This document shows positions 1 to 64,000 of a stretch of DNA of 64,000 nt, piece after piece. The stretch's first letter is position 1. Each line of letters opens with the position of its first letter. Under the pieces are notes generated by a model. It ran no database searches and had not been told where the DNA came from. It saw only the letters and a program-made list of their open reading frames with translations. A program made the position numbers and the translations under genes. Origin of the DNA: Gimesia benthica (GTDB lineage Bacteria; Planctomycetota; Planctomycetia; Planctomycetales; Planctomycetaceae); the NCBI RefSeq assembly GCF_009720525.1, contig NZ_CP043930.1:7886001-7950000 (forward strand), given 5' to 3'.

Positions 1-857
1 AGGCCCGCCTGGCAGTAGAACTGCTCACCACCAGTAATCGGGAACGGGCCGTGCAACTGGCACTCTACCTGGATGAACTCAATAAAAACCGTCGCACGGT
101 CGAACGCCGGATTCTCAAGCAGGCACGCGAGATGGTCGAAGAGAACGCCGAGTGGGAAGAGCACCAGACCCTGGTACTTGCCCATCCGGACTGGCACCCC
201 GGCGTGATCGGCATCGTTGCAAACCGAGTCGCCGAACATTTTGAAAAACCAACGGTTTTGATCGCCCTTGAAGCCGCGACCCGCACCGGTCAGGGATCGG
301 CGCGATCCTTCGCCGGCTTTGATCTGCATGCCGGTTTCTCATCCTGTGCAGAGCACCTGATGCGTTTCGGCGGTCACCAGGCTGCCGCGGGCTTGCGCAT
401 CGAAGAAGACAAAATCGAAGACTTTCGTCAGGCGTTCGCCGCCTATGCGGCTACGGCGCCACCACCGTCAGACGACGATCTACTGGTGAAGATCGATGCG
501 GAAGTCTGTCTGAACGAAATCACCAAACAGGCGGTGTTGGAACTGGATTGCCTGGGCCCGTTCGGGCAGGAGAATCCACGGCCTCAGTTTGTCGCCACCC
601 GGGTCGAACTGGCCGAGCCTCCCAAAACGATGGGAGAGGGGGGACGTCACCTGTCGCTGGTCTTCCAGCAGCACAAAACCCGTATTCGTGCCATCGCCTT
701 CGGCAAAGGAGAGTGGGCCAGCCAGATGGAAGAAGCCGGCGGTCCTTTTTCGATCAGCTTCGCTCCGAATATCAACCGCTTTCGTGGCTTTGAAAGCGTA
801 CAGCTCCAACTGAAAGACTGGATCTCCGAGACAGCTGATACGCCCGTTACTTCCTAA
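1..857 (+). CDS. recJ: Single-stranded-DNA-specific exonuclease RecJ, C-terminal part
   Basis: The reading frame is open from base 3 at the left edge and stops with TAA at 855-857, so the N-terminal DHH catalytic half lies outside the window. The visible part shows the DHHA1-type segment with HPGVIGIVA and the glycine-rich GGHQAAAG motif, which in RecJ family proteins sits next to the nuclease core, followed by an OB-fold-like C-terminal region with the ELDCLGPFGQENPRP motif typical of bacterial RecJ. RecJ degrades single-stranded DNA 5' to 3' in recombination and mismatch repair in the cytoplasm. A GTG at 51 is internal to the conserved region and is not the real start. It converges on the minus-strand propeller gene with only 15 bases between stops. 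Confidence 0.95.
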   Translation, partial: ARLAVELLTTSNRERAVQLALYLDELNKNRRTVERRILKQAREMVEENAEWEEHQTLVLAHPDWHPGVIGIVANRVAEHFEKPTVLIALEAATRTGQGSARSFAGFDLHAGFSSCAEHLMRFGGHQAAAGLRIEEDKIEDFRQAFAAYAATAPPPSDDDLLVKIDAEVCLNEITKQAVLELDCLGPFGQENPRPQFVATRVELAEPPKTMGEGGRHLSLVFQQHKTRIRAIAFGKGEWASQMEEAGGPFSISFAPNINRFRGFESVQLQLKDWISETADTPVTS

Positions 858-872
858 GCAGACGGCCGCTTA

Positions 873-3800
873 TCAGTCCTCACTGATAAGTTCAACTCCC
901 GAGATCAGGGGGGCGGCCTGAGAACCACGGACAGACTTGAATTCCAGCTCCAGCTGATCGGCTACCACCACTCCGGGGATATCCTTGACCAGGCTCCGCA
1001 TGGGCTGACCAGTCTCGGCCAGAATGTCGAAGTCCTGCAGCACCCGTTCTCCCTGCAGGAATACATCAAACTTTCGTTCCCCGATTTTGAGTTTCATGTT
1101 CGGTTCATTGAAGGTCAGACGAACTGAATAGCGTCTGGAATTTTCATTCGTTTTCGCTGCGACATCTTCAGCACGGTTCTCAGCCGGTGACTCTTTCTTT
1201 TTCAGTACCAGCCGCGCCGATCCGGAAGTCGGCCCCCGATAAGAGCGGGCCGTGCGTGTGCCCGTACCAGTGATGATAAATGAAATCGGGTTGCCCGGTT
1301 TCCAGCCGGGCTGCTGGCGAATTTCATCGAGAATCGGTTTCAGATCGGGTGTCCGCTGTGCTTCTCCAGCAGCATCCACTTTGGTCCAGGCAGGGGGCGA
1401 CCATGCAACGACAGCCCGCGTCCGTTTGCGGCTGGAGAGGTTGTGTTTTGCTTCCATCAGCGGTTTCGAATCCACAGTCAGCTCGCCCTGGATGTTCAGC
1501 TGGCACTCTTTCTTATCTGTCTCATCGACAGTGAATTGAATATAGGCTGCATCCAGTTCCTCGGCGCGCGACAGGGGGATATCGGTAAAACGGATCGCCA
1601 CGACCTGGGTATCGCCGCCATCCATCGTCAGCTCCAGATCGCTGCTGTTCATGCTGACGTTCCCCTTGGAGTTCTCTTCGGCGTCATCGTCTACACTGGC
1701 TACGGGAATGCCTTCTCCTTGTTTGGCCGAATCCTCCTGGCGGATGGCGATTGTAATCTTTTGTGGATCTTCAATGCCCGAAGCAGCAACCCAGCTCAAT
1801 CCTGGATTCGATGACGAATCGTTGATTTTAAGTGCATGGTGGCGAAAGGTGCGAAAATTTTTATTCGCGATGGTGACTGCTAAGTCAGGAGACTCCCCAC
1901 CCACACTGGGATAGTCCAGCCAGAGCGTGCCGGTGTCTGCCCTGCGATCCCCCGGGGCACCGAAATTGATCCCCGCCTGTTTCACCACTCCCGTCGATTC
2001 CGCAGCGTCCTGCAACTGGCTGTTTGTCCAGATTTCGATTTCAGGCATGTGAATCAACGCCAGGGAGGTCTGGTTCTGATAGGAGCAACTGCAGGTACGT
2101 GTGTAGTCGGGTGCATTCAACACGCCGTTCGCCACAACCAGATTTGAAGTACAACTCGATTTGAATCCACCAAAATTCCCGGTCCCGCTCTGGTTGGCCA
2201 GATCATAAAATCCCGCAGCACCGGATCGGAACGTCAGCAGATTCTCACTGGCAATCACATAATTGCAGCCATAGGTACGGGAAAACTTCAGCGGCTCTTT
2301 TTCGCGGGTAATTGGATTCGTAATCGTGTAAGGGCTACCGTCCCTGATGTGAAAGGCGCCCCCTGAGACCTGATACGAATTAGCCGAAGTGATAATCAGA
2401 TCGTTGTGCAGCACCAGCGGACCGGTATATTTCTGATCCTTCTTCTGCCAGAGGATGCTGCCATCATCGGCCTGGTAGGCAATCATTCCCTGGCCCACCT
2501 CATCACTGAGGCGATCGCTGGCCCGGGCACCGGCCTGCAACAGCAGATCATGTTTTTCAGAGTAGCCCAGCCAGGAACCAAAGATACTTTCCTTTGTCGA
2601 CCAGAGTTCTTTCCCGGTCTGCAGGTCCAGGCACAGAATACGATACTGTGAAGGATCAGCCATGCCGCGCCGCGACAGTTTTTTCTCGGCACTCGCTGGG
2701 AGTTTGTCGAGGCAGTACAACCGATTCCGTCCCGCAACGATTCCGTTGTGTAAGAATGAATGTACGGCATCGACCTGCCAGAGTTTTTCTCCCGACCGAC
2801 GATCAAAGGCAATCAACCCTCGACTTGCAGACAAGTCAGTCGCCGCGGGTCCGTCCTTGCCTGCTTTCTCCTCAACCTTTTTGCCATAATGAGCAAATCC
2901 ATTTCCGGCCAGCAGGATATCCTGGTCCACAGCGATGAAGGCCCAGTCTTTTTTAGGGTCCGGCAGTTTGATGATTCGTTGCGACTGCCCATCAACGGCA
3001 CTCAGCACATGGCACTCAGCGCCAATGGCCAGATAGACCTCTTCCTCTGTGGCGATATAGTTTGTGCCGCGGGCATTCGCTCCGGGAATATGTTTCTGGT
3101 TGTATTGCGTACTCAGTGGCGTGTCGGCATAAGTCGAATTGAAATAGATGCCAAACGTGCCCAGGTCGTCAAATTCACGTCTCCAGAGCACTTCCCCCGT
3201 GTAAACATCGCGAGCACTCAGACTGTTCATGCCTTCCAGAAATGTGCGACCGCCGATCACCTGCTCAGGCGGACCATGCCCGTGTCGCGGGAGCACATCG
3301 TCGTGTGAATTACCGCCAAACCAGAGAACACCCAGAGGCAGTTTGACCCGCTTGTCGTTCGATTTCACACTGTTCGCGATATCCCCATACTGGTGCGTCC
3401 AGTCGGCCGAATCAGGCAGCGCCCCCACCCGGCGAACCAGGAGACCATCGGCCAGTTCCGTCACCTCAGCTTTGGGAAGCTGAGCCTGATGGATCATATT
3501 TTTGAGAGACTCAAGTCGCTCGTCTGCTGTAGGAATCCAGATGACACCGCCATACGGCCGAACCGAGCGATAAATTTGCTGCAGGGAGGCACTGGTCAGC
3601 GATTCCACCTGCGGAGCGCTGACGATCGTCACCCGGGCAATGTGTTGTGGCGTCTGGAAACGCGTCGGAGTTCCCTGGTGAACCGAGATACGCGTGCCAT
3701 ATTCCCCACGAGCGTCATAACGTTTGCGGAGACCAGCGACACGCTGCGCATCAGGCTCCAGCACTACCAGTTGCAACGGAGAGAGTCGCAGGAAAGCGTC

Positions 3801-5228
3801 CAGCAAATCAGGATTATCCCCGCCCACGCAGACAGCATATCCGGTACGGGTTTCGGTCTGTTTCAGAATCCTGGCAGCTAGTTCCATGGCAGCGGGATCG
3901 ACGGCCGGTTTCGTTTCCGATGTGGCCTCCGTGATTATGGATTCAGTTTGCTCTCCCGGTGCGGCGAACGCCATGATCGCGCCCTCCAGAGTGACCGCGT
4001 AGAGCCTGTTATCTGCAGCCAGTAAACGAGCGACGGTTCCGGAAATGGGTTGTTGCCAGGCAACCTGCGGTTTGGCATCTGGACTGGCTGGCAGTTCGAC
4101 AGCGGAAATCGTCTGCTCGCCCACTGCGTAGAGACGATTTCCGGCTCGGATCAGATCTCCCTGTCCATCCACGGGGAGAGACCAGAGTGCCTTATGCTGA
4201 TTATTAAAAGCCTCCAGCACCGGCTGTTTATTTTTGAGACTGGCGGAATAGATCTGTTCGTCGTGGAGCACCGGTTCATTGTGCACGTACAGGTTGGGCA
4301 ATCCGGTTTCCAGATTGTAAGCGCGAACTCCCCGATAGCGGGTATGCACAAAGAATTCTTTCTCGCCTGAAATCACGAACGATCCGCCGTTCCCCTTTCC
4401 TCCCAGGTGAAAGTATTTCAACTCGCCGGTCTTACGATCCAGGGCTGCCGGTACGGATCGACCGCCGGGCACCAGTAACAGATCCTCGGTTGCCACGAGC
4501 GTGCCCTGTGGCGCCACGCCCGCAAAAGAAGGGGCGCTGTGCGGCTGTTTGATGTAGCTGGCGCTGGTCGAATCATTCACCCAGGTGACCGTTCCGGTCT
4601 CTGCATCCAGGGCATAAATGAAGGTCCCCATAAACGGCCAGATACTGGCTGCGAAGTAAATCTGATCGTCGTATAAAACAGGACCGCCGCGGGCAGGCCA
4701 GGCAGAAATCACCCGCTGATTCCCCAATGTCTTTTGTGCAGCCGGCGCGCCCCGAAACTTCCAGATGAGAGTTCCGTCGCTGCTGTTGAGACAATAGAGG
4801 TGTCCGTCATCACTGACCAGGTAAACCCGGTCTTCTGTCGCAACCGGCGAAAAACGAACGGGACCATCGGTGAAGAACGTCCAGAGCGTCTCGCCGGTCC
4901 GTGTATCCAGAGCAACGAGTTTATCGGCATCGTTAAACCCGACAAACATTCGTCGGCCATAGACGACCGGTTCAAAGACTTTGTCATACGTCATCAGGTC
5001 ATTGTTTAACGGATCATCCCAGACCTGTTTCCGTGGGCTGAATTTCCGGGTCCAGACCGGCGTCAACTGGTCGGGCAGGGAATCAGGCGATGAAGCCGTA
5101 TGTCCTGCGTCGTAGCGCCACATGGGCCAGTGGCCTGCTTCCAGAATAGAGACACTGCAGAGACAGGCCGTCACATAGATCAGGAGCGGCACGCAAGATA
5201 TAGAACGAGTCATAGAAATGTTTTTCAT
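873..5228 (-). CDS. Giant exported PQQ-type beta-propeller protein with embedded methyltransferase-like domain
   Basis: The protein has 1451 residues from the ATG at 5228; an in-frame TTG five codons upstream is less likely. It starts with a signal peptide ending near SILEA-GHW. Residues about 30-425 are PQQ/BamB-like propeller repeats (ALDTRTGETLW, YALDAETGTVTW). Residues about 445-590 resemble a class I methyltransferase Rossmann fold (CVGGDNPDLLDAF, then an acidic strand end in VVLEPDA). A second propeller follows at about 600-1030 (SARDVYTGEVLWRR, AFDRRSGEKLW). The C-terminus has a beta-sandwich segment and a malectin-like end (VRLTFNEP, FDVFLQGERVLQDFDI). The role is probably extracytoplasmic binding; catalysis is unproven. 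It lies directly downstream of a small membrane protein gene. Confidence 0.85.
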   Translation of the reverse strand: MKNISMTRSISCVPLLIYVTACLCSVSILEAGHWPMWRYDAGHTASSPDSLPDQLTPVWTRKFSPRKQVWDDPLNNDLMTYDKVFEPVVYGRRMFVGFNDADKLVALDTRTGETLWTFFTDGPVRFSPVATEDRVYLVSDDGHLYCLNSSDGTLIWKFRGAPAAQKTLGNQRVISAWPARGGPVLYDDQIYFAASIWPFMGTFIYALDAETGTVTWVNDSTSASYIKQPHSAPSFAGVAPQGTLVATEDLLLVPGGRSVPAALDRKTGELKYFHLGGKGNGGSFVISGEKEFFVHTRYRGVRAYNLETGLPNLYVHNEPVLHDEQIYSASLKNKQPVLEAFNNQHKALWSLPVDGQGDLIRAGNRLYAVGEQTISAVELPASPDAKPQVAWQQPISGTVARLLAADNRLYAVTLEGAIMAFAAPGEQTESIITEATSETKPAVDPAAMELAARILKQTETRTGYAVCVGGDNPDLLDAFLRLSPLQLVVLEPDAQRVAGLRKRYDARGEYGTRISVHQGTPTRFQTPQHIARVTIVSAPQVESLTSASLQQIYRSVRPYGGVIWIPTADERLESLKNMIHQAQLPKAEVTELADGLLVRRVGALPDSADWTHQYGDIANSVKSNDKRVKLPLGVLWFGGNSHDDVLPRHGHGPPEQVIGGRTFLEGMNSLSARDVYTGEVLWRREFDDLGTFGIYFNSTYADTPLSTQYNQKHIPGANARGTNYIATEEEVYLAIGAECHVLSAVDGQSQRIIKLPDPKKDWAFIAVDQDILLAGNGFAHYGKKVEEKAGKDGPAATDLSASRGLIAFDRRSGEKLWQVDAVHSFLHNGIVAGRNRLYCLDKLPASAEKKLSRRGMADPSQYRILCLDLQTGKELWSTKESIFGSWLGYSEKHDLLLQAGARASDRLSDEVGQGMIAYQADDGSILWQKKDQKYTGPLVLHNDLIITSANSYQVSGGAFHIRDGSPYTITNPITREKEPLKFSRTYGCNYVIASENLLTFRSGAAGFYDLANQSGTGNFGGFKSSCTSNLVVANGVLNAPDYTRTCSCSYQNQTSLALIHMPEIEIWTNSQLQDAAESTGVVKQAGINFGAPGDRRADTGTLWLDYPSVGGESPDLAVTIANKNFRTFRHHALKINDSSSNPGLSWVAASGIEDPQKITIAIRQEDSAKQGEGIPVASVDDDAEENSKGNVSMNSSDLELTMDGGDTQVVAIRFTDIPLSRAEELDAAYIQFTVDETDKKECQLNIQGELTVDSKPLMEAKHNLSSRKRTRAVVAWSPPAWTKVDAAGEAQRTPDLKPILDEIRQQPGWKPGNPISFIITGTGTRTARSYRGPTSGSARLVLKKKESPAENRAEDVAAKTNENSRRYSVRLTFNEPNMKLKIGERKFDVFLQGERVLQDFDILAETGQPMRSLVKDIPGVVVADQLELEFKSVRGSQAAPLISGVELISED

Positions 5229-5276
5229 GGTTAACACACTCAAAAACGCCCGACCAGTCCCAGGACGGAGACGTTG

Positions 5277-5477
5277 TTATTGCTGTTCGCTCGATTTGAG
5301 ATTCACATACAAGGTCGCACAGCCCCAGAGAAACATGAACACGCCCGACGACTTGAAAAACCAGGCCAGGCCCTCGTCCAGGAACCCGAAAATAAACAAT
5401 CCGGCACCTCCGACAATCACCAGCAGGTCATCTTTATGTTTTTTCATCTGCTGACGCAGACCCGACAGGAGCAACAT
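5277..5477 (-). CDS. Small two-helix membrane protein, unknown function
   Basis: The protein has 66 residues from the ATG at 5477; an in-frame TTG at 5525 would lengthen it to 82. A basic N-terminus (RQQMKKHKDD) is followed by two hydrophobic segments, around LLVIVGGAGLFIFGFL and SSGVFMFLWGCATLYV, separated by an acidic/aromatic turn. It ends 48 bases before the start of the giant propeller gene on the same strand, so the two are probably co-transcribed. I do not recognise a family. Coding status rests on the clean hydrophobic pattern and the position. Confidence 0.55.
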   Translation of the reverse strand: MLLLSGLRQQMKKHKDDLLVIVGGAGLFIFGFLDEGLAWFFKSSGVFMFLWGCATLYVNLKSSEQQ

Positions 5478-5659
5478 GTCATCTTTCAGTAAGAAAATTG
5501 TGAATCTGGAGAAATAGTTGAGCAAAACGGACTTACTGTCGCCTCTAACTTACTAAGGGTGAATCAGTATTTCATGAACTTTCGTAAAATATTTCAAGAT
5601 CAGTGCTTCTGTAACGAATTTCGATCTGACCGGTTCTGGAGTCGGGACTGGGAACGCCC

Positions 5660-5687
5660 TTGTATTGCTGCAAGCTCATTGTACAAT
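5660..5687 (+). promoter_or_regulatory. Candidate promoter upstream of the DUF1549/DUF1553 gene
   Basis: A TTGTAT box at 5660-5665 and a TACAAT box at 5682-5687 are 16 bases apart. The -10 match is good and the -35 match is weak. It lies in the 250-base divergent gap, about 88 bases before the GTG start at 5775, and would drive the long plus-strand cluster. Confidence 0.3.
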
Positions 5688-5774
5688 TGACTATATGTAA
5701 TCAGGCCATTTCTGGCAATCATTTCTTTTAGACTGAGTGAATCCGTTGTCCGTTTCTCATTAAGGACTGCACCC

Positions 5775-7406
5775 GTGTTAAGTGCCAGCGAAAATCAGCA
5801 CAACCGAGGTCATCAGGCGGGCAGTCTGCTACTGGCTGGACTATTTCTGATCTGCCAGCAGTCGATCTTAGTCGCCGCGGAAAAGTCTGCAGCCGACAGT
5901 GAACCACAGCGGTTGGCCGGCCAGATCGATCAGTTCATCCGAGAAGCCCACCAGCGCGAACAGGTTCAGATCGCTCCCCGTGCTTCGGATGCGGAATTCA
6001 TGAGGCGGGTCTGCCTGGATCTGTCCGGCAAAATTCCGCCGGTAGCGGAAGTACGCCAGTTTCTGGCAGACACCACTCCCGATAAGCGGTCTCAGTTGAT
6101 TGAACGCTTATTGGACAGTCCGGGTTTCGTGGTCCACTTCACCAGTCTCTGGCGAGAGATCCTGATTCCCGAAGCCGGCACAGATCCATTTGCACGACAA
6201 CAGGTACCGGAATTCGAAGCCTGGCTGCGAACTCAATTGAGAAACGACACTTCCTATGCTGCTCTGGCTCAAGCCATCATTGGGGCACCCTTTGATCAGG
6301 AAGCAGCACAGGCAGAGACAATGGAACCCACTCCACGGGCTTTCTATGTGGCTAAGCAACTCAAACCAGAGAGTCTGGCTGCCAGTACTTCCCGTGCCTT
6401 TCTGGGAGTTCGCATTGAATGTGCCCAGTGCCATGATCATCCCTTCGATAGCTGGAAGCAGGAGCAGTTCTGGAAGTTCGCGGCCTTCTTTGCCAATTTC
6501 GATCAATCCCAACAGAATAATTTGATTACCGGATTCAGTCTGAGAGAAGTTGCCGGCAAACCCGCCATCAAAATTCCCGATACAAATCGACTGGTCGAAG
6601 CCAGCTTTCTGAATGGAAAAGAGATCGACTGGGAACAGAATCAGCGTGGGCCCCGGGAACGGCTATCGGAATGGATTACGTCTTCACAGAACCCCTATTT
6701 TGCCAGAGCGTCAGTCAATCGCATCTGGAGTCTGTTTTTTGGTCGAGGCATTGTAGACCCGGTCGATGATTTTTCTACGACCAACCCCGCTTCGCATCCG
6801 GAACTGCTGGATGCCATGGCGCGTGCCTTCCAGCAGCATGATTACGATCTGAAATATCTGATCCGTGAAATCACGAATTCTGAGACCTATCAGCTAACCA
6901 GTCGCCAGACCGATCCCAGTCAGTCTCGTGCACAATGGTATGGAAAAATGCCGACACGGGGGCTGACCTCAGAACAGATCTTTGCCAATCTGGTCCAGGC
7001 CACAGGATTCTTCCGTCAGACGACAGAAACGGATCCGCGATTGATCGCGGGAGGCACGAATTCTCCCCAGACGGAAATTTACGAACTGTTTCAATCGGAG
7101 GCCGAAAACCAGCTGGAGCCCCGGGCTACAATATTGCAGGCTCTGGCGCTGATGAACGGTACCTTTATCACCAACGCGACCAGTCTGGAAGAGTCCGATG
7201 TTTTTACCGCGATAGTAGATTTCCCCGGTCAATCGGTCGAACAGAAAATCGAAGCCTTTTATCTGTCCACGCTTTCCCGGCCTCCCACATCGGCAGAACA
7301 AAACAGACTGAAATCGTATATCACAGCGAGTGAAGACCAGACGGACGCCTTTGCGAATCTGTTCTGGGCCCTGTTAAACAGTAGTGAGTTTTTATTGAAT
7401 CATTAA
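5775..7406 (+). CDS. DUF1549/DUF1553 (PSCyt2/PSD1) exported protein
   Basis: The protein has 543 residues from GTG at 5775. A signal peptide-like stretch covers about residues 15-35 (LLLAGLFLICQQSILVAA). The PSCyt2/DUF1549 domain follows with RRVCLDLSGKIP, the haem-type motif C216-AQ-C219-H220 and HPFDSWKQ. The C-terminal DUF1553 half contains ASVNRIWSLFFGRG and a closing EFLLNH. These paired domains are largely confined to Planctomycetota and Verrucomicrobiota; the substrate is unknown and a link to polysaccharide breakdown is only suggested in the literature. No DUF1501 partner is adjacent, which is unusual. At 543 residues it is shorter than cytochrome-fused relatives. The EF-hand gene begins 3 bases after its stop. 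Confidence 0.9.
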   Translation: MLSASENQHNRGHQAGSLLLAGLFLICQQSILVAAEKSAADSEPQRLAGQIDQFIREAHQREQVQIAPRASDAEFMRRVCLDLSGKIPPVAEVRQFLADTTPDKRSQLIERLLDSPGFVVHFTSLWREILIPEAGTDPFARQQVPEFEAWLRTQLRNDTSYAALAQAIIGAPFDQEAAQAETMEPTPRAFYVAKQLKPESLAASTSRAFLGVRIECAQCHDHPFDSWKQEQFWKFAAFFANFDQSQQNNLITGFSLREVAGKPAIKIPDTNRLVEASFLNGKEIDWEQNQRGPRERLSEWITSSQNPYFARASVNRIWSLFFGRGIVDPVDDFSTTNPASHPELLDAMARAFQQHDYDLKYLIREITNSETYQLTSRQTDPSQSRAQWYGKMPTRGLTSEQIFANLVQATGFFRQTTETDPRLIAGGTNSPQTEIYELFQSEAENQLEPRATILQALALMNGTFITNATSLEESDVFTAIVDFPGQSVEQKIEAFYLSTLSRPPTSAEQNRLKSYITASEDQTDAFANLFWALLNSSEFLLNH

Positions 7407-7409
7407 CAC

Positions 7410-9089
7410 ATGACCGCAGCCGCCAGGACAATCTGTTGCTACCTGATCGCAGCTCTGCTGGGACTGGCCCCGTTGCGCATCGGTTTCGCAGGAGAAGTTC
7501 AGGGTTCCGCGCCGCAGTCAACAACGGCCCAGCGAATTTTGCTTCTGGCCCCCTCAGCACCCGTTGTGATTGCCGTTAACATTCAGGTAGATGAAGCTGA
7601 TTTCTGCGCGACGACGACCGATTACATCGAACGGCTGTTTACCTCGCTGGATCGAAACGAGGATCAATTCATTGACCAGACCGAGATGGAAAACGTCCCG
7701 GCATTTGGTATCCGTCTGTTTGATCAGGGGAGCCCGGCAGATCGGCTAAAATTGCTGGATGTAGCGCCCCGGGATCAGAAGTTGAGCATCGGGGAATTTG
7801 CGACTTATATTCACCGGGCCCAGGGTTCTGCTTTTCGCATCGCGGGGGCTCCCACACGAACGTCCCAGGTAATCGAGCTCTTTCGCAAACTGGATTATAA
7901 TGGCGATGGTTCCGTGAGCGACGCTGAATTCGAAGCCAGCTCCCGCGCGTTAACACAGTTCGATCGTGATGAAGATGAAGTACTGAATCTAGCGGAACTT
8001 CGCCCGTTTAATGCGAATCAGACTCAAACCGTGGTTGGAGGAGGTCAGGGAGAAACCGAGACACCCTTCCGGCAGCTGGACAATGACCGCTCGATTCGCC
8101 AGGCGGTTGACGAACTATTGAAAAAATATGTCGAACACGCCAATCCCAAACAGGATGCCCTGGCTCTGGCCTGTTTCAGTTCCACCAGCAGTGAAGCATC
8201 TCTGATTCAGGATTTCGACAAGGACGCGGATGGTTATTTGAATCGAGAGGAAATGTCGGTCTGGTTGCATCATCCCGCAAGTGATCTGCAACTGGAAATG
8301 GCGCTCCCCCGACAGAAAGCATTCCGACCCACGCTCAAATTCGTCAGTAAGCAGACACCCCGTGTCACCGAGGTGGAGTCCCCGTCCCGTTCGCGACTGC
8401 AGTTGCGGCTCGACAGTCTGCAACTCGAATTTCGCGTCAAGAGTTCGCGGCACATGCTGGCCGACAATGTCCGTTTCTACCAGACTCGTTTTCGCGTCGT
8501 CGACAGTGATAAAAATGGTTATCTGTCTCCAAACGAATTCATGCAGTTGAATATCCCCGGTGCCGACTATCAGAAAGCGGACAAGGATCAGGATGAAATG
8601 CTGCACAAGGAAGAGCTGACCGAATATCTGATTCAGAAAACGTCTTCCGTACAGAACCAGGTGGTGATGACAGTCAGCAACGATGGCAAATCGCTGTTTG
8701 AAATTCTCGACGCCGATCTGGACCGACGTTTGAGCCCTCGCGAACTGAAGAACAGTCTCAAACGTGTCAGAGAGTATGACAAAAACCGGGACCAGTCACT
8801 GGATCCTGCTGAATTACGAGGACATTTCAAACTGACATTTGAACTCGGGAAACCGCAATTGTTTCAGTTTGATCCACGGATGGATTCCATGGCAATGAAC
8901 CAGAACAGTACAATCCCTCGTACCATTTCCGGACCACGCTGGTTTCAACGCATGGATCGCAACCGGGATGGCGACATATCGGAACGGGAATTTCTGTTCG
9001 ACGCAGCCACATTTAAACGACTGGACCAGAATCAGGACCACCTGATCAGCGCCGATGAGGCGGAGGCTTTCTCCCCGAAATCGGATTAG
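7410..9089 (+). CDS. Exported multi-EF-hand calcium-binding-type protein
   Basis: The protein has 559 residues, starting at ATG 7410, 3 bases after the DUF1549 gene, so the two should be translated from one message. The N-terminus has a signal-like hydrophobic stretch (YLIAALLGLAPL). About ten EF-hand-like loops can be read: DRNEDQFIDQTE, DYNGDGSVSDAE, DRDEDEVLNLAE, DKDADGYLNREE, DSDKNGYLSPNE, DKDQDEMLHKEE, DADLDRRLSPRE, DKNRDQSLDPAE, DRNRDGDISERE and DQNQDHLISADE. Some have canonical Dx[DN]xDG spacing, while others lack the glycine or an acidic ligand and may not bind calcium. I infer a periplasmic Ca-responsive or scaffold role next to the DUF1549 protein. Confidence 0.88.
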   Translation: MTAAARTICCYLIAALLGLAPLRIGFAGEVQGSAPQSTTAQRILLLAPSAPVVIAVNIQVDEADFCATTTDYIERLFTSLDRNEDQFIDQTEMENVPAFGIRLFDQGSPADRLKLLDVAPRDQKLSIGEFATYIHRAQGSAFRIAGAPTRTSQVIELFRKLDYNGDGSVSDAEFEASSRALTQFDRDEDEVLNLAELRPFNANQTQTVVGGGQGETETPFRQLDNDRSIRQAVDELLKKYVEHANPKQDALALACFSSTSSEASLIQDFDKDADGYLNREEMSVWLHHPASDLQLEMALPRQKAFRPTLKFVSKQTPRVTEVESPSRSRLQLRLDSLQLEFRVKSSRHMLADNVRFYQTRFRVVDSDKNGYLSPNEFMQLNIPGADYQKADKDQDEMLHKEELTEYLIQKTSSVQNQVVMTVSNDGKSLFEILDADLDRRLSPRELKNSLKRVREYDKNRDQSLDPAELRGHFKLTFELGKPQLFQFDPRMDSMAMNQNSTIPRTISGPRWFQRMDRNRDGDISEREFLFDAATFKRLDQNQDHLISADEAEAFSPKSD

Positions 9090-9141
9090 TATCACAGACA
9101 AATCAACGGACTAACAACTCCTGCTAACAAGGAGAAAACTC

Positions 9142-10767
9142 ATGGAACAAATGACAAAATCAAATCGACTGATCGAACGCGTACAGCGTCGCCTGGCTTT
9201 GGCGGTCTGGGGGCGTGCACTCTTTGTGTCATTTGTAATCTCTGCATCCTTGTACCTGGCGCTGATGCTCTTCAGCCGGTTGACCGGCTACTGGACCGGC
9301 TGGTTTCCACTGGAGTCCATCAGCAGTGTCGCCATCGGTACGCTGGTGCTGTCAGCGATTCTGTTTCGCCGGCCCGATCGCGAACAGGCGGCCCGCCTGA
9401 TCGATCAGCGGCAGGGAACCAAGGATCTGTTTCTGACGGTGATGATGCTGGAACAGGCCGTCGGCAACTATAAGCCCCTGGTCGCGCAAGACGCAGAAAA
9501 GCAGGCCCAGAAAATCAAACCAGCCCAGGTCGTAGAATTTGCCTGGGCTAAACGGGTGGGCTGGGTCTGTGCATCCACACTGGTTCTGTTTCTGACACTG
9601 CAATACGCGCCGCAACTCGATCCCTTCGGTGAAGTACAGGCTGCGGAAATCGAACAGGAAAAGGTCAAGGAGTTCCAGAAAGAGAAAAAAGCAACAAAGG
9701 CCCGCATGGCTGAGTTGAAGAACAAAGATAACGGTGCAGGCGACGAAGAGTCCAAAGATGTCAAACTGGCGGTGGAGAATCTGAAATCAGACTTCCGCAA
9801 GATGACTCCCGGCAAAAAACAGGAAAATGCCAAGACCCTGGCTGGTCACCAGAAGTCCCTGGGAGGCAAGTGGCGGCAGCGCGCCGAAGAGAATATGAAA
9901 AGCATGATGATGAAAGCAGACCAGGCCCAGAAATTTGGTGGCATGTCGAAAGATGACGGCATGAAGAAGTGGTCTAAGGAGCTGCAGGAGGGTTCGACTC
10001 AGTCACTCACCAAAGAGATGGATGAATTGAAAGATCAGCTGCAACGGCTGATGAAAGAAAAAGACCCGGTCAAACGGGAAAAACTGCAGAACGAAATTCA
10101 GAAGAAACTCAAAGAGATGGAATCATTCGCCCGGGAACAGACTTCTTCCAAGCCGATGGCAGCAGCGTTGAAGCGAGCCATGAAACAGATGCAGATGGCG
10201 CAGTCCAAGGGGCTTTCTCCCGAAGAGGCTTTCAAAGAAGCCATGGAGTCCATGGACCTGGCAAAAATGGAACTCAAAGAAGTAGCCCAGTCGGCCAAGG
10301 ACATGAAAAAGCTGGAAGAAGCGCTGAAAGTTCTACAGATGGCCAAAAAGGCAAACGACAAATCAGGCCTCGACGGTGAAGCCTGTGAAAACTGTATGAC
10401 CCTCGAAGATTACGAAGAACTCTATGCAGAAATGATGGGGGGAGAAATGCCCGGTGAAGGGACCGGCAATGAAGGACAGGGCGGTGGAGGCAAAGTCGAT
10501 GAAGACGACACGGGTGATAAAGGTTTTAAAACCGAAAAGTCCAAGTCGGCCATCACTGCTGGTAAGGTCCTGCTTTCTTTCAAATCCAAGGGGCTCAGCG
10601 ACAGTGGCGAAGCCAAGAAGAACTACAACAAGCTGGTCACGGATCTCAAGCAGGGCATGAGCGAAGCCATTATGCAGGAGCAGATCCCGCCCGGGTATCA
10701 CGACGGCATCAAGAAGTATTTCAACTCACTCGAGAAAAAAACTGACGAGAATACACCTCAGAAATGA
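9142..10767 (+). CDS. Membrane-anchored coiled-coil protein, DUF4175-like
   Basis: The protein has 541 residues. An AAGGAG ribosome site lies 7 bases before the ATG at 9142, the clearest one in this cluster. Two N-terminal hydrophobic segments (about 23-45 and 55-72) and a third near 135-152 precede a long lysine/glutamate-rich coiled coil (about 170-430) with repeated KEM and KELK heptads. A glycine/acidic linker (about 433-465) follows, and the C-terminal end carries EQIPPGYHDGIKKYF. The sequence DREQAARLIDQRQGTKDLFLT resembles the N-terminal part of DUF4175-type proteins that occur near MoxR/VWA clusters; that assignment is tentative. The gene overlaps the next one by ATGA, tying it to the importer. 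Confidence 0.75.
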   Translation: MEQMTKSNRLIERVQRRLALAVWGRALFVSFVISASLYLALMLFSRLTGYWTGWFPLESISSVAIGTLVLSAILFRRPDREQAARLIDQRQGTKDLFLTVMMLEQAVGNYKPLVAQDAEKQAQKIKPAQVVEFAWAKRVGWVCASTLVLFLTLQYAPQLDPFGEVQAAEIEQEKVKEFQKEKKATKARMAELKNKDNGAGDEESKDVKLAVENLKSDFRKMTPGKKQENAKTLAGHQKSLGGKWRQRAEENMKSMMMKADQAQKFGGMSKDDGMKKWSKELQEGSTQSLTKEMDELKDQLQRLMKEKDPVKREKLQNEIQKKLKEMESFAREQTSSKPMAAALKRAMKQMQMAQSKGLSPEEAFKEAMESMDLAKMELKEVAQSAKDMKKLEEALKVLQMAKKANDKSGLDGEACENCMTLEDYEELYAEMMGGEMPGEGTGNEGQGGGGKVDEDDTGDKGFKTEKSKSAITAGKVLLSFKSKGLSDSGEAKKNYNKLVTDLKQGMSEAIMQEQIPPGYHDGIKKYFNSLEKKTDENTPQK

Positions 10768-11807
10768 ATGAACAAATCAGGCCCCAGGGTGCTCCCGGCT
10801 GGCTTACCTTAATCATCATTCTAATGCTGGCCCTGTTGGGAATTGGAGTCGTCTTCTATTACCAGAAGCAGACAGATCCATTGGTTGTGTATTGCGCACA
10901 TGACTCCATCTTTTCGGAAAAAATACTCAACGAATTCATGGCGGAGACAGGCATCGCCGTCGAACCCCGGTTCGATACCGAAGCGACTAAATCTCTCGGC
11001 CTGACAAATCTGATCATACGGGAACAGGAGCATCCCCAGTGCGATGTTTTCTGGAATAATCAGACGCTGGGTACCGCGGATCTGAAATCCCGGGGACTGC
11101 TGGAAAGTTACAAAGGTTCCGGGTACGAACGAATCCCTGAGTCATTCAAAGATCCGGAAGGCTGCTGGACCGGTTTCGCAGCCCGTCTGCGGGTTTTGAT
11201 TACCAATACAAATCAGCTGCAGGCTGACACAGTCGCCATCCAAAAAGTTCTGGCGGGGCCGTTGGATCAGGTCGCGATTGCCAAACCCCTGTATGGGACG
11301 ACGCTCACTCATTTCACCATCCTCTGTGATGTCTGGGGACTGGATCAACTCAAAGCCTGGTATGCGGAACAACTCAAGCGGGGCATACAGGTCACGACCG
11401 GAAATTCTCAAGTTAAGAACCTCGTCGCCGGCGGCGCCTGCGTACTGGGCTATACAGACACGGATGACTATTTTGTCGCCGTCGATGAACAACAGCCGGT
11501 AGCTGCCGTCCCCGTGACGGTCGAGAACAAAGTGATTCTGATTCCCAACAGCGTGGCGATCATAAAAGGAACTCAAAAAAGGGAGCAGGCCGAGAAACTG
11601 GTCGATTTTCTGCTCTCGGAGCGGGTTGAACTGGAACTGGCCCGCTCGCAGTCACGCCAGATCCCCCTGGGGCCGGTCGACTGGGAGCAGGTTCCGAAAG
11701 AAGTGAAACAGTATCGGTCTGAGATCGGAAAAGCATATCCCCTGACGAATCTGGTCAAACAAAGAGAGCAGACGCTGGACTGGCTCAAGACGGAGTATTT
11801 GAAATGA
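10764..11807 (+). CDS. ABC importer substrate-binding protein, Fe(III)/FbpA-like
   Basis: The protein has 347 residues. ATG at 10764 overlaps the preceding TGA as ATGA. An uncleaved-looking N-terminal membrane anchor (about 13-32, LTLIIILMLALLGIGVVFYY) is followed by a type II periplasmic binding fold: VVYCAHDSIFSEKIL, CDVFWNNQT, and a second lobe with GYTDTDDYF and ILIPNSVAIIKGT. This layout matches the FbpA/SBP_bac_6 family, which binds ferric iron, thiamine or phosphonates; which ligand applies here cannot be read. It is followed by its permease (ATGA overlap) and ATPase. Confidence 0.85.
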   Translation: MNEQIRPQGAPGWLTLIIILMLALLGIGVVFYYQKQTDPLVVYCAHDSIFSEKILNEFMAETGIAVEPRFDTEATKSLGLTNLIIREQEHPQCDVFWNNQTLGTADLKSRGLLESYKGSGYERIPESFKDPEGCWTGFAARLRVLITNTNQLQADTVAIQKVLAGPLDQVAIAKPLYGTTLTHFTILCDVWGLDQLKAWYAEQLKRGIQVTTGNSQVKNLVAGGACVLGYTDTDDYFVAVDEQQPVAAVPVTVENKVILIPNSVAIIKGTQKREQAEKLVDFLLSERVELELARSQSRQIPLGPVDWEQVPKEVKQYRSEIGKAYPLTNLVKQREQTLDWLKTEYLK

Positions 11808-13258
11808 GCCTGGCCACTGCCTGTGGCGTGACCGTGTTGCGCAGTTTATGTATTTCATTCATTGGAGTCTTTTTAGCCCGGCGGTTAACCCCGCCAACCC
11901 GGAAAGCTTTTGAATCTCGTGCCTGGTTTCAGTTAATTCTGATTTTATCACCATTATTTGTTCCTGAACTCCTGGTGGGTTATGCCTGGTCTCTGATTTC
12001 TGTCAGATTCGTGCAGTATCCTGCCCTGGTCGAACTGACATACTCAACACTGGTTTTGATGAAAGTGGTCCCTGTGGGAATACTCTGTTTCAGTATGGCA
12101 GGGGGAGCGTTAATCTCTCTCGAAGCGGATTTCATCCGACGCGTTTTTCGCGCGCCGGGTTCGCGACTGGCCAGCCTGAAGACCCGAGCCAGCTTTTTTC
12201 TCTGGAAGTCCCTGCGATTGTGGATCCCCATCTGGACGCTGTTATTTCTGTTGAGTTTTCAGGAATTTGAAATGGCCTCGCTGATGTACCGCGATTCCTG
12301 GACCGTCTGGATCTTTGATGCTCAGGCGGGGGGCGTTCCCGTGCAGGAGACACTCTCATTTCTACTGGGGCCTCTCGTCATTGAAGTCGTCATCCTGCTG
12401 GGGGTCTTCAGCCTGTTGCAGCGGTTTCAGAGAGAGACCAGAAAAGTGAATGCGACTGAAACGCCAGCTCCCACTCTTCAGAAAGCGAAGCTCTGGGACT
12501 GGGGTTACCTGGGGGCCGCTTTTGCCCTGGTCGTGCTGGTTCCCTTTCTCTTAATCAGTGGTGGGAGTTTGCAGTCATTGCTGAATCTGCTCCAGAATCA
12601 GTATCAGCTCATCAGCATTTTACAGGAGTGTGCCTGGGCGCTGGCTTACTCAGCGACAACCGGTATTGCCGCCTGGGGACTGGCCTCATTCTTTTTAAAA
12701 CAGGATTCCACCGTATTCACCCGACTGACGGGCCTCTTGTGCTGTCTGCCTGGTTTGTGTGGTGCACTGATCCTCGCTCTTGGGCTGGCATCTCTGTTTC
12801 TCACCCGCGCCGGCTCAGTCATGTATGGCACTCCGATTCCGGTTCTGCTGGCGTTTGTGTTGTTTCTGTTTCCCCGCGCTCTGTTCCTGCGGCTGATGTT
12901 CCTCAAACGAGAACAGCACGCCGGCCTGTTTCTGGCACAGATACTTCGTCAGTCCCCGCGGCACTCTCAAGCCGGGCAGGGGGGCGAATTGCTCTGGGCC
13001 GTCTCGGGAAGAATGCAATTCTGGGCCGTGGCTCTGCTGGCATTCTGGGCTTACTGGGATGTCACGATCAGCTCAATACTCGCTCCCGGCAGCACGATGA
13101 CTTCAGCTGTTCGTCTATACGGACTGATGCATTACGGACAGAACGCAATGTTGTCCGCGATCACCTTTTTCTGTTTTCTGTTGCCGGTCTGCCTCTGTCT
13201 GGGACTTGTTCCTATTGTGAAACGATTCTGGATCGCCAGCTATCGCGTGCCTGTCTGA
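11804..13258 (+). CDS. ABC importer permease, FbpB-like
   Basis: The protein has 484 residues; ATG at 11804 overlaps the TGA of the binding protein gene. It is hydrophobic throughout, with about twelve predicted membrane segments in two halves separated by a charged loop around residues 205-228 (QRFQRETRKVNATETPAP). This is the two-domain layout of FbpB/ThiP-type permeases, where one polypeptide supplies both halves of the pore. The canonical EAA loops are poorly conserved by eye. Eighteen bases separate its stop from the ATPase start. It should form an inner-membrane import pore with the flanking genes. Confidence 0.82.
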   Translation: MSLATACGVTVLRSLCISFIGVFLARRLTPPTRKAFESRAWFQLILILSPLFVPELLVGYAWSLISVRFVQYPALVELTYSTLVLMKVVPVGILCFSMAGGALISLEADFIRRVFRAPGSRLASLKTRASFFLWKSLRLWIPIWTLLFLLSFQEFEMASLMYRDSWTVWIFDAQAGGVPVQETLSFLLGPLVIEVVILLGVFSLLQRFQRETRKVNATETPAPTLQKAKLWDWGYLGAAFALVVLVPFLLISGGSLQSLLNLLQNQYQLISILQECAWALAYSATTGIAAWGLASFFLKQDSTVFTRLTGLLCCLPGLCGALILALGLASLFLTRAGSVMYGTPIPVLLAFVLFLFPRALFLRLMFLKREQHAGLFLAQILRQSPRHSQAGQGGELLWAVSGRMQFWAVALLAFWAYWDVTISSILAPGSTMTSAVRLYGLMHYGQNAMLSAITFFCFLLPVCLCLGLVPIVKRFWIASYRVPV

Positions 13259-13276
13259 AAGTAAAAAAGATCAACG

Positions 13277-15118
13277 ATGGTCGTAACGGCTCCCCAATCT
13301 GAAACTCTTCTCTGGCGACTGACCGATGTCAGCCTGTCCTGGCAGCGGGGCGTACGCCTGGAAGGCATCGACCTGGAAATTCCAGCCGGGGTGACCGCCA
13401 TCATGGGGTATTCCGGTGCAGGCAAGACCTCTCTGTTAAACCTGCTGGTCGGCTTTGAACGCCCTGATCGGGGAGACATTCAACGCAATCAAACGCACTC
13501 GAAATCCCCAACCCTCGACCTGTTTTGGGTACCCCACAGCATGGGCCTCTGGCCTCAGTACACGGTCCGCGAGCATTGTATTCTGGTCAGCCCGGAATCA
13601 GATCAACAACAGGCACGAGCCGATGAACTGCTTGCCGCCTTCGGGTTAACCGAAGTGAGTGATAAATACCCCGGGCAGTTATCCCAGGGGGAAGCGTCCC
13701 GACTTTCGGTTGTCCGGGCCCTGGCCAGTCAGGCGAAAGTCCTGGTGATGGATGAGCCACTGGTCCACGTCGATCAGGCGCACTGGCCCCAGTATTGGGA
13801 TTTCATTCGTGCGTATTGTGACTCTCACAGTATTTCACTTGTATTTTCGACGCATTCTCCCGAGCTGGTACTGCGCGAAGCACAACAGGTCATCTGCCTG
13901 GATCAGGGACAGGTTATCTATCATGGTCCAGTCGAAGAACTTTACCGCTCGTCCCCCTCGGTGAAGGCGGCTTCATTTCTGGGGCCCGTGAATGAAATCG
14001 ATTCGCCCGGGGATACCTCCGACTTACCCACACTGGCTCGTCCCGAACAGGTGGAATTGATCACTGACTCTGCCGGTCCGTTCGAAATTATACAGACTTA
14101 CTTTCTCGGAACCATGGAAGAAGTTCGTACCGTCAACCGGGAAACCGGAGCAGCGCATACTTTTTATCATCGACCTGCGCGAGCAGTACTGGAAGTGGGA
14201 CAGCGGATTTCCATTCGACTGCTGATTCTTTTCTGCTGTCTGCTCTTGAGCGGAGGCTGTATTCCCGGGGATGCGCCTGAGTTATCTTTCTCTGACATTT
14301 CTCAGTGGACTGTTCCCGCGGAAGGTATCAAAGTCCCGGCGCCGCGCAGTCTGAATGTGGGGCCTGACGATGAACTCTACGTCCTGGATAACGCAGGACG
14401 GGTCCTGGTCTATGATGCGAATGATGAATTGATCAAACAGTGGGAGATGCCTGATTTTGAAATCGGCAAGCCGGAAGGGGTCTGTCTGCTCAGAAATGGT
14501 GAGATCGCGGTTGCGGATACCCACTATCATCGCGTCGTCTTCTTTGACAAAGAAGGAAAAGTACTTCGCATGCTGGGAGAATATGGTGAAGGTCCTTCCC
14601 AGTTTATCTACCCGGTGTCTGTGGTGCAGGATCCGGAGGGAGATATTTACGTCTGCGAATATGGGAATCACGACCGCGTTCAGAAGTTCTCGGAAACGGG
14701 CGAGTATCTGCTCGAATTCGGTAAGGTGGGGACCGGACCGGGGGAATTTCAGCGACCGGCGGGAATGATCTGGCATGATCACAAAATTTATGTCTCGGAT
14801 GCAATCAATAATCGGGTTCAGATTTTCTCCGATGAAGGTGAGTTTCTGGAAATTCTGGGAGCAAAAACCGGGGGAATTCCCCTCTATTACCCCTATGACA
14901 TCGCCATCGACCGCAATACCAGCGAATTGTATATCGTGGAATACGGATCGGGACGGATTACCAAAACAGACCTGCAGGGAAATATCCTGGGGCGATTTGG
15001 AAAAACAGGGATGCAGCAGGGAGAATTCCTGACTCCCTGGGGACTGACAGTAAATTCAAAAGATCAGGTATTCGTGGCTGACACCGGAAATCGTTTAATC
15101 GTAAAATTGACACCATGA
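13277..15118 (+). CDS. ABC importer ATPase (FbpC-like) fused to an NHL-repeat lipoprotein-like domain
   Basis: The protein has 613 residues in one uninterrupted frame from ATG 13277. Residues 1-235 are an ABC ATPase: Walker A GYSGAGKT at 44-51, signature LSQGE at 135-139, Walker B VLVMDE at 155-160 and H-loop H193. Residues about 253-315 look like a TOBE-type tail (RPEQVELI, LEVGQRISIRL). A hydrophobic stretch with the lipobox-like LSGGC (Cys 328) follows, then about six NHL repeats to the end (GEIAVADTHYHRVVFF, NHDRVQKF, NNRVQIFS, GNRLIVKL). An ATPase normally ends where the lipobox begins, so two complete genes seem fused in frame. Separate translation from an internal GTG (for example 14195) cannot be excluded. 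The next gene overlaps by ATGA. Confidence 0.85.
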   Translation: MVVTAPQSETLLWRLTDVSLSWQRGVRLEGIDLEIPAGVTAIMGYSGAGKTSLLNLLVGFERPDRGDIQRNQTHSKSPTLDLFWVPHSMGLWPQYTVREHCILVSPESDQQQARADELLAAFGLTEVSDKYPGQLSQGEASRLSVVRALASQAKVLVMDEPLVHVDQAHWPQYWDFIRAYCDSHSISLVFSTHSPELVLREAQQVICLDQGQVIYHGPVEELYRSSPSVKAASFLGPVNEIDSPGDTSDLPTLARPEQVELITDSAGPFEIIQTYFLGTMEEVRTVNRETGAAHTFYHRPARAVLEVGQRISIRLLILFCCLLLSGGCIPGDAPELSFSDISQWTVPAEGIKVPAPRSLNVGPDDELYVLDNAGRVLVYDANDELIKQWEMPDFEIGKPEGVCLLRNGEIAVADTHYHRVVFFDKEGKVLRMLGEYGEGPSQFIYPVSVVQDPEGDIYVCEYGNHDRVQKFSETGEYLLEFGKVGTGPGEFQRPAGMIWHDHKIYVSDAINNRVQIFSDEGEFLEILGAKTGGIPLYYPYDIAIDRNTSELYIVEYGSGRITKTDLQGNILGRFGKTGMQQGEFLTPWGLTVNSKDQVFVADTGNRLIVKLTP

Positions 15119-18100
15119 AAATCAAAGAACTCTACCAACAGTTAGTTCCCAGAGCACGCACACCGGTGACGTGGCGGCGGGCGCTCCCTTTGATTTTCTT
15201 CCTGTTACTCTACGCCGGACTTTGTGTGGGCCTCGAACTTTCGGGAGTTCTGCTCTTTGCCCGGCCGTGGGCATTCGTGCTGATTCTCTTCGCGGTCTGG
15301 GTCTGGTGGCTCTCTGTCGCCGGTTATGGCGGACTGAGCAATGGCAGGGCACAGGCTGCGCTGCTGACACGACTGGTGATGCTGGGACTGTTTGTGATCC
15401 TGATTGCAGAGCCACGCTCCGTTCGAGTACGGGATGTGATCTCGGTGGTCTACGCCGTGGATCTATCCGATTCGATCGGCGAAGGGGCCGTTGACGACGC
15501 ACTGGAATTCGTTACGAAAACGGTCACCGAAAAACCGCCCATGGATGAAGCAGGTCTCGTTGTCTTCGGGAGAAATTCGGCTGTCGAACTGCCGCCCCGC
15601 ATGTCGTTCCCGTTTGAAGCATTGAATTCGCGTATCGATCGGGATGCGACCAATCTCGAGCAGACTCTGTCACTCGCCGCTGCCATGCTGCCTGAAGAAA
15701 ACCGCGGGCGCATCGTATTGATCAGCGATGGCACCGAAACCGAAGGCTCCATTTCACAGATTCTGGATGAGCTGAAATCCCGCGATATTGCCGTGGATGT
15801 GTTACCGATTCAATATGAATATGACAAAGAAGTCTGGCTGGAAAATCTGGAATTGCCACGGTTCGTCAAACTGGGCGAAAACTATGAAGCATCCGTGGTA
15901 CTCTCTTCGCTGCAGGATGGTGCGGGTAAGCTGGTGCTGCGTGAGAACGGAGAACAGATTTACGAACAGGAAGTCAAATTCAAAGCCGGCAAAAATCGAT
16001 TTGTCGTCCCCATCTACCTGCGTGATCCCGGCTACTACGAGTATTCTGCGACAATCGAAACCCAGGCCGCCGATGACCAGATCCGCGAAAACAATACCGT
16101 CATCAATTACATCTATGTCGAAGGTGAAGGCAAAGTTCTCGTTGTGACGAATCCGGCCGGTGATGACCGGGACTGGGAGTCGCTGGTGAAAGCGATTCGC
16201 GAAGGGGAACGCAATGTCGATGTCGTTTCGGCTTATGAATTTCCGAATGACTCGCTCTCACTGATGCCTTATGACGCGGTCTTATTTGTAAACGTACCCG
16301 CTGATGCGTTTAATGTCATTCAGCTCAAGGCCGTCCACGACTCCGTCTTCAACCAGGGCATCGGCTTTATGATGGTCGGCGGAGACAACAGTTTTGGCCC
16401 GGGAGGCTATCACCGTACGGTCATTGAAGACGCGTTGCCCGTCACGATGGACATCACCAAAAAGAAAGTACTGCCTAAAGGCGCGCTGGCAATTATTCTG
16501 CATACCTGCGAGTTTCCGGAGGGGAACACCTGGGGGAAACGGATTACCAAGCAGGCGATTAAGGTACTGGGTGCTCAGGATGAAGTCGGGGTTCTGGTTT
16601 ACGATTACATGGAGGGCGAAAAGTGGCTGTTCAAGCTGACGCCCGCCGGCGACTATGAGAAAATGGTTCCCAAGATCAATGGCGCGCAAATCGGCGATAT
16701 GCCCAGCTTTGTCAACACGATGCGTCTGGGACTGAAGGGGTTGAAAGAAAGCGATGCCTCCGCCAAACACATGATCATCATCTCAGATGGAGATCCTCAG
16801 CCCCCCGCACCGCAGCTGATCAGTGAGTTTCAGAAGAATAAAGTCAGCGTTTCGATGGTCGCCATCTTCCCGCATGGCGGACGTGATATTTCGACGATGC
16901 GGGCCATCGCGGGCGCCACCGGAGGCCGGTATTACTTCCCCTCCGATCCCAACCAGTTACCTTCGATCTTCATCAAAGAATCGAAAACGCTGAAACGGAG
17001 CATGATTCAGAATGAAACGTTCGTGCCGGAAGTCGGAATGATCTCTCCAGTCTTGAAAGGCATTGAGCGGATTCCACCTCTGTTCGGTTATGTATTGACC
17101 ACGATCAAACCACGGGCAGAAGGCGTCTTAAACGCACCGGAGAAGAAAGAGGCCGAAGGGGAAATTGATCCTGTGCTGTCCTTCTGGCGTTATGGACTGG
17201 GAACGACGGCCGCCTTTACTTCAGACCTCTCACCCAACTGGGGGAAAGACTGGGTCAACTGGGATCATTACCAGGCGTTTGTCAAACAGCTGATGATCAA
17301 GATCTCGCGTGTGCAGAAACAGGATCATCTGAAACTGTGGAGCCATGTTACAGGTAATAAAGCAACCATTATGGTGGAAGACTTTCACCCGGAAGAATCG
17401 TTTCTGAATGTGGCAGCCCGGATAGCAGGCCCCCATGATCGGAAAGAGACCGTGGTACTCAAGCAGGTCAGCCCCCGTCGCTACCAGGCTGAGGTGCCTC
17501 TCTGGGGTAAGGGGCGATACCAGGTCACGGCTCTCGGAAAATCGGGGGAACGGGAAGATCACGCCAACGGTGGTTTCATTGTACCTTACTCACCAGAATT
17601 CCTGCGGTTCCGTTCGAATCCCATCGTATTGGAAGAAATTGCACAACGAACCGGCGGGCAACGACTGGATCCCGCGAATGCAACGGACATTATTTACGGT
17701 CGACGCGATCCCAAACAGAGTTCCAACCCGGTTTTCGACTGGTTTCTGATGGCACTGGCAATCCTGGTTCCTCTGGACGTTGCCATCCGTCGGGTACAGC
17801 TTGACTGGTACGTCATCAAGGGCTGGTTTGGGTTCGGGAAGGAACAGAAGCAGAGCACCGTTACGATGGGCGCACTGCTGAAACGCAAACAGGATGTGGT
17901 GGACGATCTGGATGCCCGCCGCGGTGGTCCGACCGAACAAACCGGCCAGTCGACACTCGCGCAACTACAGGAGCAACGTCTGCAGAAGGGGCCTTCAGCC
18001 ACTCCGAAGCCCCCCGGGGCAAAGGATTCCGGAAAACAGCAGTCGGCACCACCTCCGCCGCAAACGCCACCGGATAATAAGTCCACGACAGGGCGTTTAC

Positions 18101-18150
18101 TGGACATGAAACGAAAACGAAATTCAGAAGACAAAGATAACGAACAGTAA
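15115..18150 (+). CDS. Large membrane protein with two VWA domains and a glutamine-amidotransferase-like domain
   Basis: The protein has 1011 residues, with ATG overlapping the previous TGA. Three N-terminal membrane helices (about 24-42, 50-68 and 82-98) precede a VWA domain whose metal site is intact (VDLSDSIG, D116/S118/S120). A class I glutamine-amidotransferase-like Rossmann region lies at about 340-450 (VLVVTNPAGDDRDW, VGGDNSFGPGGY), without an evident catalytic Cys-His pair. A second VWA-like domain at about 470-630 lacks DxSxS (IILHTCEF) but keeps IIISDGD. One helix near 870-890 and a proline/glutamine-rich cytoplasmic tail finish the protein. This layout is common in planctomycete MoxR clusters; the MoxR gene follows after 30 bases. 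It is probably a surface or periplasmic assembly factor whose metal-dependent VWA is remodelled by MoxR (inference). Confidence 0.85.
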   Translation: MKIKELYQQLVPRARTPVTWRRALPLIFFLLLYAGLCVGLELSGVLLFARPWAFVLILFAVWVWWLSVAGYGGLSNGRAQAALLTRLVMLGLFVILIAEPRSVRVRDVISVVYAVDLSDSIGEGAVDDALEFVTKTVTEKPPMDEAGLVVFGRNSAVELPPRMSFPFEALNSRIDRDATNLEQTLSLAAAMLPEENRGRIVLISDGTETEGSISQILDELKSRDIAVDVLPIQYEYDKEVWLENLELPRFVKLGENYEASVVLSSLQDGAGKLVLRENGEQIYEQEVKFKAGKNRFVVPIYLRDPGYYEYSATIETQAADDQIRENNTVINYIYVEGEGKVLVVTNPAGDDRDWESLVKAIREGERNVDVVSAYEFPNDSLSLMPYDAVLFVNVPADAFNVIQLKAVHDSVFNQGIGFMMVGGDNSFGPGGYHRTVIEDALPVTMDITKKKVLPKGALAIILHTCEFPEGNTWGKRITKQAIKVLGAQDEVGVLVYDYMEGEKWLFKLTPAGDYEKMVPKINGAQIGDMPSFVNTMRLGLKGLKESDASAKHMIIISDGDPQPPAPQLISEFQKNKVSVSMVAIFPHGGRDISTMRAIAGATGGRYYFPSDPNQLPSIFIKESKTLKRSMIQNETFVPEVGMISPVLKGIERIPPLFGYVLTTIKPRAEGVLNAPEKKEAEGEIDPVLSFWRYGLGTTAAFTSDLSPNWGKDWVNWDHYQAFVKQLMIKISRVQKQDHLKLWSHVTGNKATIMVEDFHPEESFLNVAARIAGPHDRKETVVLKQVSPRRYQAEVPLWGKGRYQVTALGKSGEREDHANGGFIVPYSPEFLRFRSNPIVLEEIAQRTGGQRLDPANATDIIYGRRDPKQSSNPVFDWFLMALAILVPLDVAIRRVQLDWYVIKGWFGFGKEQKQSTVTMGALLKRKQDVVDDLDARRGGPTEQTGQSTLAQLQEQRLQKGPSATPKPPGAKDSGKQQSAPPPPQTPPDNKSTTGRLLDMKRKRNSEDKDNEQ

Positions 18151-18180
18151 TCAGACAGGTTTTCAACCGTGGAGAATAAT

Positions 18181-19197
<1,017 letters not shown>

Positions 19198-19203
19198 CAG
19201 ACC

Positions 19204-20109
19204 GTGGCCGAGAATTCAGCCTTAACGCAGTATACCCCTTTGTTCGATAACAAGACGTTATCGATGCTGGAGCGGATGCGCCTCAACCCGACCAGGCGGC
19301 TTACCAACCGGAGCCGGGGCGAACACCTGACCGGCAAAGGGGGATCGAGCACCGAGTTTTCTGATTATCGGAACTACGTGCCCGGCGATGATGTCCGCTA
19401 CATCGACTGGAATATCTTTTCGCGTCTGAATCGCCCCTTCATGAAGCAGTATCAGCATGAAGAGGAGATGCATGTCGTCATCATCCTCGATGCCTCGTCT
19501 TCGATGGATCACGAAGACAAATTCGAACGGGGAAAACAACTGGCTGCTGCTTTCGGAGTCATGGGGCTGCTGAATTTTGAGAAGGTCAGCATTTATGCCT
19601 GTAATCAGCGGGGGAATCGTCCCGCCCAGTTTCCGCCCTCATCAGGTCGGGTCAGCATGAAGCGACTGTTTGACTTTCTGACGTCTCTGGAACCAGGCGG
19701 AGATGAACCGGTCGAGCAGGCCGTAGAAGATGTCTTACGGACGCACCGTGGACGGGGGATCGCGGTCATTCTCTCCGATTTTGAATCTTTGGGTGATCTG
19801 CAGCGTCCTTTAAACATGTTATTCAGTGCAGGGCTGGAAATCTTCGGGGTTCAGATTCTGGCTCCTTCGGAGGTCAATCCGGAAATCAACGGGGATCTGC
19901 GACTGGTTGACAGCGAGACAGGGCAGACTCTCGATATTTCCTCAGCGGGTGACCTGCTGGGATTATATCACGAGCATCGGGCGATGCTGGAAGACCACCT
20001 CTCAACACTGTGTCGACAGCGTTCGGGACGTTTTCTGTCAGTCAATAGTGGCGATTCCCTGGAGCATGTTCTCTTTGATCAGCTGCGGCGGAAAGGATGG
20101 GTACGATGA
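19204..20109 (+). CDS. DUF58 domain protein with VWA-like fold
   Basis: The protein has 301 residues from GTG 19204, with GGAG about 11 bases upstream. The N-terminal GEHLTGKGGSSTEFSDYRNY and GDDVRYIDWNIFSRL motifs define DUF58. A VWA metal site is visible as LDASSSMDHE. It is predicted soluble, with no membrane segment, and probably binds the MoxR ATPase encoded just upstream. The length is typical for the short soluble form. Its stop overlaps the ATG of the BatA-like gene (ATGA), so stoichiometric production is likely. Confidence 0.93.
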   Translation: MAENSALTQYTPLFDNKTLSMLERMRLNPTRRLTNRSRGEHLTGKGGSSTEFSDYRNYVPGDDVRYIDWNIFSRLNRPFMKQYQHEEEMHVVIILDASSSMDHEDKFERGKQLAAAFGVMGLLNFEKVSIYACNQRGNRPAQFPPSSGRVSMKRLFDFLTSLEPGGDEPVEQAVEDVLRTHRGRGIAVILSDFESLGDLQRPLNMLFSAGLEIFGVQILAPSEVNPEINGDLRLVDSETGQTLDISSAGDLLGLYHEHRAMLEDHLSTLCRQRSGRFLSVNSGDSLEHVLFDQLRRKGWVR

Positions 20110-21989
20110 ATTTCTGGCCCGGATTTTACGCTCTGCAGGGTGCCTGGTTTCTATTACTACTAATTCCGTTGCTTGTGTTTTACTTTTTGAAACTCAAGCG
20201 ACCGCATCAGCGCGTGCCTTCGCTGGCACTCTGGAGCCAGGTTATCAATGACCGTCGGGTGAATTCTCCCTTTCAGAAATTCAAACGCAGCATTCTGTTG
20301 CTGCTGCAGATCCTGTTACTGCTGTTCCTGGTTCTGGCTTTAATGCAGCCTTATATCCAGAGCGGGGCAGAACGGGCCGAATACCTGCCGATTCTGATCG
20401 ACAGTTCCGCCAGTATGGCTGCGACCGATCCGGAAACAAAAAAGTCACGGCTGGATCTCGCCAAAGAGCGAGTGAATGAGCTGATTGAGAATATGCTGCC
20501 CGACCAGAGAATCTCGCTGGTCGCCGTCGGCTCGACTGCCAGGCGGCTGACTGATTTCACCGACAATCAGCGCGTTCTCAAAAAGTCGCTGGCATCACTC
20601 AAAGTAGATGATGTTCCCAGCCAGTTGGAAGACGCGCTGCGGATGACACAGGCACTCTCACGCACCGCCCCGATTAAGTCAGTCCTCTTCTACTCCGATG
20701 GCAATTTTCCACAAGAGATCGACTTTGAACTCCCCTTTGAGCTGAATTACCAGCTGTTGCCTCCTGCTGGCGTGAATGTCGGAATCACTTCCATGAATGC
20801 CCGCAAAAATCAGGCGGGGACCTGGGACGTCTTCCTGCGGATCGAGAACTCAAAACAGGCAGACAGTTCCGCCTCCGTAGAACTGATCCAGGATGGACAG
20901 AGTGTCGCCCGGGAAGAGATCGTTCTGGGCCCGGGAGAATCACAACGACTGGAATTCTCCGTTGATGCGGGAGGCGCTTCGAAAATCAAAGCCATCCTGA
21001 CTCCTGCAGGCGCAGACAGTCTGGTCGCAGATAACGAAGCCTATCTTACCATTCCACAGTCTCGTCAACTTCTGGTTTATGTGGATCCTGAGTTAGCCAG
21101 CTATCGGTATGCATTGGATGAAAACTCCGAGATGATCCTGTATCCACAACCCGATCAAAGCTCAGCGCCTGCGGAATACGATCTGGTCATTTCCGGTGCC
21201 GCTAAGGATATGGATCGTGAAGCATTAATCAAACTGGGAGTCGGTTTTGTACCGGAAGAGTTAGAGAAGTATATCAAGCTGGAAACGGAGCTGACCGAAG
21301 TGGTGGACTGGAACCGCAGTTCATCGCTGCTCAGACACGTACAGTTAAGTGATGTCCAGATCACCCAGCAGCCGGTCTGGACGGAGAACTCCGGCGTAGA
21401 AAATCTGGAAGAACTGGGCTACGAAGTTCTGATTCACGGCAAACTGGGACCACTGTTACTGCAGAAAAGGACTCCCACCGATCAGGAATTCTATTTCCTG
21501 TTCGATACAGACCGTTCGACACTCCCTTATCGGGTTGGTTTTCCCATCATGGTTTCGAACCTGGTACAGTTGACTCTGCAGGAGGCAGGAATCGCCGAAA
21601 CACAAGCCGCAGCGACACCGGTTTTACCGGTTGTGGAATATCAGCCGGAGCAGAGTTACCAGATTAAGCCTCCTGTCGGTAAGACGATGACAGTTAAGAG
21701 TGATGCGAATGGCGTCTTGTCCGGCATCGCGGCGCTCCACGTTGGCACTTACAACATCAGTGGCGAAGGTGCTAAAGATGCCGAACTTGGCGTGAGTTTA
21801 TTGAACCCTCTGGAGACTTCTCTCGTTTCCGTAGAGAAGATCCAGTTCAGCGAAGTTCCGGTCAGCGCAGCGGCAGCGCAGATTGACAGCGATAAACCGC
21901 TCTGGAGTGAGTTTGCTCTGATCGCGTTTTTCCTGTTACTACTCGAATGGTGGTATTTCCAACGCAAACCAACGGGTGTTCCTACTTAA
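20106..21989 (+). CDS. BatA-like membrane protein with VWA domain
   Basis: The protein has 627 residues from ATG 20106, which overlaps the DUF58 stop as ATGA; an ATG three codons earlier is possible but gives no better ribosome site. The N-terminal BatA region has two helices (about 12-28 and 62-81) around the KRPHQRVPSLALW motif. The VWA domain follows (LIDSSASMAATDPE, metal site DSSAS; FYSDGNF). The middle is an extracytoplasmic beta-rich region, and a third helix lies close to the C-terminus (ALIAFFLLLLEWWYF). In other bacteria Bat proteins work with MoxR and DUF58 proteins at the inner membrane. The gap to the next gene is 28 bases. Confidence 0.92.
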   Translation: MNFWPGFYALQGAWFLLLLIPLLVFYFLKLKRPHQRVPSLALWSQVINDRRVNSPFQKFKRSILLLLQILLLLFLVLALMQPYIQSGAERAEYLPILIDSSASMAATDPETKKSRLDLAKERVNELIENMLPDQRISLVAVGSTARRLTDFTDNQRVLKKSLASLKVDDVPSQLEDALRMTQALSRTAPIKSVLFYSDGNFPQEIDFELPFELNYQLLPPAGVNVGITSMNARKNQAGTWDVFLRIENSKQADSSASVELIQDGQSVAREEIVLGPGESQRLEFSVDAGGASKIKAILTPAGADSLVADNEAYLTIPQSRQLLVYVDPELASYRYALDENSEMILYPQPDQSSAPAEYDLVISGAAKDMDREALIKLGVGFVPEELEKYIKLETELTEVVDWNRSSSLLRHVQLSDVQITQQPVWTENSGVENLEELGYEVLIHGKLGPLLLQKRTPTDQEFYFLFDTDRSTLPYRVGFPIMVSNLVQLTLQEAGIAETQAAATPVLPVVEYQPEQSYQIKPPVGKTMTVKSDANGVLSGIAALHVGTYNISGEGAKDAELGVSLLNPLETSLVSVEKIQFSEVPVSAAAAQIDSDKPLWSEFALIAFFLLLLEWWYFQRKPTGVPT

Positions 21990-22017
21990 AAAAACGTCCT
22001 CAGCCTGAAATCGAACC

Positions 22018-24210
22018 ATGTTGCGCCAACTACTGATTTTGATCTGGTTGCTGTGTCTGTCGACGCCTGCTGCCGTCCATGCGCAGAACCTGCCCATGAC
22101 GGTTGATTTGCGACAGACATCACAGTCCCCCAAGGGAGATGGACCGCTGACCCTGGTCTGGCAATGCTCGGTTGCCTCGACAGGACTCCTGGAAGGCTAT
22201 TTCCTGGTCACTGCCCACGATGGCGTTCAACAGTTTGGTCAGTATCGTTCGAATGATGTCGCGTTACACGCCGGTTTCCATGAAATCCCCATGATGCTGC
22301 CCCCCATGAAGGTGGACAACGCGTTTTCGAATGTTAGCTTACAGGTCAGTTTCGTTACAGCGGACAGGAAATACGATCTGAAAAACGAGTTTCTACTCCG
22401 TGTCGGGCGTGTTTATGAACGCATGTTTGCCGTCGGCGTCTGTGATTCGTTTGACACCAGTCTCTCCCAGGCTGAAAAACGTCTGCTGGATGAACTTAAA
22501 TTTGAAGCGATCAGTCCCTCCGATCCCTTACCCGTCGATCTGCGGCAAATTCTCAGAAAACACGGTCTGGATAATCGCGGCTATCTGACCAATCGCCCCT
22601 TATCTCTCAATATGCAGACATTCTCGATTTATGTAGGACCGGCCGAGTTTCCCCAGCTTCCCCTGGATTGTCATCAATACGATATCCTGCTGATTACAGA
22701 GCAGGGGCTGGAAGCACTCGAATCACGCCACTTGCGGGCCATTCAGCAGTGGGTTCGCTCGGGGGGCAGTCTCTGTGTGCTGGTAGGGGAGAATCCCAAG
22801 CCTTCACAGGTACAGTTTCTCAATCAGTTGTCAGATAATGCGGGAAGCACGCCCTTTGTGCTCAACTCCTCTGGAAAACTGGAGCAGGACGAGGCCCAGA
22901 CCACCTGGTTTTTCCGAACCGGCTGGGGACGATCTGTGATCGTGACTGCAGATGCGATCGCAAACGACTCGTTATCTGAAACGCACCGCAGACAGATTCC
23001 CTTTTTTCTCTGGAAACTGCGTCAGTCTCAACAGGACTATTACGCAGCAAATCAACGCTGGGATGAACAGCCACTGATCAATGCCTATGTCGATCGGGTA
23101 AAACAGAATTATAGTCGCTATGGAGAAGCTTATACTCCATCCGAAATGTTTAATCTGAATTATCACCCTGTCAGCACGGGAGGCGCTGTGGTCTCAAGTC
23201 TGATGCCGGAACATCTCCGTATCGTGCCCGCATCGCTGATTATGTTGATTCTGTTATGCTACGTCATCGTAATCGGGCCGGGAGAATATTATGTTCTGGG
23301 TCGTTTCAACATGAGACGCTTTACCTGGATAACCTTCCCACTGATCTCCGTCGGTTTTGCAGTGATCGCGTTTCTGATTTCGAATTACTTCATGCAGACA
23401 TCGCACGAACGCAAATCACTGGTGATCATCGACCTGGATTCGCAGGGACGCCCCGTCAAAGAAAATCAGATCGAGTTGATCTTCACGGGCTCTTACCAGA
23501 ATGTCGAAACCCCCGTCAAATCCGGCTTGCTGACCTCGCTCAATCAACTGGAGCTGGGCATGGGGGAGAATTATTATCGCTATTCACGCGGGACGGACGC
23601 CGCTCTGGTCGGGCCGCCCTATTATGCGGGCTCCATTCCAACACAGTATTCGGTTTTCCAGCGTATGCCGCAATGGACGCCGCAGCTCAATCGCATCGTC
23701 AATAATTACCCCCAGTCAGAACAGCCGTCTTTTAACTGGGCCTCATTTGACACAAAGCAGTTGGCCACCGTGCAGGGGCGGGAGCAATTGAAAAAACAGA
23801 TTGAAGCAGAATTCGGTAATCAGGCTTTAGTGATGATCTACAACGGAACCTCTGCCGGAAAAGTGGCAAAATATCCCATGAACCACCGGCTGCAACATCC
23901 CTCACAGAACCAGACGCGTTACCCGTCGAGATACCGACTCTTCAATACCGAGCAGTATCACAATGGAATCCATAACCATGTTCAGCAGAGTTTCATGGAT
24001 GACCTGTGCGTACGCAATCAGGGAGGACTGTTCCAGATTGTTTCGCAGGTTTCTCCTTCCGGGGGAAACAACTATGAAGACCTGAGCATCCTGGACCCTT
24101 CTGCTCCCGGGCAGTGGCTGGTTGTGATCTTTATTCCGGGAGAGACCCAGGACACGGTCTATCGTCAATTGTTGTTTTCCCCAAGCCGGCAGGCCGTACA
24201 AGCCCTCTGA
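22018..24210 (+). CDS. Exported two-helix membrane protein, module 1 of a Gld-like ABC system
   Basis: The protein has 730 residues. A signal peptide ends near AAVHA-QN (residue 23). A large extracytoplasmic domain contains a Rossmann-type segment resembling glutamine amidotransferases (YDILLITEQGLEAL, WVRSGGSLCVLVGE), then two membrane helices at about 402-425 and 437-458, and a C-terminal extracytoplasmic domain. I see no catalytic residues. The layout matches the protein encoded at 27075, and each is followed by an ABC ATPase and a permease. GldG of the gliding GldAFG transporter has a comparable amidotransferase-like fold, but homology to GldG is only a suggestion. Confidence 0.78.
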   Translation: MLRQLLILIWLLCLSTPAAVHAQNLPMTVDLRQTSQSPKGDGPLTLVWQCSVASTGLLEGYFLVTAHDGVQQFGQYRSNDVALHAGFHEIPMMLPPMKVDNAFSNVSLQVSFVTADRKYDLKNEFLLRVGRVYERMFAVGVCDSFDTSLSQAEKRLLDELKFEAISPSDPLPVDLRQILRKHGLDNRGYLTNRPLSLNMQTFSIYVGPAEFPQLPLDCHQYDILLITEQGLEALESRHLRAIQQWVRSGGSLCVLVGENPKPSQVQFLNQLSDNAGSTPFVLNSSGKLEQDEAQTTWFFRTGWGRSVIVTADAIANDSLSETHRRQIPFFLWKLRQSQQDYYAANQRWDEQPLINAYVDRVKQNYSRYGEAYTPSEMFNLNYHPVSTGGAVVSSLMPEHLRIVPASLIMLILLCYVIVIGPGEYYVLGRFNMRRFTWITFPLISVGFAVIAFLISNYFMQTSHERKSLVIIDLDSQGRPVKENQIELIFTGSYQNVETPVKSGLLTSLNQLELGMGENYYRYSRGTDAALVGPPYYAGSIPTQYSVFQRMPQWTPQLNRIVNNYPQSEQPSFNWASFDTKQLATVQGREQLKKQIEAEFGNQALVMIYNGTSAGKVAKYPMNHRLQHPSQNQTRYPSRYRLFNTEQYHNGIHNHVQQSFMDDLCVRNQGGLFQIVSQVSPSGGNNYEDLSILDPSAPGQWLVVIFIPGETQDTVYRQLLFSPSRQAVQAL

Positions 24211-24231
24211 CAGAAGTGTGAATTGAATACT

Positions 24232-25179
24232 ATGAGCATACAGCCTCCAATGGTGGAAGTGAAAAATCTGTGGGTTCGCTACGGTAAATACGAAGCCGTC
24301 AAAGGGATCTCATTTACGATTCCTAAAGGCGAAGTCTTCGGTTTCATCGGCCCCAATGGTGCCGGGAAATCATCCACGATTAAAGTACTGGCAACGCTGC
24401 AACGGGAGTATGAATGCGACGCAGTCAAAATCAACGGAGTTTCTGTGCATAAAGCACCGCATCTGATCCGCGAGATGATCGGCTACATGCCCGATTTCTT
24501 CGGCGTGTATGAAGACCTGACCGCCCGCGAGTATCTGCACTTTTTCGCCGCCGCCTATCGCATAAATCGCAGCCGTCGCAAAGCAATTGTTGACGACGTT
24601 CTGGAATTGACCGATCTGACGGCGAAGATTGACTCGCCCGTTGACTCTCTGTCGCGCGGAATGAAACAGCGGCTGGCCCTGGCACGCGTCCTGCTGCACG
24701 ACCCTGACCTGCTGCTGTTGGATGAACCAGCCAGTGGCCTGGATCCCAGGGCACGAATTGAGGTCCGCGAACTTCTGGTCGCCCTCAAAGAGATGGGGAA
24801 GACGATCATCATCTCCAGCCATATTCTGCACGAACTATCGCAGCTTTGTACGAGTATCGGCATCATTGAGGCAGGTCAGTTTGTCACCCAGGGATCTCTG
24901 GATCAGATTTATAAACGGCTTGAGCTCAGCCGGGTCATTCACGTGCAGATTGTCGGTGAGATGAACGGGATCTGTCAGCAGATCGAACAATTCGAAGGGG
25001 TCAAGTCCGTTTCCGTGCAGGCAGACCGCCTGGCAATTCAACTGCAGGAAGACCAGATGGCCGTCGATGAGTTGCACGCCCGACTGGCTGCGACGGGGGC
25101 CCGAATCCGCATGTTCCAGGCGGAAGCCATGGATATGGAAACGGTATTCATGAAGTTGACGGAGGGCAAGACGGCATGA
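24232..25179 (+). CDS. ABC-2 transporter ATPase, module 1
   Basis: The protein has 315 residues from ATG 24232; a TTG three codons upstream is less likely. Walker A GPNGAGKSS, signature LSRGMKQR, Walker B LLLLDEP and the switch segment ISSHILHEL are all intact, so it should hydrolyse ATP. The C-terminal 90 residues resemble the regulatory tail of NatA/GldA-type exporter ATPases. The permease gene starts inside its stop (ATGA at 25176). It is probably a cytoplasmic subunit of an export or lipid/protein-handling transporter; the substrate is unknown. Confidence 0.92.
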   Translation: MSIQPPMVEVKNLWVRYGKYEAVKGISFTIPKGEVFGFIGPNGAGKSSTIKVLATLQREYECDAVKINGVSVHKAPHLIREMIGYMPDFFGVYEDLTAREYLHFFAAAYRINRSRRKAIVDDVLELTDLTAKIDSPVDSLSRGMKQRLALARVLLHDPDLLLLDEPASGLDPRARIEVRELLVALKEMGKTIIISSHILHELSQLCTSIGIIEAGQFVTQGSLDQIYKRLELSRVIHVQIVGEMNGICQQIEQFEGVKSVSVQADRLAIQLQEDQMAVDELHARLAATGARIRMFQAEAMDMETVFMKLTEGKTA

Positions 25180-27071
25180 AATCCAGAGGATTCCAACTCG
25201 GGCTTCCGCTGCTCTCCAAAGAGCTGACAGAACTGGCCAACCGCCGTAGAACCTATATCATCCGCACCATTTATGCGCTGCTGTTCCTCGGTTTTGTCGG
25301 TTTTATTTATATCGATCTGATGTCGGGACTTCAAAATAACCCGATGGCCATTCTGGGGCGGGGACGTGACATCTTTGAGGCGATGGTCTATCTGCAGTTT
25401 ACCGCCATTTATCTCTTCCTGCCCGCGATTTCCTGTAGCGTGATCACCCACGAAAAAGAGCGCAACAGTCTGGGACTGTTGCTGATTACCAGGCTGAGTC
25501 CCGGGACCATCATTCTCGAAAAATACCTGGGCCGATTAATTACGATGCTCACATTCCTGACCCTGGGGCTACCAATTCTGGCTTTTGCCTATGCCCTGGG
25601 TGGGGTTTCACCGGCGATGTTTATCAGCGGGATCTGGTTTCTGCTCATGACAATGCTGCAGGTCGCCGCTTTAGGCGTGCTCTGTTCCAGTTTCTTTCGC
25701 AGCACTGTGGGGGCCTTTATTGCGACCTATGTGTTCGGCTTTTTCATGCTGTTTGGACCGATTATCGTCTACGAACTGAATTTGTTTTATTACCGGGAAC
25801 TGTTTAACCTTTTTACTCAGGTACTGCAAAATATCCCGGTTTTGGGTAATCTGCTGGGAAACTGGGGACGCTCGTCTGAGTTGAACCTGTTCCTGTTCGG
25901 ACCTTACCTGTTCGATCTGTGTTCCCGTACGACTGGTATCTCCGCGATCCTGGGGCCACTCCTGATGAGTATTCCCATGCTGACTGTCACGCTGATGTTT
26001 CTGATTATGGCCCACTATTTTCTCGTGCGACGTGCCTTCCTGACGCCACGAAATCTGCTGTTGAACATGTTCAAGAAGCTGGACTCTCAGTTCAGTAAAA
26101 TCAATGACAATCGCGTGACACGGGGTATCGTACTGGTGCAGGATGATGTGAAACTGCCCGAGAATGATCCCATCGCCTGGAGGGAAACCTCCAAGAAATC
26201 ACTGGGCACGTTTCGTTATCTGTTTCGCATCCTGGTCGCGCTGGAAGTCCCCATTCTGTTTTTGTGTATCTTGATTGCCACCGGTAGTCCGGAACCGGTG
26301 GTCCCCGGGGCGGTCATGTTGCTGTGGGGTGTCTGGATCCTGACAACGCTGCTGCTCGCGGTTTCAGCCACCAGTCTGATTGCAGGAGAGCGGTCTCACG
26401 AAACACTTGATGTGCTGCTCACGGCGCCTCTTTCGGGTAGAGAAATCCTCAGACAGAAAATTGCCGGCGTCAAAAGGCTCTGTCTGGTACTGTTGATTCC
26501 CCTGCTGACCATCGTGTTATTTGAAACCTGGTGGAAAATGGAGTATCACCTGGCCGGCTATTCCTATTCGTCTTACCGTCACTCGAATTACTCGACACGC
26601 TGGTTCGCTTACTTTACCGGTTCGATGCTGACGATTTCGATCTACCTGCCGATGTTGATTTATCTTTTCTGCTGGATCGGGATGAAAATCAAATCCCAGA
26701 CGAAAGCCATCCTGACGTCTCTGGGGGGCGTCATTCTCTGGTGTCTGTCCCCGTTCATCCTGGCGTTTCCCCTCTTTGTATTAAATCCCTCAATGAATGA
26801 AGATTCAGTGATCTACGGCGTTCTACTGGGACCGGCTTCTTTTATCGTGGTGAATGAAATCGCTGAATTTCATGAATTCGGTTCGATCTGGATTCCTCTC
26901 ATCCTTAATTCCCTGATCTATGGCTGCCTATGTTTCTGGTTTCGCCACTTGTGTCTCGGGCACATTGATGAGAGACTGGGGCGGTTAGGGGACACACCTG
27001 AACAGGATTATGTTCCTCCCGCACCCCCGAGTAATTCGAAACCAGTATTGAGTTCTCCCCTGGAAGGATAG
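25176..27071 (+). CDS. ABC-2 type permease, module 1
   Basis: The protein has 631 residues; ATG overlaps the ATPase TGA. Two hydrophobic halves of about six helices each are separated by a soluble stretch at about 295-340 (NMFKKLDSQFSKINDN, LPENDPIAWRETSKKS). Both halves carry the ABC-2 pattern of an amphipathic lead (SCSVITHEKERNSLGLL; AGERSHETLDVLLT), as in GldF/NosY-like permeases; the doubled layout suggests one polypeptide forms the whole pore. The C-terminus is proline-rich (VPPAPPSNSKP) and probably cytoplasmic. The next gene starts 3 bases after the stop. Confidence 0.9.
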   Translation: MKSRGFQLGLPLLSKELTELANRRRTYIIRTIYALLFLGFVGFIYIDLMSGLQNNPMAILGRGRDIFEAMVYLQFTAIYLFLPAISCSVITHEKERNSLGLLLITRLSPGTIILEKYLGRLITMLTFLTLGLPILAFAYALGGVSPAMFISGIWFLLMTMLQVAALGVLCSSFFRSTVGAFIATYVFGFFMLFGPIIVYELNLFYYRELFNLFTQVLQNIPVLGNLLGNWGRSSELNLFLFGPYLFDLCSRTTGISAILGPLLMSIPMLTVTLMFLIMAHYFLVRRAFLTPRNLLLNMFKKLDSQFSKINDNRVTRGIVLVQDDVKLPENDPIAWRETSKKSLGTFRYLFRILVALEVPILFLCILIATGSPEPVVPGAVMLLWGVWILTTLLLAVSATSLIAGERSHETLDVLLTAPLSGREILRQKIAGVKRLCLVLLIPLLTIVLFETWWKMEYHLAGYSYSSYRHSNYSTRWFAYFTGSMLTISIYLPMLIYLFCWIGMKIKSQTKAILTSLGGVILWCLSPFILAFPLFVLNPSMNEDSVIYGVLLGPASFIVVNEIAEFHEFGSIWIPLILNSLIYGCLCFWFRHLCLGHIDERLGRLGDTPEQDYVPPAPPSNSKPVLSSPLEG

Positions 27072-27074
27072 AAT

Positions 27075-28967
27075 GTGACGAGGATGTTCCGAACGTATCT
27101 GGACTACAAAATTATTAACCAGCTGCTGCTCTTCATGCTGTTGATGTTGCCTTCCGCTGTTTATGCGATTGATGTCGAGGAGACTATCTGGGGATTCAAT
27201 AACCAACCAGTTCGGGGAAAATTTGTCCCGCTCTCTCTGCGTTTAAGCAATAATACTCCCGAGGTCTTCGACGAAGCAGTCCAGTTGAATCGTCAGCAAT
27301 TTAATGGAACAAAAGTCGGCGCGCCACTGTATAAAAAAGTCTATCTACCGCCTTACAGCTCCCAGTGGGTCCAGTTCTATCCTTATATCGTCGATGGTCA
27401 GGATGAAGACTGGAGTCTGAACTGGGGCCCCGGCTTTGTACAATATCGCAGCGTCAAACGAACCGGAGGTACCGCCACCACGACCGGGCCTCTGCGGATT
27501 ATCATCGCCGGAAGCGATGGCCTCCTCCAGGGGGGAGCCAGCTTTAAGAAATACCCGGAAGACCTGTTTCCTCCGTTTGTGACCGCGACGGATTCATTGG
27601 ATGAAGTCATTCTGGGGCATGTGCCACGCTGGGATGTGGCCCGTCGAGTCTCGTTCATGGACTGGCTGGAGCAGGGGGGCATTCTGCATCTGCTTCCCAA
27701 CCCCAGTGGCGAGAGTTTGAAATTTACATCGAACTTAGCCCCCCTGAATGCCCCCTTCGATCATTTTCGCGTCGGTGCGGGACTGGTGATCCGCCACAAT
27801 TCAAAGTTGAATCAACTGAAAGCGACGACTCTTGATGAACGGATCCAGGCCGTCCGCGACAGCGACGCAAAGTCGTTAGGCATTTATGCTGCTGCTCCCC
27901 TGGCGAAGGAATCCCAGTCCAGCGGAGAGAACTATGATCCTTACCAGTATGGGGACATCAACTCTGGGTTTCTCTACCAGTTATCCGAACTGACCCGCCC
28001 CACTCATAACTGGGCGGTGATTTATATTATGACATTATTCTATATATTTCTGATCTTTCCCGGCTGTTATCTGTTCCAGCATCGAAAAAATATGATGCGG
28101 TATCGCAATTCTCTCCTGTTTCTACTCGTTACCGTAAGCGTATTCAGCATTATCTTCTGGACCATCGGGAAACGCGGCTACGGAGAAAAAACCACAATTA
28201 ACAGCGTGCTGCTGGCAAAACCACTCCCCGACAATCAGCTGGACCTGACCTGTTGGATGAACTGCTTCGTCACTGAGGGGGACGATTACCAGTTTACGGA
28301 AGACGGTGAAGGTGCCATTTTTTCAACAGCGCAAGTCATCGAACGGGTTCGTGGCGGGATTTTCAATGGCAACGACGGCAGGTTCGTCTCCGACATTCCA
28401 CCCTTTTCAAGCCGCCGGATGATATACCGGATCAAAGCCCCCTATACGTCCCCCCGGTTTTCTGTGCAGGATTATGAAATCGACATGGAAAACGGGAACG
28501 TGATTCTCAAACAGCTGACCCTCAAATCAGAAACGCCACTTCCCCCCGGGCTGAATCACAGGCAACTCATCCTCGGAAAATATGTCTATAATTTGATTCC
28601 CTCATCCGGTGAAAATCCGAGCGAATTATCGTTGGGCAAAAGTCGGGAGCTGCTTTCAGCCTGGAACAGACACCTCGATTCGGATCTGCTGTATGCTTCA
28701 CGGCTCAGGACCGCAAATTCTGATGAAGATATTGAGCAGGTCTATGACGGCCTAGGTACGCACTTGATATTAAAAGATCTCGGTCTGCTCAGTTCCGAAA
28801 AGCTGCAACAGTACCAGGGTAACTCATCGCGTCTGCAGCTCTTCCTGTACGGCGAGATTCCGGAAACACTCAAAGTAAAAACCAACGTGCAGGGAACACA
28901 GCAGGGACGTATTCTCTTCGCCTATAATCTCGCCTTACCCGAGAAAAAGAATTTAACCAATGATTAA
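27075..28967 (+). CDS. Exported two-helix membrane protein, module 2 of a Gld-like ABC system
   Basis: The protein has 630 residues from GTG 27075, with AAGGA 6 bases upstream; ATG 27084 is the alternative. A signal peptide ends near SAVYA-ID. An extracytoplasmic domain (with HVPRWDVARRVSFMDWLEQGG) is followed by helices at about 311-333 and 345-366, then a C-terminal extracytoplasmic domain. Topology and genomic setting mirror the 730-residue protein at 22018. No catalytic motif is seen. It overlaps the following ATPase gene by 8 bases. Confidence 0.78.
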   Translation: MTRMFRTYLDYKIINQLLLFMLLMLPSAVYAIDVEETIWGFNNQPVRGKFVPLSLRLSNNTPEVFDEAVQLNRQQFNGTKVGAPLYKKVYLPPYSSQWVQFYPYIVDGQDEDWSLNWGPGFVQYRSVKRTGGTATTTGPLRIIIAGSDGLLQGGASFKKYPEDLFPPFVTATDSLDEVILGHVPRWDVARRVSFMDWLEQGGILHLLPNPSGESLKFTSNLAPLNAPFDHFRVGAGLVIRHNSKLNQLKATTLDERIQAVRDSDAKSLGIYAAAPLAKESQSSGENYDPYQYGDINSGFLYQLSELTRPTHNWAVIYIMTLFYIFLIFPGCYLFQHRKNMMRYRNSLLFLLVTVSVFSIIFWTIGKRGYGEKTTINSVLLAKPLPDNQLDLTCWMNCFVTEGDDYQFTEDGEGAIFSTAQVIERVRGGIFNGNDGRFVSDIPPFSSRRMIYRIKAPYTSPRFSVQDYEIDMENGNVILKQLTLKSETPLPPGLNHRQLILGKYVYNLIPSSGENPSELSLGKSRELLSAWNRHLDSDLLYASRLRTANSDEDIEQVYDGLGTHLILKDLGLLSSEKLQQYQGNSSRLQLFLYGEIPETLKVKTNVQGTQQGRILFAYNLALPEKKNLTND

Positions 28968-29922
28968 TGACCAACAGAATCATCCGCCTGTCATCAATAT
29001 TGAGAATGTCTCTCATTCCTTCAAAGGGCATCGTGCACTTCAGGGAATCAGTTTTCAGGTACACCCACAATCCCTGCATGGATTCGTAGGGCCGAATGGT
29101 GCCGGCAAGACGACAACACTCAAAATCATCTGCACGCTGCTGCAACCTCAGGCAGGCAAAGTCGCCGTTTTTGGGCATGATGTGCGTACTGCCGTCAAGG
29201 AGATTCGAAAGCGGATCGGCTTCATGCCGGATCATTTCAGTACCTACCGCCAGATGACTGTCTTTGAATATCTGGACTTCTTTGGGGCTGCTTATGGATT
29301 AAAGCAGGAACAGCGCGACCAGGTCATCAATGATGTGCTGACATTAACGGACATGGATGGCCGCAGAGATTCGCTGATCAGTGGACTGTCGCGGGGTATG
29401 CAGCAGCGGGTGAGTCTGGCACGGGTGCTAGTGAACGATCCCGACCTGCTCTTGTTAGACGAACCTGCTTCCGGCCTGGATCCCCGAGCCCGGATTGAGT
29501 TAATGGAAATTCTCCAGGAACTGAAGCGGATGGGCAAAACGATTTTCATCAGCTCTCATATCCTCAGTGAGCTCGCTGAGTTATGTGACAGCGTAACCAT
29601 TATCGACCGCGGGTTGATTAAATACAGTGGATCCATGGATGGTCTGCTGAATTATGAACAGGAACATCCCGTCTATAAGATCACCCTTGAATCGGAACCG
29701 GATGCGATTATCGCTGCTCTGGCGAATGAACCCGGTATCGTCAATGTCGAAAAGACACCCAAACCACGGGAAATGCGGGTGACCTTTGATATGACGATCC
29801 TCAATTCCAGTGCACTGCTTTCTAAAATCATTGCACTCAATGGAGTCATCGATTCCTTCCAGCGAGACAAGAAGCATTTGAACCAGGCATTTCTGGATCT
29901 CACAGAGCAGGGGGTACGCTGA
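28960..29922 (+). CDS. ABC-2 transporter ATPase, module 2
   Basis: The protein has 320 residues; ATG at 28960 overlaps the upstream gene by 8 bases. Walker A GPNGAGKTT, signature LSRGMQQR, Walker B LLLLDEP and the ISSHILSEL switch are intact. It is clearly related to the ATPase at 24232: shared blocks include GFMPDHF versus GYMPDFF and DEPASGLDPRARIE in both. The pair therefore looks like a module duplication. The permease ATG shares the final base of its stop. Confidence 0.92.
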   Translation: MINDQQNHPPVINIENVSHSFKGHRALQGISFQVHPQSLHGFVGPNGAGKTTTLKIICTLLQPQAGKVAVFGHDVRTAVKEIRKRIGFMPDHFSTYRQMTVFEYLDFFGAAYGLKQEQRDQVINDVLTLTDMDGRRDSLISGLSRGMQQRVSLARVLVNDPDLLLLDEPASGLDPRARIELMEILQELKRMGKTIFISSHILSELAELCDSVTIIDRGLIKYSGSMDGLLNYEQEHPVYKITLESEPDAIIAALANEPGIVNVEKTPKPREMRVTFDMTILNSSALLSKIIALNGVIDSFQRDKKHLNQAFLDLTEQGVR

Positions 29923-31475
29923 TGTTTCAGGGAACCTTTGCACTCTTTCACCGTGCGTTGGCAGTCGACTTTCGTCTGATGCGCACACATCTGTTTCGCT
30001 TCCTGTTTGCGATCCTGATTCTGTTCTGCCTCTTCTCCGCCCAGATGAGCAGTTCCATGATGGGGGCTGCTGGTCTGGCTTTGTTCGGACAGATCGTCTA
30101 TCTGAATTTTGTGTTTATCCTGATTGCAGGCATCAGCTTCTTCGCAACAGCGATCACCGAAGAAAAGGAAGAAGAGACCATCGGACTGCTATTGATGGCA
30201 GGGGTCAACCCGGTCTCTCTACTGCTGGGGAAAATGCTGCCCCGCCTGATTGCCGCCCTGTTACTGCTCTCGATTCAGTTCCCGTTTACGCTATTGGCAA
30301 TCACGCTCGGCGGCGTTATGTTCTCGCAGGTCCTTGCCGCCTATATCGCGCTGGCAGCCTTCCTGTTTCTGGTCGCGAACCTGGGCCTGTTGTGCTCTGT
30401 GATCAGCGCGCGTTCGCGGACGGCTTCCACCCTGGTCTTTATCGGCCTGGTTACGTACTTTCTGGGTGTCCCTCTGTTAGAACTGCTACGAACTGCGGCC
30501 ATCAATGAAAACTGGATCTCCGGAAATTTCTTCCCCGTGAAAGTCGCGGGGATCATTCTCGAATGGATCTACGATTCCTCAGTAATCAAACAGGTTACGA
30601 CCATCCTGTCGACCGGCTTCAACGAGACGGCCTGGGGATACCAGTTCTGGAGCAATTTGTTGTTTGGACTGTTCCTGTTTGGTCTGGCGAACTGGCTGTT
30701 CACCCGCTTTGCGTTGCTCGAACAGTCTTCTACTCCCGAACGCAGGCTCGTCGCAAAAAAGAAACGCAGTATGTTTTCCCCGGGGCGCGCCTGGCCTCAG
30801 GCACTGATGTGGAAAGACTTCTTTTTTGTCCACGGCGGCTATGGCATGAGCCTGATCAAATTCATTGCCTACGGAATGGCTTTGTTCTCTCTCTGTACTT
30901 TTTTTGGTTACACCACACGTAGCTATTCCATCCAGGAAATCGGAATGACGATGTTCTGGACCATGTTGATTGTTATTCTGATTGAAATCAGTCTGATCTC
31001 GGCGCGGATCTTCCATGTGGAAATCCAGTGGAAGACGCTGGTCTCCACGGCGATGCTCCCTGAGTCGATGGCGAAGATAGCATATACGAAAGTGCTGGGA
31101 TCTCTACTGAGTATCCTGCCGGCCTTCTTCTATCTGTCATTGGGCGTGTTATTCAGACTCAGGGAAATGCGCTACGATTCCGGTCTGGTTTTTGCCGAAC
31201 CCGGGTTCTGGATGATGTGTACCGAGATCCTGTTTTTCTGGCATTTGACGGCTTTTCTGTCCACCTACATTAAATGGGGCGCATTACCCCTTTCGTTCTT
31301 CACCATGTGGATGGGTAACACCTTTTTCTTTATTTCAGTCAGTTTACTTTCACTGGGAGCAGGGGCGCCTGATATGGATGGACTTTCCGTCGCGGTAACG
31401 TTTATGATGATGATTGGCATTATTGCTTTTCATTTTCTGATCAAAGAACGTTTGGTCCATCTGGCTTCACAATAA
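29922..31475 (+). CDS. ABC-2 type permease, module 2
   Basis: The protein has 517 residues; ATG overlaps the ATPase stop by one base (TGATG). About twelve hydrophobic segments lie in two halves around a soluble stretch near 265-300 (LLEQSSTPERRLVAKKKRS). The first half has the ABC-2 signature region TAITEEKEEETIGLLLMAG, parallel to the HEKERNSLGLLLITR of module 1. It completes the second ABC module. The C-terminal part lacks the proline-rich tail of the module 1 permease. A 34-base gap leads to the Tat-exported protein. Confidence 0.9.
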   Translation: MFQGTFALFHRALAVDFRLMRTHLFRFLFAILILFCLFSAQMSSSMMGAAGLALFGQIVYLNFVFILIAGISFFATAITEEKEEETIGLLLMAGVNPVSLLLGKMLPRLIAALLLLSIQFPFTLLAITLGGVMFSQVLAAYIALAAFLFLVANLGLLCSVISARSRTASTLVFIGLVTYFLGVPLLELLRTAAINENWISGNFFPVKVAGIILEWIYDSSVIKQVTTILSTGFNETAWGYQFWSNLLFGLFLFGLANWLFTRFALLEQSSTPERRLVAKKKRSMFSPGRAWPQALMWKDFFFVHGGYGMSLIKFIAYGMALFSLCTFFGYTTRSYSIQEIGMTMFWTMLIVILIEISLISARIFHVEIQWKTLVSTAMLPESMAKIAYTKVLGSLLSILPAFFYLSLGVLFRLREMRYDSGLVFAEPGFWMMCTEILFFWHLTAFLSTYIKWGALPLSFFTMWMGNTFFFISVSLLSLGAGAPDMDGLSVAVTFMMMIGIIAFHFLIKERLVHLASQ

Positions 31476-31509
31476 ACTGTTCCTTTTACCTGCTGAAACA
31501 GAGGTTCTT

Positions 31510-32388
31510 ATGCACTCACCCATCAGTCGTCGAAACATGCTGCAGACATCAGGCGCTCTGGCAGCAACTGCGCTCGGGCTTTCGGCGGCCCATGCTTCTT
31601 CCTCCAAAACACTTAAGGGAAATATCAATCAGTCAGTTGTTCACTGGTGCTTCAAGAAGTACTGGGACATCGATAAAACGGCCCAGGTCGCCAGTCAGCT
31701 GGGAATCAAAAGTGTAGAACTGACGCCAGCCGAGAACTGGAAAACACTTCAGAAACATGGCTTAACCTGCGCGATCGCATCCAGCCACGGGTTCAAAGTC
31801 GGTTTCAACAACCCGGATAACTGGGATCAATGTATTGAAATTCTGCGTAAGCGAATCGATGAATGTGCCGCGGGCGGCGTCAAAAATGTGATCACTTTCA
31901 CCGGCATGCGGGACGGTATCAGCGATGATGAAGGAGCGAAGAACTGCGTTGCCGGCCTGAAAAAGATCATCGGTTACGCCGAGAAGAATAATGTGAATCT
32001 CTGCCTGGAAATGCTGAATTCTCGTGACAGCAGCCATCCCATGAAAGGTCATCCCGGCTATCAGGGAGATCATACGGATTACTGCATCGACATCATCAAA
32101 CAGGTCGGTTCAGACCGAATGAAGCTGCTGTTTGATATCTACCATGTCCAGATTATGGACGGGGACGTGATCCGTCGCCTGCACGAACATAAGGACTACA
32201 TCGGGCACGTGCACACAGCCGGGAATCCAGGGCGTGGCGAACTGGATATGAAACAGGAAATCAATTATCCGCCAATCATGCAGGCGCTGCTCGATATTGG
32301 CTATCAGGGATTTGTCGGACAGGAATTCATTCCAACTCGCGATCCCTACGAGGGTCTGAAAGAAGCCGTCATCCTGTGTGACGTCTAA
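31510..32388 (+). CDS. Tat-exported TIM-barrel protein, hydroxypyruvate isomerase/xylose isomerase-like
   Basis: The protein has 292 residues. The N-terminus carries a twin-arginine signal (SRRNMLQTSGALAATALG) with cleavage near AHA-SS. The remaining sequence is an AP endonuclease family 2/xylose isomerase-like barrel: VKNVITFTGMR, LCLEMLNSR, DIYHVQIMDGD, IGHVHTAGNPGRGE, GFVGQEF. The Glu, Asp, His and Glu at strand ends match the divalent metal site of hydroxypyruvate isomerase (Hyi) proteins. Such proteins are abundant as exported enzymes in planctomycetes, often of unproven substrate. The gene ends at a bidirectional terminator. Confidence 0.88.
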   Translation: MHSPISRRNMLQTSGALAATALGLSAAHASSSKTLKGNINQSVVHWCFKKYWDIDKTAQVASQLGIKSVELTPAENWKTLQKHGLTCAIASSHGFKVGFNNPDNWDQCIEILRKRIDECAAGGVKNVITFTGMRDGISDDEGAKNCVAGLKKIIGYAEKNNVNLCLEMLNSRDSSHPMKGHPGYQGDHTDYCIDIIKQVGSDRMKLLFDIYHVQIMDGDVIRRLHEHKDYIGHVHTAGNPGRGELDMKQEINYPPIMQALLDIGYQGFVGQEFIPTRDPYEGLKEAVILCDV

Positions 32389-32407
32389 GCAATTCAGCTG
32401 CAGAATC

Positions 32408-32454
32408 AAAAAACGGCTGGGAAGGAAATCATTTTTCTTCCCAGCCGTTTTACT
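32408..32454. terminator. Bidirectional intrinsic terminator between the TIM-barrel gene and leuB
   Basis: A 15-base-pair perfect inverted repeat (left arm 32410-32424, right arm 32437-32451; core ACGGCTGGGAAG) has a 12-base loop and A/T runs on both sides, so it can terminate transcription from both converging genes. Confidence 0.9.
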
Positions 32455-32477
32455 TTGAATTACGGTGAATACCGTTC

Positions 32478-33551
32478 TCAGGCAGTCAGTTCCTGAATGA
32501 CGAGGTCGCCCATTTCACTGGTCGAAATACTCTTACCACCGGCAGCAATATCAGCTGTACGATGTCCTGCAGCCACAACCCGGGCGACAGCTTCTTCGAC
32601 GGCAGCTGCTTCCGTTTCCAGGTTGAGTGAATGTCGCAGCAGCATGGCGGTGGCCAGAATCGTTGCCAGTGGATTTGCAATCCCTTTGCCGGCAATATCC
32701 GGTGCGGAACCATGAATCGGCTCATACAGGCCGGGGCCATCGGAGCCCAGTGATGCAGAGGGGAGCAGTCCCAGCGAACCGGGCAGCATCGATCCTTCGT
32801 CAGTAAGGATGTCGCCAAACATGTTTCCAGTGACGACAACATCAAAATCAGAAGGTCGTGAGATCAGGTGCATGGCCATTGCATCGACGAGAACCACTTC
32901 GTATTCGATATCCGGAAACTCGTTCTTGATCACGTCGGCGGCAACCTGACGCCAGAGACGAGAGACTTCGAGCACGTTCGCTTTGTCGACGGAGGTGAGC
33001 TTGCCCCGCCGATTACGGGCCGATTCTGCAGCCAGGCGGACGATACGGGCGATTTCCGACGTTGTGTACGTCATCATGCTGTATGCTTTTTCGCCATCCG
33101 GAGATTCCATACGGCCTGACTCACCAAAGTAAATCCCGCCGGTCAGTTCACGGAAAAAGAGAATGTCGGTGCCTTCGATGATTTCCCGTTTGAGTGGTGA
33201 GGCATCGAGCAACTCACTGTAAGGCTTAATCGGACGCAGATTCGCGAACAGTCCCAGTTCCTTACGGATTTTCAGCAAACCAGCTTCGGGACGTGTTTTC
33301 GCGGTTGGATCGTCCCATTTAGGACCACCGACGGCTCCCAGGAGAATCGCCTGCGATGCCTGGCAGGTCTCCAGAGTCTGTGGAGGCAGCGGATCGCCGA
33401 AATCATCGATGGCATTGCCTCCCATCGGGCAGGAGGGAGTTTCGAACTGGTGGCCATATTTATCGGCAACCGTATCAATAACTCGCTTGGCCTGTGCAAC
33501 AATTTCCGGCCCGATACCATCGCCGGGTAATAGGGTAATCCGAGCTTCCAC
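32478..33551 (-). CDS. leuB: 3-isopropylmalate dehydrogenase
   Basis: The protein has 357 residues from GTG 33551, selected because GAGGA lies 7 bases upstream and the length fits LeuB; an in-frame TTG at 33587 would add 12 poorly conserved residues. Motifs: [14 protein letters not shown], the substrate-binding region [11 protein letters not shown], the metal/substrate acidic residues in VDAMAMHLI and [13 protein letters not shown], and the NAD-binding [18 protein letters not shown]. It oxidises and decarboxylates 3-isopropylmalate in leucine biosynthesis in the cytoplasm. No other leucine gene is adjacent. Confidence 0.97.
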
Positions 33552-33997
33552 GGTACTTTCCTCACTAGATCTTAAATTTTTCTGCAAACGATTGATAAAT
33601 CATACGGAAGAGTCAATTTAGCGACTGAACAGTGAAAACTCCAGTCGTGGCTCAGGCGATTTTTTATGGATCCCGGTCACGATGCAGTTTCGCGGTTGGA
33701 AGGCGTCTAAAACGGAATGTACACCCCTTTGGTGATCGCTATGACTGTCATAATCGGACAGCTGGTATTATCCGAATCTGTTGAATTCCTATAGAAAATC
33801 AAGTGAAAAGAGCAAGTTACCGATAGAGAAAGATAAGAACCCGCTGTTTTTGCAGAGTGGGTCGTTATTTGATTTACTTCGTCGATTCGCATTCACAGCC
33901 CCCAAGACTGGTCAGGAAGGTTTTTTGGAAAGGGGCTTACGCTCAGGAGGAGCTAGCGAAATAGTAATCGATGTATGCTACAGGACAGGGACATCGC
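33552..33997. other. 446-base intergenic region between leuB and a small membrane protein gene
   Basis: This is the longest gene-free stretch in the window. It must hold the divergent promoters. On the minus strand a TTGACT box (complement of 33611-33616) lies 60 bases before the leuB GTG without a well-placed -10. On the plus strand a TATTAT box is present near 33768 within a short dyad region. An AGGAGG run at about 33945 has no start codon at proper spacing. I see no RNA gene or convincing ORF here. Confidence 0.5.
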
Positions 33998-34276
33998 ATG
34001 TTTCGCTCATCATTTTTTGCTGCCGGCTTATTTGTACTGCTGACGGGTACGTCATTTCTGTTTGTGGACAAGATGGTCCTCTCACACAAAGTGACGGTGG
34101 AAGAAGAACCAGAGCCCGTTCGCGAACCTGAGTTCCGTGGATTTCTGGGGATGACCTCACTGAATGAGGATCAGCAGGAAGAACTGAATCCCCCTGACTG
34201 GGCTGCCTTCAGCCTGATGTCGATCGGTGCAGTCACCATGCTTTACGCAGTTGCATTGCCTAAAAAAAACAAATAA
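33998..34276 (+). CDS. Small membrane protein, unknown function
   Basis: The protein has 92 residues from ATG 33998, with AGGG 7 bases upstream; ATG 33971 gives 101 residues with no visible ribosome site. Two hydrophobic segments, N-terminal (SSFFAAGLFVLLTGTSFLFV) and C-terminal (AFSLMSIGAVTMLYAVAL), flank a charged middle rich in glutamate and proline (VEEEPEPVREPEFRG) that probably lies outside the cytoplasm. The tail is basic (PKKNK). No family recognised. A terminator follows 30 bases downstream. Confidence 0.6.
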   Translation: MFRSSFFAAGLFVLLTGTSFLFVDKMVLSHKVTVEEEPEPVREPEFRGFLGMTSLNEDQQEELNPPDWAAFSLMSIGAVTMLYAVALPKKNK

Positions 34277-34305
34277 TCTCCGACTGATCTCAGAGATATC
34301 AGATC

Positions 34306-34343
34306 AACAGCGATGACCATACCTGGTTCATCGCTGTTTTCGT
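34306..34343. terminator. Intrinsic terminator between convergent genes
   Basis: Inverted repeat AACAGCGATGA (34306-34316) and TCATCGCTGTT (34328-34338) with an 11-base loop, followed by a T-rich tract on the plus strand. It sits between the small membrane protein gene and the CBM9-like gene and may serve both. Confidence 0.8.
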
Positions 34344-34344
34344 T

Positions 34345-34971
34345 TCAGGATTCCAGTCGCATGGTCGACCAGAGACTCGGGTCCTGGCCAAAGGGGAATT
34401 CCTGGTTGATCGTCATGAATTGCTCACCCAGTTCCGAATCGAAGATCTTATAGTAAAAGCCAAGCTGGGGATAAGCGGCAGGATCGTAGCCATTGAGCGT
34501 TTCCGCAGGCAGCCAGGCTTCCAGTTCATAGCCGTTGTTTTTGAGGTCCGACCAGAGTTTGATCTGAGAGAGGTCTGACTGCGGAGCGTCTGACTGGGCG
34601 CGATTGATTGTCATCTGCGTGCAGAGTGGCTGTTTGCGGGTATTTCCACAGGCCTGGAACTGAAACAGGTGACAGTACCGGTTGGCCCGATGGATGTTTT
34701 TGGTATCGCGTGTGTCAATCCAGACCTGAAAGGTCTCTGCGGGCGTCGTGGGATGCTGTTTCGAATCCACTTTCAGACTGATTCCCAGTCCCTCGTTATT
34801 CCAGGCCAGCTTGACCGTTCCCCATTTTGAGGCATCCTGCTGAAACGTCAGATCGGGCAGGGTACAGGCAGCGGGCAACTTGAGCAGCCGCCCCTTCTGA
34901 TGGGGAATCTTTTTTACTTCCTGCAGCGTGATCGCGTGGCGAAAGTAAAACGAATGTGGAATGATCGACAT
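34345..34971 (-). CDS. CBM9-like/DOMON-type carbohydrate-binding domain protein
   Basis: The protein has 208 residues from ATG 34971. Features such as WNNEGLGISLKVD, FQVWIDTRDTKNIHRANRYCHLF and the closing GQDPSLWSTMRL match the CBM9-like beta-sandwich fold seen in many planctomycete hypothetical proteins. No signal peptide or membrane segment is apparent, so the location is probably cytoplasmic, which is odd for a sugar binder. No catalytic domain is attached. It is divergent from the UvrA-like gene with a 139-base gap. Function unknown. Confidence 0.7.
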   Translation of the reverse strand: MSIIPHSFYFRHAITLQEVKKIPHQKGRLLKLPAACTLPDLTFQQDASKWGTVKLAWNNEGLGISLKVDSKQHPTTPAETFQVWIDTRDTKNIHRANRYCHLFQFQACGNTRKQPLCTQMTINRAQSDAPQSDLSQIKLWSDLKNNGYELEAWLPAETLNGYDPAAYPQLGFYYKIFDSELGEQFMTINQEFPFGQDPSLWSTMRLES

Positions 34972-35110
34972 AAGCTTTCTGGTCCTGAACTTTTAATATT
35001 CTCAACAGCGATTAAAATCATATCAGTTGCCTGTCACCCCATCCAGCGTTGTCCCCGTTCTTTCCCAGCTGTTTTTTTATTGAAACCAACCGGGATTCAG
35101 AAAGCCTTCT

Positions 35111-37639
35111 ATGCCCAGCCAGTCGATGCAAGCCATTCAGATTCATGGGGCTCGCTGCCATAATCTGAAAAATATCGACGTCACTTTTCCACATCAGCAA
35201 CTGACGGTGGTGACCGGAGTCAGTGGTAGTGGCAAAAGCAGCCTGGTGTTTGACACCGTGCACAGCGAAGGTCAGCGGCGCTTCCTGGAAAACCTCTCGC
35301 CGGCCACCCGTCAATTACTCAGCCAGATGACACCTCCTGATGTGGACCTGATCACAGGACTGCCCCCCACGATCAGTATTGAACAGACCCCACGTACCCA
35401 GTCGAAACGCAGCACACTGGCGACGCTGACCGAGGTCTACGATTTCTTTCGCATCCTTTATGCACAAGTGGGAATCGTACATTGCACGCGTTGTGGGCAA
35501 CCATTGCACCAGCAGTCGGCCGAACAGATTGTCGATCTGATACTGGCACTGGAAGATCGGCAGAAGGTCATGATTCTCGCGCCGGTGGTCAGCGGTAAGA
35601 AGGGGCAGCACTCTGCGCTTCTGGAGAAGATTGTCAAAGAGGGGTTTGTGCGAGCACGCATTGACGGAGAGATTCTGGATGTCACACAGGCTCCCTCTCT
35701 CAACGAGCAGACGGACCACGATATTGAAATTGTGATCGACCGGATTATCGTCAAAGAGGGGATTGAGGCCCGTCTCAAGGAATCAGTCGATCTGGCTCTC
35801 AAGCATGGCAATGGAGCCTGTTATGTAACCCATCAGACACCAGAGGGCTGGTCGGACCGATATCTGAGCACCCGCCTGGCCTGTGGGGCGTGTAATCTGA
35901 GTTTCCCGGATCCCGAACCCCGCACCTTCAGCTTTAACAGCCCCTACGGAGCCTGTCCCGTCTGTGATGGGCTGGGGGTGATTGAAGCGGACGATGATGA
36001 GCAAACGGTCTCCGTATGCCCTGACTGCCAGGGAGGGAGACTGAATATCTATCCCCGATCCATTTTTCTACACCAGACCTCCATTGACCAGCTGATGCGA
36101 ATGACCCCCTCAGGCATCACCGCCTGGCTGCGTGAGTGGGAGTCTCAGGAGCTCGAACAGTCCGGCGCCCGAAATCGGGAAATTGCCAGCCAGTTGGTGC
36201 CGCCGATTCGGAGTCGTTTACAGTATCTGGAGGAAATCGGCCTGAATTACCTGCAGATGGCCCGGCCTGTCCGAACGCTTTCAGGGGGAGAACTGCAACG
36301 GGCGCGACTGGCGGCCTGCCTGGGGAGTGAGACAACCGGCGCCTGTTATATTCTCGACGAGCCGACTGCCGGTTTGCATGCAAAAGAGACGGAAAAACTC
36401 CTGACCATTCTGAATCGCCTTAAGCAGAATGGTAACACCGTGATTGTGGTAGAACACGATCTGGACCTGATCAAAGCCGGTGATCTGATTCTCGACCTGG
36501 GGCCGGGGGCAGGGCAGGCGGGAGGCGAAGTCGTCGCCGCGGGCTCTTACGAGGAGGTGGTCCAGAATGAAGAATCGTTTACCGCCCGGGCACTCCGCCA
36601 CGCTGCTCACTTTCCAGACGCGCTGACGAGTCCCCCGTCAGACGCGAAAATCAGCCTGACCGGGGCCCGGCTGCATAATCTGAAAAACGTCACACTCGAA
36701 CTTCCCCTCGGACAACTCGTCTGTGTCACCGGCGTCAGTGGATGTGGGAAAAGTACCCTGATCATGGAAACCCTGGTGCCGGCTCTGAAGGCGGAATTAC
36801 GAAAGCAGCAGGTTCAGAACAAAGAATACGATTCCCTGGATGGAGTCGCACACCTGCAACAGGTGAAGACCATTGATCAGACTCCCATTGGTCGCAGCGG
36901 TCGCTCTAATCCGGCGACGTTCTGTGGAATCTGGGATGAAGTCCGCAAATTATACGCGCGCACTAAGACAGCGCGATTGCGGGGATACACGGCGAGCCGT
37001 TTCAGTTTCAATTCAAAACAGGGACGCTGCACGGCCTGTCAGGGACAAGGGTACCGGCGTGTTGATCTGCAGTTCCTGCCTTCCCTGTATCTGCCCTGTG
37101 AGTTGTGTGGCACGCGGCGTTTTAACCGACAGACACTGGCCGTCAAGTATCGTGACAAAAGTGTGAGCGATCTGCTCGACATGTCCATAGCAGAGGCGGC
37201 ACAGTTTCTGGAGGCGATTCCCAAGGTCAGCGATGTGCTTAATGTCCTGGTTGAATTGGGACTGGATTATCTGGCACTGGGGCAGCCGGCCAACATGCTA
37301 TCCGGCGGTGAAGCTCAGCGATTGAAACTGGCGAAAGAACTCATCACCCGCACGCCAGGACAAACGCTGTTTGTACTCGATGAACCGACACGCGGGCTGC
37401 ACGTGCATGACATCGATCAATTAATGCAGGTATTACGACGACTGGTTGGAGCAGGTCATTCGGTCCTGTTTATCGAACATCAGGCACAGGCAATCATCCA
37501 GGCTGACTGGATGATTGAACTGGGACCGACGGGAGGCGAAGCCGGTGGTTACCTGCTCGATGCCGGCTCCCCCCGGGATGTGGCCCAGCGAAAAGCAGGG
37601 GCGACCGGTGAAATGCTGTCTGAACTTCTGTTGCGATAA
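35111..37639 (+). CDS. UvrA paralogue (excinuclease ABC subunit A-like ATPase) lacking the insertion domain
   Basis: The protein has 842 residues, about 100 fewer than standard UvrA. First ATPase: Walker [10 protein letters not shown] at 36-44, then a UvrB-binding-like domain (about 120-245; [24 protein letters not shown]), zinc module CPVCDGLG with CPDCQGGRL, signature [12 protein letters not shown] and [11 protein letters not shown]. Second ATPase: [10 protein letters not shown], zinc module [11 protein letters not shown] with [21 protein letters not shown] and [11 protein letters not shown]. In UvrA roughly 100 residues separate the two CxxC pairs of the first zinc region; here they are about 17 apart, so the DNA-contacting insertion domain is missing. 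It may be a damage-sensing or drug-resistance paralogue rather than the housekeeping enzyme. Confidence 0.88.
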
Positions 37640-37789
37640 ACGGGTTCGGAATGTTTTAGAAAAAGTTCGCAGTACAGTCCTGAAATCATAGCTGCAGGAA
37701 ACTATAATCCTCTCCCGCAGCGTACCGTACAGACAGATAACGCTGTAAGAACGAAATTCCCGGCTCTTAAGCACAGTTACAGAAACGTC

Positions 37790-38248
37790 ATGAAATTATT
37801 TAACGAATACGGTATCTCCTTTGAATATCCCGATGACTGGGAACTCTCCAAACAGGTCGATGAAGAGCACGGAGAAATCCAGATCAGCGTCAGCAGTGAA
37901 GAATCGTCTTTCTGGTTGATCTCACTCTACATGGTCGATGTCCCCCCAGAGGAATTACTCAACCGCTCACTGGAAGTCTTTCGGGAAGAATACGAAGAAG
38001 TCGATGTCTATAAAACCGACGTTAAGCTGGCAGGGAAAACCTGCCTGGCACGCGATCTGGAATTTGTCTGCTCTGAACTGATAAACAGCGCCTTTCTCCG
38101 CGTATTCGAGACGGATCTGTTTACGGCATTCGTGCTCTATCAGGGAACAGATCAGGAACTCGCCAAAACTCGGAAAGATCTGGAAGCAATTTCAGCCAGC
38201 CTGGATGTGTTTGACAGCGGCTATGAGGGATATCTGGACATCGTCTAG
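37790..38248 (+). CDS. PsbP/DUF1795-like small protein
   Basis: The protein has 152 residues from ATG 37790. The N-terminal EYGISFEYPDDWELSKQ resembles the opening strand pair of PsbP/DUF1795-type proteins, followed by alternating strands (EIQISVSSEESSFWLISLYMV) and a helix-rich acidic middle (EELLNRSLEVFREEYEEV). No signal peptide or membrane segment. Strongly acidic overall. Function unknown; the family label comes from local pattern only. Confidence 0.65.
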   Translation: MKLFNEYGISFEYPDDWELSKQVDEEHGEIQISVSSEESSFWLISLYMVDVPPEELLNRSLEVFREEYEEVDVYKTDVKLAGKTCLARDLEFVCSELINSAFLRVFETDLFTAFVLYQGTDQELAKTRKDLEAISASLDVFDSGYEGYLDIV

Positions 38249-38349
38249 GGATCGCCGAAATCCGTTCCCACTCCCCCAGAGATATCCTCAGAATTATTCA
38301 CGAAACCCGGTGGAATCCCCGTCGATTTTACGTTTTTTCTGATGAGGTA

Positions 38350-38378
38350 TTGTAGATCGAACTCCTAATCTGGATAAT
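38350..38378 (+). promoter_or_regulatory. Candidate promoter for the winged-helix gene
   Basis: TTGTAG (38350-38355) and GATAAT (38373-38378) are separated by 17 bases, about 55 bases before the ATG at 38433. The -10 match is good and the -35 match is partial. Confidence 0.35.
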
Positions 38379-38432
38379 GTGACTGACGTTCTATAACCGT
38401 AATCGACACGTTTACAGTTCAGGAGCAGACTG

Positions 38433-38660
38433 ATGTCAGTGGAAATTGAGTCGCACCAGGTCGAGAGCATCGGAGTCGTTGCAGGCCTCGTCTGGCAATA
38501 TTTGAGCGAGAATGAGCCGGTTACTTTAAGCAAATTGTCTCGTGAAATAGATGCTCCCCGCGATCTGGTAATGCAGGCCGTAGGCTGGTTGGGCCGCGAA
38601 GGAAAAATTTGCTTTCACAAAGGCTCTCGCAGCAAACTCATTTCTCTGAAGGAAGAATAG
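38433..38660 (+). CDS. Small winged helix-turn-helix protein (DUF2582-like)
   Basis: The protein has 75 residues with AGGAG 7 bases before ATG 38433. The whole sequence fits one compact winged-helix domain: VAGLVWQYLSENEPVTL, the recognition-helix region SREIDAPRDLVMQAVGWLGREGK, and a C-terminal wing (ICFHKGSRSKLISL). This resembles DUF2582-type domains found in many bacteria. It could bind DNA or act as a protein-interaction wHTH; no regulated gene can be named. Confidence 0.78.
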   Translation: MSVEIESHQVESIGVVAGLVWQYLSENEPVTLSKLSREIDAPRDLVMQAVGWLGREGKICFHKGSRSKLISLKEE

Positions 38661-38772
38661 CAGACAGTTCTACAGATTGATTTCTGACTGCCCGCAGCGA
38701 TCTGGGCACATCACTGCGGACAGACTGGAATCAGAGTCGTTTCGGGATTGCCCTGTGGGAGAATCTTTACTG

Positions 38773-39723
38773 ATGAAAGGCTCAAATTTGACCGAACTCT
38801 ACCAGCAGGCACGTCAGTTACTGAAAGAGCGTAAGGTTAATGAGGCCGTTGAGATCTATCAGCGGATCATTGGTACCAAACCGACGGAAAAGAAAGCTCA
38901 CACCGGTCTGGCCACAGTTTTCTTCCAGCTCAAAAAATACCCGGAAGCGATCGAGCACTTCAAAACTCTCTCCAGGCTTTCCCCGGCCGATGCCTCTCCC
39001 TACATTAACATGGGAGCCATCTATAATCGCATGGGAGAATATCGGCAGGCTCTGGACGTGCTCCGCAAAGCGGTGCATAAGGATAAGAAATCGGCAGACG
39101 CGTTTTACAATATGGGCATCGCTCACAAAGGCCTGAATCAGCTCAGTATGGCGGTGACTGCTTACAAGCAGGCGATCACTTTCGACCCGGATATGGTCGA
39201 TGCTCACTTTAACCTGGGTAATGTTTATCTCGAAATGAAAAACCATACCCAGGCGCATATGAGCTTCAGCCGCGCTCTGGAAATCACGCCTTCCTTCAAA
39301 AAGGCGATCAATGCGCTCAAACTTCTCGAGGTTGAAACGACCAAAGAAAAAGCCGGTTTTAATCCCTTCGGTAGACTCGTCGATGAATCAACGCTACGTA
39401 AAAAAAACGTTTCGATTGCAACGCGAGACATCACCGAAGAAGAACGCGAAATCGATCGCAGGGACCTGCATAAACTCTGTGAAGAAGTGCAGGTTGCGGC
39501 GGAGAGCATTATCCGCGATCTGAAAACGGGCGTCACTCCCTCGATTCTGAACCTCAACCGTTGTATCTCGCAGGGGGCAAAACATTACTCTGAACTGGCC
39601 CAGGTGAATGAGGACTTCCAGAAAAAACTCAAAACGATGAACGATATGCGGAAACTGCTCAAGCATCGCATGCTGGAAATCCGTGCTCATGAAGAGCTGA
39701 TGAATACGATCGACATGCAGTAA
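38773..39723 (+). CDS. Tetratricopeptide-repeat protein
   Basis: The protein has 316 residues from ATG 38773; an in-frame TTG at 38677 would add 32 residues without conserved features. About five TPR units cover residues 8-180 (KVNEAVEIYQRIIGTKP, KYPEAIEHFKTLSRLSP, EYRQALDVLRKAVHKD, LSMAVTAYKQAITFDPDM, HTQAHMSFSRALEITP). The C-terminal 120 residues are charged and helical (ITEEEREIDRRDLHKLCEEV) and probably coiled coil. No signal peptide, so probably a cytoplasmic adaptor. It converges on comEC with 16 bases between stops. Confidence 0.85.
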   Translation: MKGSNLTELYQQARQLLKERKVNEAVEIYQRIIGTKPTEKKAHTGLATVFFQLKKYPEAIEHFKTLSRLSPADASPYINMGAIYNRMGEYRQALDVLRKAVHKDKKSADAFYNMGIAHKGLNQLSMAVTAYKQAITFDPDMVDAHFNLGNVYLEMKNHTQAHMSFSRALEITPSFKKAINALKLLEVETTKEKAGFNPFGRLVDESTLRKKNVSIATRDITEEEREIDRRDLHKLCEEVQVAAESIIRDLKTGVTPSILNLNRCISQGAKHYSELAQVNEDFQKKLKTMNDMRKLLKHRMLEIRAHEELMNTIDMQ

Positions 39724-39739
39724 ACTGCTGATCCCGGCT

Positions 39740-42337
39740 TTACCGCAACAAACGACGCTGCGTTCGATAGGGCGTGACTGAAACTTTCCCATCATGTCTG
39801 ATGGAGCAGGTCAGGGCACCGTGGGTTGAGGTGGAGTAAACCCTGGTTTGTGGTGCATAGACCTGCTGTAGTTGGTCAATCGTCTGCGGTTTGCCTCCGC
39901 TCACAATCACATGATCCGGATTGGCCCATTCTGCCAACTCCCGTGTGTTCGCTGTCAGGCTGCCATGATGCGGGGAGAGGAGTACATCAATTGTCCCGGG
40001 CGACTCCTGCGCAAGCAGTGCCTGTAATCCATCTCCTTCCAGATCACCAGTCAACAAAATCGTTCTACCTTGATAGGAAACCAGCACCGTCAGACTGGCG
40101 GCATTATCTTCTTCGAAAGCCTGCGCGTTGCCTGGATGCAGAATCTGGATTGTAACGCCTGCCCCAAGATTCAGCTGATCACCTCTGCTGACCAGCGTCA
40201 TCGGTAATCCTTCGTCCTCTGCCAGTTCGCTTAATTCAATCGTACCTGCCTGACGGTGGTCCAGGAATGACTTCGGGAAGGCCAGTTCTCTGACATACCC
40301 CCGCTCAAGCAGGCGGGATGCCGCGTTGTAATGATCCTTGTCTGCATGCGAGAGCAAGAGCAGGTCTACGCGACGGATACCGTGCGCCAACAGCGTTTTG
40401 CGGATAATCTCACTGGTTCCTTCGACTGGCGCCAGCGAACCGGCATCGTAGAGTACGGTCGGACCAGCCGGGGATTCAATCAGGATTGCCGCACCGTGAT
40501 GAACGGCGATGATCGTACATTTCAATGCGGGTTCAGCGTGGTTGACAATGGGGAAAATCAGTCCCCCCAGTACCCAGCAGGGGACGAGTGACAGTCGGAT
40601 CTTTCGTAACCACGCGGGCGAAAATAGATCAGCAGTCACTCTTACCGGAAGAACGGCAAGGAGAATAAACGAATAATAACAGATCAGCCACCAGGCCGGG
40701 GGAGACGGTAACTCATAGTGGCCGCCGGGAATCTGTGATGCGAAATCAACCAGAGACAATAAAAGTTGCAAGCTGCTGTTGAAGCAGTAACCAAACAGGT
40801 GCGTTCCCCAGGGCAGAATCGGTCCCGCGAAAATCAGCAGGTATCCCAAGAGTAACACCAGAAACAGGAACGGAAACACCAGGGTATTGATCAGCAATCC
40901 GATCGGAGCCAGCAGGTTGAAATAATACATGACCAGCGGTGCCGTCAGCAGCCAGATCATCAACGTAACCAGAAAAACGCTGTAAAACATCCGGAACAGT
41001 CGAATCAGGACCTTGTGTAACGGTGTCTGCAGGACCGGATCCTCGGCCAGAATACGCCAGCGCAACGGTATCCAGGATTGTGCGAACGGCTTGCTGTAAA
41101 AGTCCTGTTGCACGGTCCACAAAATGGCGGCAACAGCGAGAAAAGATAATTGTGTTCCCGGGTCAAACAAGTCTGTGGGATTGATGATCAGAATCACCAG
41201 TGCAGTCACACAGACCAGATTCACTGTAGTAATCGTGCGCCAGTTGATCAGTCCCAGGACGGCCAGGAGGCAAAAGAAAGCCGCACGCAAAACCGGAGGT
41301 CGGATTTCAATAATGGAAAGATAAAAGCCAATCGCCAGCACCAGAAGTCCAAAGGCCACCTTGCGAGGCAGATTTAATACATGGCAGAAACTCCAGACAA
41401 AGAGGCTGAAAAAACCGATATGGAGCCCGGAGATCGCGAGGAAATGCACCAGTCCGGAGCGACTGAACTTCTGCTGAGTTTCGGGCCGCAATTCCGATCG
41501 GTCTCCCAGCAGCAGTGCCAGGGCGATTCCTTGAGTCTCTCCTGACGTCTGTTGAATGATATTGTCTCTGACTTTTTGGCGCAGAGTTTGACGAAAAGAA
41601 CTCCATGACCAGCGAGCACTGGGAGTGATAACACTTACCGCTTCTGAAAATTTTACCGACAGACGGGCTTCGATCTGCCGTTTGCGGTAATATTGGCTGA
41701 AGTCAAAATCCTGTGGATTCAGCTTACCACTGATAGGGGTTAATTTTCCGCAGACGGTAACCGTATCGCCCAGTGAAAAGGGGACCGATCGTCCCGGCGT
41801 GGCTGGCTCGTAGATTGAGACCTGTATTTTTCCGGAGACCGGAAACTGATTTTGCCCTGTATCAATCTTCCGGCACGCGAGTACCAGCATTGTCCTTTGC
41901 TGAGGAGCGTCAGGATTATACTGCTCATCCCCATCAGCGATTTCTGTAACAGGCATCGTGCTGATAATGCCTGTCACACGCACCAGTTTACTTGTGTCGT
42001 CTGTGGTCGGTCCGTCATCAAATATTCGGCTGATGTGATCCGGTGCATGACTATACCAGAAAACATGGTGCCGCAGTCCTCCCATACAGAATAGCAAGAT
42101 GAGTAACAGACACCCCGAAATGGCGAATCGACGCTGGTAACAGGCAACACACCACAGCAGTGACGCCAGACCGCTGAACCAGATCCAGTCACCCAGCGGA
42201 AGTGGATAAAAGGCATCGGTTACAATCCCGCCGGTAAATACCAGCAGTACTGTCAGGGCAGGTGAACGGGGAAAAAGGTTCACTTCGCGATCCCTCTCTG
42301 CAGTGACCGACGGTCTTTCCAGAGAAGAATTGCTCAT
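39740..42337 (-). CDS. comEC: ComEC/Rec2-type DNA uptake channel
   Basis: The protein has 865 residues from ATG 42337, with AGGA upstream; earlier in-frame starts would overlap the upstream gene. An N-terminal DUF4131 region with helices (ALTVLLVFTGGIV) and an OB-like domain (SLGDTVTVCGKL) precede the multi-spanning competence domain (SGLVHFLAISGLHIGFFSLFVW, IIEIRPPVLRAAFF). The C-terminal metallo-beta-lactamase domain reads LSHADKDH, ILLTGDLEGDG and LSPHHGS, so metal ligands are present. ComEC moves single-stranded DNA across the inner membrane. No comEA or pilus gene is nearby; natural competence is not shown. It sits 16 bases after the GH43-like gene. Confidence 0.93.
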   Translation of the reverse strand: MSNSSLERPSVTAERDREVNLFPRSPALTVLLVFTGGIVTDAFYPLPLGDWIWFSGLASLLWCVACYQRRFAISGCLLLILLFCMGGLRHHVFWYSHAPDHISRIFDDGPTTDDTSKLVRVTGIISTMPVTEIADGDEQYNPDAPQQRTMLVLACRKIDTGQNQFPVSGKIQVSIYEPATPGRSVPFSLGDTVTVCGKLTPISGKLNPQDFDFSQYYRKRQIEARLSVKFSEAVSVITPSARWSWSSFRQTLRQKVRDNIIQQTSGETQGIALALLLGDRSELRPETQQKFSRSGLVHFLAISGLHIGFFSLFVWSFCHVLNLPRKVAFGLLVLAIGFYLSIIEIRPPVLRAAFFCLLAVLGLINWRTITTVNLVCVTALVILIINPTDLFDPGTQLSFLAVAAILWTVQQDFYSKPFAQSWIPLRWRILAEDPVLQTPLHKVLIRLFRMFYSVFLVTLMIWLLTAPLVMYYFNLLAPIGLLINTLVFPFLFLVLLLGYLLIFAGPILPWGTHLFGYCFNSSLQLLLSLVDFASQIPGGHYELPSPPAWWLICYYSFILLAVLPVRVTADLFSPAWLRKIRLSLVPCWVLGGLIFPIVNHAEPALKCTIIAVHHGAAILIESPAGPTVLYDAGSLAPVEGTSEIIRKTLLAHGIRRVDLLLLSHADKDHYNAASRLLERGYVRELAFPKSFLDHRQAGTIELSELAEDEGLPMTLVSRGDQLNLGAGVTIQILHPGNAQAFEEDNAASLTVLVSYQGRTILLTGDLEGDGLQALLAQESPGTIDVLLSPHHGSLTANTRELAEWANPDHVIVSGGKPQTIDQLQQVYAPQTRVYSTSTHGALTCSIRHDGKVSVTPYRTQRRLLR

Positions 42338-42353
42338 GAGTTGCTTTCCTGAT

Positions 42354-43316
42354 TCATTCCGATTTTGAATTTTCGGGCAGGTGCAGATCAACCTGACCAT
42401 GCATCGTGTAGAAGCGGAAACGCTCTCCATCCGGTATTAACAGTCCACTGGACTGATTGGCTTCCGGTCTGGTGAGGGGATTCCCTGGATATTTGACCCA
42501 GTTCAGCAGATCTTTGGAAGCCGCCAGGTTTGTCGTCCAGAGAGAGGGTTTTTTGGCCGCCGCCGTCCCGTGGAACACCATGTAATAGGTTCCACGATGC
42601 TTAATCAACTGATTCATGGCGATCATTTTCTGATCGTATTTGCCCGGGCCAGGCACCATCACCGGCTGATCGTTGTTCACATTGGTCCAGACTTTCATGT
42701 CGGGAGAAATCGCCAGCCAGATGCCGGCGTCCCGTCGCTCATAAAACAGGTACCATTGATCGTTTTCATGCCAGACAACCGGGGTTCCATAGGGCCCCTC
42801 CGGAATCGGTTTTCCGTTACTCAGTCGAACGTCCAGAGCGCCGACCCGCTTCCAGTTCACAGCGTCGGTAGATACCAGATGCTGAGCAATGTCGTTCTTG
42901 CCTTCCGCAAACATGTTATAGGTCCCCTCATGTTTGAGGACCATCATATCTTCAACCCAGTGTTTCTCGTAAATCGGATTACAGGGGGAACGAGTCCAGT
43001 GGATGCCATCATATGACCAGGCATAGCCCAGCTTTTTCAGCCCCTCGCGGCTGCCGTCATAACCCGTAAACCAGAGGTGATACAGATCCCCCTCCGGCAT
43101 GATCCACCCACGTTCACGGATTTTGACATCCCAGTGTCCAGGCCCCTGGGCTTCGAAGATCGGATTGTGCTGATAAGGGACGAATTTTGTGAGTTCATCG
43201 GGAAATGTGATCTCTTCTGCACTGAGTGTCTGCACCGGCAGAGAAACGATCAGGGCTTGAAAGAACAGGACAGAAAAGATTACAGTCAGAGTGCGTTTCA
43301 TTGTGATTCGATTCAT
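42354..43316 (-). CDS. Exported five-bladed propeller protein, glycoside hydrolase family 43/130-like
   Basis: The protein has 320 residues from ATG 43316; ATG 43301 is an alternative. A signal peptide ends near TLSAEE. The rest follows the GH43/GH130-type beta-propeller pattern, with repeated blade motifs: GDLYHLWFTGYDG, HWTRSPCNPIY, GTYNMFAEGKNDIAQHLVSTD, DQWYLFYERRD, GTYYMVFHGTA and NWVKYPGNPLTRP. Candidate acidic catalytic residues cannot be settled by eye. It is probably a periplasmic glycosidase or a non-catalytic sugar binder. It is divergent from the peptide transporter ATPase. Confidence 0.8.
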   Translation of the reverse strand: MNRITMKRTLTVIFSVLFFQALIVSLPVQTLSAEEITFPDELTKFVPYQHNPIFEAQGPGHWDVKIRERGWIMPEGDLYHLWFTGYDGSREGLKKLGYAWSYDGIHWTRSPCNPIYEKHWVEDMMVLKHEGTYNMFAEGKNDIAQHLVSTDAVNWKRVGALDVRLSNGKPIPEGPYGTPVVWHENDQWYLFYERRDAGIWLAISPDMKVWTNVNNDQPVMVPGPGKYDQKMIAMNQLIKHRGTYYMVFHGTAAAKKPSLWTTNLAASKDLLNWVKYPGNPLTRPEANQSSGLLIPDGERFRFYTMHGQVDLHLPENSKSE

Positions 43317-43354
43317 TTTCCTACAATCGTCAGGTTTCTTGTGTTTCCACTGCC

Positions 43355-43378
43355 AACTCCTCGGAGTTTCGCTATTAT
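43355..43378. promoter_or_regulatory. Palindrome next to a -10-like box in the divergent gap
   Basis: AACTCC (43355-43360) and GGAGTT (43363-43368) form a 6-base inverted repeat with a 2-base spacer, 4 bases before TATTAT (43373-43378). It could be an operator for the transporter ATPase gene; no -35 box is convincing. Confidence 0.25.
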
Positions 43379-43475
43379 ACGCAGATCGCTTTTGAAATTA
43401 CAAAAGCGTGGTTGCGGAAATCGGATCCGCCTGATGATTCCCCATATGATGCCATAGATTTCAAGAGGAAATCCC

Positions 43476-45338
43476 ATGACAGAGTCTGCCGCTTTGCTCG
43501 ATATCCAGGGGCTTAAGACCTACTTTCACACCAGTCGTGGCGTAGTCAAAGCTGTCGAAGATCTGACCATTCATATTGAAAAGGGGAAAACACTGGGGCT
43601 GGTGGGAGAATCGGGGTCCGGCAAGTCAGTGACTTCACTGTCGATCATGAAACTACTCCCCGATACCGCTGCGCAGATTGATGGCGGTTCGATTTCCTTC
43701 CTGGGAGAAGACCTGGTTAAGCTCCCCGATCCCGAGATGCGGAAGATTCGCGGCCGTGAAATCAGCATGATTTTCCAGGAACCCGGCACTTCTTTGAATC
43801 CAGTTTTCCGGGTCGGCAAGCAGGTGATGGAAGCCATCATGTTGCACCAGAAGGTCAGTCAGGCTGAGGCAAAACAGAGGACCATTGAACTGTTTCACGA
43901 AGTCGGAATTCTGGACCCGGAACGACGTTTTTCGAGTTATCCACACGAAATGTCAGGCGGCCAGAAACAACGCGTGATGATCGCGATGGCCTTGAGCTGT
44001 AACCCGGAACTGCTGATTGCCGACGAACCCACGACCGCCCTTGACGTGACCATTCAGGCACAGATTCTGAATTTGATTCGCAAACTGCGGGATGAGCGTG
44101 GCATGTCGGTACTGTTCATCACCCACGATCTGGGAGTGATCGCGGAAATCGCCGACGATGTGGCCGTCATGTTTCGTGGGAAACTGGTGGAATACAAACC
44201 GGTGATGGAGATCTTTGAAAATGCAGAGCACCCCTATACCAAAGGGTTGCTTGCCTGTCGTCCGGCACTCGATACATCCTTTAAGCGGTTGCCTACCGTT
44301 TCTGACTTTATGGATTTCGAAGAAACCTCACCCGGTGACTACCGGATCGAGGAAAAAGAGTTCGATGAAAGCCGCTTTCTTGAGTTGACGACTCACGGTC
44401 GTCCCCGCCTGCTGCATCCGCGGAGCGAACTGGAGTCGATGGGTTACCAGTGGGACACGGTGCAGAATCTTCCCGAATCGGAATGTGTCCAGGACGGTGA
44501 GAAACCAATTTTAAGTCTCGATGATTTGCACGTGCATTACCCGATCAAAAGCGGTGTCCTGCGTCGCACGGTCGACCATGTGCGTGCCGTCGATGGCATC
44601 TCATTGAATATCTATCGTGGGCAGACACTGGGACTGGTAGGGGAGTCCGGTTGTGGAAAAACGACAACCGGAAAGGCCATTGTCGGCCTGGCACCAGTTT
44701 CGCATGGGAAAATTCTGCTCGAGGGGAATGATCTGGCACACATGAGTCGTTCGGGCAGAAAACCGTTTCGACGTAAAGTGCAGATTATTTTTCAGGATCC
44801 CTACAGTTCACTCAACCCCCGCATGATGATCTCGACGATCATTACCGAATCGATGATCGCGCACAATCTGGGAAGCTCCAAACAGGATCGGCGCGATCGT
44901 GCTGCGGCACTGCTGGAAGAGGTCGGGTTAACGGTTGATTATCTCGATCGCTATCCGCATGAATTCTCCGGCGGTCAGCGTCAACGCATCTCGATTGCCC
45001 GGGCACTGGCGGTCGAGCCAGAGTTCATTATCTGTGATGAATCTGTTTCGGCTCTCGACGTTTCCGTGCAGGCGCAGGTGCTGAATCTGCTCAAAGATCT
45101 GCAGGAACAGCATCACCTGACTTACATTTTTATCAGTCACGATTTGAGTGTTGTAAAGTTCATGTCAGACATGATGGCAGTGATGAATCAGGGAAAACTC
45201 GTCGAACTGGGCCCCTCAGAACTGATTTATCAGGCCCCACAGCAGGACTATACAAAACGTCTCATCGAATCAGTGCCTACTGATGACTTGGCGCAAATAC
45301 GGCTCCGGGTTGAACATAGAAAAAAGCAGAATTCGTAG
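43476..45338 (+). CDS. Oligopeptide ABC transporter ATPase, fused double (DppD-DppF type)
   Basis: The protein has 620 residues; AGAGGAAAT precedes ATG 43476. Two complete nucleotide-binding domains are joined. First: GESGSGKSV at 44-52, [27 protein letters not shown]. Second: GESGCGKTT at about 388, [27 protein letters not shown]. Each ends with the oligopeptide-transporter tail, [12 protein letters not shown] and [12 protein letters not shown]. The DES instead of DEP in the second Walker B is common in DppF-type halves. Fusion in one chain resembles YejF/GsiA. It should power the permeases encoded at 48226 and 49279. Confidence 0.95.
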
Positions 45339-45519
45339 CGCCAACACTCAATAATATGTGGATTCTTCAATATGATCCGAGTTCTGAATTTTCCCCTTTC
45401 CGAACAGTAGACCGGCCGTTTTACCGTTGCTAACCTTGCCCTTCAGGTTACGGGACCGTCAAAGTTTTCGTCGGCCCCACATCTTAACATCCTATAGGGA
45501 AGGACTAGGAAAAGGGATT

Positions 45520-45957
45520 ATGACTATAAGACCATTATGGAGAGTCGTGTTTGCAAGTCTAATGTGCCTGCTGTTGATTCAGCCGGCTTTTTCTGAGGAG
45601 AACGAAAAGAAAGAGGGAGAGCATGACTGGTTGATCAAACATCCTACCATTCAGCGACTGCTCGAACTTCACAACCAGGAACGTGCCCGTAACGGCATGC
45701 CTGCCCTGACACTGAATACCAATATGTGCCTGCAAGCTCAGGAACATGCCACCTGGATGGCCGACACCGGATACTATCAGCACAGCAACCTTCCCTGGCC
45801 GGAAATCATCTTCCAGGGACCGACCTCGGCAGCAGCTGCCGTCAATGGCTGGATTGCATCGCCCGCACACCATTCGATCATGCTGACCGGATCACAGGTG
45901 GGCTTCGGATATATGATCCGCAATGGACAACACTACTGGGTGGGAGTTTTCAAATAG
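45520..45957 (+). CDS. Exported CAP/SCP-domain protein
   Basis: The protein has 145 residues from ATG 45520, with AAGGG just upstream; a TTG at 45427 would add 31 residues ahead of the signal peptide and is rejected. The signal peptide ends near PAFS-EE (residue 25). The CAP (cysteine-rich secretory/PR-1) core is visible: LHNQERARNGMPAL (His51), QAQEHATWMADTGYYQHS, and WIASPAHHSIML with GFGYMIRNGQHYWVGVF. The usual GEN motif is replaced by PEIIFQG. Function of bacterial CAP proteins is largely unknown. It lies between the transporter ATPase and binding protein genes and is followed by a long stem-loop. Confidence 0.88.
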   Translation: MTIRPLWRVVFASLMCLLLIQPAFSEENEKKEGEHDWLIKHPTIQRLLELHNQERARNGMPALTLNTNMCLQAQEHATWMADTGYYQHSNLPWPEIIFQGPTSAAAAVNGWIASPAHHSIMLTGSQVGFGYMIRNGQHYWVGVFK

Positions 45958-45970
45958 GATTCACCCCCTG

Positions 45971-46071
45971 ATCCCGTTTCCGGGATGACAATTTGAATTT
46001 TCACTGAATCAGGCTGATTTTGGTTGATGGTAAGTCTAAACGCAACTTGCCTTTAAAACCAGAATCAGCCT
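45971..46071 (+). terminator. Stem-loops after the CAP gene, probable terminator
   Basis: A 6-base-pair hairpin ATCCCG/CGGGAT (45971-45986) is followed by a 15-base inverted repeat with one G-T type mismatch: arms 46011-46025 (AGGCTGATTTTGGTT) and 46057-46071 (AACCAGAATCAGCCT), loop 31 bases, then a T-rich stretch. It lies just before a promoter-like sequence, fitting a transcription-unit boundary; the long loop makes it atypical. Confidence 0.5.
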
Positions 46072-46079
46072 TGTTCTAT

Positions 46080-46109
46080 TTGACAGAGTCTGCCACAATC
46101 TACTACAAA
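46080..46109 (+). promoter_or_regulatory. Promoter-like sequence for the peptide-binding protein operon
   Basis: A consensus TTGACA (46080-46085) is followed after 18 bases by TACAAA (46104-46109), 95 bases before the ATG at 46204. This is the best -35 box I found in the intergenic DNA. Confidence 0.5.
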
Positions 46110-46203
46110 TAGCTCGCAGAACCTGTTTCGCAGTGATCTGAACCCCGATTGAATCCACCCGAGATTTTCCCGACGATCCAATGGAGTAATTGAAGGAATA
46201 TCC

Positions 46204-48114
46204 ATGTACTACTCATCCACGCTGAATCGATTGCTTTTGACTATTTTACTCACCTTCTTCCTGACGGGTTGCCCCGGACCTGCCCCCGAAACCACAGAAG
46301 AAGCTGAGAAATCCGAGCCTTTGCTCGAGCCATTCGATGCCCCGTCACTGGCGGAACTGGATGAAAAAGTAGAATGGGAAGATCAGCCGGTGCTGGATAG
46401 TCTTGAGTTGATGCGTGAGCGACAGAGTAAGGAAAAGCCTCTGGTCTCTGTGGAAGAAGCTCTGAAGCTGAAAAATGACACCCAGGAAAACAATGAAAAG
46501 ATCCTGAGTGCTCTGGGACGTCTGCCTGAAAATGACGAACAGGTTGACTGGGGCGCGACCATCAATCGCCACGTTGGTGCGGATATGAAAAGCACCAACC
46601 CCATCATGGGCAGCTCCGCGGTCGAATTCGAAGTGGGTTCCTTAACCGGTTTCGGACTGTTTAGTTTCGACTGGAACTTCCGTCCCTTTGCTGTCGCTGA
46701 CACTGTCGTTTCCTGGCAGACCAGTAAAGATAAGAAGTACGACAAAGTCGTCATGCGGGACGACCTGACCTGGTCAGACGGCGAACCGATTACCGCGCAC
46801 GACATTGTATTTTCTTTCAAGACAATCATGAATCCGGACGTTCCGGTGCCTGCCGTTCGTTCGGGAACCGACCAGATCCGCTGGATCGAAGCTTACGACG
46901 ATCAGACACTCGTCTTCTTTCACAAAGAAGCACTGCCGACCAACGTCTGGAATCTGAACTTCCCGATTATTCCGAAACATATCTACTCCAAAGAACTGGA
47001 TAGCGATCCCACGCTGCAAGACAGCGAATACCACGTCAAATACGAGAACAGCCCGGTCACCGGCGGCCCTTACGAATACGAAAAACGGGTTCGTGGACAG
47101 GAGATCCTGCTCAAACGCCGGGAAGGCTGGTACATGCAGGATGGCAAACAGGTTCGCAGTCGGCCTTACTTCGAACGGGTTCGCCTGCGAATTATTGAAG
47201 ATCCCAATACGGCACTGCTCGCTCTGAAAAATGGCGAAATCGACGAAATGGCTTTGAATCCCGAACTCTGGAAAACCCAGACGGAAGGGAAAGATTTCTA
47301 TGACGTCTGTACCAAAGCCAGTGGACTGGAATGGGTCTATTTCTATTTTGGCTGGAACTGCGAAACGCTGTTCTTCCAGGATAAGAAAGTGCGAACCGCG
47401 ATGTCCTATGCGTTCAATCATCAGGAAATGCTGGATGAACTCTGCTACGGACTCTATCAGCCCTGTACCGGTATTTTTCATGAAACGGCCTGGATGTCGC
47501 CCAAGCCGATGACGAAACCGTTCCACCAGGACCTGAAGAAGGCAGAACAATTACTGGATGAAGCTGGCTGGATCGACCATGACGGCGACGGGATCCGCGA
47601 TAAAGAATTCGACGGAAAAACGATTCCGTTCCGCTTCAGCATTATGACGGCCAACCGACCGCTGTCACTTTCCATCTGTACGCTCCTCAAGGAGAACCTC
47701 GACCAGATCGGGATTATCTGCGAGGTCAAAGCGACGGAATTTACCGTGATGCAGGATAAAGCCCGCAAACATCAGTTCCAGGCCATGTTCGGTGGCTGGG
47801 GAACCGGCACCGACCCTGATACCGGCATGAACCTCTGGAAAACAGGGGAAGGCCGTAACTACGGACAGTACTCTAACCCGAAAGTCGACAAACTGTTTGA
47901 AGAGGGGCGTCGGGAATTTGATAAGGACAAGCGTGCCAAAATCTATGGAGAAATCCATAAGATTCTCTACGAAGATCAGCCTTACACCTGGCTCTACTAC
48001 CGCAACTCCTTCTACGGCTTCAATAAAGACCTGAGAGGCTATGTCTTCAGCCCCCGTGGTCCTTACGGGTACGGTCCCGGTTTTGGCAGTCTCTGGAAAC
48101 CGGTCGAGAAATAG
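46204..48114 (+). CDS. Oligopeptide ABC transporter substrate-binding lipoprotein (SBP_bac_5)
   Basis: The protein has 636 residues; AAGGAATATCC precedes ATG 46204. A lipoprotein signal ends at FLTGC (Cys 23). An extra acidic region of about 110 residues follows (repeated Glu/Leu, e.g. LAELDEKVEWEDQPVL) before the SBP_bac_5 fold: LTWSDGEPITAHDIVFSFK, VTGGPYEYEK, VRTAMSYAFNHQEMLDEL, LLDEAGWIDHDGDGIRD, PYTWLYYRNSFYGF. It should capture peptides or similar solutes outside the inner membrane and deliver them to the permeases encoded next. The N-terminal extension is longer than in typical DppA proteins. Confidence 0.93.
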   Translation: MYYSSTLNRLLLTILLTFFLTGCPGPAPETTEEAEKSEPLLEPFDAPSLAELDEKVEWEDQPVLDSLELMRERQSKEKPLVSVEEALKLKNDTQENNEKILSALGRLPENDEQVDWGATINRHVGADMKSTNPIMGSSAVEFEVGSLTGFGLFSFDWNFRPFAVADTVVSWQTSKDKKYDKVVMRDDLTWSDGEPITAHDIVFSFKTIMNPDVPVPAVRSGTDQIRWIEAYDDQTLVFFHKEALPTNVWNLNFPIIPKHIYSKELDSDPTLQDSEYHVKYENSPVTGGPYEYEKRVRGQEILLKRREGWYMQDGKQVRSRPYFERVRLRIIEDPNTALLALKNGEIDEMALNPELWKTQTEGKDFYDVCTKASGLEWVYFYFGWNCETLFFQDKKVRTAMSYAFNHQEMLDELCYGLYQPCTGIFHETAWMSPKPMTKPFHQDLKKAEQLLDEAGWIDHDGDGIRDKEFDGKTIPFRFSIMTANRPLSLSICTLLKENLDQIGIICEVKATEFTVMQDKARKHQFQAMFGGWGTGTDPDTGMNLWKTGEGRNYGQYSNPKVDKLFEEGRREFDKDKRAKIYGEIHKILYEDQPYTWLYYRNSFYGFNKDLRGYVFSPRGPYGYGPGFGSLWKPVEK

Positions 48115-48143
48115 TCATCGTACGCTGCTCTGATTCGAGTCAT

Positions 48144-48171
48144 CACAGGCTAAGGGTCTGCTCAGCCTGTG
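48144..48171 (+). repeat. Short inverted repeat between binding protein and permease genes
   Basis: CACAGGCT (48144-48151) and AGCCTGTG (48164-48171) form an 8-base-pair stem with a 12-base loop and no T run. It may stabilise the message end or reduce downstream expression; termination is unlikely. Confidence 0.4.
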
Positions 48172-48225
48172 GCGGAACGAAAGCTACTGTTTTTGTTGAT
48201 TCTGATAATGGATTGATTCAATAGC

Positions 48226-49212
48226 ATGTTCAGTTACTTCGTGCGAAGGCTCCTCATCGGGTTAGTCACACTCACGCTGATTACGTTTATCATCTTCGGT
48301 CTGATTCGTAACATGCCGGGAACGCCGCTCTCAACTGCCATGGCGATGATCGACCCTGGCAAGGAATTGAGTGAGGCAGACCGTGAGCGAATGGAAAAAG
48401 CCTACGGGCTGGATAAGCCCTGGCCGCAGGCGTATGTCTTGTGGGTGAGTAATGTCTGCCGTCTCGATCTGGGGCGTTCCATTTCCCGAAAGCAGCCTGT
48501 GACCCGTCTCATCAGCGAACGGATCGGACCGACGCTGATTCTCTCGGTGAGCTCACTGCTGTTAACCTATCTGCTGGCTATTCCGATGGGACTGTACTCC
48601 TCGGCGCGTCAGGGACATCTCGACGAACGAACCATTGGCACGATTCTGTATATGCTGTATTCGTTCCCGAGTTTCGTAGCGGCTCTGTTTCTGCAGATCT
48701 ATCTGGCCAACAAACTGGGCTGGCTGCCTCTGTATGGCATGAAGAGCGATAACTACAGCTCGATGTCGACGATCCAGCAGGTCTGGGACATCTTCCTGCA
48801 CGCCATCATGCCGATTATCTGCTACACCTATGGCAGCCTGGCGTATTACAGCCGGTTCATTCGGGCGAATATGCACGAAGTGTTGCGACAGGATTACATC
48901 CGCACGGCTCGCGCCAAGGGTCTGGGGCCCGTGAATGTTCTCGTCAGACATGCTTTCCGCAATACATTTATTCCGCTGGTGACTCTCATTGGGCTGACAC
49001 TTCCCTCGCTGCTGGGAGGGTCAGTGATTATCGAGCGGATCTTCAGCTGGCCCGGTATGGGACAGCTTTATTTTGAATCCATTCTGGAACGGGATTACCC
49101 GACGATCATGGGTTTGACACTGATGTTTTCGATCCTGACTCTGGCAGGACAACTTATGGCCGACATCTTCTACGCGATGGCTGACCCCCGGGTCAAAATC
49201 TCTGATCACTGA
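48226..49212 (+). CDS. Oligopeptide ABC transporter permease, DppB-like
   Basis: The protein has 328 residues from ATG 48226. The N-terminal FVRRLLIGLVTLTLITFIIFG is the conserved first helix of DppB/OppB permeases. The cytoplasmic EAA-type loop reads DYIRTARAKGLGPVNVLVRHAFRN, and the C-terminal SVIIERIFSWPGMGQLYFESILERDYP is characteristic. About six membrane helices. It pairs with the DppC-like permease 66 bases downstream. Confidence 0.95.
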   Translation: MFSYFVRRLLIGLVTLTLITFIIFGLIRNMPGTPLSTAMAMIDPGKELSEADRERMEKAYGLDKPWPQAYVLWVSNVCRLDLGRSISRKQPVTRLISERIGPTLILSVSSLLLTYLLAIPMGLYSSARQGHLDERTIGTILYMLYSFPSFVAALFLQIYLANKLGWLPLYGMKSDNYSSMSTIQQVWDIFLHAIMPIICYTYGSLAYYSRFIRANMHEVLRQDYIRTARAKGLGPVNVLVRHAFRNTFIPLVTLIGLTLPSLLGGSVIIERIFSWPGMGQLYFESILERDYPTIMGLTLMFSILTLAGQLMADIFYAMADPRVKISDH

Positions 49213-49278
49213 TGCCGGCTCCTGTACTCAACCATGGTTTATATCTGAAACTGATTTCTCTTAAAGTCATTACTCATC

Positions 49279-50388
49279 ATGCAACAGAAATCTGACACTG
49301 ACCAGAATAATGTCACTGCACCGAAGAAGGTCAAAAAGTCACCCAGTTTCTGGGCTGAGACCTGGCAGCGTTTTAAGCATCGCAAAATGGCGATGATCGC
49401 TCTGATCTACATCGGCTTTCTCTGCATGGTGGCTGTCTTTGCTCCTGCAATTGCCGGGACCAAACCGATCATCTGTAAATATAAAGGTCACATTTACTTT
49501 CCTGCGATGGGCTACTTTCGCCGCGAATGGGAAAACCCGATCTTCTACAAAGACCGTTTTCGCAACCGCTATCCTGAAAACCTGAAAGCGAAAGATCCCG
49601 ACAGCTGGGCGATCTGGCCACTGGTCTATCAGGATCCTTATCGCCGCGTGTATGACGACGAATGGAAGGGAATGCCGGGAAATCCAACCCAGGACAACGG
49701 GAAGCCCAGTTTGCGTAACTGGTTTGGTACCGACCAACGGGGTGTGGATGTCTTCGCACAGATGGTCCACGGAACCACGATTGCTTTGTCGGTGGGTTTC
49801 GTCTCGATGGGCATTGCGGGAGTCATTGGAATCATTGTCGGCGCACTGGCTGGTTTTTATGGCAAAGGCATCGACATGGTGCTCAGCCGAGTCATCGAGG
49901 TTGTAATGTGCATTCCGACGTTGATTCTGATTCTGGCGATCATTGCCATCATCGATGCACCCACTATCTGGCATATGATGGCCATTATTGGCTGTACCGG
50001 CTGGACTGGTATTGCCCGACTGGCACGCGCTGAATTCATGAAGCTGCGAGAAAGCGATTTCGTCCTGGCCGCAAAGACCACCGGGGTCGGACAGTTTCGC
50101 ATCATCTTTCGCTATATTCTGCCCAACTCGCTGGCACCGGTTCTGGTTCCCATCACCTTTGGAATTGCTGCCGCCATCCTGATTGAAAGCGGACTGAGCT
50201 TCCTGGGATTCGGAGCACCTCCCCCAAATCCAAGCTGGGGAACACTATTGAATATGGGGCGTCAGAACCTGCAGATGTGGTGGTTAATCTTCTTCCCGGG
50301 GATGGCGATCTTTATGGCCGTGCTGGCATATAACCTGATCGGCGAAGGATTGCAGGAAGCTTCAGATCCTCGACTGCGGGATGCTTGA
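49279..50388 (+). CDS. Oligopeptide ABC transporter permease, DppC/YejE-like
   Basis: The protein has 369 residues. A cytoplasmic start (KSPSFWAETWQRFKHRKMAMIAL) leads to helix 1, then an unusually long extracytoplasmic loop of about 100 residues (KYKGHIYFPAMGYFRREWE to GKPSLRNWFGTDQRG), as in YejE-type permeases, then the core with the EAA loop DFVLAAKTTGVGQFRIIFRYILPN and the ending NLIGEGLQEASDPRLRD. It forms a heteromeric pore with the DppB-like protein. It converges on the transglutaminase gene 25 bases later. Confidence 0.95.
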   Translation: MQQKSDTDQNNVTAPKKVKKSPSFWAETWQRFKHRKMAMIALIYIGFLCMVAVFAPAIAGTKPIICKYKGHIYFPAMGYFRREWENPIFYKDRFRNRYPENLKAKDPDSWAIWPLVYQDPYRRVYDDEWKGMPGNPTQDNGKPSLRNWFGTDQRGVDVFAQMVHGTTIALSVGFVSMGIAGVIGIIVGALAGFYGKGIDMVLSRVIEVVMCIPTLILILAIIAIIDAPTIWHMMAIIGCTGWTGIARLARAEFMKLRESDFVLAAKTTGVGQFRIIFRYILPNSLAPVLVPITFGIAAAILIESGLSFLGFGAPPPNPSWGTLLNMGRQNLQMWWLIFFPGMAIFMAVLAYNLIGEGLQEASDPRLRDA

Positions 50389-50413
50389 ACCTGAGAGAAT
50401 CGTAGGGACCACT

Positions 50414-52732
50414 CTACTTTGCAACGGTGGAACCCTCTTTCTGCTCCAGCAATGCTGATTCGAGTGTCGTCAGTTTCTGGTCGATCTCTGCAGACTGCTC
50501 CGGTTCCAGGGGATGATTTCCGTAGCGGACCTGATAATACAGTCGGGAGATTTCTTCCGGATATTCGGTGAGTTGCGCCTGAGTCAGTTCCTGCTTCAGG
50601 TCTACTTTCACGTGATGAGAGAATTCCTGCTGAGTCTCTGTCTGTTTACGAATCAAGCCTTTACTGGCCAGCAGTTTCTGGAACCGTTCATAAAATGCAA
50701 TCTGGGCAGAACGCATTTTACTTTCCTCGTCCTGGTTCCTGGCCAGTAATTTACGGATCAGACGAATCATAACCTGGCAAAACCATTTCAGAGCAAAGAA
50801 CAGACCGGCAATAATGAAGACAGCGGCCGCACCTTCCCAGCTGAACCAGCGACGGGGGGAAGAGAGGAACTTCTTGATGGACTGAAACATACTGACGGTC
50901 GTCGTTCGGATATCGAGTAGACGGTTTCCGATTTTCTTACCAGCGCGAAGCAGGGGATCGTAGAAGGTCGCTTTCTGCCGTTGAAAAGAGACTCCAATCA
51001 CATAATCAGACCAGAACTGGCTGAAGAACTTCGACATTCCCTTCCAGCTTCCCAGGGAGGGCGCACTCTGGGCAACCATCTCTGCCCGCTCCAGGCTGGG
51101 AGTGGCGTCCATTGTGATCCATTTGCCGTCCAGAAACGCTTCAACCCACGAATGGGCGTAACGCTGTTGTACCTCAAACTGGTTCGATAGATAACTGGAA
51201 TCCCCCCCTTTGAAACCACTGATTACTCGCGTGGGAATATCAATCGCACGTAGCATCAGTGCCAGTGTTGATGCGTAATATTCACAATGTCCTGATTTGC
51301 GATTAAACAGGAAGTCTTCCACGGGATCGATTTCCGGATCCACGATCGACATGTTGAGTGTATAGCTGAATTCACCGGAATCGCGTAAATGCGATTCCAG
51401 AAACTTTGCCTTAGCCAGATTCGTCTTCAACTCGGGATGGTCGGCGATCAACTGCTTCGTGTACTGAATCAGCCGCCGTAAATCTTTGCGGGGCAAGTCC
51501 AGATAGACCTCTTCATTATCGAGCTGATTCATCAGAATATTCTGATCCAGATCCTTGGCGGTAAAGACATTGTATTTGGTGTTCCCATCCACCTCAGGGG
51601 GGTGGGTCTGGCGGATTTCCAGCGTATCAAGATTCAACGTATTTTCGGTTTTACTGAGCATGTCCATGCCCACGATCGGTTGCAGCACGAACAGAACATT
51701 GGTCCCGATCGATTGCATCACCATTTCCTGCCGATAGAGATCTTTGACTTCCAGTTCCTGCGAATTCAGTAACCGCCAGTTGGAGTGACGGCGCAGCCGA
51801 CTCCAGCTGCCGTTGTCGTAGGTCGAAAGAACCGCACCGCGAAACAGAGGCTCGTCCATACCCAGGATTCTGACGAATTCCATGACGGGGATCGGTTCCT
51901 CGGTCTGGTTGTCGTAAACTGTCAGTTCCAGTACGCGCTCAGAGCTTTCCAGGATTTCTCCCATTTCACCGAGCTGTACTTTCTCAGCGAATCCTACCAG
52001 GGGACGCTTTTCGGCTTCGAGAGTCTCATTGTTAAAGAAGGAGCGATTGACCCACAGTCGCGGAATCAACAGGAAGAAACACATGGAAATGATCAGCGCA
52101 CTGATGGAGCAGCCTATCGACGACCAGATAAATTCTGCCGTGATCCATTTTCGTGTCTGATCTGACTGAATGCCGTCCTGCACGTGACTCTGCCGGTGAA
52201 ATGGGGAGGTCGTACTCGTAGCGACCGCGGTACGCGGCAGGGGAGTCGGTGTCTGCTGACTGGAGAATGTTTTATCGGTGCGATAGATCGAGAAGACGGT
52301 GAGCGTCCAGAAAGCGAGAAACAGATAGACGACCAGCAGAATTCCATAGTAACCGGACTCGGTCAACACCGCCCCGACGGCGATCTGCAGAAATCCCAGA
52401 GCAAACAGCCACCAGTACTGGGTATCCCCTTTTTTCTGCAGCAGGATGATCCAGGTCAGGTAGACCAGGAAATGCGCCCCCGCCAGCAGACGGCCTTCGA
52501 TATCAGAAAAGAATTCGCCACACACCAGCAGAAACGCCAGGAGCCCCAGGATGTTCGCCCAGAGCGGACTCATGCTGAACTTGTTCCAGCGATCGGTGAA
52601 AAACAGGGTGATTAACCCAAGAGGAATTGTGAACAGCTGTGGAAACAGGCCCCCTTCGGCCAGCATGAACATGAAGCTGGACAATGCGATGAGGCAGTAA
52701 ACACTGATCTGAAAAATGAGAGTTAAATTCAC
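50414..52732 (-). CDS. DUF3488/transglutaminase-like membrane protein (TgpA type)
   Basis: The protein has 772 residues from GTG 52732; no strong ribosome site is seen. N-terminal DUF3488 helices (about six in residues 1-210) precede an extracytoplasmic transglutaminase domain. The cysteine protease-type triad is intact: Cys483 in SGHCEYYASTL, His527 in RYAHSWVEAF and Asp542 in TMDATPS. A final helix at about 640-660 and a cytoplasmic DUF4129-like tail (ELTQAQLTEYPEEISRLYYQVRYG) follow. Pseudomonas TgpA has this architecture. The DUF58 gene lies 58 bases upstream on the same strand, the usual partner; the expected MoxR gene is absent here. Confidence 0.92.
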   Translation of the reverse strand: MNLTLIFQISVYCLIALSSFMFMLAEGGLFPQLFTIPLGLITLFFTDRWNKFSMSPLWANILGLLAFLLVCGEFFSDIEGRLLAGAHFLVYLTWIILLQKKGDTQYWWLFALGFLQIAVGAVLTESGYYGILLVVYLFLAFWTLTVFSIYRTDKTFSSQQTPTPLPRTAVATSTTSPFHRQSHVQDGIQSDQTRKWITAEFIWSSIGCSISALIISMCFFLLIPRLWVNRSFFNNETLEAEKRPLVGFAEKVQLGEMGEILESSERVLELTVYDNQTEEPIPVMEFVRILGMDEPLFRGAVLSTYDNGSWSRLRRHSNWRLLNSQELEVKDLYRQEMVMQSIGTNVLFVLQPIVGMDMLSKTENTLNLDTLEIRQTHPPEVDGNTKYNVFTAKDLDQNILMNQLDNEEVYLDLPRKDLRRLIQYTKQLIADHPELKTNLAKAKFLESHLRDSGEFSYTLNMSIVDPEIDPVEDFLFNRKSGHCEYYASTLALMLRAIDIPTRVISGFKGGDSSYLSNQFEVQQRYAHSWVEAFLDGKWITMDATPSLERAEMVAQSAPSLGSWKGMSKFFSQFWSDYVIGVSFQRQKATFYDPLLRAGKKIGNRLLDIRTTTVSMFQSIKKFLSSPRRWFSWEGAAAVFIIAGLFFALKWFCQVMIRLIRKLLARNQDEESKMRSAQIAFYERFQKLLASKGLIRKQTETQQEFSHHVKVDLKQELTQAQLTEYPEEISRLYYQVRYGNHPLEPEQSAEIDQKLTTLESALLEQKEGSTVAK

Positions 52733-52790
52733 CAGTAATTCTTCTCTATCTGAAATGGCGGAACGTTATTTCAACCAACCAATCAATTCA

Positions 52791-54203
52791 TTAACTGTTT
52801 TCCAAAATCAACCAGCGGGAAAGAATCTCGGGGTCAGCCTCGAGCAGTCTCCATTGACCACTAAGCTCGTTACCCGGCTCTTCGAAGCAGGTCTGCAGAC
52901 GTTCCCGTTTGGGGACGTCCTGTTCGCTGCGTGTCGTAATCAGCACGGTACGGGAGCGAGGTGTGCTGGCTTCAGCCACCAGTCTGGGAAACTCTTTCTT
53001 GACGGTCGATCTTCCCGGTTGCACCGTCGCCAGAAAGTCCAGCAGATATTCCAGCCCTTGTGATCCGATGCCGACTTCCAGTGTTTCCAGGGTTTTCCCT
53101 TGCGATACCAGAGTCAGTTTCGTATCGCGGCTGTAGCGTAAATGTTCGCGGCATAAGGTGCCTATGAAACTGATCGCCCACTCCATACGTTCGGACTGCT
53201 GCTCACTCGGATAGGCGGGCAACCATAGATCGAGGCCGATAATCAGGTCGTAATTGCGGTTCTGGTGGTATTCCTGAACCATCAACTCACCCAGACGCGC
53301 GGAACTCCTCCAGTGAATCGCACGCTGGCTGTCACCGGTTCGATATTCACGGATATGATTGAATTCGTCATCAAACACGCCTTTGCGACTGCGGCTCTGC
53401 TGAGCGACTTCTGCAATCGAGAAAAAATCGTCCGCCCATTTTGAACTCAGACGACCAATCTGCGGATGAACGATTAACTCACTGAATTCGGAAAAGACCG
53501 CCCCCCGCTTGACGAGTCCCAGGGGATAGCGCGTGGATACCTGCAGGGGACCAAATTCATAGATTCCCCGACGCATGAGTTTGGCAGAATAATGCGCAGA
53601 CACCTGCTGCCGAGGACCGACTCTGCGAAATACAACCGACGGGCTTAACTGGTCATCTCCATTGATGATTTCGTCAGTCACTTCCATCAGATGCGCAGCG
53701 AGTACCTTTTTATTGTTTTCCAGTATGATTTCGGCGGTGAAAGTCTCCCCGACCATGACCCGCTGGGGAATCAAGCGTTTCAGCTGAATCTGTTTCAGCA
53801 TGCTGTAGGTGATCCAGCCGTTCAACACGAATGGCCCGGTCATCATGGCGAAGACCAGCATCAGCATGTTCTCCCGGGAGAGCACGGAGCCCACAAACAG
53901 GACAGTCATCATCAACAGATAGACGATCCCGTCCCGGGGCAGGGAGACTCGGTTGCGTCCGATCCGTTTGATCTGATATTTCTGCAGGCCTGGGAAAAAG
54001 ACCATCAGGATCTGATAGATGCTCCACAGACAGAGGGCCACCGCGACCACGCGGAGCAGCAGAGGCAGATTATGGTGGAACTGCCCCAGGGTCAGGGGAG
54101 CGTCATAGGTGTACTTGAAAATGATGCCCGCAAGCAGCATCAAAAACAGCCAAGGCCCCACTTGCGACCGTTTTTGCCATACATGGTGGAAAAAATGCTT
54201 CAT
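52791..54203 (-). CDS. DUF58 domain membrane protein
   Basis: The protein has 470 residues from ATG 54203. Helices near residues 15-30, 42-65 and 90-125 make this the long, membrane-anchored form of DUF58, unlike the soluble 301-residue one at 19204. The DUF58 core reads GVFDDEFNHIREYRTGDSQRAIHWRSSARLGELMVQEY. The VWA-like end has IGLDLWLPAY in place of the DxSxS metal site, so metal binding is doubtful. It is paired with the transglutaminase gene downstream, as in many bacteria. Confidence 0.92.
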   Translation of the reverse strand: MKHFFHHVWQKRSQVGPWLFLMLLAGIIFKYTYDAPLTLGQFHHNLPLLLRVVAVALCLWSIYQILMVFFPGLQKYQIKRIGRNRVSLPRDGIVYLLMMTVLFVGSVLSRENMLMLVFAMMTGPFVLNGWITYSMLKQIQLKRLIPQRVMVGETFTAEIILENNKKVLAAHLMEVTDEIINGDDQLSPSVVFRRVGPRQQVSAHYSAKLMRRGIYEFGPLQVSTRYPLGLVKRGAVFSEFSELIVHPQIGRLSSKWADDFFSIAEVAQQSRSRKGVFDDEFNHIREYRTGDSQRAIHWRSSARLGELMVQEYHQNRNYDLIIGLDLWLPAYPSEQQSERMEWAISFIGTLCREHLRYSRDTKLTLVSQGKTLETLEVGIGSQGLEYLLDFLATVQPGRSTVKKEFPRLVAEASTPRSRTVLITTRSEQDVPKRERLQTCFEEPGNELSGQWRLLEADPEILSRWLILENS

Positions 54204-54357
54204 AAAATGCCAGTTGCTATCTGGGGGTCGGTTTGTCTTGATGCCGTGTCCTGGTGAATCCGGAAACAGTCTCCATTCTATCAGCCAGAATTCAAAGTTC
54301 TATGCAAGTGAAGCCGGGCACTCTAAGCGTTCTCAAAATGTATCGATGGTCTGTACT

Positions 54358-54891
54358 CTATTTTAAGGCGTGCATTCCCGCTGCCTGACGTTTGGAATTC
54401 AACCAGGCAAATGCTCGGGGTTCCTTCTTTAGAAACTTGATTAATTGTGAAGAGGTGCAGCCCAGAAACTGACTGGCCTCCTTGGGATCAAACTGGAAGT
54501 GCGTCAGAACATCGAGGGACTCTGCCAGCAAAGCCGGGAACTCATCATGTTCGGAATTGACTTTCACAGTCCCGTTAAGAATCCGGCGTTGCCAGAGTTT
54601 GGAGGGAGCCTCTCCGAAGTGCTTTAACCGGCACTCAATCGCCAGATTGATGCGAAGTCGGAAGAGGGCGACTGAGCGGTTCCGCCCCTGTTGCCGCTTC
54701 TCCGAAGCTTCGGCGGTGATTCCCGTGGGCACATGCTTGATTACCACTCCGGTTTCAACCTTGTTGCGATGCTGGCCTCCCGGACCGGAGCGTCGCACAT
54801 TTTGAATCTGGCAATCTTTCAATAAGAGATCCTGATCCAACGAGGCGGGGTGGATTTCATCCGCCAGCAGTTCAGGGGAAGAAGATGTCAT
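54358..54891 (-). CDS. Peptide chain release factor-like protein with GGQ motif, no codon-recognition domain
   Basis: The protein has 177 residues from ATG 54891. The peptidyl-tRNA hydrolysis motif is present in RSGPGGQHRNKVETGVVI, followed by RQQGRNRSVALFRL as in class I factors. The codon-reading domain of RF1/RF2 is absent, as in ArfB/YaeJ and PrfH-type proteins. The C-terminal part (EFPALLAESLDVLTHFQFDPKEASQFLG) is not the basic tail of ArfB but an extra helical domain. It may rescue stalled ribosomes; that role is inferred. Confidence 0.85.
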   Translation of the reverse strand: MTSSSPELLADEIHPASLDQDLLLKDCQIQNVRRSGPGGQHRNKVETGVVIKHVPTGITAEASEKRQQGRNRSVALFRLRINLAIECRLKHFGEAPSKLWQRRILNGTVKVNSEHDEFPALLAESLDVLTHFQFDPKEASQFLGCTSSQLIKFLKKEPRAFAWLNSKRQAAGMHALK

Positions 54892-54956
54892 TCTGATAGG
54901 TCACTTTTCGAGTCAGGGGATGTCGCGAGTTTTCTCTGACCAGCTTCACAGATCGG

Positions 54957-54988
54957 TTGCAACCGATTATGATGCACGGTCTTATGAT
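54957..54988 (+). promoter_or_regulatory. A+T-rich promoter-like region before the LRR lipoprotein gene
   Basis: TTGCAA (54957-54962) is followed by overlapping -10-like boxes TCTTAT (54980-54985, spacer 17) and TATGAT (54983-54988), about 80 bases before ATG 55068. The exact boxes are uncertain. Confidence 0.3.
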
Positions 54989-55067
54989 ATATTATAGATG
55001 GGCCGGAAAAGAATTCTCTAGAATTTTTTGACAGAAACCACATCTTAGCCGAAAACGGGAAAACGCC

Positions 55068-55589
55068 ATGAACTGGTCACAAGAAGCATTCTCCAGCAAA
55101 TTAGTGTGGAGGCTGGTATTCAGTCTGACAATCCTGCTCGTCACCGGCTGTGGAAATAAAAGTGATTCCAACAGCAAAGCAGCCACAGAATTTGTACTGA
55201 AACTGGGAGGAAAAGTGGTACCGGTCCATAGCGATCTCCCCATTGAGACAGCCGCCGATATCCCGGAATCGGGTTTTGCCGTTCGGGAAATCGATCTGAC
55301 AAATGCCAAACTGAAAAATATCGACTTGCAGAAACTGTCAGATCTGCCCTATCTGGAAACCTTGAACCTGCATGGCACCAATCTCACGGACAAGGGGCTG
55401 GTATTGATTCAGGATCTCCCCCGTCTGAAATCACTGGAACTGTCTTACACACGTGTGAGCGATGCTGAAGTCAGCAAACTGACCCGTTTTCCCAAGCTGA
55501 AGAAAATCTTCCTCTACGGAACCGTGATTAAGCCCCAGACCATTGATGACCTCAAATCCAATCTGGGTGGCGCGACGGTTTATAAATAA
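55068..55589 (+). CDS. Leucine-rich-repeat lipoprotein
   Basis: The protein has 173 residues. A lipoprotein signal ends at LLVTGC (Cys 28), followed by a Ser/Asn-rich linker. Three to four short leucine-rich repeats cover about residues 75-150 (LPYLETLNLHGTNLTDKGL, LPRLKSLELSYTRVSDAEV, FPKLKKIFLYGTVIKPQTI), of the RNI-like type common in planctomycete exported proteins. Probably membrane-attached and involved in protein binding; no enzyme motif. Confidence 0.85.
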   Translation: MNWSQEAFSSKLVWRLVFSLTILLVTGCGNKSDSNSKAATEFVLKLGGKVVPVHSDLPIETAADIPESGFAVREIDLTNAKLKNIDLQKLSDLPYLETLNLHGTNLTDKGLVLIQDLPRLKSLELSYTRVSDAEVSKLTRFPKLKKIFLYGTVIKPQTIDDLKSNLGGATVYK

Positions 55590-55600
55590 GCTCGTCCGAC

Positions 55601-56971
55601 TTACTTGAGTGGTTTCTGCCAGGGAACACTGCCGTATCGCTGAATTTCTGCACGTAAGAGTGTGGAAAGCTCATTGAACTTCTTGCGGTTCTTTTCTGCC
55701 AGATTCTCTTTCTCGAGGGGATCAGCTTTCAGATTGTAAAGTTCCAGCGGAGCGAAGGGACTGTTCTGCAGCAGTTTCCAGTCACCACTGCGAACGGCTT
55801 CGATGGTTTTTCCACCATAACGGTTGCCCCCTTCACGTCGACGGAAGAACCAGTGCTTTCGCAATGGTTTTTGTGGCTTACCTTCCAGTGTCGGTAGAAT
55901 GCTGACCGAGTCCAGGCCTGCAGGGACTTTGATACCAGCTGCTTCACAGACGGTGGGAAACAGATCCATCGACATTGCCATGAAATCGGATTCCGTATTC
56001 GGTGAGATGTGACCTTTCCAGACAACGCCCGTGGGAACTTTCAGTCCACCTTCATACATGCTCTGTTTACCGTCACGCAGATCGCCGTTATTGGCTCCTA
56101 CACTTAACTGGCCACCATTGTCGGAACTGAAGATAACCAGGGTATTCTCGCTTAATCCGGTTTCATCCAGGGTTTTCACCACCTCGCCGATACCCGCATC
56201 CAGATGCTCGATCAGCGCCACCAGCTTAGCCCGGGCTGGGTCGATACCAGCTTCGCGCTGTTTGATTTTCTCGAGCCAGTCAGCCGGCGGTTGGATGGGA
56301 GTATGTGGAGCGTTATAAGCCAGATACAGAAAGAAGGGCTGCTCCGTTTGTGCCTGTTGTTTGAGGAAATCGCAGGTCCATTCTGTAAACAGATCTGTAG
56401 CGTGCCCTTCCGGATCCACCTGCTTTTCGTTAAATCGCATGTAATTGACATCGTGACGTCGATGGTGGTAATAATCATCCATCATGTCACCCAGGAAACC
56501 GCGAAAGAAATCAAAGCCACGTTGATTCGGGACATTGGGCGTTTCCAGGCCCAGGTGCCATTTACCCACAATCCCTGTGTGATAACCAGCCTCTTGAAAG
56601 ACATCAGCCAGGGTAACCGCCGAGGGGACGAGATAACCCCAGCTGTTTTGCGGATGGGTTCGGATGACGCCGGGCACCCCCACTATGTCCTGGTAGCGCC
56701 CCGTGAGCAATGCTGCCCGGGTAGGGGAGCAGACCGGACAGTTGGCGTAGAAATTATTGAATTTCATGCCCCGTTTCAGCAACGCATCGATGTGAGGGGA
56801 TTTAAGATCTGTAGCACCATAGCTGCTGAGATCGCCATATCCCAGATCGTCTACAAGGATCACCAGCACATTGGGACGTGCCAGGCTCTTTTCAGCCTGA
56901 AGGGAATGGTTTCCAGAAATCAGAACCAGAAATACCGGAAGCAGATAGCGGAGCAGGTTGAGCACGTTCAT
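55601..56971 (-). CDS. Exported formylglycine-type sulfatase
   Basis: The protein has 456 residues from ATG 56971, chosen because it gives a standard signal peptide (LLPVFLVLISGNHSLQA); a longer frame upstream is rejected. Sulfatase motifs: metal-binding DD at 41-42 (VILVDDLGYGDLSSYG), the formylglycine site C81-SPTR within CPVCSPTRAALLTGR, GKWHLG, and SSDNGG. A maturase must convert Cys81; none is in the window. Sulfatases are expanded in marine planctomycetes for degrading sulfated polysaccharides. The exact substrate is unknown. Confidence 0.95.
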   Translation of the reverse strand: MNVLNLLRYLLPVFLVLISGNHSLQAEKSLARPNVLVILVDDLGYGDLSSYGATDLKSPHIDALLKRGMKFNNFYANCPVCSPTRAALLTGRYQDIVGVPGVIRTHPQNSWGYLVPSAVTLADVFQEAGYHTGIVGKWHLGLETPNVPNQRGFDFFRGFLGDMMDDYYHHRRHDVNYMRFNEKQVDPEGHATDLFTEWTCDFLKQQAQTEQPFFLYLAYNAPHTPIQPPADWLEKIKQREAGIDPARAKLVALIEHLDAGIGEVVKTLDETGLSENTLVIFSSDNGGQLSVGANNGDLRDGKQSMYEGGLKVPTGVVWKGHISPNTESDFMAMSMDLFPTVCEAAGIKVPAGLDSVSILPTLEGKPQKPLRKHWFFRRREGGNRYGGKTIEAVRSGDWKLLQNSPFAPLELYNLKADPLEKENLAEKNRKKFNELSTLLRAEIQRYGSVPWQKPLK

Positions 56972-57020
56972 GGATGAGCTTTCTCTCTGATCGTAGACAC
57001 TATTCAAGGCGTTAACATCG

Positions 57021-57713
57021 TCAGTTTTCGTATTCGTTCCACAACTTTTCAAACTCGGATTCAAAACGAAACAGCAACGCTGGATCGCTGGTGATGATAA
57101 AATTCTCTTCGTTTTTCTCAGACGCACTCCGGGTCCAGTTGTAGCTGCCGGTTAGTACGTATTTCGAATCAAAGAGTGCAAACTTATGATGCATATGATA
57201 CTGGCTGCGGTCAATGCGAACCGGAATCCCGGCACGCGAGAGACGGTCGATGTCGGAACCGGGATCAGAGGACTTCTCATCATCGGAGATGATACGCACC
57301 GAGACACTGCGGCGGTGCGCTTCCTGGATCGCCTCGGAAACACGGTCATCGGTAATCGTGAAGACACAGATATCGATCTGACGAGTCGCTGAGCCAATCA
57401 TTCTGCAGATGCGATGGGCACATTCATCGTGTGGACTGAACCAGGCTTCCGACTTCATGGCAGTTTCATCACTGGCCGGCCGCGAAAGGATCTTCATCAC
57501 GTCTTCCAGCCAGCCGAGGCTTTTTTCACGCATGCCGGGTACCGGTTGCTGATCTTTGAAGATCTGAAATGCCTCTGCACGGATGAGAGCCAGATGGTGG
57601 TCTGAGAGGTTCAAATGATCAAAAATCTGACTCAATGCGGAACGTTCACTGCGGGTCATCTGAAAATCTTCAAACGTCTGCAGCAGCATCTTTCGAATTT
57701 GTGAACGATCCAT
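57021..57713 (-). CDS. Phospholipase D-like protein with a single HKD motif
   Basis: The protein has 230 residues from ATG 57713. The N-terminal 85 residues form a helical domain not part of the PLD fold (SALSQIFDHLNLSDHHLALIR, resembling a TerB-like or helical adaptor segment). The PLD domain starts near residue 90 and holds one HKD motif, H175/K177/D182, followed by GSYNWT. Like Nuc and mitochondrial cardiolipin hydrolase it would need to dimerise. Substrate, nucleic acid or lipid, is undetermined. No signal peptide. Confidence 0.88.
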   Translation of the reverse strand: MDRSQIRKMLLQTFEDFQMTRSERSALSQIFDHLNLSDHHLALIRAEAFQIFKDQQPVPGMREKSLGWLEDVMKILSRPASDETAMKSEAWFSPHDECAHRICRMIGSATRQIDICVFTITDDRVSEAIQEAHRRSVSVRIISDDEKSSDPGSDIDRLSRAGIPVRIDRSQYHMHHKFALFDSKYVLTGSYNWTRSASEKNEENFIITSDPALLFRFESEFEKLWNEYEN

Positions 57714-57819
57714 GATGGTCTCTTACCGGGGGCAGGCTACAATAAAGACAGGCAGTGCAAGCTTTGCGCACTCAATATTTTATAGTAGCGTTTCCCCAGG
57801 GATTGGAAAAGACACTCTC

Positions 57820-58719
57820 ATGAAAGTTCTCATTTCAGGAAGTTCCGGACTGGTCGGTTCGGCGTTATGTCAACGACTCGAAGCAGAACCCGACTGCGAA
57901 ATCGTCCGCCTGGTTCGCAAGCAGTCACCAGATACACAACAGACTTCGGTCGTGTGGAATCCTGCAGAGGGACAACTGGAACCACAGGCATTTGATGGTG
58001 TAGACGTCGTGGTTCATCTGGGCGGTGTCAATATTGCCGGCAAACGCTGGTCGCCGGAAGTGAAACAGAAAATCTTCAACAGCCGCTTTCAATCGACTTC
58101 CCTTCTGGCCAGTCAACTGGCGACACTGGAACAGAAACCGTCCGTCTTTTTATGCGCCTCCGCAGTTGGCTTCTACGGAGATCGGGGGGAAGAACGACTA
58201 GATGAGTCCAGTCCACGGGGAGAAGGGTTTCTGGCCGATGTCTGTCACGCATGGGAGCAGGCCACGCAACCGGCCAAAGATGCGGGCATCCGTGTCGTCA
58301 ACATGCGATTCGGCATGATTCTCGACCGTAAGGGCGGGGCACTGGGACAGATGCTGACGCCATTCAAAATGGGCGTCGGAGGCAGGCTTGGCTCGGGAAA
58401 ACAATACTGGAGCTGGATCGCACTGCCGGATGTGATTAACGCATTGCAGTTCTGCCTGAACCACAGCGAGCTGGCAGGACCGGTCAACTTTGTCGCCCCG
58501 GATGAAGTTACCAATCTGGAATTCACGAAGACCCTGGGAAAGGTCCTGTCACGGCCGACCTGTCTTCCCGTTCCTGCGTGGGGCGTCAAAACCGCGTTTG
58601 GCGAGATGGGACAGGAACTGATGCTGACCAGTGCCCGGGTGGTCCCGAAGAAGCTGACCGAAGCGGGCTTTCAGTTCCAGTATCCGCAACTGGAAGATGC
58701 ATTCCGCAGCGTTCTGTAG
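57820..58719 (+). CDS. TIGR01777 family NAD-dependent epimerase/oxidoreductase (YfcH-like)
   Basis: The protein has 299 residues from ATG 57820, the start that places the dinucleotide-binding GSSGLVGSAL at the N-terminus. Family features: VVWNPAEGQLEPQAFDGVDVVVHLGG, SAVGFYGDRGEERLDE (Tyr of the SDR active site), RFGMILDRKGGALGQMLTPFKMGVGG and the C-terminal DUF1731-like segment (LMLTSARVVPKKLTEAGFQFQYP). The length matches E. coli YfcH. The biological substrate is not established for the family. It converges on miaB with 6 bases between stops. Confidence 0.93.
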   Translation: MKVLISGSSGLVGSALCQRLEAEPDCEIVRLVRKQSPDTQQTSVVWNPAEGQLEPQAFDGVDVVVHLGGVNIAGKRWSPEVKQKIFNSRFQSTSLLASQLATLEQKPSVFLCASAVGFYGDRGEERLDESSPRGEGFLADVCHAWEQATQPAKDAGIRVVNMRFGMILDRKGGALGQMLTPFKMGVGGRLGSGKQYWSWIALPDVINALQFCLNHSELAGPVNFVAPDEVTNLEFTKTLGKVLSRPTCLPVPAWGVKTAFGEMGQELMLTSARVVPKKLTEAGFQFQYPQLEDAFRSVL

Positions 58720-58725
58720 TTCAGA

Positions 58726-60264
58726 TTACTGCAGGATGGGGAGCGAAGCGCCGGTCTGATGCTGGTATTCGCGGGTAATGATATTCCCGATCAGCGTCGT
58801 GGGGGTCACGTCGATCACCTCGACATCAGCCAGCGAACCAGCCAGTCGGGGATTTCCATCGAAGACCACAATCCGGTCACACTTGGAACGTCCCATCAAC
58901 TGTTCCGCCAGCGATTCTTTGGAGACGTTATCACTGGCCTTGAGGGCAGACTTACTCGGACCTTCGACAAGCACTTCGACCTGTTTGCCGATGAATTCCG
59001 CGTTGTCTTCTTCACTGATTTCGTTCTGCAGGTCGAGCATTTCGTTATTACGGCGTTTTTTGACATCCTCGGGAATGTCGTCGGCAAAGCGTTCGGCCGC
59101 CTTGGTACCGGGACGCTCGCTGTACTTGAAGATGAAGCTGTTTTTGAACCGGAATTCGCGAATTGAGTCCAGGCTCTTCTGGTGTGACTCTTCAGTCTCA
59201 CCTGGATGACCGACGATGAAGTCGCTGGAAACCGAGCAGCCGGGCAGAATCTCGTTGATGCGTTGCATCATGTCCCGGTAATCTTCGACCGTGTATCCCC
59301 GCTTCATGTGCTTGAGAACTTCGTCGCAGCCATGCTGCAGCGGGACATGCAGGTAGCGGGTTGCCTTGGGCAGGTCCCGGATTGCTTCCAGCAGGTCGTT
59401 GGTCATGTCTTTGGGGTAACTGGTAACGAATTTGATACGATCGATGCCTGCGACATCATGGATCAGGTAGAGCAGGTCAGACAGGCGGAAGAGTTTTCCG
59501 TCCTGCGTGTGTTTGTAGCTGTTGACGGTCTGTCCCAGCAATGTGACCTCTTTGACTCCCTGATCGGCGAGGACTTTGACTTCGGACAGAATTTCGCGTG
59601 GCGAACGGCTCTGTTCGGGACCGCGCGTCGAGGGGACAACACAGTAGGAACAGAATTTATCGCAGCCGATCATAATGCGGACGAATGCCTGGTAAGGCGA
59701 AGGTCGCATCTCCGGATCACGCAGCGGATCGTAACTCTGGAAACTGTTGGTGATCTCATCCCTCTTGCCGTCTTTTCGTCCCAGTCCGACAGCCAGTTCC
59801 CGGCTGCGTTTATTCTGACTGTGATTCACGCGTGCTTTGTCGATGAGGTCGGCGACCTGTGCCAGTTGTCCGGTACCCACTACGAAATCGACCTGAGGGG
59901 CTTTCTGGAAGATCAGCTTCTGGTCTTTCTGAGCCATGCAACCCATCACGCCGATCACTTTTTTCGGGTTCTTACGTGCACCGTAGCGGAGCCGCCCCAG
60001 AGAGCTGTAAATCTTATGCTCTGCATGTTCGCGGACACTGCAGGTGTTGAACAGAACGGTCTCAGCTTCTTTGACGTTCTGGGTCAGTTCATATCCCCGT
60101 TTACGCAGATCTGCTACCACGAGCTCGCTGTCCAGCATATTCATCTGACAGCCGACGGTTTCGATGTAGAGCTTATGGTTGTGGTCGGTCACCACCTCAT
60201 CCGGAGCGGAATCTGCCTGGACTGCTGGTGGAACTTCCTGCGTGATTTCTTCTGATTGAGACAT
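58726..60264 (-). CDS. miaB: tRNA-2-methylthio-N6-dimethylallyladenosine synthase MiaB
   Basis: The protein has 512 residues from ATG 60264. The N-terminal UPF0004 domain carries three cluster cysteines, C39 (VGCQMN), C75 (NTCSVRE) and C109 (MGCMAQ). The radical SAM motif is C201-DKF-C205-SY-C208, followed by VPSTRGPEQSR. A C-terminal TRAM domain ends the chain, including DRIVVFDGN. It methylthiolates A37 of certain tRNAs. The acidic N-terminal 28 residues are longer than in most homologues. Confidence 0.97.
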   Translation of the reverse strand: MSQSEEITQEVPPAVQADSAPDEVVTDHNHKLYIETVGCQMNMLDSELVVADLRKRGYELTQNVKEAETVLFNTCSVREHAEHKIYSSLGRLRYGARKNPKKVIGVMGCMAQKDQKLIFQKAPQVDFVVGTGQLAQVADLIDKARVNHSQNKRSRELAVGLGRKDGKRDEITNSFQSYDPLRDPEMRPSPYQAFVRIMIGCDKFCSYCVVPSTRGPEQSRSPREILSEVKVLADQGVKEVTLLGQTVNSYKHTQDGKLFRLSDLLYLIHDVAGIDRIKFVTSYPKDMTNDLLEAIRDLPKATRYLHVPLQHGCDEVLKHMKRGYTVEDYRDMMQRINEILPGCSVSSDFIVGHPGETEESHQKSLDSIREFRFKNSFIFKYSERPGTKAAERFADDIPEDVKKRRNNEMLDLQNEISEEDNAEFIGKQVEVLVEGPSKSALKASDNVSKESLAEQLMGRSKCDRIVVFDGNPRLAGSLADVEVIDVTPTTLIGNIITREYQHQTGASLPILQ

Positions 60265-60356
60265 GAACTGTAATACTTATTCAATTGAGAGAAAGGCCAA
60301 TGCAGACAGCCTTGAAGTTCCCACGAAAACCAGGGCAGAAACAGAGCAGATGAGTC

Positions 60357-60572
60357 TCAGGCTGCTGAAGCGTTCTGGTCCGCGGGAGACAGCTCTGAAT
60401 GCTGGTCGGATTTCTGACCCTTGGATTTCTTCCCTTTGGGGGCGAGTTCCTGCGTATACTCGATTGCCAGTTGCTGGACGACGACTTTTTTATGGTGAGA
60501 CATCAGTGAGGCAAGCGATTTCAACGCTAACAGTGATGCAACGACATACAAAAACAAATTCCAGACATCCAT
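60357..60572 (-). CDS. Small single-helix membrane protein
   Basis: The protein has 71 residues. A strong GGGAGG ribosome site lies 6 bases before ATG 60572. One N-terminal helix (WNLFLYVVASLLALKSLASL) is followed by a basic then polar cytoplasmic tail rich in lysine, serine and glutamine (PKGKKSKGQKSDQHSEL). No family recognised. It lies between miaB and efp on the same strand with gaps of 92 and 262 bases. Confidence 0.7.
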   Translation of the reverse strand: MDVWNLFLYVVASLLALKSLASLMSHHKKVVVQQLAIEYTQELAPKGKKSKGQKSDQHSELSPADQNASAA

Positions 60573-60649
60573 GTCAATCCTCCCTGAGATCCATGGTGGC
60601 GCTTGCAGCGAATTATCAGTGACGACCCGGCGGTATACTCCTTTAAGCG

Positions 60650-60673
60650 CTTCGTATATCTATTGATACGAAG
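60650..60673. promoter_or_regulatory. Inverted repeat upstream of the small membrane protein gene
   Basis: CTTCGTAT (60650-60657) and ATACGAAG (60666-60673) form a perfect 8-base dyad with an 8-base spacer in A+T-rich DNA, about 78 bases upstream of ATG 60572. Possible operator. Confidence 0.35.
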
Positions 60674-60792
60674 ATCGTTCAGGTATTCTTGGCAACACCT
60701 GTTAATAATTCAATATCATTTTGCCCAGTTTCATGAAACCTACGCAAAAGAATCATAAAAACTAAGCATTTATGGCAAATCAGCCCTGGAAT

Positions 60793-60822
60793 CCTGCCTG
60801 AAACAGACCCGCCTCAGGCAGG
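60793..60822 (-). terminator. Terminator-like hairpin after efp
   Basis: CCTGCCTGA (60793-60801) and TCAGGCAGG (60814-60822) pair perfectly with a 12-base loop, 13 bases beyond the efp stop. No T run follows directly, so termination may be weak. Confidence 0.55.
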
Positions 60823-60834
60823 GCAGGTTCGGAA

Positions 60835-61407
60835 TTACTCGCGGACGCGTTCCACATAGGAACCGGTGGCGGTATCAACTTTGATTTTTTCGCCCACATT
60901 AATGAAAGCAGGGACGTTTACCGTAGCACCTGTCTCAACAGTCGCTGGCTTGGTAACGTTGGTTGCGGTGTTACCTTTAGCAGCAGGCTCGGTGTAAGTG
61001 ACTTCCACAATCACCTGTTGTGGGGGATCCATGCCGATCAGCTGATCGTTCCAGAACAGCAGACTGCAGATGGCTCCATCCAGAAGGTAATCAGCGGCGT
61101 TACCACAGACGGCTTCATCAATGGAGTATTGCTCATATGTCTCATTGTCCATGAAGTGCAGACCGGTCGCATCTTTATAAAGAAACTGCCCGTCGCCCTT
61201 GCGGATATCAGCCTGTTCCAGGCTTTCACCACCACTCTTATAAGTGCGGTCGAGAATGGTGCCCTTCAGCAGATTACGCAATCTGGTGCGATACAGGGCC
61301 TGTCCTTTACCCGGCTTGACGAAATTGACCTCGATCATTTCGTATGGATCACCTTCGACAATAACTTTAATACCCTTGCGAAAATCGCCTGTGCTGATTT
61401 GTGGCAT
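60835..61407 (-). CDS. efp: Translation elongation factor P
   Basis: The protein has 190 residues from ATG 61407; an in-frame upstream ATG would add 14 residues not found in EF-P. The KOW-like N-terminal domain holds the conserved loop VKPGKGQA with Lys34, the site that is beta-lysylated in E. coli. Two OB domains follow, with VEVTYTEPAAKGNTATNVTKPATVETGA and the C-terminal GEKIKVDTATGSYVERV signature. EF-P relieves ribosome stalling at polyproline. The lysine 2,3-aminomutase epmB lies divergently 240 bases away, supporting beta-lysylation. Confidence 0.97.
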   Translation of the reverse strand: MPQISTGDFRKGIKVIVEGDPYEMIEVNFVKPGKGQALYRTRLRNLLKGTILDRTYKSGGESLEQADIRKGDGQFLYKDATGLHFMDNETYEQYSIDEAVCGNAADYLLDGAICSLLFWNDQLIGMDPPQQVIVEVTYTEPAAKGNTATNVTKPATVETGATVNVPAFINVGEKIKVDTATGSYVERVRE

Positions 61408-61647
61408 TACTTGATTTCTCTGACAATGATGGAGTGGTAAAAAATACATTTGAGTTTTATTTCCAAGGGCGAGAGAATAACATATCTTTCAGCCGTTGCA
61501 AACGGAGAGCAGGCGAATTGTAAGGCAATTCTTGTCCCCCTGTCATCCCTCTACAGCCCCTCGTAAGCGAACGGGAATGATCCCTTACCATTACCTCGGT
61601 ATGCAGGTCATGGATTTTCGTTTAAACCACTGGAAATACTGGCGTTA

Positions 61648-62655
61648 ATGTCTTCTACACTCCCGGAAACCACCTGGCAGCAATCACTGGCGCAGTCCAT
61701 TCGCGATCCACGTGAATTACTCGCGCGACTCGATCTGTCAGAGACGCTGTTACCTGCTGCTGAAAAAAGTGCCCTTTTGTTCCCGTTGATGGTTCCCCCC
61801 AGTTTTCTGGCACGGATGGAACCGGGAAATCTCCAGGATCCCTTGTTGCGACAGGTGCTTCCGCATCTGAACGAACAGGAACAGGTCCCTGGCTTCAGTC
61901 TCGACGCGGTTGGCGATTTACAGGTCAGGACGACTCCCGGTCTGCTGCAGAAATATCAGGGCCGGGCATTGCTCATCGCCAGTGGGGCCTGTGCGATACA
62001 CTGTCGTTATTGTTTCCGCAGACACTACCCTTATGGCCAGGAGCCCCGGACCCTCGCGGAATGGGAGTCGGTCTGGCAGACCCTGGAGCAGGACAAATCC
62101 CTGCATGAGGTCATTCTCAGTGGCGGTGATCCGCTGATGTTGACCGACGCCCGCTTGCGCGTGTTTTGTGAACGGATTGCCGCGATACCGCATGTCAAAC
62201 GATTGCGAATTCATAGCCGTCTCCCCGTTGTGTTGCCGGATCGAATCCACCCGGGGCTGATCGAGATCCTGGAGCAGGTCAAATCTGCCGGGACCACTGT
62301 GTGGATGGTGATCCATGCCAATCATCCCCGGGAAATCTCAGGTGACGTTGAACAGGCGAGTCAGCAACTGATGCAATCTGGTATCCCAGTTCTGAATCAG
62401 GCGGTGCTGCTCAAAGGGATCAACGATGACGTGGATACGCTGGAAGCCTTGTGCGAGAAGCTGATTAATCTGGGAGTGATGCCTTATTACTTACATCAAC
62501 TGGATCGCGTCAGCGGTGTGGCCCACTTCGAAGTTCCGGAGGAACAGGGCAGGGCACTGATTCGAGAACTGCGTACCCGTATGCCAGGCTACGCGATTCC
62601 GCAGTATGTGCGCGAGATCAGTGGAGAGCCGCACAAAACTCCGCTGACAGATTAA
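61648..62655 (+). CDS. epmB: EF-P beta-lysylation protein EpmB (lysine 2,3-aminomutase-like radical SAM enzyme)
   Basis: The protein has 335 residues from ATG 61648. The radical SAM cluster motif is C115-AIH-C119-RY-C122, followed by FRRHYPYG. GGDPLM, RIHSRLPVVLPDRI, NHPREI and PVLNQAVLLKGIND are typical of the KamA/EpmB family. The length is that of EpmB; catabolic KamA proteins are longer by about 80-100 residues. It makes (R)-beta-lysine for EF-P. The EpmA ligase is not in the window. Its stop overlaps the murD stop on the other strand. Confidence 0.93.
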   Translation: MSSTLPETTWQQSLAQSIRDPRELLARLDLSETLLPAAEKSALLFPLMVPPSFLARMEPGNLQDPLLRQVLPHLNEQEQVPGFSLDAVGDLQVRTTPGLLQKYQGRALLIASGACAIHCRYCFRRHYPYGQEPRTLAEWESVWQTLEQDKSLHEVILSGGDPLMLTDARLRVFCERIAAIPHVKRLRIHSRLPVVLPDRIHPGLIEILEQVKSAGTTVWMVIHANHPREISGDVEQASQQLMQSGIPVLNQAVLLKGINDDVDTLEALCEKLINLGVMPYYLHQLDRVSGVAHFEVPEEQGRALIRELRTRMPGYAIPQYVREISGEPHKTPLTD

Positions 62656-64000
62656 GTATTCGCGGAGTTTGCGAGATTGTGAAATAGTGCTTCAAAGCGC
62701 GCCCCACGTTCCTGGAAGTTGGCAAACCAGCCATAACTGGCGCAGCCCGGCGAGAGCAGAATCACGTCACCGGGAGCAGATAGCTGCCAGGCCCAGTCAA
62801 ATGCGTTCTCAAATGAATCCTGTGGTTCTGAAATCACTGACGTCTTTAAAGTCTGTGACTCAGCTCGCAGCCCCGAGATGAGCCCTGCGAGTTTGACTCC
62901 GGTATCTCCCATCAGGGCGGTTGCTTTCGTTCGCGAGAGCAGTTCCCGGGAAAACGGGGTCAGGTCGACCTGTTTATCATAGCCCCCCGCCAGGGCAATG
63001 ATCTTTCCCGACTCAAACGCTTCCAGTGCGCAGATGGCCGACTCAGGTGTGGTCGCCAGTGAGTCATTATAGAACCGCCGACCGGCATGTTCCCCGATAA
63101 ACTGCAGGCGATGTGGCAGGCCCTGAAAACGTTCCAGTCCCCGTTGGATTGTTACTGGTTCCAGGTCAATACAAAGTCCTGCTGTGATGGCAGCGGCAGC
63201 ATTCAAACGATTATGCCAGCCTGGAACTGGAATCAGAGGTTCAAATAATCCCGCGAACTGGTCAACTTGAAACCCCTGTTCCTGCACCAGTACCGCAGGA
63301 TCCAGGGCTGCATCACAGCCAAACCTGAGTACGTTTCCCGGGTAGTCCCAGTTTTTCAAGTCAGGATCATCGCCGTTGATGATGGTTGTTTCATCCGCGG
63401 TCTGCCAGCGTGAGATTGTCTGCTTCGCGTGCCGATAATGCTCGAGGGACTGGTGCCAGTCGAGATGATTCGCACTGAAGTTGGTCACCACCGCCAGTTG
63501 GGGACTCACTTGCAAACGATCCAGGCTATGTAACTGGAAGCTGCTCAATTCCAGGATGACCCAGTCTGTGGGTTGAATCTGTTCAACCTGCGGCAACAGG
63601 CTGACACCAATATTGCCACCCAACCAGCAGGTGCTTCCGGACTCGTTAAAGACGGAATGAATCAACGCGGTCGTGGTCGATTTTCCATTGCTGCCCGTGA
63701 CCCCGACTATGGGGGCAGGGTTCAACTGCCAGAACAGTTCGATTTCGCTGGTCACGGGAATCTGTTCCAGCTCCGCCTGAGCGAGCAGGGGATGCTGCGG
63801 GGGAATCGCGGGATTCAGTACCAGTAGGTCTGTGGCTGGTAATTCCTGGGTTTTCTCCCCGAGGAGATAACGAATCCCTTGAATGTCCGCAAACTGTTGG
63901 AGTGATTGCTCCAGTTCACTCGCGCTCAGGTTATCCAGGACGGTGATCTGTGCTCCCCGTTCTGCCAGAAATCGAGTGACAGCGATACCTCCCCCGAACC
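62652..64000 (-). CDS. murD: UDP-N-acetylmuramoyl-L-alanine--D-glutamate ligase, N-terminus cut by window end
   Basis: The frame stays open to base 64000, giving about 449 codons; only the first few residues are missing. The beginning shows the Rossmann-like FGGGIAVTRFLAERGAQITVLD and LLVLNPAIPP. The ATP-binding loop is GVTGSNGKSTTT, followed by GGNIGVSLL, VTNFSANHLDWH, and the C-terminal domain with FYNDSLATTPESA, ALAGGYDKQVD and LLSPGCASYGWF. MurD adds D-glutamate to the peptidoglycan precursor in the cytoplasm, which supports peptidoglycan synthesis in this planctomycete. Other mur genes presumably lie beyond the edge. Confidence 0.96.
   Translation of the reverse strand, partial: FGGGIAVTRFLAERGAQITVLDNLSASELEQSLQQFADIQGIRYLLGEKTQELPATDLLVLNPAIPPQHPLLAQAELEQIPVTSEIELFWQLNPAPIVGVTGSNGKSTTTALIHSVFNESGSTCWLGGNIGVSLLPQVEQIQPTDWVILELSSFQLHSLDRLQVSPQLAVVTNFSANHLDWHQSLEHYRHAKQTISRWQTADETTIINGDDPDLKNWDYPGNVLRFGCDAALDPAVLVQEQGFQVDQFAGLFEPLIPVPGWHNRLNAAAAITAGLCIDLEPVTIQRGLERFQGLPHRLQFIGEHAGRRFYNDSLATTPESAICALEAFESGKIIALAGGYDKQVDLTPFSRELLSRTKATALMGDTGVKLAGLISGLRAESQTLKTSVISEPQDSFENAFDWAWQLSAPGDVILLSPGCASYGWFANFQERGARFEALFHNLANSANT

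Follow-up and report, generated by a model that had tools for sequence, protein, structure and literature searches.

The 64-kb window analyzed here, the whole stretch of Gimesia benthica contig NZ_CP043930.1 under study, carries a dense cluster of plus-strand genes starting at position 9142 (all genes below are on the plus strand unless stated otherwise). A preliminary description counted 15 packed genes between 9142 and 31475. The packing is as described, but the interval holds 14 open reading frames (ORFs), and the Tat-exported barrel gene assigned to it lies just beyond, at 31510 to 32388. Overlaps of 4 bases (ATGA) at 10764, 11804, 15115, and 25176, of 1 base (TGATG) at 29922 and of 8 bases at 28960 were confirmed; ORF coordinates add a 13-base overlap at 20097, and no intergenic gap within the cluster exceeds 34 bases. 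A Pfam scan of 19 window proteins (matches to E ≤ 1) found a xylose-isomerase-like TIM barrel in the exported barrel protein (AP_endonuc_2, 7e-31), with a Tat-type signal slightly under the cutoff (TAT_signal, 21.6 bits and 1.9e-4 against 22.7 bits). A strong terminator-like hairpin of 19 pairs (32410 to 32451) after this gene closes the unit. Upstream lie genes for an exported DUF1549/DUF1553 (PSCyt2/PSD1) protein (5775 to 7406; 4e-44 and 1e-44) and, 3 bases on, an exported EF-hand protein (7410 to 9089; EF-hand_1, 1.5e-32), followed by 52 bases to 9142. The former diverges from a minus-strand ORF (873 to 5243) and is possibly the first gene of the transcription unit; the latter also precedes the cluster in relatives L032, L034, L036, and L071 to L075. 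Given the short spacing of these two genes, the transcription unit may comprise 17 genes from 5775 to 32388.

The first gene of the cluster, D (9142 to 10767), was described as a coiled-coil membrane protein. The gene is present, with DUF4175-like N-terminal membrane helices and a Lys-rich coiled coil, and its DUF4175 match falls below the Pfam cutoff (22.4 of 27.3 bits). The family profile, which expanded over successive rounds from 37 to 79 rows and may catch other coiled coils, matches next to the double-VWA gene V in 31 of the 43 family groups. As a lead only, PMC7481262 presents DUF4175 as part of AdvA.

Next come three genes described as an FbpABC-like importer, and the solute-binding protein (SBP), permease, and ATPase of that family fold are all present, the permease by family profile alone; the ATPase is not the plain subunit described, being fused to a propeller. 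S (10764 to 11807) encodes a membrane-anchored, FbpA-fold SBP with a TDTDD motif (SBP_bac_8, 3.9e-9), and P (11804 to 13258) a diverged FbpB-type permease. The window permease alone had no match in Pfam at E ≤ 1; its family profile matches the iron permease 9j4r (2e-14), and BPD_transp_1 is matched in 3 of 17 family members. The likeness to FbpABC-type iron importers lies in the SBP fold, a fused two-half permease and an ABC ATPase with a TOBE-like end. In contrast to those systems, the cluster has an anchored SBP, an ATPase-propeller fusion and Asp-Asp in place of the Tyr-Tyr dyad that ligates iron in FbpA. The dyad falls on D234-D235 in three of the five alignments listed (7w3w, 8k7n, 3wae) and its place is gapped or different in the other two; Asp-Asp occupies this place in 21 of 22 SBP rows (L162 differs), so that the ferric dyad of a true FbpABC importer was not found. 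An open-license PMC search for the TDTDD motif with solute-binding proteins returned no match. The Walker A Lys, Walker B Asp-Glu and H-loop His are kept in 37 of 37 rows of the importer ATPase. Among 19 SBP regions away from V, 9 have all three importer genes but no NHL propeller, and this importer type can therefore work by itself. As a tentative clue to the substrate, importers of the SBP family away from V adjoin ChrB in L187 and L198 (two genomes, one family); an MFS gene is also beside the importer in L198, and a cytochrome gene in L191.

The third importer gene, C-N (13277 to 15118; C, ATPase; N, propeller), encodes 613 amino acids in which Pfam, family rows and a structure model place an ABC ATPase, a TOBE-like part, a lipoprotein-type signal and a six-bladed NHL propeller. 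The signal spans residues 307 to 328 (14195 to 14260) and ends in LSGGC, with the Cys328 codon read from the DNA at 14258 to 14260; the model has a helix at residues 307 to 325. Under a simple rule rather than a trained predictor, C-N has the hydrophobic stretch and lipobox-type Cys of a type II signal, and such a Cys stands at the junction in 19 of 19 fusions. With three truncated propellers set aside, the signal Cys is kept in 17 of 17 ATPase-NHL fusions, the sole invariant Cys among eight. The same kind of propeller, likewise with a Cys, is carried by the permease instead of the ATPase in two other lineages; a search of the permease-NHL genomes found no ortholog of the importer ATPase. Unfused NHL relatives are mostly lipoprotein-like and usually lie before V. 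Because the propeller is fused to importer subunits and adjoins V, it is likely to be a physical link between the importer and the VWA/MoxR genes. We rejected an internal start from which the propeller would be translated on its own, since start codons before the signal vary among genomes and none lies within codons −45 to −15 in L075. The layout resembles the sensor of Mycobacterium PknD (1rwl), which has an NHL propeller outside, a kinase inside and a single membrane segment between; in C-N an ABC ATPase replaces the kinase as the ATP-using domain, and a lipobox-type Cys sits at the junction. ATPase ORFs of 711 to 796 amino acids beside V in relatives of family f18 were discarded as importer parts, as the one in L140 looked like an ABCB-type exporter on a single reading by eye.

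MoxR, DUF58, BatA-like VWA, and the 1,011-residue double-VWA protein were all confirmed by Pfam. V (15115 to 18150) is a membrane protein with a VWA domain, a GATase1_like domain and a further VWA-like domain bearing H-T-C-E; its DxSxS motif is kept in 100 of 100 rows. M (18169 to 19197) is a MoxR AAA+ ATPase with Walker motifs (AAA_3, 7e-63 and 210.8 bits) that also matches PF20030, the bpMoxR type, at 39.3 bits (cutoff 27). F (19204 to 20109; DUF58, 1.4e-31) has no predicted membrane helix and keeps DxSxS in 67 of 67 rows, and B (20097 to 21989) is a BatA-like VWA membrane protein (VWA_2, 2.7e-15; BatA, 3.4e-11). Three MIDAS sites are conserved. All of these proteins except DUF58 and MoxR have membrane helices, and charge patterns predict that the BatA and double-VWA domains are extracytoplasmic. 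Seven very long V ORFs (1,321 to 1,539 amino acids) in relatives were rejected as true fusions; their extra N-terminal stretch lacks membrane segments until roughly the V region and, judged by eye, reads like an upstream frame. Like the Bat or MoxR-DUF58-VWA operons of Bacteroides, Francisella, and Riemerella, the cluster joins MoxR, DUF58, and a BatA-type VWA protein with MIDAS in one putative operon, to which it adds the DUF4175-like, double-VWA/GATase-like, importer, propeller and ABC-2 genes. However, no TPR family was among the Pfam matches (E ≤ 1) of the 19 scanned proteins, and therefore we do not file the cluster as a Bat operon proper. According to PMC11834572, this MoxR class occurs with DUF58, VWA, and TPR proteins. 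The MoxR-vWA-β-propeller ternary systems outlined in PMC7159879 combine MoxR, VWA, and a β-propeller in one locus; in those systems the vWA protein carries the propeller as a fusion, whereas here it is free-standing or on importer subunits, and fusion to vWA was not encountered. Open-license PMC literature yielded nothing joining MoxR and DUF58 with Planctomycetes, or NHL repeats and ABC transporters with either MoxR or planctomycete lipoproteins. The main text of the essential-gene papers on Planctopirus (PMC10632474) and Verrucomicrobium (PMC12283558) does not mention MoxR, von Willebrand, or DUF58.

Two sets of an exported two-helix protein, ABC ATPase, and ABC-2 permease complete the cluster, as described. 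In the first, E1 (22018 to 24210) has a weak DUF4350-like stretch below the cutoff (E, 0.054), and its profile matches 26 ORFs of the fetched regions; A1 (24223 to 25179; ABC_tran, 9e-28) has an uncertain start codon, and T1 (25176 to 27071) is a GldF-like permease (Pfam, 4e-16). In the second, E2 (27075 to 28967) was assigned by topology and matches no Pfam family above cutoff, A2 (28960 to 29922) is 40% identical to A1, and T2 (29922 to 31475) matches ABC2_membrane_3 at 4e-6 and 26.6 bits, under the cutoff of 31.6. Comparison of E1 with E2, a shallow profile against one single sequence, gave nothing significant. As in GldA/F/G sets, an ABC-2 ATPase and permease stand with an exported partner; unlike those sets, T1 is far below the equivalog score for NCBIfam GldF TIGR03518 (34.6 of 288.5 bits), and neither E1 nor E2 matched GldG in Pfam or NCBIfam.

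Relatives were followed in 100 regions of 94 genomes, hand-picked from the matches listed rather than sampled at random, mostly as the best place per genome to about E 1e-83, with some on short contigs left out. Family profiles were built from the same regions, a recognized gene being one above a score threshold chosen in the analysis, and five regions with the order M-F-B-V were set aside from the neighborhood counts. Twenty control regions (400 kb, 9 genomes) gave no matches to the NHL, SBP, permease, E1, E2, A1, BatA, DUF58, DUF4175, and double-VWA profiles, and one each to MoxR, importer ATPase, and T1. Importer, MoxR-DUF58-VWA genes, and ABC-2 modules adjoin one another above chance, and far from never lying near MoxR in relatives, the importer and ABC-2 genes are its neighbors in distant Planctomycetota. 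Linkage is retained in rearranged orders such as NSPC-EAT-DD-VMFB (L120, L138) and DSPCN-VMFB, where E-A-T lies on the opposite strand (L098). The modules also occur apart. No upstream importer gene was recognized in 19 of the 42 regions that have MoxR downstream and sufficient flank, and the importer is present in under half of the usable regions. Importer-side genes and V occur without MoxR in L076, L077, L084, and L085, with a BatA ortholog elsewhere in all four genomes; one genome (G081) has D-S-P-C-N (L190) without V and V-M-F-B (L091) on a different contig; E is present with no A-T following in L080, L081, and L083; and 9 of 100 regions, some on short contigs, show V as the sole recognized gene of the set. 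Of the single envelope machine first suggested, recurring linkage is supported, and these cases argue against obligatory unity: the cluster is a recurring envelope gene set with separable modules.

Our best reading, to which we give a probability of roughly 0.4, is a single inner-membrane and periplasmic apparatus in which a MoxR-DUF58-BatA assembly core would be joined to a type I ABC importer by a lipid-anchored NHL propeller. It draws on the lipoprotein-type signal of the propeller, its place as the recognized neighbor of V in most propeller-bearing relatives and the fusion of the propeller to the importer ATPase in one clade and to the permease in other lineages. The C-N fusion would be inserted with its ATPase inside and its propeller outside, Lgt would lipidate Cys328, and possible cleavage at this residue by LspA would yield two products, a membrane-tailed ATPase and a separate propeller held by its lipid anchor. 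We regard this two-product precursor, with a fixed 1:1 ratio, coupling of importer to the MoxR/VWA machine and a separate origin on the permease, as a possible arrangement, though less likely than not. The propeller would then serve as the docking point between the importer and V, the VWA/GATase-like protein predicted to be extracytoplasmic, while MoxR and DUF58 inside, with the BatA-like VWA protein across the membrane, would remodel or mature an envelope client. The ligand state or ATP use of the importer could gate or feed this step, and the ABC-2 modules with their exported partners could move or re-site envelope components.

A somewhat doubtful but serious alternative is that importer and propeller, the latter as an extra receptor or scaffold, form an ordinary uptake system merely cotranscribed with the rest, as envelope growth requires them all. 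The nine importer sets without NHL, the split arrangement in G081 and the 19 of 42 V-M-F-B regions without a recognized importer gene are consistent with it, whereas an NHL gene directly before V without any recognized importer gene (L095, L097, L106) and linkage that outlasts rearrangement (L120, L138, L098) argue against it. We consider it improbable that SBP, permease, and ATPase no longer transport and instead form a ligand-gated device that, in the manner of a kinase-TM-NHL sensor, relays a periplasmic signal via the propeller to the VWA/MoxR core, as the ATPase keeps its Walker and H-loop residues like a working pump. Metal delivery to the VWA (MIDAS) sites, as first suggested, fits the FbpA/FbpB-like fold and permease and the three conserved MIDAS sites but is very unlikely and was rejected, because the iron dyad is not kept and an importer carries solute into the cell, whereas B and V are predicted to have their VWA domains on the other side of the membrane; the ions of MIDAS sites, moreover, are normally of the Mg/Ca type and not ferric.

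MoxR-DUF58-VWA operons are widespread, and to our knowledge few of their clients and inputs have been identified. A propeller that recurs on two importer subunits and beside the VWA gene is likely a physical partner and a candidate input for the MoxR machine. If true, placing a lipoprotein signal internally, behind a cytoplasmic ATPase, would be an unusual route to two oppositely located proteins from one gene. If the cluster encodes a MoxR-DUF58-BatA-kind envelope assembly apparatus to which a lipid-anchored propeller couples an importer, nutrient import would thereby be tied to a little-understood protein-assembly machine.

The linkage of importer, MoxR-type and ABC-2 genes is real, the NHL propeller and double-VWA genes form the tightest pair of the cluster, and the importer is often present without being a fixed component, as judged from counts by region, by family group and against controls. 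The double-VWA protein (V) was matched in at least 204 of 288 genomes, with relatives in Gimesia, Planctomicrobium, Planctomyces and Planctomycetaceae, Planctomycetales and Planctomycetota metagenome-assembled genomes (10 loci). From its match list, 100 regions around V in 94 genomes were picked, and gene orders were read with profiles made from the same 100 regions (D, DUF4175-like; S, solute-binding protein; P, permease; C, importer ATPase; N, propeller; M, MoxR; F, DUF58; B, BatA-like; E-A-T, the exported protein, ATPase and permease of an ABC-2 module). The order D-S-P-C-N-V-M-F-B-E-A-T occurs in nine regions (L071-L075, L079, L086-L088); L120 and L138 hold the identical set reordered as N-S-P-C-E-A-T-D-D-V-M-F-B, L098 has D-S-P-C-N-V-M-F-B with E-A-T on the opposite strand, and V stands alone in 9 of the 100. 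Five regions with M-F-B ahead of V were excluded as seemingly a second, paralogous kind. Of the remaining 95, 69 extend 6 kb or more upstream and on that side carry N in 46, D in 44, C and P in 27 each and S in 24; 77 extend 4.3 kb or more downstream, and M, F and B are each present in 55 of these. Where both flanks are available, M lies downstream in 42 of 60 regions; N is present in 29 of these 42, at least one importer gene in 23, and S together with P in 18. A and T share one side in 17 of 35 long-flank regions with M. N immediately precedes V, among recognized genes, in 55 of the 59 regions with an upstream N. Of the 43 family groups (paralogous order counted in), 29 have N, 31 have M and likewise 31 have D; 14 have at least one importer gene, 11 have S together with P, and 13 have A together with T. 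Clustering is not confined to the window: the set recurs in relatives, also reordered, and the 20 control regions (nine genomes) gave no profile matches apart from a single one for each of M, C and T.

The window occupies positions 7886001-7950000 of an 8.03-Mb contig. Within it, the ORFs, overlaps and families described earlier were confirmed with three corrections. Fifteen genes had been placed in 9142-31475, where 14 ORFs lie, the Tat/TIM-barrel gene falling just beyond; the supposed plain importer ATPase is an ATPase-propeller fusion (13277-15118); and the DUF4175 match of the coiled-coil protein stays under the cut-off. A 19-pair terminator-like hairpin lies 3' of the TIM-barrel gene (32410-32451) and is by far the longest of 27 such sites in its scan. 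Terminator-like sites exceed shuffles in both scans (27 versus 17.9, SD 4.6; 23 versus 11.3, SD 3.8), so further terminators are possible, and promoter-like sites showed no excess over shuffles in the window scans. The transcription unit may start at 5775, since a minus-strand ORF (873-5243) diverges from there. DUF1549/DUF1553 and EF-hand genes lie immediately upstream of the cluster (5775-9089), and an EF-hand gene also adjoins it in eight relatives (L032, L034, L036, L071-L075). The second ABC-2 module appears to have arisen in part by duplication of the first. The two ABC-2 ATPases (within 22018-31475) are 40% identical, no relation was detectable between the two exported proteins, and in L036 BatA is followed by the second module only.

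The first VWA domain of V keeps DxSxS in 100 of 100 rows having letters at the site. In the second, VWA-like domain, that position holds H in 80 of 101 rows and D in the other 21, together with C in 70 of 94 and E in 83 of 94, and the distal Asp is kept in 101 of 101. The resulting conserved H-T-C-E (16501-16515; V residues 463-467) is possibly a different metal or catalytic site. DUF58 proteins keep DxSxS in 67 of 67, all 68 BatA-like rows keep its D, 63 of them the first S and 67 the second, and MoxR keeps its Walker motifs. The positive-charge pattern suggests a location outside the inner membrane for the VWA domains of the BatA-like protein and V, with DUF58 and MoxR inside. The window genome has 13 MoxR-type (AAA_3) matches at E ≤ 1e-20.

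The M-F-B-V order of the excluded regions (L156, L164, L167, L169, L170; D present in four of five) stands alongside the main order in some genomes (G152, G266). DUF4175-type and MoxR matches about 9 kb apart at 110018-119545 of the window's own contig may mark a second set of this type.

The modules are also found apart. In four regions (L076, L077, L084, L085) V is accompanied by importer-side genes and M is absent, and all four genomes encode a BatA ortholog elsewhere (46-52% identical). G081 carries D-S-P-C-N on contig C51 (L190; 20,000 of 21,807 bases read) and V-M-F-B on C62 (L091); G087 carries S and P on C23 (L189) and C-N-V on C17 (L076). The solute-binding profile matches 179 of 288 genomes, with one match at E ≤ 1e-25 in the window genome. 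In a further sample of 20 regions, mostly away from V, the 19 with a solute-binding match all keep TD[TS]DD, and nine of these have P and C with N absent.

Members of the solute-binding family share the FbpA fold, and their TDTDD motif falls on the Tyr-Tyr stretch of ferric-binding relatives, Asp-Asp replacing Tyr-Tyr in three of five alignments shown; the Asp pair persists in 21 of 22 rows (the exception, L162, is diverged), and conservation does not extend to Y236 of the window protein. The permease is FbpB-like, remotely. On these sequence features, we therefore term the importer FbpABC-like by fold alone and assign no substrate. Away from V, importers of the TDTDD family adjoin ChrB in L187 and L198, and in L198 an MFS gene as well, which may hint at what they carry.

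The best reading of the cluster is an envelope assembly apparatus, in which a putatively lipid-anchored propeller would link the importer with V; coupling, feeding and sensing are candidate roles for the importer. In two regions the propeller is fused, with an internal lipobox, to the permease (minus strand; L124, 13506-16160, and L146, 13558-16527), and no importer ATPase ortholog was found in the two permease-NHL genomes (G278, G251). Best ATPase matches there and in G270 are generic (84-85 bits, versus 172 in G105 and 233 in G087), which would speak for a sensing or shared-ATPase role in these genomes. MoxR-DUF58-VWA operons and Gld-like ABC sets are each already known, and a search of open-licence papers found no description of the modules combined. 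The most novel element is the internal lipobox that separates the ATPase from the propeller.
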